Below, in pieces: positions 1 to 21,501 of a DNA stretch of 21,501 bases. The translations under genes were made by a program, and so were the position numbers. This DNA is from a virus, in the IMG/VR virus record IMGVR_UViG_3300017749_000161, positions 1 through 21,501 of that record; one strand, 5' to 3'. The number at the start of each line of letters is the position of its first letter. Position 1 is the first letter of the stretch. The notes below the pieces were generated by a model. That model searched no databases and had not been told where the DNA came from. It was given only the letters and a program-made list of their open reading frames with translations.

Positions 1-1577
1 TCACCAACCATATAGGGCTGGCCGTTTTGCACTGAACCGCCGATTGCTTTGCCGCTGAAGTTGCTAGTGTTGAACGGGTCAGCGCCACCTAAAGATGAGC
101 CATATCCGGCAGATGAATTAATGCCTGTCTGGGTGTTACTAATAAAGCCAGTAATAGCACCAAATGCCGCATCAACAATATATTTCTGAATCAGCATTTT
201 AATCAGGCTATCGACAACGCTCTTAGCCATCGCCTTCATAGCGTCGGCGAAGTTTGCCGCGCCAGTTACGCCAGCAGTAAGCGCATCAGTCAATCCGTTT
301 AAGCCTTGATCGGTTAGGCTCTTCAGGTTTTCTTCCATGGTTGGCAGGCCGTCAGACCAGCTTTGGAAAGCCAAATCTATATTATTGATAGAGGCTAAAA
401 CTCTCGGAGTTATTGACTCAGTAATAGTCGGAATCTCACCAATGGCTTTTTTTGCGTTTTCAAGATGCTTAATCATGCCGCTGGCAAAATCTAACTTATC
501 AATCAAGCCTAGTGAATCACCAGCCTCAACAGCTTTTTCTTTAAGCGCTATTAGACTTGCAAGCCGCTCTTTTGTATTTTGACGAACTTTCTGGCGCATT
601 TTGCCACCAGCTAGTTTTTCATTGAGCGCATCTATTTCTGTCTGCAACTGCCTTGCGTTTTTCTCTATATCAGGTGTGAAGGCTCGCGTTAGCCCATCTT
701 TAACCTTTAGCGCTGTGTTATAAATTGCTAAAAATCCATTGGCTAAATCTTCAAAAGCCTTTAGAGCAGTTTGAATGCCGCCGATTAATCTTATTGCTAA
801 AGTTTGCGCAAAACCTGTAACGCTGCCGTCAGCATCTTTAATGCCTTGTAGAACAAAATTACGAAGCGTATCTGTAAGATATTGAATAGCTGGTGCCAAT
901 GCTGCAACGGTCTGATTCGTGATCCCTCGCATTAACCCAAAAAGCCTAGTCAGTGAATCAACTGTATTTTCTACGCCTTTAGAAGCTGTGGTAGACATGA
1001 TCAAGCCTAAGTCCTCAGCCTCAGTAAATAGCTCTTGCATACCTTTTGAGCCAAGCGCCAGCGTATTTACAAGAGCAGCGCCCTCACTATCAAACAGCTT
1101 AAAAGCTAACCTTAATTTATCAGACTCTGTTTCAACGGCTTCAAAAGCGTTTGCCAGCTCCAGCATCTGCTTATCTAACGGCAGTTTCTGCAACTCTCGC
1201 GCATTAAGGCCAAGCTCTTTAATAGCTGCCTTGGCCTCACCAGTTCCGGCAGCGGCTTCAGCAGATCGCCTAGTAAATCTTTGCAGAGCCATATCTAAAG
1301 TATTGGTGGCAACGCCGGTTATATCGGCGGCATATCTCAGCGCCGATAGTGACTCGGTAGTTGTGCCAATTTTAGATGCGGTTTTTGTAAGAGTATCAGT
1401 CGCCCGTAAACTGCTGGTTATTAATGCGCCAATACCCGCAGTGCCGACAAGCCCGACAATAGCTGTTTTTGCACTTAATACCGCGCCGGCCACTTTTTTT
1501 AGACCTGATGTAGCGCTTTTAAAGCCCTTACTCGTTCTATCTATTGCCGATATTACAATGCGGGTATCTTCAGCCAT
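1..1577 (-). CDS. Tail tape measure protein (C-terminus cut by window edge)
   Basis: The minus-strand frame is open from ATG at 1577 to the window end, giving 525 residues with no stop. This protein sets tail length and is packed inside the tail tube. The N-terminal part is Ala/Gly/Thr-rich with many helix-forming stretches, the middle is rich in Lys/Glu and looks coiled-coil, and a hydrophobic section follows. The last visible residues (SGKAIGGSVQNGQPYMVG) match the motif near the C-terminus of lambda H-like tape measure proteins (GGxVxxGxPYxVGE), so only a modest part is likely missing. The start overlaps the stop of the frameshifted chaperone extension (ATGGCTGA), the usual arrangement just downstream of G/GT genes. 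The Shine-Dalgarno is weak (GAGAAAG), which suggests translational coupling. Family identity rests on position, length and the C-terminal motif. Confidence 0.9.
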   Translation of the reverse strand, partial: MAEDTRIVISAIDRTSKGFKSATSGLKKVAGAVLSAKTAIVGLVGTAGIGALITSSLRATDTLTKTASKIGTTTESLSALRYAADITGVATNTLDMALQRFTRRSAEAAAGTGEAKAAIKELGLNARELQKLPLDKQMLELANAFEAVETESDKLRLAFKLFDSEGAALVNTLALGSKGMQELFTEAEDLGLIMSTTASKGVENTVDSLTRLFGLMRGITNQTVAALAPAIQYLTDTLRNFVLQGIKDADGSVTGFAQTLAIRLIGGIQTALKAFEDLANGFLAIYNTALKVKDGLTRAFTPDIEKNARQLQTEIDALNEKLAGGKMRQKVRQNTKERLASLIALKEKAVEAGDSLGLIDKLDFASGMIKHLENAKKAIGEIPTITESITPRVLASINNIDLAFQSWSDGLPTMEENLKSLTDQGLNGLTDALTAGVTGAANFADAMKAMAKSVVDSLIKMLIQKYIVDAAFGAITGFISNTQTGINSSAGYGSSLGGADPFNTSNFSGKAIGGSVQNGQPYMVG

Positions 1578-1713
1578 CTTTCTCGCTCATTATGTGAAAG
1601 TAGGCAAACCATTCATTCATTTCTGAAAGACTCATTTGCTCCGCTTCATAGATTGGAATGTGTAACCTCTCAGCCAAGGCGATAGTATTCATCCTTAACT
1701 GAGAGGCCATCAG
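1570..1713 (-). CDS. Tail assembly chaperone extension (GT), -1 frame after the slippery site
   Basis: This open frame has no start of its own that fits. It is entered by a -1 shift on A-AAA-AAC at 1719-1713 and reads 47 residues, beginning LMASQLRMNT and ending IMSEKDG before TGA at 1572-1570. Fused to the upstream frame it makes a protein of about 163 residues. Segments such as LAERLHIPIYE and SEMNEWFAYF resemble the short T domains of lambda-like and other siphophage chaperones, which link the tape measure protein to tail tube subunits during assembly. Its stop overlaps the tape measure start by 8 bases. The extension is read directly from sequence; use of the frameshift is inferred from the slippery heptamer and from conserved gene order in siphophages. 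Confidence 0.82.
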   Translation of the reverse strand: MMASQLRMNTIALAERLHIPIYEAEQMSLSEMNEWFAYFHIMSEKDG

Positions 1714-2060
1714 TTTTTTTCAGCTGTCTCCACCGATTCAATTGTTGCAAACATCTGCTCGGCAATTGAGCTAATCACAGACGTTTCCTCGCCCATCAAA
1801 TCAATTCTATCTTCAGCGCTTGTAAACAGCTTATCACCACCCTCATCTTCAGACTTCAAAACGATTAGGTCAACCATTGCACCAATAGTCGGCGATTCCA
1901 TGATTGCAGGGTGTTTTTTCTGTAATTCGTTAATATCGTAGCAGGTGATAGGACGGCAAAACATTTTAAACGCCTTGCCATCTTTATCCGCCCACTCGTC
2001 AACGCTAACTTCACGCGCCTTAATGACGCGCCTGTTTCTAAGTTCTTTGGCTAATCCCAT
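1710..2060 (-). CDS. Tail assembly chaperone (G-like, unshifted product)
   Basis: A 116-residue acidic protein between the tail tube and tape measure genes, where lambda-type G proteins sit. It should coat the tape measure protein and recruit tail tube subunits, and it is absent from the finished tail. The N-terminus (MGLAKELRNRRVIKAREVSV) is followed by mixed alpha/beta sequence and an acidic helical end. I take ATG at 2060 as the start: AGGAG lies about nine bases upstream. A TTG two codons earlier is possible but less likely. The frame ends GAA-AAA-AAC-TGA, so the stop directly follows a perfect slippery heptamer. A fraction of ribosomes is expected to continue into the GT extension. Confidence 0.82.
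   Translation of the reverse strand: MGLAKELRNRRVIKAREVSVDEWADKDGKAFKMFCRPITCYDINELQKKHPAIMESPTIGAMVDLIVLKSEDEGGDKLFTSAEDRIDLMGEETSVISSIAEQMFATIESVETAEKN
1713..1719 (-). promoter_or_regulatory. Programmed -1 ribosomal frameshift site
   Basis: On the minus strand the bases read A-AAA-AAC in phase with the chaperone frame (gaA AAA AAC), followed at once by the TGA stop. This fits the X-XXY-YYZ rule for tandem tRNA slippage. The -1 frame stays open for 47 codons and stops inside the tape measure start. Siphophages commonly use such a shift at this gene position. I did not identify a strong downstream pseudoknot by eye. Confidence 0.82.
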
Positions 2061-2086
2061 TTGCAATTTCTCCTATTGTATTGGGG

Positions 2087-2488
2087 TTATGCTGTAGCTT
2101 CAGTCACTGCTCCGCTAACTTGCAATCCAAAGCTGGCTTCAACCATGCCATCAAATGCGGCAGTAATTGATTTGCTAGTTACTACACCATTACCGGAATA
2201 GTATTTTTCGCCAGTGCCAGTGCCAGTAGGATAGATTTCAAAATCAATTGAAGCTCTGTTATCCAGAACAAGCTGCTGTGCGTCAGAGTCATCCCAGTAG
2301 CACTCAATAGCAACTGTGCTTGCTTCTAAGCCTGCTTTGTAAGTTCGGGCAGTGTCACCCATGACGCTATCTTCGATAGTATCTGCTGCACCGTCAATAG
2401 TATAAGAGCGAACCTCACCAACAACGGCAACAGTAGTTCCTGCAACCTGTAGTTTAACAACGCCGCTTGAGCCTGTAGTTGTAGCCAT
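2087..2488 (-). CDS. Major tail tube protein
   Basis: A 133-residue protein, rich in Thr, Ser, Ala, Gly and Val, with alternating beta-strand character and few Lys/Arg. This is typical of siphophage tail tube subunits, which stack as hexameric rings around the tape measure protein. The phrases VGEVRSYTIDG and DTIEDSVMGDTARTYKAGL resemble the strand-loop pattern of the phage tail tube family. It lies directly upstream of the chaperone pair and downstream of the tail terminator. ATG at 2488 has AGGTGA six bases upstream. The call rests on composition, motif and gene order. Confidence 0.83.
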   Translation of the reverse strand: MATTTGSSGVVKLQVAGTTVAVVGEVRSYTIDGAADTIEDSVMGDTARTYKAGLEASTVAIECYWDDSDAQQLVLDNRASIDFEIYPTGTGTGEKYYSGNGVVTSKSITAAFDGMVEASFGLQVSGAVTEATA

Positions 2489-2503
2489 TTTAAATCACCT
2501 TTT

Positions 2504-2941
2504 TTAAGTTGTGCCGCGTGTGTATTGATATACGACGCGAACAGTTAGAATTACACCGCCGACAGGATCAATAGAACCCTCATCGACTTCTACGTTAATT
2601 AGCTGAGTATCCAGCGCGTAACCGCCTCTTGTGCGGTCTTGTTCGAGTCCTTCTTCTATGGCCTCGATAATGTTGTTTCTTGCCTGATCAATTATACCCG
2701 ACTTAACAAAGCAAACCATCTCGTAGTTGATAGATGCCATGCGCTGCCCCATAGATCCGCCTAAAGAGCTATCTTCTCTGCTTTCCCCGGCAGTCCTTAC
2801 CAGTACGGCTGGAAACTGTGCATTCGATAACTTTTGGAAGTCAAAAGGCTCCCTCGTTACCATTTTAATTCTGGTTGGCTGGATAACGCTATCGCGCAGC
2901 GTATCCACTATATTTTCAGCAATGCTTTCTCTAATGCTCAT
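2504..2941 (-). CDS. Tail terminator / tail completion protein
   Basis: A 145-residue alpha/beta protein. It begins with a helical SIRESIAENIVDTLRD segment, followed by the strand-forming FPAVLVRTAG and a later VGGVILTVRVVYQYTRG strand pair. This pattern matches proteins in the lambda gpU / tail terminator position, which cap the finished tail tube and prepare it for head joining. Its ATG overlaps the stop of the upstream neck gene (ATGA, 4 bases), and the tail tube gene follows after 15 bases. Family assignment is by gene order and fold-like pattern, so the exact subfamily is uncertain. Confidence 0.66.
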   Translation of the reverse strand: MSIRESIAENIVDTLRDSVIQPTRIKMVTREPFDFQKLSNAQFPAVLVRTAGESREDSSLGGSMGQRMASINYEMVCFVKSGIIDQARNNIIEAIEEGLEQDRTRGGYALDTQLINVEVDEGSIDPVGGVILTVRVVYQYTRGTT

Positions 2942-3360
2942 TTAATAAACCTTTCGAATGCTCTGCTTAAACGCTTTTTCTCATCTCGGTTAAATCCGAA
3001 AAAAGGCCGGGTTTTATTGTTGCCAGAGGCTTTTGCAGACTCGGTAGCTTTGCTAAAAAATATCTCAGCTTTCTTGCTGTCGGCTCTGCTTGTTATGCTG
3101 CCTAACATTTTGCCAGAGTAAAACAGATTAGGTCGCGTATCTCTGCCTTTGTTTGCTCTGAAAACAGCATATTTTTCTGTGTACGGTTTAAACGTCCCGC
3201 CCTTATAACTCACGCCTCTAGCAGTTCGATCAGTGATAATGCTTATACCAATCTGCGCAACTCTAAACAATGCAGACTCATACTTAGCCTGTAACTTTTT
3301 GCGCATCTTCTCAGGTATTTTCTGGAAGTCACGCGGCTTTACGTCTAGCTTAACTTGCAT
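2938..3360 (-). CDS. Neck / head-tail joining protein (HK97 gp10 or gpG-like virion morphogenesis type)
   Basis: A 140-residue, strongly basic protein. A helical N-terminal half (FQKIPEKMRKKLQAKYESAL) leads to ITDRTARGVSYKGGTFKPYT, then LFYSGKMLGSI and a C-terminal FFGFNRDEKKRLSRAF. The pattern of a T-x-G-x-x-(F/Y) turn followed by L-x-x-SG-x-ML-x-S resembles virion morphogenesis and HK97 gp10-like proteins that complete the head-tail interface. It overlaps both neighbours (TAATG upstream, ATGA downstream), so translation is probably coupled through the connector block. The role is inferred from motif and position. Confidence 0.62.
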   Translation of the reverse strand: MQVKLDVKPRDFQKIPEKMRKKLQAKYESALFRVAQIGISIITDRTARGVSYKGGTFKPYTEKYAVFRANKGRDTRPNLFYSGKMLGSITSRADSKKAEIFFSKATESAKASGNNKTRPFFGFNRDEKKRLSRAFERFIK

Positions 3361-3773
3361 TAGCGAACTAACCTGCCTGAGTTAATAGGCTCTTTTTCTT
3401 TATCTGTAACAGTGCCATCACCATCAGCATCGTATTCAACGCCATCGCGAAACACTGCTTCAATCTCTTCGCCGTAGCGTGACTTGTAGAAATCAATCAT
3501 CCCTAAAAAGCGGTCGTTGTCTACCCAATTGGTCAGCTTAGGAAGGGCGTATTTCCAAAGCACAAGGTAAACACTGCATCGAGTCCACTGGCTGTCTGTT
3601 AGCTTGCTTGGTACTAGCTCGCCGCTATAGCCGCGCTTGTCCCACCAATCGGCGCGAATCTTGCGCTCTATGTCTGCCTGCGCTCGTGCGTGCTCATTGT
3701 TAAAAGACTCTATTCCAAGATTCAAAATGTCTGGAACCATTGCCATCAGGTCTGCGTCTGTACTAAATGCCAT
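3360..3773 (-). CDS. Head-tail connector protein with EF-hand-like loop
   Basis: A 137-residue protein in the gp6-like adaptor position. It is helical, and the segment from SQWTRCSVYLVLWKYALPKL to IDFYKSRYGEEIEAVFRDGV resembles phage head-completion adaptors that bind the portal ring. Residues 115-126 read DADGDGTVTDKE, a full EF-hand calcium loop pattern with D/D/D/T/T/E at positions 1, 3, 5, 7, 9 and 12. I chose ATG at 3773 because it overlaps the previous stop as TAATG; a GTG two codons upstream is possible. Connector identity is inferred. The loop is seen directly. Confidence 0.66.
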   Translation of the reverse strand: MAFSTDADLMAMVPDILNLGIESFNNEHARAQADIERKIRADWWDKRGYSGELVPSKLTDSQWTRCSVYLVLWKYALPKLTNWVDNDRFLGMIDFYKSRYGEEIEAVFRDGVEYDADGDGTVTDKEKEPINSGRLVR

Positions 3774-4060
3774 TACCACTTTACCTTATCTGCCCAGTAT
3801 GCCGCTGATGCGGTTTTGTCTTTGCGACCTTTCTCAATTTCTTTAGCAAATCGCGCTTTAAATGATCTGCGCTTTGCCTTGTCTGCTTCGCTCTCGCCTT
3901 TCCTTGGTGGCTTATTATCTGCGCCCTGCTGCCCGAACCTTATAAGCCTTACTTTGTCGCCTTGCTTAGCAAGTACGGCATGGCTCTTGTCTGGGTGCTT
4001 ACTGGTGCGCTTGGGTTTGTTGTACCCTTCAAAGCGTTCGCCTCGGTATGTAATAGCCAT
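3773..4060 (-). CDS. Small basic protein of unknown function, phage head region
   Basis: A 95-residue, very Lys/Arg-rich protein beginning MAITYRGERFEGYNK and ending SAAYWADKVKW. The core SKHPDKSHAVLAKQGDKVRL, followed by IRFGQQG and SFKARFAK, looks like a small family I associate with marine podoviruses and siphoviruses, but its function is not known to me. Start ATG at 4060 has AGGAG six bases upstream; the seven extra upstream codons are unlikely to be used. It follows the capsid gene after a GC-rich hairpin and overlaps the connector start by one base. A structural, DNA-binding or capsid-stabilising role is possible but not shown. Confidence 0.72.
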   Translation of the reverse strand: MAITYRGERFEGYNKPKRTSKHPDKSHAVLAKQGDKVRLIRFGQQGADNKPPRKGESEADKAKRRSFKARFAKEIEKGRKDKTASAAYWADKVKW

Positions 4061-4083
4061 CTTATCTCCTAAATAAAACCCCA

Positions 4084-4099
4084 CCCCCGGTAAAGGGGG
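4084..4099 (-). terminator. GC hairpin after the capsid gene, possible attenuator
   Basis: On the minus strand CCCCC-TTTACC-GGGGG forms a strong five-pair stem, followed after TGGGG by TTTTATTT. It lies between the capsid stop at 4118 and the next start at 4060. A weak terminator here would let capsid mRNA exceed that of the connector genes, which is common in phage head operons. The gap between stem and T run makes it imperfect. Confidence 0.45.
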
Positions 4100-4117
4100 C
4101 AGGGAATATCGACAATC

Positions 4118-4951
4118 TTACAGAGCAGAGTCGAAGGTCATCTTAACGCCGAAGCTGTCATCAAGCTCAGCAACACCGTAAGCGGCAGTTGCATTAAGCT
4201 CGAAGGCTCGCAGGGATGCGTCACGCTGTGATTCAATACCGAAGTCGCGCTTCATAGCGATAGCAAGAGCTTCAGGAGCGAATACACAACCGATAGCGTC
4301 ACCAGAACCATCAACAGATACGTTAGCTGACTCATAAACGTCGATGCCAGCGATAGTGCCAACATAGCCGTTAATCATAGCAGCGTTCTGAGCGTCACCA
4401 CCATTCGGGTTAGCGAAAGTGTTAGTCAGGTTAGCTTTGATTTGGTAGGCCTGGAATGGGTGCAGTACAGCAGCCAAGTTACCAGTTACCTTGTTAGAAC
4501 GCAGAGTAGCCTGTGCCTTAAACAGATCAGCAACAGTAATCTCTTGCGCAGCAGCACCTAGACCAGTGCTAAAGCCAGTGAACAGAGCGATCAGGTCGGT
4601 GTCCATCTTAGTAGCGATAGCGTTACCGAGTACAGTGCCAAGCTCAACAGCAGGGTTTCCCGCGCCGAATGCAGCCATGTCAGTCAGAACAACCTGCGCG
4701 CCCACTTCGCCAACAGTTACAGAAACTGAGCTAGTAGATACAGTGGTTGAACTCATGTCAGTGCCTTCAGTTAAGTCGGCAGCAGCGATTGCAGGGTACT
4801 TAGGAATCTGGACAGTTTTGCCAGCTTCGTTAGCAATGTTGTACTGAGTAACCAAACCCAGCATCAGGGATTGCTCTTCAGCAGTGAAACGTGCCTGAGC
4901 GATAATATTCGCAAACAGGTCGTCAAGTGTAGCGCTAGTAGTAGCAGCCAT
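4118..4951 (-). CDS. Major capsid protein
   Basis: A 277-residue protein rich in Ala, Thr, Gly and Val with few charged residues, starting MAATTSATLDDLFANIIAQA. The segments ALFTGFSTGLGA, TLRSNKVTGNLAAVLHPFQAY and GYVGTIAGIDVYESANV fit the spine-helix and P-domain pattern of HK97-fold coat proteins. This type builds the icosahedral shell without an obvious protease domain nearby. It sits directly after the scaffold gene and before the connector block. ATG at 4951 has GAGGT nine bases upstream. Very high expression is expected. Confidence 0.86.
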   Translation of the reverse strand: MAATTSATLDDLFANIIAQARFTAEEQSLMLGLVTQYNIANEAGKTVQIPKYPAIAAADLTEGTDMSSTTVSTSSVSVTVGEVGAQVVLTDMAAFGAGNPAVELGTVLGNAIATKMDTDLIALFTGFSTGLGAAAQEITVADLFKAQATLRSNKVTGNLAAVLHPFQAYQIKANLTNTFANPNGGDAQNAAMINGYVGTIAGIDVYESANVSVDGSGDAIGCVFAPEALAIAMKRDFGIESQRDASLRAFELNATAAYGVAELDDSFGVKMTFDSAL

Positions 4952-4987
4952 TTGTAATACCTCAATAAGTATAGTTAAAAGATTAGG

Positions 4988-5647
4988 TTATTTTTTGGCT
5001 TTCATTAGTGCGCGGTAGGCTTCACGCCCACCATCGTTCCAATTCTCAACCATTTCAGCCGCAGTTTGAGGCTTCTGCGTAGAGCCACCAGCGTTACCTT
5101 GCGAACCTGTCCCGCCTTTACTGGCTCGGACATGGTGCGGGTTAGCTGTAAGAAATTCGCTCACCATCTCATTGACGGATAGCAAGTCACCGTTGTCATT
5201 GTAACGCGGTGTGCCGTTGTTGTCTAACACCTCTACGGTTCCATCTTCTGCAAGCCTAGCTTGTGCCTTTAGCAGCGCTGAAACTTGCTGCGGGTCTACA
5301 GCGTTGTTGTTGCTTGCTGCACCTAAAATAGCGCCATCGACTAGGGTTTGCTGTAGCTTGCTCTTATAGGCGTTTATTTCGCCGTCTTTCTTTTCAACGG
5401 TCTGTTTGAGAATAGTCTCAAATTCTCCGCGCTCTTTCATCTTGTCCTGCTCGATCTGCTCTTTCTGACTTAGCAGCTGGCGGGCTTCATCAAGGTCAAT
5501 GCCTGCTAGTTGCTTCTCGTACTTGCGCTGTTCTCTTGCTAGACGCTGGGCAACTGCTTTATCAATGTCAGCCTGCGTAAATGTCTTTTCTTCTGGTGCT
5601 TCTACTATGCTTTCTTCTGTGCTTTCCACGATTGTTTCTTCGCTCAT
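4988..5647 (-). CDS. Capsid scaffolding protein
   Basis: A 219-residue, acidic, mostly helical protein. It has a Glu-rich N-terminus (SEETIVESTEESIVEAPEE), then FTQADIDKAVAQRLAREQRK and a long coiled-coil Lys/Glu/Gln stretch up to about residue 120, a disordered Gly/Asn/Ser segment, and a C-terminal helix ending YRALMKAKK. This is the layout of phage scaffolds of the DUF4355 kind, which guide shell assembly and then leave or are degraded. ATG at 5647 has GAGG upstream. An in-frame extension to 5710 would overlap the predicted promoter and lacks the acidic signature, so I reject it. The capsid gene follows. Confidence 0.8.
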   Translation of the reverse strand: MSEETIVESTEESIVEAPEEKTFTQADIDKAVAQRLAREQRKYEKQLAGIDLDEARQLLSQKEQIEQDKMKERGEFETILKQTVEKKDGEINAYKSKLQQTLVDGAILGAASNNNAVDPQQVSALLKAQARLAEDGTVEVLDNNGTPRYNDNGDLLSVNEMVSEFLTANPHHVRASKGGTGSQGNAGGSTQKPQTAAEMVENWNDGGREAYRALMKAKK

Positions 5648-5682
5648 GTGACGATGCCTCAAATTGAGTTTGGTGAACCCCG

Positions 5683-5711
5683 ATTTTAGCATATAAACAT
5701 TTCTGCACAAA
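5683..5711 (-). promoter_or_regulatory. Candidate promoter for the scaffold-capsid-tail genes
   Basis: On the minus strand TTTGTG is followed after 17 bases by TAAAAT, preceded by TG-C as an extended -10. It lies about 35 bases upstream of the scaffold start and 15 bases from the divergent plus-strand promoter, so one regulator bound between them could affect both. The -35 match is weak, so the call is tentative. Confidence 0.42.
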
Positions 5712-5723
5712 TATCATCTAAAG

Positions 5724-5743
5724 TGTTTACATTAAGGTTAATA
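5724..5743. promoter_or_regulatory. Operator-like half-palindrome, copy 2
   Basis: TGTTTAC-N6-GTTAATA, a degenerate copy of the TGTTTAC-N6-GTAAACA inverted repeat found perfectly at 17946-17965. It overlaps the -35 and spacer of the plus-strand promoter. A bound regulator here would block RNA polymerase. Confidence 0.5.
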
Positions 5744-5754
5744 TAGTATTTAAT
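5726..5754 (+). promoter_or_regulatory. Sigma70-like promoter of the plus-strand gene
   Basis: TTTACA (5726-5731), a 17-base spacer, and TTTAAT (5749-5754). The leader that follows contains ACATTCAAAAAACAAAGGG and ends a few bases before the ATG. The same spacing, -35, upstream bases (AAAGTGT) and leader occur at the minus-strand promoters at 17935-17963 and 12123-12151, which strengthens the call well beyond a lone hexamer match. Confidence 0.75.
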
Positions 5755-5787
5755 ACACCTACATTCAAAAAACAAAGGGTTACACAC

Positions 5788-6243
5788 ATGGCTAAAGCAA
5801 CTCACAACGGTACTTGTCAGGCTTGCGGTAGAAAGCAGGCTGTAAATGTTAAGACTGGTTTACTGGCTAAACATGGTTATGTAGTAGACTGGGGATTCCA
5901 TGGCGTTTGTTCGGGTGCTGACAAGATTCCTGCCGAGCATGACCTCACACACATGGTTGCAGTACAGGCAGAGCTAGATGAAATGGCAACTCACCTTGAG
6001 ACTAGAAAAGCTGAAGATATAGACGCTGTATTACTTGCACCTAAAGAAGATCGCTTTGGCCCTAAAGAATGGTTCACTGAAGAGAACATCAACAAAGCCA
6101 GAACCTACAATAGAAGCTGGGCAGAACTGCAAGAGAAAGAGCGCTACCTCGGTGAGTACAAAGCCAAAAACATTCGCCAGCACGTTGCTTACCTTACAGA
6201 AGAAGTAGCCCCAGTAAACGGCAAAGAATTAACTGCAAGATAA
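5788..6243 (+). CDS. Zinc-ribbon-like phage protein of unknown function (only plus-strand gene)
   Basis: A 151-residue hydrophilic protein. Its N-terminus has a CxxC knuckle (C10, C13) followed by conserved-looking KHGYVVDWGFHGVCSG, with H29, H38 and C41 as further possible metal ligands. The rest is helical and charged (WAELQEKERYLGEYKAK). I recognise the N-terminal pattern from uncharacterised phage and prophage proteins, but no function is known to me. It is the only gene against the direction of all others, splits the MuF and scaffold genes, and has its own promoter, leader and terminator, as expected for a moron inserted into a late operon. AAAGGG eight bases before the ATG is the ribosome site. 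Confidence 0.85.
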   Translation: MAKATHNGTCQACGRKQAVNVKTGLLAKHGYVVDWGFHGVCSGADKIPAEHDLTHMVAVQAELDEMATHLETRKAEDIDAVLLAPKEDRFGPKEWFTEENINKARTYNRSWAELQEKERYLGEYKAKNIRQHVAYLTEEVAPVNGKELTAR

Positions 6244-6250
6244 ACTAACC

Positions 6251-6266
6251 GCCCCCGAAAGGGGGC
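6251..6266 (+). repeat. GCCCCC-GAAA-GGGGGC hairpin downstream of the plus-strand gene
   Basis: A perfect six-pair GC stem with a GNRA-type GAAA tetraloop begins seven bases after the stop codon. It lacks a direct T run. The identical hairpin, in the sense of its own gene, follows the gene at 17754-17900, so it appears to be part of a repeated cassette. It may protect the mRNA 3' end or aid termination. Confidence 0.72.
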
Positions 6267-6282
6267 TACCCTTTCCCCCTTT

Positions 6283-6311
6283 AGCCCAGCTTACTTAGTG
6301 GGCTTTTTTTT
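6283..6311 (+). terminator. Rho-independent terminator of the plus-strand gene
   Basis: AGCCCA, a ten-base loop, TGGGCT and then a run of eight T. It ends plus-strand transcription before it enters MuF antisense. The minus-strand 14-residue ORF lies across the same bases, its lysine codons being the complement of the T run. Confidence 0.8.
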
Positions 6312-6335
6312 CTTCTTCTTTTTACCGTATGCCAT
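6291..6335 (-). CDS. Tiny lysine-rich peptide (14 residues)
   Basis: A short frame reading MAYGKKKKKKKPTK. Its ATG lies two bases after the MuF stop, with GAGGAA positioned upstream as a ribosome site. I recall similar short Lys-rich peptides at comparable places in other phage genomes, though this was not checked. It could bind DNA or the acidic scaffold. The AAA/AAG run is also the complement of the opposing terminator T tract, so chance cannot be excluded; the good start context argues for a real gene. Confidence 0.5.
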   Translation of the reverse strand: MAYGKKKKKKKPTK

Positions 6336-6337
6336 AA

Positions 6338-7219
6338 CTATTCCTCGTCGAATACTGGTCGCCAGTGGTGTCGGCAGTTGTAACCACCGCGCACGATAAA
6401 GGGATCGCCAGACGACTTGCCCTGCCAGCTACCCGCCCAAGTGTCTGAAATTTCTTCTTCAGTAAATACCTGCCCCGCGTGTTCTTTGCAAAATGGTCTG
6501 CTGTCCCTGATGACATCGCCATAATATTTCCACCTGGTCGCGCCGCTTTGCTTACCGATAGCTGTGTTGATAGATGCGTCGAACTGCATCAGGCTGTCTT
6601 GTGCCATCTGGGTGCTGTAGCGTCTAAGGTTATTGCCTGCCCTGTCTCTAGCGAACTTGGTGCGTAACTGCTCGGCTGCTTCCTTGGCTGCCGCAGGTGA
6701 ACCGCTGTTAGCTATATCAACAAGCCGCTGGGCTTCTACATCGTCACTCTGAATATATACGCCATTGATTGTCTGGCGTAGGTTCTTCACTGTGTCGTTA
6801 AAGCTACGGCCTGTCAGGGTTGACTGATAGACCTCATTGGCTAAGACATCAAGATATTCATTAGCAACTGACTCAAAGCCTTGGAATGATAGACGCTGCA
6901 ACTGGTTTATAACCGTAGGGTCGAGCTTAGTGAAGTCGCCATACGTCTGAAGCATATCCTGTGCATCGGCTGCGACAGAGCCGTACCCTCTAACCACTGC
7001 ATCAACCTCGGACAGGTAAGCCTCATCCATTACAGCCTTTAGCTGCGGTCTAGCATTGATAGCCCACTCAGTATCAAACAGATTGCCACCCTGTAGCGGA
7101 GCGTCAGCCATAACACCTGCTACGCGCTCCTCTAAGGTCACTAGGGCATCGGCTAGGCGTTGCTGATGGGTATCGGCAAGCCTATCCAATATCTCGTCGT
7201 ACTGGTTATCTGTGGGCAT
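6338..7219 (-). CDS. Minor head protein, MuF-like (phage head morphogenesis)
   Basis: A 293-residue mostly helical protein. The C-terminal block has KYYGDVIRDSRPFCKEHAGQ, then FTEEEISDTW, and ends with YNCRHHWRPVF. This D-x-R-x-x-C ... N-C-R-H/C-x-W pattern is the hallmark of the Mu gpF-like minor head protein domain found next to portals in many phages. It is thought to sit inside the capsid near the portal and may be ejected with DNA. Its ATG overlaps the portal stop (TAATG). Length and order (terminase, portal, MuF, scaffold, capsid) are standard. Confidence 0.85.
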   Translation of the reverse strand: MPTDNQYDEILDRLADTHQQRLADALVTLEERVAGVMADAPLQGGNLFDTEWAINARPQLKAVMDEAYLSEVDAVVRGYGSVAADAQDMLQTYGDFTKLDPTVINQLQRLSFQGFESVANEYLDVLANEVYQSTLTGRSFNDTVKNLRQTINGVYIQSDDVEAQRLVDIANSGSPAAAKEAAEQLRTKFARDRAGNNLRRYSTQMAQDSLMQFDASINTAIGKQSGATRWKYYGDVIRDSRPFCKEHAGQVFTEEEISDTWAGSWQGKSSGDPFIVRGGYNCRHHWRPVFDEE

Positions 7220-8601
7220 TATTCAGCCTCGTCGTTGAACTGCCCTAATACTTGTGTGCTTTGGTCTATTTCAAGGTGCGACTTTGCCAACTTCTCATCG
7301 TCTAGCACTAGGTCTGCAATCTGCTTATCTATCTCTTGCGACAGGGTGACAGACTTAACGCCAGTGGCTCGCATCTGCTGCAAAAAGATTAGCTCTTTGT
7401 CCATGTCGCGAATGTCGAAGCTGTCTGGGTAGAATATTTCTACGTCAGGGGTTAGCTCTTGATAATCGCACCACAAGTTCCAGATCTGCTCCTCAACTAG
7501 CTCGAGAATGTCAGCCTTTTCAGCCAGCTTTGCATTAAGCATCTGAAACTCTGTCTGCATTGCTACGCCAGACTGCGTGATTGCCTCTGTGCCGCGAACT
7601 GCGCCCATGTGAGACATACGATTAATGTATTCAATCTTATCGTTAATAGACGCTCTTACGCTGTCTAGGTTCTGGCCGCTTGGCTGTAGCATATAGGGCT
7701 TCATCTGCGCATCCATATCATCAGGCATATTGATAACAGAACCAGCACCAGCACTAGCGTCAGTCTCGTATGACTTAACTAGTGTCGGGTGATTGCTAAT
7801 GCGAATAAGCTGCTCTACTTCCGATAGCTCCTGATAGATAGCCCGCTGCATATAGGCAACGTCAGAAAGATCGCTTATGCCAATGCCGCGCACTACTGAA
7901 CGCTGTGCAGGTACAAACACCGCAGGAATCCGTCCAAGCGGGTTGTCAATTGTCTCTATGTGGCGGTCTTGCTCGTTGATGCTCTCATACAGCTCGACCT
8001 TATCTTTGTGCCAGCAGCGGTAATATACGCGCTTCTCGGTGTCGCTAATTTCCTCGATAGACTCGCGAACCTTCAGGTAGCAAAGCTCGTAGCGGCCTGA
8101 CGGCATACGCTCATACTCCCAGTCAAATACATTCTCTGGGGTGAACATGGTCACATAAGGTCTTATGTCCTGCCCTAGCTCCTCGGCCTTAGTGCGGGCG
8201 TTAGATTCTGGCTTATCGACTATCACCCAGACGTTACCGTAAACACTAGCCCAGATATTAGCCTCGCGCATAAACGCGTTAAAGCTACGACCATCAAGGT
8301 CAGCATCCTTCATAAAAGGTTCAAGGGCATAGTTACCAGCGGCAGAGTTAAAGCTGCGCACTGGTGGCTGTCGCCATAGGAAGCTGCTGTAGATGTGGAC
8401 AATGTTCTTGCTGTGGTTGTCCATTGGGGTCAGGTCAAGGCGGCGATTGTATTCGTCTTTGTCCTCGTTGACGTAGCGCGTCAGGTAAGCGCCGTCCCGG
8501 TAATCTTCACCACCCATATAGCTGCGAAGATAAAACTCCCAGCGATACTTGTTATTGTCGTATTGTGGGTGCGTATATTCTAAGTCTTTGCTGTAAGCCA
8601 T
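7219..8601 (-). CDS. Portal protein (DUF4055 type)
   Basis: A 460-residue protein starting MAYSKDLEYTHPQYDNNKYR. The N-terminal LRSYMGGEDYRDGAYLTRY, then DNHSKNIVHIYSSFLWRQPP and a later QSGVAMQTEFQMLNAKLAEK are typical of portal proteins of the DUF4055 family. The portal forms the dodecameric ring for DNA entry and head-tail joining. I place the start at ATG 8601, which overlaps the terminase stop as TAATG and has GGAG just upstream, rather than the GTG three codons earlier. The MuF gene follows with the same one-base overlap. Confidence 0.85.
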   Translation of the reverse strand: MAYSKDLEYTHPQYDNNKYRWEFYLRSYMGGEDYRDGAYLTRYVNEDKDEYNRRLDLTPMDNHSKNIVHIYSSFLWRQPPVRSFNSAAGNYALEPFMKDADLDGRSFNAFMREANIWASVYGNVWVIVDKPESNARTKAEELGQDIRPYVTMFTPENVFDWEYERMPSGRYELCYLKVRESIEEISDTEKRVYYRCWHKDKVELYESINEQDRHIETIDNPLGRIPAVFVPAQRSVVRGIGISDLSDVAYMQRAIYQELSEVEQLIRISNHPTLVKSYETDASAGAGSVINMPDDMDAQMKPYMLQPSGQNLDSVRASINDKIEYINRMSHMGAVRGTEAITQSGVAMQTEFQMLNAKLAEKADILELVEEQIWNLWCDYQELTPDVEIFYPDSFDIRDMDKELIFLQQMRATGVKSVTLSQEIDKQIADLVLDDEKLAKSHLEIDQSTQVLGQFNDEAE

Positions 8602-9812
8602 TAACTCCACCGTCTCGGTTGTTCAACTATTCGCTCTGTGCGTACTGGGAACAGGTACTCTACCAGATAGCCTAAAGCATCATTCATGTGGTCAAATCCG
8701 TCCTTATTAGGAACGCTCGTCCCTTCTTTGTAGGTCTGGCGTTCTAAGGATTCGATTGTCTGTTTACATTTGGGGTCTATCAACAACTTCCGCTGACCAT
8801 CGCTTGATAGTAGCCGTGAGTTGACCGCATTTATTCTGTCTCGTACCAGTGCGTGTCTGGTCTTAGCCTTAACCTCAAAACCTGCGTTCTGAAGTATGCT
8901 TAAATCTGTGCGCCCACCTGCGCTAGTCTTGCGCTGCCTAGAGGCAGGGTCGGGGTAGATGATAACACGTTTGTCGGGGTAGCGCGTTCGCAATTCCTGC
9001 GCCATCTCATCGGTATTGCTGCCCCACATAACTACTTCATCAATAGCCAGCAGTGTGTCGTGGTGTCGGACACATACAACTGCACTCATCGGGTCTAAGT
9101 TGAAGTCCATGCCAACGTGCAAGGTGTGGTGGTCTGCCTCGATCTTACCAACAGATTCTTCACGATTAAAGCCGTAGTAGATAATCCCGCTATAGTTTAC
9201 GAACTGAGCATTGTATTCCTGATTGAATGTGCGCTCGTCTAGGTCTTGTTTGGCCTGCTCTATCTCTGTCTGCGGTACGTTGCCGCCTTGGATAGTTGTG
9301 TACTGAAAGCTCTGCCAATCATCATCACCATCTAGCCCTTTGCTGTACAGGTCATAGAAATGGTTGCGACCTTTAGGCGTACCGATAAACAGAGCAGAGC
9401 CTAGCCTGTCAGACAGAGACGGTCTGATAACCTCATACCAAGCCTCTGGGCGCATATCTGCAAACTCATCAAGTACAACAAAGTCTAACGCTCTACCTCG
9501 CAGGTTGTTAGGCTTCTCTGCTCCCTTCAGGCTGATAGTGCTGCCGTTAATCAGGCGCATCGTCAGGCTGCTTTCGTTTGTCTTGGTTAGGTATTCAGGG
9601 GGAATGGTCTGTATAAGCATATCCCATGCAATCTCTTTAGCAGAGCCGTAGGTCGGTGCTACATACCAGCAGTTTTTATCCTTACCAGATATGGCTGCTC
9701 GCAGTATCTCCCCAGTGCTAAGGAATGTCTTGCCGAATCTTCGCCCAGCAACAACGCTACGGAAACGGCTAGTGCTACAAAATATCTCACTCTGTGGCAG
9801 GGTCAGTTGCAC
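8601..9812 (-). CDS. Terminase large subunit
   Basis: A 403-residue DNA packaging motor. The ATPase domain shows Walker A as AGRRFGKT (residues 22-29) and Walker B FVVLDE (111-116). The GTPKGRNHFYDLY segment (144-156) is the coupling motif common to terminases. The nuclease domain has the first acidic residue in GMDFN (D236) and the last in DHMNDALGY (D374, D378). The likely start is GTG at 9812, because an in-frame TAG lies three codons upstream. The gene overlaps the small subunit by 26 bases and has no clear ribosome site, so coupling is likely. Confidence 0.95.
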   Translation of the reverse strand: MQLTLPQSEIFCSTSRFRSVVAGRRFGKTFLSTGEILRAAISGKDKNCWYVAPTYGSAKEIAWDMLIQTIPPEYLTKTNESSLTMRLINGSTISLKGAEKPNNLRGRALDFVVLDEFADMRPEAWYEVIRPSLSDRLGSALFIGTPKGRNHFYDLYSKGLDGDDDWQSFQYTTIQGGNVPQTEIEQAKQDLDERTFNQEYNAQFVNYSGIIYYGFNREESVGKIEADHHTLHVGMDFNLDPMSAVVCVRHHDTLLAIDEVVMWGSNTDEMAQELRTRYPDKRVIIYPDPASRQRKTSAGGRTDLSILQNAGFEVKAKTRHALVRDRINAVNSRLLSSDGQRKLLIDPKCKQTIESLERQTYKEGTSVPNKDGFDHMNDALGYLVEYLFPVRTERIVEQPRRWS

Positions 9813-10167
9813 GACTGTCTACTACTATATTGATTGGGGGAATCTCTTGCACTTCTGCCTCGGCTTCTTTCCAGCCACCTTGTGTCTTTAAGTAAAAAAT
9901 ATTTGCCGTTACATTGCCATCCTGAGCCAACTGGACAAGGTTGCTACCCATGTTTGCAATCTGTTTGCATCTGCCCTTTTTATAAGCGGTAGAAACTTCA
10001 GGTTGTCGCTTCTCTACTTCCCTTAATGTCTTTTCGCTTATGTCGAAATAGTCGGCTATCTGGCCTTTGGTTAGGACAGCAGCCAGCGCCTGAATCTCAA
10101 TTACTTGGTCAGGGGTAAAGACTACAGGGGGTCTGCCACCACCCTCGCCTTGGTTTCCGTTTTTCAT
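9787..10167 (-). CDS. Terminase small subunit
   Basis: A 126-residue protein with a Gly-rich start, then a helix-turn-helix region (TPDQVIEIQALAAVLTKGQI followed by ADYFDISEKTLREVEKR) and helices ending in NIFYLKTQGGWKEA. This is the layout of small terminases that recognise the packaging start site and load the motor. It overlaps the large subunit gene. ATG at 10167 lacks a strong nearby Shine-Dalgarno; GAGG is about 14 bases upstream and overlaps the end of the previous gene. Confidence 0.85.
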   Translation of the reverse strand: MKNGNQGEGGGRPPVVFTPDQVIEIQALAAVLTKGQIADYFDISEKTLREVEKRQPEVSTAYKKGRCKQIANMGSNLVQLAQDGNVTANIFYLKTQGGWKEAEAEVQEIPPINIVVDSRATDPATE

Positions 10168-10175
10168 CTAGGGGG

Positions 10176-10430
10176 TTATACCTCAGTGCCAAAGGCAGCG
10201 CGTATATTCATTAGAGGATTTTGCAGCATAACATCATGCTCATCAGGCGGTAAACCGTTCACCTTACAATCAACAGCATCACACCAAAAGCGCAGGGCAG
10301 TAATAACAGGCTGTGCGGCTGTGGGATTGTCTATAAGGCTTTGCGTAATGCCATCAACCTTAGACAGCAGATCGTGCCATCCGTTTTCTTCGCACTCGAT
10401 TATACGGCTCACAATATTCAACTGGTGCAT
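10176..10430 (-). CDS. Conserved-looking small protein upstream of terminase, unknown function
   Basis: An 84-residue soluble helical protein (MHQLNIVSRIIECEENGWHD start; later VITALRFWCDAVDCKVNGL). It has a strong ribosome site, GGAGG seven bases before the ATG, and lies eight bases from the terminase small subunit gene, so it belongs to the packaging operon. I do not recognise the family. Two Cys in WCDAVDCK are the only notable residues. Confidence 0.7.
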   Translation of the reverse strand: MHQLNIVSRIIECEENGWHDLLSKVDGITQSLIDNPTAAQPVITALRFWCDAVDCKVNGLPPDEHDVMLQNPLMNIRAAFGTEV

Positions 10431-10481
10431 ATTAACCTCCGCAGGCTAACAATTTGGTTGTGCCGTTATTGTAAACGCTGG

Positions 10482-10559
10482 TTACTTTTTGTGCAATCTA
10501 AGGTCTTGAACAGCCACAAGGATAAGGGCTGAGAGAATAAAGCCAATCATGTATAGCAT
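10482..10559 (-). CDS. Possible 25-residue single-span membrane peptide
   Basis: Reads MLYMIGFILSALILVAVQDL then RLHKK. It is one hydrophobic span followed by a basic tail, which would give a cytoplasmic C-terminus. A GGAG lies about nine bases before the first ATG. Small hydrophobic frames arise by chance, so support is limited to the start context and the clean span-plus-basic-tail layout. Confidence 0.38.
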   Translation of the reverse strand: MLYMIGFILSALILVAVQDLRLHKK

Positions 10560-10642
10560 TTCCGAAAATCTCCGGCTGGTGAATTTGCGGGCATTGTAGG
10601 TGCTATCAGATATGATTAGAAATGATGCTTATTGATGGTTGA

Positions 10643-10660
10643 TATATCAGGAATGATATA
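10643..10660. repeat. Inverted repeat TATATCA-GGAA-TGATATA
   Basis: A perfect seven-base inverted repeat with a four-base centre in an AT-rich stretch of the intergenic region. Nearby TGAT/ATCA words recur (10609-10640). The size suits a dimeric DNA-binding protein or a minor hairpin. Confidence 0.55.
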
Positions 10661-10668
10661 GGGAGCCT

Positions 10669-10767
10669 GTTGCGACTACAGGTCGGCCAAGCCTGCTTTA
10701 CGGTGCGGAATGTCACCAAGTCTAAATTCAGTGCCGCGTTGTGACTACTGGTGCGGCAAGCCAGCTT
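10669..10767. repeat. Two imperfect 30-base direct repeats, 69-base period
   Basis: Positions 10669-10698 and 10738-10767 match at 24 of 30 bases (shared GTTG-GACTAC and CAAGCC-GCTT). The first overlaps a CCTGT...ACAGG hairpin (10666-10682). The second lies within TGCCGC...GCGGCA (10732-10758). The spacing and structure suggest protein-binding repeats, perhaps for terminase, or a structured RNA. Confidence 0.65.
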
Positions 10768-10788
10768 CAAGGGGCAGGAGGGGTTACC

Positions 10789-11055
10789 CTAGTCAAAAAA
10801 GATTATAAGCAAAGCAAGGAATATGGCAAGCCCATTTGATGCAGGCTCCTTGATAAGCCATTCTTTGATCCGGTCGCATGGATCATCACCAATCAAATTG
10901 TATAAGCGCTCCTCTATCCACCAGTTTGCTTTTTTAAATACGCTCCAGTTACTTTTGTCTGGCTGCCAATCTTCGTTTATTTTTTTATCGGCAAACTCAT
11001 TTACTGAACTAACCATTTCTTCTAGCTCCTCTTTGCTTAATTTAGCTACTGGCAT
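10789..11055 (-). CDS. Small protein with C-terminal membrane anchor, unknown function
   Basis: An 88-residue protein. The first 65 residues are charged and helical (LSKEELEEMVSSVNEFADKK; WWIEERLYNLIGDDPCDR). The end, ASNGLAIFLALLIIFFD, is a single hydrophobic span at the extreme C-terminus, the topology of tail-anchored proteins. It overlaps the preceding repeat-protein gene by ten bases and is the last gene of the cassette driven from 12151. Function unknown; a membrane-linked accessory role is inferred. Confidence 0.72.
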   Translation of the reverse strand: MPVAKLSKEELEEMVSSVNEFADKKINEDWQPDKSNWSVFKKANWWIEERLYNLIGDDPCDRIKEWLIKEPASNGLAIFLALLIIFFD

Positions 11056-11402
11056 GACACTACACCTAAAACATTAGTACGACATACAGTGCCATCACTG
11101 AAGCGAGTATTTCCAAAAACATCGACGCGACTGCTAGTGCCATCGTTATATCGCGTATTTCCTAAAACGTCCGTTCTGGCGCTAAAGCCATCTGATCCGC
11201 GAGTAGTGCCTAAAACATCGGTTCTATAAGTTGTTCCAGTTCTGGAATCTCTAACATTGCCTAGAAGATCCCTGCTGAGGGTTCCGCTTGTGCCGCCGCA
11301 GTTGTATCGAGTATTGCCCCAAGCATCTACTGTAGCAGTGCAAGTAGCAAATGCACTTGTCGATAAAACGCTAATTAATAAACATATAAAATACTTATTC
11401 AT
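11046..11402 (-). CDS. Secreted protein made of 16-residue repeats, unknown function
   Basis: A 118-residue protein with a clear signal peptide: basic MNKY, hydrophobic FICLLISVLS, and A-F-A before a cut near residue 19/20. The mature part is a chain of repeats of the form D-V-x-G-N-T-R-x-x-D-G-T-x-x-R-x, beginning near residues 26, 45, 62, 78, 94 and 110, with the last three at an exact 16-residue period. Cys at 21, 35, 107 and 117 near both ends could form disulfides. Such repeats predict a small beta-solenoid or beta-rich rod in the periplasm or outside the cell. I do not recognise a phage family. It overlaps both neighbours in the cassette. Confidence 0.78.
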   Translation of the reverse strand: MNKYFICLLISVLSTSAFATCTATVDAWGNTRYNCGGTSGTLSRDLLGNVRDSRTGTTYRTDVLGTTRGSDGFSARTDVLGNTRYNDGTSSRVDVFGNTRFSDGTVCRTNVLGVVSCQ

Positions 11403-11598
11403 CTGTAATTACTCCTATGGTTTCGTTTTCTGCAAAATAATAACCGGCGCCGACTAAAAAGCGCCCAAATTCTTCTATAATCTCATTTCTAGTAAGGTCA
11501 CGATTAAACAAAGTGACCTCTAGCATTACATCTGGCACACACTCAGGCCTTCCGTAAGGATAATGCTTGAATGTAAAAGCTGGTTTGCCGTAATTCAT
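11395..11598 (-). CDS. Small soluble protein, unknown function
   Basis: A 67-residue acidic protein starting MNYGKPAFTFKHYPYGRPEC, with an alpha/beta look (VMLEVTLFNRDLTRNEIIEE). ATG at 11598 overlaps the stop of the 51-residue membrane protein (TAATG), and GGGGGTG lies upstream, so this start is preferred over the earlier one in frame. It overlaps the repeat-protein gene by eight bases. No family recognised. Confidence 0.68.
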   Translation of the reverse strand: MNYGKPAFTFKHYPYGRPECVPDVMLEVTLFNRDLTRNEIIEEFGRFLVGAGYYFAENETIGVITDE

Positions 11599-11753
11599 TA
11601 GCACACCCCCTGCAAGCAATCGTTATAGCTCATCGTAGATACTATCAAGTACAGCACAAACAAGATTGCGCCTGCTGCCATAAACGTACGCGATTCCGTA
11701 CGCTTTTCTTTTGCTATGCGGTCGCGCGCATATTTATAATCGTAGTTGATCAT
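11598..11753 (-). CDS. 51-residue single-span membrane protein
   Basis: Reads MINYDYKYARDRIAKEKRTE, then a hydrophobic span (FMAAGAILFVLYLIVSTM) and a short tail with two Cys (YNDCLQGVC). The N-terminal half is basic, so the N-terminus should face the cytoplasm. Its ATG overlaps the previous stop by four bases (ATGA) and its own stop overlaps the next ATG (TAATG). This exact coupling at both ends strongly supports a real gene despite its size. Confidence 0.75.
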   Translation of the reverse strand: MINYDYKYARDRIAKEKRTESRTFMAAGAILFVLYLIVSTMSYNDCLQGVC

Positions 11754-12091
11754 TGGCCTGCCTCATATCCAGCGAATGCCTCTGGCTTGGTGTATGTCTC
11801 ACCGTAGTATTCCAAAACCGATTCGCGCAATGTAGTTTCAAGGGATAGGTACATTTCATCTTTGAGCATTAAACTTGCAGGGTCGTTGCTTCTGTAAAGC
11901 AGACGCAGATAGCCAACGCGCTTAGATACGCAAATAGCAGGGGAAATGTAATCATCTTGCCAGCTAGGATAGGCAAGCAGCCACTCTAAAACTAGCGCAT
12001 CTTTTTGATCATCAGAAAGGTCTATAACATCGCCTTCCCAGTCACAGCGGTGAACCAGATCGTCTACATAATCTTTAACTTGTTTTTTCAT
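11750..12091 (-). CDS. Soluble acidic protein, first gene of the 12 kb cassette, unknown function
   Basis: A 113-residue helical protein starting MKKQVKDYVDDLVHRCDWEG, with many Asp/Glu/Trp/Tyr and ending AFAGYEAGQ. ATG at 12091 is chosen because AGAAGGG lies eight bases upstream and the longer form would start inside the transcribed leader near the promoter. It leads a chain of five overlapping genes reaching 10789. No family recognised. Confidence 0.72.
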   Translation of the reverse strand: MKKQVKDYVDDLVHRCDWEGDVIDLSDDQKDALVLEWLLAYPSWQDDYISPAICVSKRVGYLRLLYRSNDPASLMLKDEMYLSLETTLRESVLEYYGETYTKPEAFAGYEAGQ

Positions 12092-12122
12092 GTGGAACCC
12101 TTCTTTTTTTGAATGTCTGCAC

Positions 12123-12151
12123 ATCTTGCCCGATGTTTACTAAACCGTCAA
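12123..12151 (-). promoter_or_regulatory. Promoter of the 12 kb accessory cassette
   Basis: TTGACG, a 17-base spacer and CAAGAT, followed by a leader with ACATTCAAAAAAAGAAGGG before the ATG at 12091. Bases AAAGTGTT just upstream and the leader match the promoters at 5726 and 17963. It overlaps the last bases of the NinG gene. The -10 is weak but the conserved layout supports it. Confidence 0.65.
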
Positions 12152-12153
12152 CA
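12134..12153. promoter_or_regulatory. Operator-like inverted repeat, copy 3
   Basis: TGTTTAC-N6-GTCAACA, an inverted repeat with one mismatch in seven-base arms and the same six-base centre as the perfect copy at 17946-17965. It overlaps the -35 and spacer of the promoter here. Confidence 0.6.
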
Positions 12154-12591
12154 CTTTATTTCGCCAATGCGCCATTCCTCTACTTTTATCTGTTCTTTAA
12201 GGTCGCGGGCAAAGGCAATAACTTCCTCTCGGTCGTACCTCTTAGCTGGCCTCCATGCCATACGCTCCATAGCTTTAACCCTGCGCTCGCCATAGGTGTC
12301 GACCATGTATTGCCTGTAGCGTAAGACGTAGTGCGCTTGTTTCATGCCCCAGCAGTTGCAATGGGGGCACTGTGGTTTTATGTTAAATTCTGCAAGTTTG
12401 AAAATGGTTCTGTGGCGGGGTATAAAGTGGCCGCCCTGAAGGTTCTTATAGTGGTCTACCTTGTCGCAAGTAACGCACTGGGCGTAGCCATTGTCATCTG
12501 CCGCCTTTAACCTTACAAGCCGCTGCAAGAGCTTTGCTGCCTTCTCCATCTCCTGCGCGACTGTGGTTTTCTTTCTACCTTTCTTCGCCAT
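12148..12591 (-). CDS. ninG: NinG-like recombination protein
   Basis: A 147-residue basic protein of the lambda NinG (Rap) family, which acts on recombination intermediates, including Holliday junction-like structures, in lambda. It has a Lys-rich start, CVTC (39-42), then NLQGGHFIPR with H55, FNIKPQCPHC with CPHC (75-78), and a helical C-terminal half. The Cys pairs around GGHF form the zinc-bound HNH-like core of the family. It overlaps the DUF3310 gene by 17 bases. Along with NinB nearby it makes a lambdoid recombination set. Confidence 0.85.
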   Translation of the reverse strand: MAKKGRKKTTVAQEMEKAAKLLQRLVRLKAADDNGYAQCVTCDKVDHYKNLQGGHFIPRHRTIFKLAEFNIKPQCPHCNCWGMKQAHYVLRYRQYMVDTYGERRVKAMERMAWRPAKRYDREEVIAFARDLKEQIKVEEWRIGEIKC

Positions 12592-12787
12592 ATTCTAGCT
12601 CTAGTAATAGTTCGCAATAGTGAATAGCTTTCCTAATGTCCTCAGCACCGTTCTTGCTGCCATGCCTTGTAATGTATTTAACTACGTTGCCCTCGCAGTA
12701 GTCCAAGCTGTTCTTGTAGATGTACTCGATAGGCTGAATTGCAAGTTGGTAATGGCTGCCGCCAGTCTGTTTACTAAGTGCGCTCAA
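12575..12787 (-). CDS. DUF3310 protein (nucleotide kinase-like small phage protein)
   Basis: A 70-residue protein. GGSHYQLAIQPIEYIYKN, DYCEGNVVKYITRHGSKNG and AEDIRKAIHYCELLLELE give the H-Y-x(n)-P-I-E ... G-x-x-x-K-Y-x-x-R pattern of DUF3310, a common phage family sometimes labelled nucleotide kinase, although direct function is unproven. The likely start is TTG at 12787, whose bases overlap the zinc-ribbon stop (TTGA). No closer ATG in frame keeps the conserved GGSHY. It overlaps the NinG start. Confidence 0.85.
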   Translation of the reverse strand: MSALSKQTGGSHYQLAIQPIEYIYKNSLDYCEGNVVKYITRHGSKNGAEDIRKAIHYCELLLELEYGEER

Positions 12788-12966
12788 TGTTCGGTCTCCT
12801 CAGTAGATAAATTAATTTCATCAGGAATATTGAGATCGCAGCTAGGGCATAAACCGTAAGCAGAATCATCATCACCAAGCCAATACGTAAGAGGCTGTTC
12901 ACATTCTTCGCAATAGACTCGAACCAATTTAATAGACCTTTTAGGAAACTCAACAACTTTACTCAC
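12784..12966 (-). CDS. Small zinc-ribbon protein
   Basis: A 60-residue acidic protein with two Cys pairs, C19-EE-C22 and C40-PS-C43, the classic four-Cys zinc ribbon, and an acidic tail ending STEETEH. The start is GTG at 12966, which overlaps the phosphoesterase stop (GTGA). The alternative frame over the same DNA (hydrophobic, 12774-12956) lacks such coupling, so I take this one as real. Probably a nucleic acid or protein binding accessory of the recombination region; function unknown. Confidence 0.75.
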   Translation of the reverse strand: MSKVVEFPKRSIKLVRVYCEECEQPLTYWLGDDDSAYGLCPSCDLNIPDEINLSTEETEH

Positions 12967-14132
12967 CCTCCCACCTTTATTTTTACCCGCGAATCTTCAC
13001 CGCTGTCTTTGTGATATACCACCGCCGTCATCGAGCGCTCTGCACCGTAGCCGCTGTCGCTGTGCCATTGGTCGGTAGCAGTTAGGCTGCCCCAATGCTC
13101 AAAGTGCATAGAACCGACCTCTCTGGCTGTGTGGTGGTGTATGTGTCCCAGATGGCAGTAACGGTTCTTTGACTCTGCCCACTCGTCGTCTAAATTCTTA
13201 ATCACCGTCTGTAGGATCTGCTCGTGCTTGATGCGGTCTCCATGGTGGAATACGAATAGATTGTTGTGCCATTGATAGGATATAAACTTGCTGTAGTTCT
13301 GCACTACCTCAACTCTTGGCTCATTGCTGTATAGCAACTCTAGGCAGCTTGATAAGTGACAGGCCATATCGTAATCGTGATTCCCGCGTACATTAACCAC
13401 AACCACTTTTTCGTGCGTCTGTAGCATCTTGTCGATTAGGACATTAAACAGCCTGCCTGCCAGCTTAAAGGTCTTTCCAATGCGTGTGTCTACGTCTACC
13501 GGGGTTCCTTTGGTTGTAGTATTAAAACTACTGTCAGCGTGAAAGAAATCACCTACGTTTAACAATACACCAGTGCCAGCGTTACCGACTCGATTAGCCA
13601 GCCTGTCAGTTGAGTCGATTAGTATCTGGGTCGCTATCTTTACATCCCAGTCATCGTCGTCAACTTTAGTCTCTGAGTCGGCAAGCATTCCAAAGTGGTG
13701 ATCGCCAATCATATACATGGCTAGATAATCATCACGAACTTGAGCGGGGGCAGCGACAGGCGGTTTATATCCCTGAATATCATCTTTGACGCCCTCAATC
13801 ATTAGGTCTAGGCGCTCTTTTAGGCTTTTCTTTTGCGGCTCTTGGATCACCCACTGCAAGGCTACTGAGCCATCTTCTTTATAGGCTGTAGATACGCGCT
13901 TAGCATCAAAGCCCTCGGCGGTCTGGTGAACTAGGTCGCGGTGCGGTGCAACACCTTTCTCTGCTGCATAACCTTCAAGGCGCTTAATAGTTCTATCAAT
14001 ACCTCGTCTGTTCAAACCTAACGAATCAGCAGCTTTAATATGTGATCCATGCTGAATCACTGCGTTTAAAACTCTTTCTTGAGCTTCGCTTCTCACAAAC
14101 TCCAATAAAGTGCGCGGGTCAATTCTGTCCAT
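12963..14132 (-). CDS. Calcineurin-like metallophosphoesterase with N-terminal helix-turn-helix
   Basis: A 389-residue protein. Residues 1-60 form a helix-turn-helix-like part (AVIQHGSHIKAADSLGLNRR, then GIDRTIKRLEGYA). After a linker comes a metallophosphoesterase domain with the ordered metal motifs GDHHFG, GDFFH, RGNHDYD, FHHGD and LGHIHHH. All metal-binding residues appear intact, so a phosphodiesterase or nuclease activity on DNA or nucleotides is expected. Related phage proteins are often called DNA repair exonuclease or phosphoesterase. It begins on the NinB stop (TAATG) and ends on the zinc-ribbon start, inside the recombination operon. Exact substrate unknown. Confidence 0.88.
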   Translation of the reverse strand: MDRIDPRTLLEFVRSEAQERVLNAVIQHGSHIKAADSLGLNRRGIDRTIKRLEGYAAEKGVAPHRDLVHQTAEGFDAKRVSTAYKEDGSVALQWVIQEPQKKSLKERLDLMIEGVKDDIQGYKPPVAAPAQVRDDYLAMYMIGDHHFGMLADSETKVDDDDWDVKIATQILIDSTDRLANRVGNAGTGVLLNVGDFFHADSSFNTTTKGTPVDVDTRIGKTFKLAGRLFNVLIDKMLQTHEKVVVVNVRGNHDYDMACHLSSCLELLYSNEPRVEVVQNYSKFISYQWHNNLFVFHHGDRIKHEQILQTVIKNLDDEWAESKNRYCHLGHIHHHTAREVGSMHFEHWGSLTATDQWHSDSGYGAERSMTAVVYHKDSGEDSRVKIKVGG

Positions 14133-14599
14133 TATTCTACCTGTTGTAGTTGTAATTTACGGTATTCGCTTTCCGGGTCAATCTGCAAGGTGTATCCAAG
14201 ATCAAAAGCCCAGCTATGCACCTCATTTAAAAAGTGGTGCATTTCTCCACTGTCCAATTTGCTTGTGTGACGCAACTGGTTCTCTATAACAGTCTTGCCA
14301 ACCTGAATCGATTCAGTGCCTAAAAACTTCTGTTTCAATAGTAGTTTAACATTTTCGGGGGTGTAGGTAGGGTCGCGCTTTATAACCCATGCCGATAGCT
14401 CTCTACACCAAGCATGAAACATGGCGTTCTGCGAAGTTGTGCGGGGGTTTCTGTAAGGCTTTAGGGTGATAGCGCATGGCTTTGCGTAGTCCCAAACCTT
14501 TAAGCGGTCAGCAATGTAACCAAGCCGCACATCAATCTCTGCGGCTCGGAACACCTTCACTGTATCGCCTTGGCTCACACTAACGCCCTCGAAAGCCAC
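14132..14599 (-). CDS. ninB: NinB-like recombination protein
   Basis: A 155-residue protein of the lambda NinB family, a single-stranded DNA binding recombination mediator. The segment ITLKPYRNPRTTSQNAMFHA leads to WCRELSAWVIKRD, typical of NinB with its (R/K)-(T/S)-xx-QNxxxHaW core, followed by VKLLLKQKFLG. It overlaps the preceding small gene by 25 bases and the phosphoesterase by one base, so the set is translated together. Confidence 0.85.
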   Translation of the reverse strand: MAFEGVSVSQGDTVKVFRAAEIDVRLGYIADRLKVWDYAKPCAITLKPYRNPRTTSQNAMFHAWCRELSAWVIKRDPTYTPENVKLLLKQKFLGTESIQVGKTVIENQLRHTSKLDSGEMHHFLNEVHSWAFDLGYTLQIDPESEYRKLQLQQVE

Positions 14600-14880
14600 T
14601 TTTGACTTAACATATCTTCAGCAGACTCTAACCTAGTGATAAAAGGCTTGTCGGCATCGTTGTTATAAGATGCCTTTGCCATTCTTAAATCATAATCAGT
14701 TATAATCTTGCACTGCTTGGCACGAAGTCTGCTGTGCAGTGTTTTGCTGTTAATACCTGCAACCTCAGCCATATGCGGCAAACTATACTTTTCGCCTGTT
14801 TTTAACCCTCCAGTCTTTCCTGCAAATAAATACTTTTTGGGTGCTTTGACAGGTGGATTCTTTCGTCGATCACTACGCAT
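14575..14880 (-). CDS. Small basic DNA-binding-like protein
   Basis: A 101-residue basic protein starting MRSDRRKNPPVKAPKKYLFA. The middle (SLPHMAEVAGINSKTLHSRL) has the shape of a helix-turn-helix: a hydrophobic first helix, A-G-I turn and T-L-x-x-R-L recognition helix, as in AsiA-like or excisionase-like folds. It overlaps both neighbours. A replication or regulatory role is inferred only from the motif and place. Confidence 0.65.
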   Translation of the reverse strand: MRSDRRKNPPVKAPKKYLFAGKTGGLKTGEKYSLPHMAEVAGINSKTLHSRLRAKQCKIITDYDLRMAKASYNNDADKPFITRLESAEDMLSQKWLSRALV

Positions 14881-15274
14881 ACTTTAGCTCTCCTGTTCCA
14901 TCGTAATAATAACCATGGCTTGCAAGATAATGCTGCTTCTGGGCTTCACGCTCTGCACCTTGTAGCCAGCTAATGTCGGTTATGCCCATCATAATCGACC
15001 TGCCCCTGATGGTTTCATTTTGCAACTGTTCGCTTGCTTGATTTGCGTGTATCTGAGCATAAGGCGATACACCGCCTGTCTTTTTGGTTCTAGCTAACCA
15101 GCTATTTATGAATTTCGGCATTCCAACTTTGGTTTTGCGTTTTGACTTATTGGCAAATAGCCACATACGCATCGCTTCCAGCTCGTCCCTAACCATTTCA
15201 TCGCCGTAGCTTTTAATCAGCTCGTCATACAGGTCATCAGGCACAATATATTCTTCACCAGTTTTAATTAGCAT
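14873..15274 (-). CDS. Replication-associated protein, partial initiator-like (DnaT/gpO-like tail segment)
   Basis: A 133-residue protein. MVRDELEAMRMWLFANKSKR followed by KTKVGMPKFINSWLARTKK is a pattern often seen near the ends of phage replication initiator proteins (W-L-x-x-N-x-x-R-x-x-x-x-x-x-x-F-I-x-x-W-L-x-R). No winged-helix initiator part is visible before it, so here it stands alone. Ends YYYDGTGELKYA. Position between a winged-helix-like gene and NinB fits replication. The exact role is not known. Confidence 0.6.
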   Translation of the reverse strand: MLIKTGEEYIVPDDLYDELIKSYGDEMVRDELEAMRMWLFANKSKRKTKVGMPKFINSWLARTKKTGGVSPYAQIHANQASEQLQNETIRGRSIMMGITDISWLQGAEREAQKQHYLASHGYYYDGTGELKYA

Positions 15275-15489
15275 TATTCAGCCCCCATCAAGAAATATCT
15301 TGATACAGTGCATTGCTCGTCAAATCGGTTAGTAACTTTGATTCGATGCGACAGAATTGGGTTTCCCTCAGCTTTAAGCTCGTAGATCCTAGTAGCAAGC
15401 TGTGTTACGCCAAGCTCTTGGTAGGCTTCTAATGATGTGATCGTGTTTCCACTTTCAAGGTGTTGCAGTATTCGTTCTTTCTGGCTCAT
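15274..15489 (-). CDS. Small winged-helix / HTH protein
   Basis: A 71-residue protein starting MSQKERILQHLESGNTITSL and continuing EAYQELGVTQLATRIYELKA, matching the helix-turn-helix family common in phages that reads K-x-x-I/V-L-x-x-L-x-x-G ... I-T-x-x-E-A-x-x-x-x-G-(V/I)-x-x-L-x-x-x-I-x-x-L. A later strand pair (SHRIKVTNRF, CTVSRYFL) gives the wing. ATG at 15489 has GGAGAT upstream and its stop overlaps the next ATG. A regulatory or replication-accessory role is inferred. Confidence 0.78.
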   Translation of the reverse strand: MSQKERILQHLESGNTITSLEAYQELGVTQLATRIYELKAEGNPILSHRIKVTNRFDEQCTVSRYFLMGAE

Positions 15490-15770
15490 TATCTTATCTC
15501 CGTTGGTTCACGCTAAAGCGCTCACTATTTTTTTGAATGGTTATTTTTTTTAACAATTTTTTCTCAGGTACTTTTACCCTTTTACAACAAAAAGTAAATT
15601 TTCGAAGAAAGGGCTAAGCGACTTTCCGGCAGCAGTTGTTATCGTATCGAATATCTGGTCTATCCTTTAGCCAGTGCCGACTGACTGTAGGGGCTATGTC
15701 GAGAGGGTCAACTCGGTGTCAGGGGTTTAATTTAAGTGATTCCCCATCCTCTAGCCCGATAACTGTGCAG

Positions 15771-15799
15771 AGTATTATCTATATCAACCTGTTTGTAAA
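15771..15799 (-). promoter_or_regulatory. Candidate promoter upstream of the HTH-replication genes
   Basis: TTTACA, a 17-base spacer, AATACT. The bases TGTTTAC-N6-GTTGATA (15801-15782) are a degenerate form of the operator seen at 17946 and sit in the same place relative to the -35. The -10 matches only four of six positions. Confidence 0.45.
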
Positions 15800-15810
15800 C
15801 ACAAAACAGG
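15788..15810. repeat. Inverted repeat CCTGTTT-N9-AAACAGG
   Basis: Perfect seven-base arms around nine bases, just after the stop of the XRE-type gene and over the candidate promoter -35. It could be an operator; as RNA it is a weak hairpin with no T run suited to a terminator. Confidence 0.5.
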
Positions 15811-15812
15811 AA

Positions 15813-16019
15813 CTATTTTCCTAGCTTTAAAAAATCAGGAATCTCCACGTTTAACACATTGCATATGCTTTGCATGGTGTGCAGCTTCATGTTTGGCTGC
15901 GCTCTCCAGCGTATAACCTGCTGTGGGCTTGTCTTAGCGATCCTAGATAACTCTGCGTTACTGATACCTGCGTTAGCTTGCGCGGCTCGTACAGCCTTTC
16001 CTGCGTCTATAAATTGCAT
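15813..16019 (-). CDS. Cro/C1-type (XRE family) transcriptional regulator
   Basis: A 68-residue protein with one helix-turn-helix of the XRE family: GKAVRAAQANAGISNAELSR, then IAKTSPQQVIRWRA and MQSICNVLNVEIPDFLKLG. The five-helix layout and size match Cro-like phage regulators that bind short inverted repeats as dimers. AGGTAGGA precedes ATG at 16019. It is the only clear single-domain repressor-like gene here, so it is a candidate for binding the TGTTTAC-N6-GTAAACA sites. That link is inferred. No CI-like peptidase repressor is seen in the window. Confidence 0.83.
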   Translation of the reverse strand: MQFIDAGKAVRAAQANAGISNAELSRIAKTSPQQVIRWRAQPNMKLHTMQSICNVLNVEIPDFLKLGK

Positions 16020-16083
16020 ATTATAATCCTACCTGTGATATATTGTTATTGACCGGCTGGCGCTGGTCTTTCTCCTGTTGGTT

Positions 16084-16101
16084 GCCCCCCGCGAGGGGGG
16101 C
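16084..16101. repeat. Strong GC hairpin GCCCCCC-GCGA-GGGGGGC
   Basis: A perfect seven-pair stem with a four-base loop between the SSB-like gene stop and the XRE-type gene. There is no T run on either side, so it is not a standard terminator. It may slow transcription or protect mRNA ends, and it resembles the hairpins at 6251 and 17731. Confidence 0.65.
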
Positions 16102-16109
16102 ATTTAACT

Positions 16110-16379
16110 CTAAAAAGGTATATCTTCATCAAACTCGGCAGTCTTTGGCTGCACTGCTTTCTGCGCTTGTGCCATACCCTGCTGCTGGGCTTGATCTTTT
16201 GCGCTAAACTTTAGGCTCATATACTTGGTTCCTTTCGAGCTAGTATTAACCCAGCCGCTTACCCAGTATTCTTTTCCGTCAATCATGGCACTACCTTTGC
16301 GATCTGGGTGTGTCTCCGACTCTTTCTTGTCGTTCACAAACATCGCGCCGCTGTTGTCTTTTTGCTCGTAATTACTCAT
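16110..16379 (-). CDS. Single-stranded DNA-binding-like protein
   Basis: An 89-residue protein with a beta-rich start (SAMIDGKEYWVSGWVNTSSK, GTKYMSLKFSAK), a Gln/Ala-rich flexible linker, and the acidic tip FDEDIPF at residues 83-89. The tip D-(D/E)-x-I-P-F is the hallmark C-terminus of SSB proteins that recruits partner enzymes. The body is shorter than classical SSB, so this is a small phage version. It follows the ERF gene by nine bases with AGGAG seven bases before the ATG, a natural pair for single-strand annealing. Confidence 0.75.
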   Translation of the reverse strand: MSNYEQKDNSGAMFVNDKKESETHPDRKGSAMIDGKEYWVSGWVNTSSKGTKYMSLKFSAKDQAQQQGMAQAQKAVQPKTAEFDEDIPF

Positions 16380-16388
16380 TTCTTTCTC

Positions 16389-17024
16389 CTATTGTGCTGT
16401 TCTAAATTCAGGGGTTTTCATTGTGGCGCGTTCTTGGGTTGTAAATACGCCGCCTTTGCTTGGTGCTTTCCAAAGTAGCTGCTTCTCTGTGTCGGTCAAC
16501 TCTTTCCACGCTTCGTTAGCTGTAGATAAGTCGCCAGTTGCCAGACCGTCCTTGATAGCCTTAACGCTTGGCATCAGGTCGATAATGGAATCTTCGTAGC
16601 TTTCCTGCTCGGCCTTCTTAACTGCCTTGTCGCTTCTTAGCATTGCCGCTTCTGCGTCATCATCTACTTGCGGGATTCCAGCCATGGCAGCCAATCCGTA
16701 GCGTCTTGCGTAAGAAATACACGAACCGCCAGATTGCGGGTCGCGCTTAACCATGGGCAATAGAAACTCTTGCTCTAACCACTGACCAGATGTGTGCATG
16801 AGTCTTGTGCATACTCCTACACTGTTATCGGTGCTAATAGGAAACTGAACGTAGCTGAGGCCATTGGCCGCAAACGGCTCTTTAATTACCTGCATAACGT
16901 CCGACAAGTTCGCGTATTTGGATTTAAAGAAAGGGTTGCCACTGCCTTTGACTGCTCCCCCCATAACTGCTTGCGCTACGCATAATGCGGTTGCAATTTC
17001 GTCAATTTTTTCGCTTGAATACAT
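16389..17024 (-). CDS. erf: ERF family single-strand annealing recombinase
   Basis: A 211-residue protein. NPFFKSKYANLSDVMQVIKE, then GLSYVQFPI, CTRLMHTSGQW, GSCISYARRYGLAAMAGI and DDDAEAA give the ordered core of the ERF family (P22 Erf-like), which anneals complementary single strands and helps circularise or recombine phage DNA. The C-terminal third is helical, with EAWKELTDTEKQLLW as a small helical module. ATG at 17024 has GGAG six bases upstream; a TTG four codons earlier overlaps that site and is rejected. It is followed by the SSB-like gene. Confidence 0.9.
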   Translation of the reverse strand: MYSSEKIDEIATALCVAQAVMGGAVKGSGNPFFKSKYANLSDVMQVIKEPFAANGLSYVQFPISTDNSVGVCTRLMHTSGQWLEQEFLLPMVKRDPQSGGSCISYARRYGLAAMAGIPQVDDDAEAAMLRSDKAVKKAEQESYEDSIIDLMPSVKAIKDGLATGDLSTANEAWKELTDTEKQLLWKAPSKGGVFTTQERATMKTPEFRTAQ

Positions 17025-17049
17025 ATTTTTCTCCAATTATTGAATGGTT

Positions 17050-17078
17050 ATGATACTAAAAAGTTAATGATGTGGTAA
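17050..17078 (-). promoter_or_regulatory. Candidate promoter before the ERF gene
   Basis: TTACCA, 17 bases, TATCAT, followed by AACCATTCAA and the ribosome site. It overlaps the stop of the preceding gene. The start GTGTTACCA and the ATTCAA leader word recall the three related promoters, but the inverted repeat is not kept. Confidence 0.45.
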
Positions 17079-17247
17079 CACTTTTGTCAGGGTCAGCGCA
17101 ATTAGCTGATGCGCACTCCCCTGCTGCGGTTAGCGAGCCGTATGCGTGATAGTATTCATCCGGCATATTATCTCGCGCTGGGTTGTGCATGGCGTAATCT
17201 TTCTCTGCCAGCTCGTAAAAGTAATTTTGAAAGTCGTTAGTGAACAT
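17056..17247 (-). CDS. Small hypothetical protein
   Basis: A 63-residue acidic protein starting MFTNDFQNYFYELAEKDYAM, rich in Asn, Asp and Tyr, with two Cys in ECASANCADP. A good ribosome site, AGGAGA, lies just upstream and overlaps the stop of a short coupled frame. Family not recognised. It sits in the early part of the recombination operon, where small host-takeover genes are common. Confidence 0.6.
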   Translation of the reverse strand: MFTNDFQNYFYELAEKDYAMHNPARDNMPDEYYHAYGSLTAAGECASANCADPDKSVTTSLTF

Positions 17248-17255
17248 ATTGTCTC

Positions 17256-17333
17256 CTAATCTACAGCATTCCGGAGCATGCTCTTAATCTGGCGAACAGT
17301 GCTTAGCTCTACTGCAATGCAGGCTGGGTTCAT
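17256..17333 (-). CDS. Possible 25-residue coupled peptide
   Basis: Reads MNPACIAVELSTVRQIKSML then RNAVD. Its ATG overlaps the stop of the upstream gene (ATGA) and GAGGAGCC lies upstream; the next gene begins eight bases after its stop. The sequence is helical and could be a minimal regulator or a leftover of a longer gene. Support is mainly the coupling. Confidence 0.42.
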   Translation of the reverse strand: MNPACIAVELSTVRQIKSMLRNAVD

Positions 17334-17686
17334 GCCTTCGGCTCCTCTGTAGATGGGGTGTCCATAGAGTCCAAAATGAGCAATCTCGCGCGAGCCTCCT
17401 TTTCCTTCCGCTCCATTAACGGCAAGAGCGTCTGCATGATCGTCATTAGGGTTGTTTCAGTGTTTTTTCTTTCCCGATGGTATAAAGCGGTAATCGTGTT
17501 GCGGAGCTGGTGGTCTAGCTCTAATCCAGCGCTCCCCTCGTATAGAGCACGCGCTTGAGAGTCTAAGGTTTCGTATGTTTCTATAAGGGCGTAAAGGGCG
17601 CGAGCATCGACAAGTACACGGCTACTCAAGCCCCTGTGATTACGCTCCTGATTCAAGTCTCTTTTGATTGTCTCTATAAAATTCAT
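17330..17686 (-). CDS. Helical coiled-coil-like protein, unknown function
   Basis: A 118-residue, highly charged helical protein starting MNFIETIKRDLNQERNHRGL. It has long heptad-like stretches (LEKEARARLLILD-type Leu spacing near the end) and ends DTPSTEEPKA. The start ATG at 17686 overlaps the stop of a short upstream remnant frame whose last residues, TPPTEEPQG, mirror this gene's own C-terminus. That suggests a former tandem pair. No family recognised. Confidence 0.65.
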   Translation of the reverse strand: MNFIETIKRDLNQERNHRGLSSRVLVDARALYALIETYETLDSQARALYEGSAGLELDHQLRNTITALYHRERKNTETTLMTIMQTLLPLMERKEKEARARLLILDSMDTPSTEEPKA

Positions 17687-17730
17687 CCTTGCGGCTCCTC
17701 TGTAGGTGGTGTGTTAAGCAAATCAATAAT
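17683..17730 (-). pseudogene. Remnant C-terminus of a paralogue of the next gene
   Basis: The frame reads IIDLLNTPPTEEPQG and stops in ATGA at the next gene's start. It mirrors LLILDSMDTPSTEEPKA at the end of that gene, and the DNA is alike over about 25 bases (CTACAGAGGAGCCG in both). It has no start codon of its own and abuts the hairpin at 17731, as if an upstream copy was cut away. Confidence 0.5.
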
Positions 17731-17746
17731 GCCCCCTTTCGGGGGC
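17731..17746 (-). repeat. GCCCCC-GAAA-GGGGGC hairpin after the 48-residue gene
   Basis: On the minus strand it is base-for-base identical to the hairpin after the plus-strand gene at 6251-6266, again a few bases past the stop codon. ATTATT follows, too short for a strong terminator. It marks the end of the 17731-17965 cassette. Confidence 0.72.
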
Positions 17747-17753
17747 TGTTAAA

Positions 17754-17900
17754 TTAAGATTTTCTTGCAGCTTCTTTTTCTTCAAAGTACTTCAGGTCGC
17801 TTTCAAACTGCGCGCCGAATCTGGCGTGTTCTGCTGGTGTCATCTCTGCTAAAACTGCTTTGATTTCGTCGATTTTTTCTTGAAAAGTTGGAATAAACAT
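17754..17900 (-). CDS. 48-residue acidic helical protein, unknown function
   Basis: Reads MFIPTFQEKIDEIKAVLAEM and ends EEKEAARKS; nearly all helix with alternating charge. ATG at 17900 fits the conserved leader (AAAAGGG, nine bases before). A longer form from 17936 would begin inside the -10 box, so it is rejected. Promoter, leader, gene and hairpin together form a compact unit like the plus-strand gene unit. Function unknown; small early genes under a strong promoter often act on host proteins. Confidence 0.7.
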   Translation of the reverse strand: MFIPTFQEKIDEIKAVLAEMTPAEHARFGAQFESDLKYFEEKEAARKS

Positions 17901-17934
17901 CTGTGTAGCCCTTTTGTTTTTTGAATGTAGGTAC

Positions 17935-17963
17935 ATTATCTATTATGTTTACTATAATGTAAA
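17935..17963 (-). promoter_or_regulatory. Sigma70-like promoter of the early/recombination region
   Basis: TTTACA, 17-base spacer and GATAAT (five of six). It is the best of the related promoters. AAAGTGT upstream and the leader ACATTCAAAAAACAAAAGGG downstream are shared with 5726-5787. It lies just after the late-gene terminator and points into the recombination genes. Confidence 0.8.
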
Positions 17964-17965
17964 CA
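17946..17965. promoter_or_regulatory. Perfect operator-like inverted repeat TGTTTAC-N6-GTAAACA
   Basis: Seven-base perfect arms with a six-base centre (TATAAT on plus, ATTATA on minus). It covers the -35 and most of the spacer. Twenty bases with two-fold symmetry is typical of a phage repressor or Cro dimer site. Degenerate copies lie at the same place in the promoters at 5724 and 12134 and, more weakly, at 15782. Confidence 0.75.
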
Positions 17966-17973
17966 CTTTAGAC

Positions 17974-17999
17974 AATAAAAAGCCCAAATAAATGGGCTT
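17974..17999 (-). terminator. Rho-independent terminator of the lysis/tail-fibre operon
   Basis: On the minus strand AAGCCCA-TTTATT-TGGGCTT followed by TTTATT. A seven-pair stem and T-rich tail lie downstream of the M15 peptidase and right before the next promoter, which separates late from early transcription. Confidence 0.82.
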
Positions 18000-18005
18000 G
18001 GTTTA

Positions 18006-18041
18006 ATATGCGGCTAGTTTGGGTAGTCTAGCACCGCATAT
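18006..18041. repeat. Long inverted repeat after the peptidase gene
   Basis: ATATGCGG ... CCGCATAT, eight perfect pairs, with an inner CTAG ... CTAG pair around a ten-base loop. It lies between the peptidase stop and the terminator. It has no T run, so it may be an mRNA 3' protection stem or a protein site. Confidence 0.65.
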
Positions 18042-18056
18042 CCGGCCATTTCTAAA

Positions 18057-18440
18057 CTAATATGACCAGATAGCAGGACAGGTAAAGCCATCTTCTTCAG
18101 TGCAGCCATCAAGGTGAATAAACCTCGTGCGGCCTTTCTGCTTTACGCCGATGCGCTGGATACCATGCTTCTGAGCCACCCTAATCAATTCTAAGGCGTT
18201 TTCTCCGCTAACAAGTATGTCTACCGCTTTTCCAGTTGAATGCGCTCCTGCCTTATCTTTGCGCTGTTCTATTGGGTGTTGCGGACTGCGGTATGCACTG
18301 CTGATTGGAAAGCCAAAGCCACACTCTTTACGGATAGCGATCAGAACCTTTAAAAAATCAGGATCAAAGCCGCTTTCTCCGGTGTGCTTGCAAGCCAGTT
18401 CTTTTTCTGTGAAATATACTACTTTCTTTTTAGCTGTCAT
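18057..18440 (-). CDS. M15 family peptidase, probable endolysin
   Basis: A 127-residue protein that should cut peptide bonds in peptidoglycan and free progeny. The M15_3 zinc motif is complete: SSAYRSP (47-53), HSTGKAVD with H67 and D74, and FIHLD with H109 and D111. There is no signal peptide, so release depends on the holin encoded just upstream, whose stop overlaps this start (ATGA). The length is that of a single-domain enzyme. A tail-linked role is possible, but the holin neighbour favours lysis. Confidence 0.86.
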   Translation of the reverse strand: MTAKKKVVYFTEKELACKHTGESGFDPDFLKVLIAIRKECGFGFPISSAYRSPQHPIEQRKDKAGAHSTGKAVDILVSGENALELIRVAQKHGIQRIGVKQKGRTRFIHLDGCTEEDGFTCPAIWSY

Positions 18441-18805
18441 TTTTTAACCCTTTCAAAAGTTCTCAGGCCACCTAGCCCTAACATACCCATCAAAACTGGA
18501 AGCATAGTCGCTGTGTCGGCCTGTGGAATGTCTACGCCAAAACCTGCGGCAAGTGGTGAGATTAAAAAGTTTACTCCGAATCCAAGCACGCAAACCCATC
18601 CTGTAGCTGGCCGCCATCCCGCTTGGAACCAGTTTCCTTTTGCTTCTGCCTTGTTGACTTCGATCTGAGCCAGTGCAATCGCCTGCGCGTGTCTCTCTGA
18701 CATTGTAGCGATCTCGTGCGCAATCTTCTGTTTAACGTCAGCATCAGGTATAAACTTGTCCAGTAGTCCAGTTACAGGGGCAATTAAGGCGTTTACTAGG
18801 CTCAT
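18437..18805 (-). CDS. Holin of the 3TM (GTA-holin) type
   Basis: A 122-residue membrane protein. An amphipathic start (LVNALIAPVTGLLDKFIPD) is followed by a charged helix with SERHAQAIALAQIEVNKAEA, then GNWFQAGWRPATGWVCVLGF, a hydrophobic span, and LPVLMGMLGLGGLRTFERVK. The W-x-x-x-G-W-R-P-x-x-G-W core is the signature of the GTA_holin_3TM family, which permeabilises the inner membrane. It overlaps the peptidase gene downstream and a small membrane gene upstream, both by four bases. Confidence 0.87.
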   Translation of the reverse strand: MSLVNALIAPVTGLLDKFIPDADVKQKIAHEIATMSERHAQAIALAQIEVNKAEAKGNWFQAGWRPATGWVCVLGFGVNFLISPLAAGFGVDIPQADTATMLPVLMGMLGLGGLRTFERVKK

Positions 18806-18987
18806 TGGAACATCTTCCCGACTACAAATAAACCTATAATCAAAGGGTATATGCCCCAGATCATCATCTCAGCTTTCTTAAATCTCTCAGAGCCGTCATT
18901 TAGTCGGCGCTCGATGTTTGCATACCTGATCGCACATTCTTTCTCATGCCCTTCTAATTTGAGTAAAGCCTCTTTTACTGTAGCCAT
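18802..18987 (-). CDS. Small membrane protein of the lysis cassette
   Basis: A 61-residue protein with a charged helix (ALLKLEGHEKECAIRYANIE, RRLNDGSERFKKAE) and one C-terminal span (MMIWGIYPLIIGLFVVGKMF). The coiled helix followed by a membrane anchor resembles haemolysin XhlA-like or holin-accessory proteins. Its ATG shares a base with the upstream stop (TAATG). A role in lysis is inferred from place and topology. Confidence 0.72.
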   Translation of the reverse strand: MATVKEALLKLEGHEKECAIRYANIERRLNDGSERFKKAEMMIWGIYPLIIGLFVVGKMFQ

Positions 18988-19415
18988 TATCGTTTCACCA
19001 TTAGTATAAAGCCATAGATCATAATAGGAATCACTGCTATTGCTATGCCAATAACGGTGACAAATGTTTTTATCATTTTGATTCTGGTTCGCCGTACCGC
19101 CAACAACCTGCGAGCCTCAGATTCTCTCTTTCTTTTGCACTCTGACTGAAAGTTTAACCAATCAGAATACATATCTGGGCGGCCAGCATAAACCATATGT
19201 TCTTTCAGCCACACTTCCTGCTCTTTGATTTTCTCAAGAGCCATAAAAGCGTCTATGTCTGACTTACCTTTTGACGCTACACGCTTTGCTATGGCACTTT
19301 TGCTGTCAAAGTATTTTTGTGCGGCAGCACTACAGGCGTAAAGCTCCTTCCCATTACTAATGGCAGTCTTAATAACCGTGAATGCAGCATTTGCCGCTGC
19401 GATTTCTGCCATCAT
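18987..19415 (-). CDS. Membrane-anchored helical protein near the lysis genes
   Basis: A 142-residue protein. The N-terminus, MMAEIAAANAAFTVIKTAIS, is Ala-rich, the middle is a charged helix (KYFDSKSAIAKRVASKGKSD), and the C-terminus has one long span (TVIGIAIAVIPIMIYGFILM) followed by VKR. This could be an i-spanin-like or tail-associated membrane protein, but the long helix lies before a C-terminal anchor, the reverse of classical i-spanins. GGAG precedes the first ATG. Function unknown. Confidence 0.68.
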   Translation of the reverse strand: MMAEIAAANAAFTVIKTAISNGKELYACSAAAQKYFDSKSAIAKRVASKGKSDIDAFMALEKIKEQEVWLKEHMVYAGRPDMYSDWLNFQSECKRKRESEARRLLAVRRTRIKMIKTFVTVIGIAIAVIPIMIYGFILMVKR

Positions 19416-19438
19416 TTTGCTTTACTCCAACTAGCTAT

Positions 19439-19642
19439 TCATTCAGACGCTGTGCGAATGTCTTTAGCAATACCTTCTACCAAAGTAGCTGAACCAGCAC
19501 CAACACCTTTAGCGGTATTCACTACCATGCCTTGTGCAGAGTCTACAGTTGAGTTGACAATCTGCTGTGAACCGTCAACAGCACCATTAAAAGTGTTGCA
19601 GCCAGCCAGTACGAAAAGTGTCGCGATTAATAATGTTTTCAT
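19439..19642 (-). CDS. Small lipoprotein (possible o-spanin or entericidin-like)
   Basis: A 67-residue protein with a lipoprotein signal: MKTLLIATLFV then the lipobox L12-A-G-C15. The mature part is short, Ser/Thr/Val/Gly-rich and without Pro. Asn at +2 after the Cys favours the outer membrane. Place in the lysis region and size suit an o-spanin; its composition also recalls entericidins. No classical i-spanin is seen, so the role stays open. Confidence 0.7.
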   Translation of the reverse strand: MKTLLIATLFVLAGCNTFNGAVDGSQQIVNSTVDSAQGMVVNTAKGVGAGSATLVEGIAKDIRTASE

Positions 19643-19663
19643 TTTTATATCCTCGTTGTTAAA

Positions 19664-20113
19664 TTAAGGCGCTGTAGGCCATGTAATGTTAGTTGGAAAT
19701 CCTGTCTGTTCTGTTATGTCACGTAGCTCTGTGCGGTAAGTAGCCCAAGAATCCTTTGTGCTGTCGTCTAAAGGGCTGTCGGGCATCTGCGTCCAGTCAC
19801 ATTCAGCCAGCAGCTCATCACGTTCATAACGCACGCTCGACGCTTCTGCGGCTATATCTTCTGCTGTCTTAGGTGCAATAGACCAGCCGAGAGTCCAAGA
19901 ACCGTCTACTAAGGTAGGCTCTGCGTTTGCTACTGCTTTCTCGTCATGCGCAAACGTAGGGTTATCTGCATAAACTACACGGTACAAACCCCAGTCGGCA
20001 AGCTGATCTTCGCCCAATTTATCAGGAAAAGAAGTGTTAGCGTTATCTTGTTTTAACTGCTTGACGCTATAGGGAAAAGTATCTACAGAGCCGTTAAGTA
20101 TTTTTACGTACAT
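19664..20113 (-). CDS. Tail fibre assembly chaperone-like protein
   Basis: A 149-residue acidic protein. The N-terminal half is beta-like, and the C-terminal block RYERDELLAECDWTQMPDSP, then WATYRTELRDITEQ and FPTNITWPTAP, matches the phage tail assembly chaperone (APC) C-terminal motif: R-x-x-LL-x-x-(S/C)-DW-T-Q-x-x-D ... YR-x-x-LRDI ... FP ... W-P. Proteins with it help fold or mount tail fibres. It follows the propeller protein and the fibre-like gene, as expected. Confidence 0.84.
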   Translation of the reverse strand: MYVKILNGSVDTFPYSVKQLKQDNANTSFPDKLGEDQLADWGLYRVVYADNPTFAHDEKAVANAEPTLVDGSWTLGWSIAPKTAEDIAAEASSVRYERDELLAECDWTQMPDSPLDDSTKDSWATYRTELRDITEQTGFPTNITWPTAP

Positions 20114-20129
20114 TTTTTATTTCCCATGT

Positions 20130-21194
20130 TCAGTTAAACAAAACTATGCCGCCACCATTGTTGCCGCTGGTGAATGTGTGGGTTGTCAGTTTCGTCAGAT
20201 TTTCCACATCATCATAGCTTACAATTGCCAACTTTCTGCCGTTGCTTCGCGATACGCAAAAGATTAATTTTCTTTCAATGTCTAAAGCTATCGATCTATA
20301 AGAGCTATTAGTATCAAAATCTGAATCAAATAATGTATCTTTTCTCACTAAATTATCAGGGTCAGAAATATCAAAAGAAGATAATTTTCCTAATTGCGTC
20401 ATCACAAAAGCGTAATTATTTGTTAAGTCTATTTGTAAGACGTCAACTTCGTCAAGATTGGTATTATCTGTGATCACGTCTCTATAAGATAATGAAGAGG
20501 GATTAGAAATATCGTAACTCAAAAAAGAACTATCTGAGTGACCTATCCCGTACATTACATCATTTGCCTCGTCTATTCGTATAGTTTTCAATTGGCCAGC
20601 AAGTGATAGATGGTAATGGTCTAATTCAGACATACTAGATGTATTTGTGCTGTCAATCGCAATTAAATCGTCACCTTCTGAAACAAAAAAAGTATTGCCA
20701 TCTTCTGTACAAGCGCAGCCCTTATACAGATAACCAACATTAAAGGGGTTTCCAGAAAAAGCTAAATTATCAGGGTCGGAGTAGTCAATAGCAGATAGAG
20801 ATTTTGACGGACTTGTTGAAGTTCCACAACCTGCAAAAATAAGCTGTCGATCAGTGCTGGCAGAAATCCCTTGGACAAAGTTTAATCTGGTTGAGCTTGT
20901 TATTGTATCTCTTGACACTAGATTTGCTGGGTCACTTAGGTCTATACATACTATTTCGTCACCGATCGGGTCTCCGACAAAAAGCAAACTTCTATCTCTG
21001 TCAAATGCGCTACCATGTGGAAAGACAATTGTCAGTGCCCCATCAGACAGCGAGTCAACAGCAGTAATATTGTTAATATCTGAAACATCACTAACATTAA
21101 GAGTCCCTGTTCCAAAAATACCCACATATTGATAGCCTACGATTTCCGCAGATTCAGTCTTTGCCTGTAATAGCTTTTTTGCTACCGTACTCAT
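20130..21194 (-). CDS. Predicted seven-bladed beta-propeller, tail-tip or receptor-binding candidate
   Basis: A 354-residue protein of repeating units: a hydrophobic strand (LLFVGD, LIFAGC, TFFVSE, VMYGIG, YAFVMT, LIFCVS), then a loop and a second strand ending in the motif D-(L/I/Y)-S-(D/N)-P-x-(N/S)-L (IDLSDPANL, IDYSDPDNL, YDISNPSSL, FDISDPDNL). Seven such units can be counted, including a divergent first (SDVSDINNI), fourth and last. This resembles LVIVD-like repeats that make beta-propellers. It is placed between a fibre-like gene and the tail chaperone, so it is probably exposed on the virion. The start overlaps the previous stop (TAATG). Confidence 0.7.
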   Translation of the reverse strand: MSTVAKKLLQAKTESAEIVGYQYVGIFGTGTLNVSDVSDINNITAVDSLSDGALTIVFPHGSAFDRDRSLLFVGDPIGDEIVCIDLSDPANLVSRDTITSSTRLNFVQGISASTDRQLIFAGCGTSTSPSKSLSAIDYSDPDNLAFSGNPFNVGYLYKGCACTEDGNTFFVSEGDDLIAIDSTNTSSMSELDHYHLSLAGQLKTIRIDEANDVMYGIGHSDSSFLSYDISNPSSLSYRDVITDNTNLDEVDVLQIDLTNNYAFVMTQLGKLSSFDISDPDNLVRKDTLFDSDFDTNSSYRSIALDIERKLIFCVSRSNGRKLAIVSYDDVENLTKLTTHTFTSGNNGGGIVLFN

Positions 21195-21501
21195 TATGCC
21201 ATCGCCTGTCCAGCCGTAAAGCCGTAGTAAGTAGTACCACCGTCAATAGTATAGAATACAAACACATCTACACCGCCACTTGCTGCTGTAAGCGTAGGCG
21301 CTGTGCCTCCCGCCCAGTCAACACTAGCAGGCCATGTAACTGTACGCGCTGTGGTGTCCTGAATAATTTTGAGCGTTAAGGCCGAAGCATTGCCTGTGGC
21401 TGCTGCGCCTCCAAAACTGTAGGTTGTATTGCCTGTCAAGTTGTGCGTGAAGTTAGTCGCATTATTAAAGGAAAGGAAAGGAGTAGTGCCTGTCAGAGTA
21501 A
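21194..21501 (-). CDS. Tail fibre-like protein, C-terminal part only
   Basis: The frame is open to the window end; reading from 21499 gives TLTGTTPFLSFNNATNFTHN, continuing into LTGNTTYSFGGAA and ending DGGTTYYGFTAGQAMA. It is a beta-rich, Gly/Thr-rich C-terminal domain of the type found at the ends of phage tail fibre or tip proteins, with (V/I)-FV-FYTIDGG-T-x-(Y/W)-GF near the stop. The N-terminus lies outside the window. A TTG inside the frame is not a likely start. Confidence 0.75.
   Translation of the reverse strand, partial: TLTGTTPFLSFNNATNFTHNLTGNTTYSFGGAAATGNASALTLKIIQDTTARTVTWPASVDWAGGTAPTLTAASGGVDVFVFYTIDGGTTYYGFTAGQAMA

Follow-up and report, generated by a model that had tools for sequence, protein, structure and literature searches.

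Three copies of a promoter, operator and leader module

The DNA analysed here (the window) is a stretch of 21,501 nt, positions 1 to 21,501 of the virus record IMGVR_UViG_3300017749_000161. Sequence comparison and conservation in relatives identified three copies of a 53-base module made of a promoter, an operator and the core of a leader: copy A (5720..5772) on the plus strand, and copies B (12105..12157) and C (17917..17969) on the minus strand. When the sequence was rechecked, the coordinates and bases of the three promoters were as given in the original prediction, and the exact 17-base spacer was found in each. Promoter A has a TTTACA -35 box (5726-5731) and a TTTAAT -10 box (5749-5754); promoter B has TTGACG (12151-12146) and CAAGAT (12128-12123), its -35 box overlapping the stop codon of NinG; promoter C has TTTACA (17963-17958) and GATAAT (17940-17935), and a terminator-like hairpin (17973..17999, minus strand) lies between it and the endolysin gene. 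The inverted repeat TGTTTAC-N6-GTAAACA was also found as described, perfect in operator C (17946-17965) and degraded elsewhere, with one mismatch in operator B (12134-12153) and two in the half-degenerate operator A (5724-5743).

The leader core ACATTCAAAAAA begins seven bases past the end of each -10 box (5761-5772, 12116-12105 and 17928-17917 for A, B and C). At all three sites it is followed by AAGGG and the ATG (5788, 12091 and 17900), in agreement with the earlier claim. The complete leader at site A (5761..5787, plus strand), which bears a putative ribosome-binding AAAGGG, is conserved and unstructured, with a folding energy of 0 kcal/mol.

The copies are identical at 44/53 (A-C), 39/53 (B-C) and 33/53 (A-B) positions; 200 dinucleotide shuffles gave no match to site C better than 32/53, and no other place in the window was above 29/53. 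A generic sigma-70 scan picked up site C but missed A and B, and the promoter-like sites in the window were not in excess over shuffles, so that the case for these promoters rests on conservation and not on consensus.

A weaker fourth copy had been proposed at 15801-15782. This site has three mismatches, a level up to which about 1.1 matches are expected by chance. It has no leader, and the second half-site is missing in relatives; it is therefore not a copy of the module. The promoter-like TTTACA-17-AATACT found there (15771..15799, minus strand) keeps its TTTACA -35 box, together with GATAAT or AATACT, among near relatives. A structured RNA with covarying positions and no Rfam entry was noticed in the course of the analysis; the region behind the promoter-like site gave no credible Rfam match.

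Module A precedes a gene for a protein of 151 aa (cargo A, 5788..6243, plus strand, phrog_17208), which lies on the strand opposite to the head genes and is also carried by the relatives L058, L065 and L084. It is followed by the hairpin GCCCCC-GAAA-GGGGGC (6251..6266, plus strand; -14.7 kcal/mol, z -3.3) and by a terminator-like hairpin with a T run (6283..6311, plus strand), with which slot A ends. Cargo C (48 aa, 17754..17900, minus strand, family 11) is followed by the same GCCCCC-GAAA-GGGGGC hairpin (17731..17746, minus strand). Promoter B directly precedes a gene of family 1 (11750..12091, minus strand), which is the resident gene of this site; site B is therefore empty of cargo in the genome of the window.

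Fixed slots and variable cargo in related phages

The module is carried by related viral contigs, a large group of uncultured aquatic phages. A profile search of these relatives yielded 153 distinct sites with a score of at least 25, the maximum for reversed sequence being 12.6. The conservation in relatives which the original prediction had named as a check is thus far beyond chance. Each long record of clade I has three copies, and of 148 sites whose ORF could be read, 141 fall into one of three slots: slot A between the scaffold and MuF genes, slot B after NinG, and slot C after the endolysin gene and before the recombinase genes.

The records are about 29-35 kb long, and TerL matches that of the Pelagibacter phages HTVC111P, 112P, 202P and 026P at ~52%; no T4 relative was among the best TerL matches listed, and an assignment as T4-like myoviruses failed. 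No near DNA match to the window was found among cultured phages, and the module was not found in pelagiphages HTVC111P, 026P and 112P. Phage DSL-LC06 gave one partial module match (E 1.9e-4), and no comparable dispersed repeat was seen among the largest families listed for cultured phages. Prophage carriers were sought in GTDB species genomes; the sole pattern match arose by chance and lies within coding sequence of a Tissierellales MAG.

Behind the modules we found 53 families of small genes, of which 15 occur in more than one slot and one in all three. In slot A, 22 distinct contigs carry cargo and 33 carry none, slot C may hold two or three units in tandem, and at slot B genes of families 3 and 23 are inserted, in relatives, ahead of the resident gene. 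The insertion point is seen in the pair L232 and L231: both have the same NinG end, promoter and leader start, after which one continues directly with the resident gene and the other with a cargo gene, a hairpin and the resident gene. As judged from these alignments, the promoter belongs to the slot and what stands behind it varies. The original prediction had read the copies as a dispersed regulon; a repeated promoter-operator-leader module in front of accessory genes at three unrelated places is indeed present, but the genes behind it are not fixed.

Only one of the 29 cargo representatives searched against Pfam scored above the cut-off, and the match was to DUF7249. Matches in PHROGs had no description, and PADLOC and NCBIfam gave nothing strong. 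That the cargo serves host takeover or anti-defence is conjecture.

Boundaries of the cargo cassettes

For genes common to two slots, the stretch of identity runs from the leader ACATTCAAAAAA to a point past a GC-rich tetraloop hairpin just 3' of the stop codon. For family 8, compared between slots A and C, the leader is 96% and the ORF 98% identical, against 51-59% for the promoter (59%) and the outer flanks; identity sets in at ACATTC and stops after the hairpin. Among the cross-slot pairs compared, promoters are 54-71% identical where ORFs are 74-98% identical. In pairs with the same slot and different cargo, identity is 0.96 at the leader and drops to 0.25-0.3 within ~40 nt. Moreover, two promoter alleles of slot A were each found with cargo of families 5, 12 and 16. 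The identity edges and the combinations of promoter allele and cargo indicate that the unit is a cassette of leader, ORF and hairpin, swapped behind slot-bound promoters, with the leader as its 5' joint.

Misassembly could imitate such a pattern if the short common leaders had made the assembler join the wrong cargo to a slot. The common leader measures 12-28 bases, within the range that confuses short-k assembly, and several cross-slot pairs are known from single contigs only, for which an error at the leader is possible. However, the occupants of a slot recur across independent samples, many cross-slot families have diverged to 74-82% DNA identity, which cannot arise by misassembly, hairpins differ by cargo, and the empty state of slot A is itself found in 33 contigs. 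We consider an artefact of this kind extremely improbable.

Lambdoid morons are additional genes that sit in a phage genome, in either orientation, together with a promoter and a hairpin of their own. The units described here would resemble them in having a promoter and a hairpin or terminator, and also in being small single genes of no assigned function that lie, in slot A, on the reverse strand. If they had arisen as ordinary morons, by independent illegitimate insertions with convergent promoters, the promoter should travel with the gene. It does not, as the values of 59% (promoter) and 98% (ORF) for family 8 and those of the other cross-slot pairs show, and convergence does not account for a 53-base module of fixed spacing that recurs at the same three sites. 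This origin is disfavoured for clade I and appears highly improbable.

A hairpin directly follows the cargo stop codon in 19/19 cases in slot A, 39/62 in slot C and 28/55 in slot B, counted with a scoring threshold that admits 5-bp stems; the background is 0 for nearly all core genes and 0.65% for random windows. The hairpins have stems of 5-7 bp, mostly 4-nt loops and mostly no T run. They are not universal: in 20 of the 53 families the hairpin is missing in most members. Families 1 and 2, which lack it, are residents, and family 0 and others run closely into the next gene. What lies 3' of the hairpin depends on the slot and has, in clade I, no resemblance to the leader.

Candidate agents of exchange

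A fixed promoter with insertion right behind it, single ORFs each with a hairpin, and the tandem arrays of slot C would also be expected from integron-like site-specific recombination, in which an unrecognised recombinase would use the leader as attachment site and the hairpin as an attC-like element. Integron attC sites measure about 57-141 nt and have paired R and L boxes. The stems found here are far shorter, the sequences of leader and hairpin vary, and the junction offsets shift by a few bases. In addition, searches of 13 records, whose controls worked, turned up neither a tyrosine integrase nor a serine resolvase; PF00589, which covers IntI-type tyrosine recombinases, had no match in the 13 records and was positive in 14/14 controls. 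Site-specific recombination is thus very unlikely.

Homologous annealing is the most likely mode of exchange. A gene for an ERF-family single-strand annealing protein (16389..17036, minus strand; Pfam ERF, 8.6e-22) lies downstream of slot C in the window and is a candidate agent. In relatives, ERF, or Sak with YqaJ, sits just downstream of slot C; ERF is missing in 7 of 13 records, and Sak was found in the two of these seven that were looked at. RecT was searched for, and none was found. Experiments in lambdoid phages showed that Rad52-like recombinases, to which ERF and Sak-type annealing proteins belong, promote exchange of diverged fragments (PMC3945230). The phages studied here would resemble that case in the type of agent, with the addition of a recurrent joint.

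The operator and the XRE-type protein

The leader falls into three main classes, ACATTCAAAAAA, CATTCAATAAA and CTCAATCAATAAA. The second operator half-site carries 8.5 bits in the clade of the window and 3.2-4.5 bits in the two other classes, in which the leader stays conserved. By this measure the operator is conserved in the clade of the window only.

The slot C gene run contains, distally, a gene for an XRE/Cro-type HTH protein of 68 aa (15813..16019, minus strand; Pfam HTH_26), a candidate operator-binding protein whose binding is plausible. Half-sites of the GTAAAC form accompany XRE proteins near the type of the window, and GTTTAG or CTTTAC..GTAAAG accompanies other types; this partial co-variation is suggestive only. 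Strict co-evolution was rejected, as XRE proteins of the L241/L256 type have the same VIRWR helix and yet go with degenerate half-sites.

In a classical dispersed regulon, three operons would answer to one repressor, and the module would be kept solely by selection for co-regulation, with no exchange of cassettes. In the clade of the window, the GTAAAC half-site is indeed more conserved than the -10 box (8.5 against 6.1 bits), the operator spacing is exact in 30 of 32 distinct copies, and the XRE type partly matches the half-site type. Such a regulon leaves unexplained, however, the replaceable ORFs behind constant leaders, the presence of the same cargo in different slots, the abrupt identity edges at leader and hairpin, the combinations of promoter allele and cargo, and the decay of the operator, but not of the leader, outside the clade. 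As a complete explanation it is unlikely, and the predicted arrangement of one repressor and one operator holds at most for the clade of the window.

Comparison with known systems

The promoter-early stem-loops (PeSLs) of T4-type phages are repeated intergenic units of early promoter and stem-loop which, in the portion of the account used here, are said to mediate gene shuffling between relatives (Arbiol 2010; Comeau 2014; PMC4503421). In the phages of the window a promoter and a hairpin both recur, though at opposite ends of the cargo and without moving together, and the likeness lies in the pattern, though not the process, of gene shuffling (promoter alleles combined with different cargo, and cargo shared between slots). 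As far as that account goes, the phages of the window differ from those with PeSLs: they are about 30 kb, unrelated to T4, and have just three fixed slots. The promoter is slot-bound, the exchanged unit is leader, ORF and a 3' hairpin mostly free of a T run, and an operator palindrome overlaps the -35 box.

In cluster K mycobacteriophages a short constant sequence (SAS) stands just before the start codons of unrelated genes, and the inverted repeat of the ESAS has a consensus of its own in each subcluster, while the start-associated sequence is common to them (PMC3203893). A constant pre-start sequence with an inverted repeat varying by group is likewise seen here. In the part of that report considered, a genome has more SAS sites, each of which tends to remain with one gene family, and swapping between sites or a 3' hairpin is not described. 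The SAS sequence GGGATAGGAGCCC does not stand before the start codons here, which have the three leader classes instead.

The SIRV2 archaeal viruses have one early regulatory sequence before many unrelated small anti-defence genes and a candidate shut-off protein, and the sequence served as bait for accessory genes (PMC11065993). The likeness lies in one regulatory sequence ahead of unrelated small genes and in a candidate shut-off protein; the SIRV2 promoters are archaeal and lie at genome termini, and the section of the report drawn on describes neither cassette boundaries nor exchange between slots.

A proposed model of cassette exchange

On the sequence comparisons, the phages very probably have three fixed slots with a common promoter and leader, and cassettes of leader, ORF and usually a hairpin are exchanged behind the slot-bound promoters. 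Each slot would open with the same sigma-70-type promoter, covered in this clade by a palindromic operator over the -35 box and spacer, and with an A-rich, unstructured leader that would begin at the transcription start and bear the ribosome-binding site. In slots B and C a small accessory gene would be fitted between the leader and the resident operon, and in slot A the unit would be set on the reverse strand between the scaffold and MuF genes. The cargo cassette would comprise the leader and a single small ORF, usually followed right after the stop codon by a short GC-rich tetraloop hairpin, and the upstream promoter, like the downstream ribosome-binding site and gene, would be a property of the slot. 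Since all slots have similar leaders and hairpins, annealing over short homology could let cargo be swapped or added between co-infecting relatives or from slot to slot within a genome, with the phage-coded ERF, or Sak with the YqaJ nuclease, as agents. Being under the common promoter, any incoming cargo would be expressed with the same timing, and a phage DNA-binding protein, possibly the XRE protein, would switch off the three units together.

Tentatively, and with somewhat less than even confidence, these phages may have an integrase-free cassette system in which three docking sites draw on a shared pool of cargo bounded by leader and hairpin and moved between sites and phages by annealing proteins, which would equip a large group of tailed aquatic phages with a turnover arsenal for host takeover or anti-defence.

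The common sequences at either end have the look of plugs through which phages exchange accessory genes. They would provide a sequence-defined joint for the exchange of small phage genes, specifying where a swap starts and ends, what stays at the site and what moves. Leader and hairpin could be used as bait for unassigned accessory genes, here 53 families in a group without a close cultured relative, much as early promoters have led to anti-defence genes in archaeal viruses. The joint also makes it testable whether short intergenic sequences of phages are kept for recombination, for expression, or for both.

The module in the window and in related contigs

The window, a complete IMG/VR record of 21,501 bases classed as linear and probably a fragment, carries a siphophage-type gene set (TerL, portal, MuF, scaffold, major capsid, tail genes, NinB, NinG, ERF and M15 endolysin; some names were assigned only from position and similarity). 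Almost every gene is encoded on the minus strand; the small ORF (cargo) behind module copy A is the clear exception. The three 53-base copies of the promoter-operator-leader module, A (5720-5772, plus strand), B (12157-12105, minus strand) and C (17969-17917, minus strand), were found to contain the bases and spacing of the original prediction. They are pairwise identical at 44, 39 and 33 of 53 positions; the maximum in 200 dinucleotide shuffles was 32. A generic promoter scan recognised copy C alone. In all three copies ACATTCAAAAAA starts 7 bases past the -10 box and would thus mark the 5' end of the transcript. A calcineurin-like phosphoesterase gene with an N-terminal HTH-like stretch lies between NinB and NinG (12963-14132, minus strand) and is kept across relatives.

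Scanning viral contigs for the exact pattern yielded about fifty stretches with identical 53-base spacing, and further relatives (L-numbers) were gathered through TerL, M15 and NinG scans. An iterated position-weight matrix identified 174 distinct sites, among which 153 scored at least 25 against a top score of 12.6 in reversed sequence, confirming that the module is conserved in relatives. A sequence-only model trained on 60 sites placed three copies apiece in four long records of the window's clade (clade I) and mostly 2-4 copies in related clades. With this model the module was not found in three cultured Pelagibacter phages, the closest cultured relatives (TerL identity about 52%), and Phage DSL-LC06 gave one partial match. 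The exact pattern did not occur in GTDB species representatives apart from a chance coding match.

Three slots and their cargo

The 148 sites with a readable ORF were distributed over slot A (19; between scaffold and MuF, reverse strand), slot B (60; after NinG, the -35 overlapping the NinG stop codon in the window) and slot C (62; after the M15 endolysin, ahead of recombinase genes), with 7 elsewhere. Slot A was filled in 22 distinct contigs and empty in 33 (median gap 1073 versus 145 bases), and slot C may hold a tandem of two or three units. The ORFs form 53 families, with 15 recurring in two or more slots, including one present in all three; the sources are metagenomic contigs, and cross-slot cases from a single contig may be misassembled. 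The residents of slots B and C are families 1 and 2; a promoter directly driving a resident gene is an empty slot, as is slot B of the window.

Among 29 cargo representatives, one had a Pfam match above the cut-off (DUF7249), ten PHROG families matched, none with a functional description, and PADLOC and NCBIfam gave nothing strong. By analogy with archaeal viruses, in which conserved promoters precede small early genes (PMC11065993), cargo may act in host takeover or anti-defence.

In slot B of L226 and L228, cargo 13 is followed by a gene that elsewhere trails slot-A cargo (ATGGATACTTTAAAACCAGCACC / ATGAATACTTTAAAACCAGCACC), which suggests transfer of a two-gene block between slots. The distant relatives L095, L097 and L098 have an empty slot A and a small Lys-rich ORF (MPKGKGTYGSKVGRPKKKKK...) between MuF and scaffold. 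Some relatives (L189:5664-, L171:7874-, L176:8971-, L162:2214-, L196:1418-) have, near slot C and on the opposite strand, a divergent second type of promoter and leader (GTTTACTTGTGGTATAATGGCTATGCCATCACGGAATGGCACGTTC...AAAAATCAAAAAACC) ahead of small ORFs, possibly another cassette class.

The cassette extends from the leader to a 3' hairpin

Three lines of evidence set the boundaries of the cassette (leader, ORF and 3' hairpin). For cargo 8, in slot A of L010 and slot C of L222, the ORFs are 98% and the leaders 96% identical, as compared with 59% for the promoters and about 51% for the outer flanks; identity runs from ACATTCAAAAAA to the end of the hairpin GCCCC-TTCG-GGGGC. Cargo 7 (A/C) and cargo 23 (C/B) showed a like pattern, with ORFs 92% and 94% identical. 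Pairs sharing a slot and differing in cargo (n=246) had identities of 0.64-0.75 in the upstream 40 bases, 0.58-0.87 over the promoter and 0.96 at the leader, falling to 0.25-0.30 inside some 40 bases beyond it. Finally, a hairpin directly follows the cargo stop codon in 19/19 cases for slot A, 39/62 for slot C and 28/55 for slot B. The frequency is 0 for most core genes and 0.65% for random windows; the core genes with such a hairpin are MCP, an SSB-like gene, M15 and XRE (a Cro-type HTH protein). The sequence past the hairpin characterises the slot rather than the cargo.

Most cargo hairpins are missing a clear T run, so that cargo and downstream resident genes are probably co-transcribed. 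In 89% of relatives a GC-rich hairpin without a T run is located after the SSB-like gene, ahead of the XRE gene (window 16019-16110, minus strand), and hence the hairpin serves at one core junction too.

Recombination in or near the leader

Slot A promoter alleles of the TTGACA and TTTACA types each occurred with cargo 5, 12 and 16 (6/6 combinations). For this, promoter and ORF must have recombined at a point between them, within the leader or close to it. L232 and L231 have the NinG end, promoter and leader start in common; past this point one continues directly with the resident gene and the other with cargo 23, the hairpin and the resident gene.

No PF00589 or PF00239 proteins were found in 13 records. 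Just downstream of slot C there are genes for single-strand annealing proteins. Six of the 13 records, the window included, have ERF; among the remainder L211 and L241 were examined, and both have Sak with a YqaJ nuclease. In lambdoid phages Rad52-like recombinases exchange diverged fragments (PMC3945230); by analogy, Rad52-like annealing proteins may drive cassette exchange here.

Operator types and XRE proteins

The second half-site, GTAAAC, holds 8.5 bits in the window's clade, against 6.1 bits for the -10 box; it holds 3.2 bits with CTCAATCAA leaders and 4.5 bits with CATTCAATAAA leaders, classes defined on the leader, whose own information is inflated thereby. The proposed regulon with XRE (15813-16019, minus strand) would apply at most to the window's clade. 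GTAAAC accompanies XRE proteins that share 70% identity or more with that of the window, and also another group, whose helix is TSKPQVIRWR; GTTTAG accompanies VLRWRK-type and CTTTAC..GTAAAG VSRQRVFQWR-type proteins; some VIRWR proteins, however, occur with degenerate sites. The XRE gene lies in the distal part of the run of genes following slot C, a position that would fit feedback shut-off of slots A-C. Such control by XRE via the operator is put forward tentatively, as a reading somewhat short of probable.

Between XRE and a 71-aa gene, downstream of a weaker fourth promoter proposed near 15801-15782, lies a conserved structured noncoding RNA (15574-15763, minus strand; in relatives, for example, L104:3968-4157 and L211:7840-8029). 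The alignment of 42 distinct sequences has 36 pairs, 19 of them changed on both sides, and 98.5% of cells are paired, versus 32-40% when slid. No Rfam family matched, and the RNA is probably a novel family of these phages.

Comparison with known systems

The module system does not qualify as an integron, since it has no attC and no integrase was found in the 13 records. In a comparison with open papers, the PeSLs of T4-type phages, as summarised in PMC4503421, work alike, although slot-bound promoters, exchange of a leader-to-hairpin unit and three fixed slots set the present system apart. The SAS/ESAS of cluster K mycobacteriophages (PMC3203893) likewise combine a constant start-associated sequence with a clade-specific inverted repeat.
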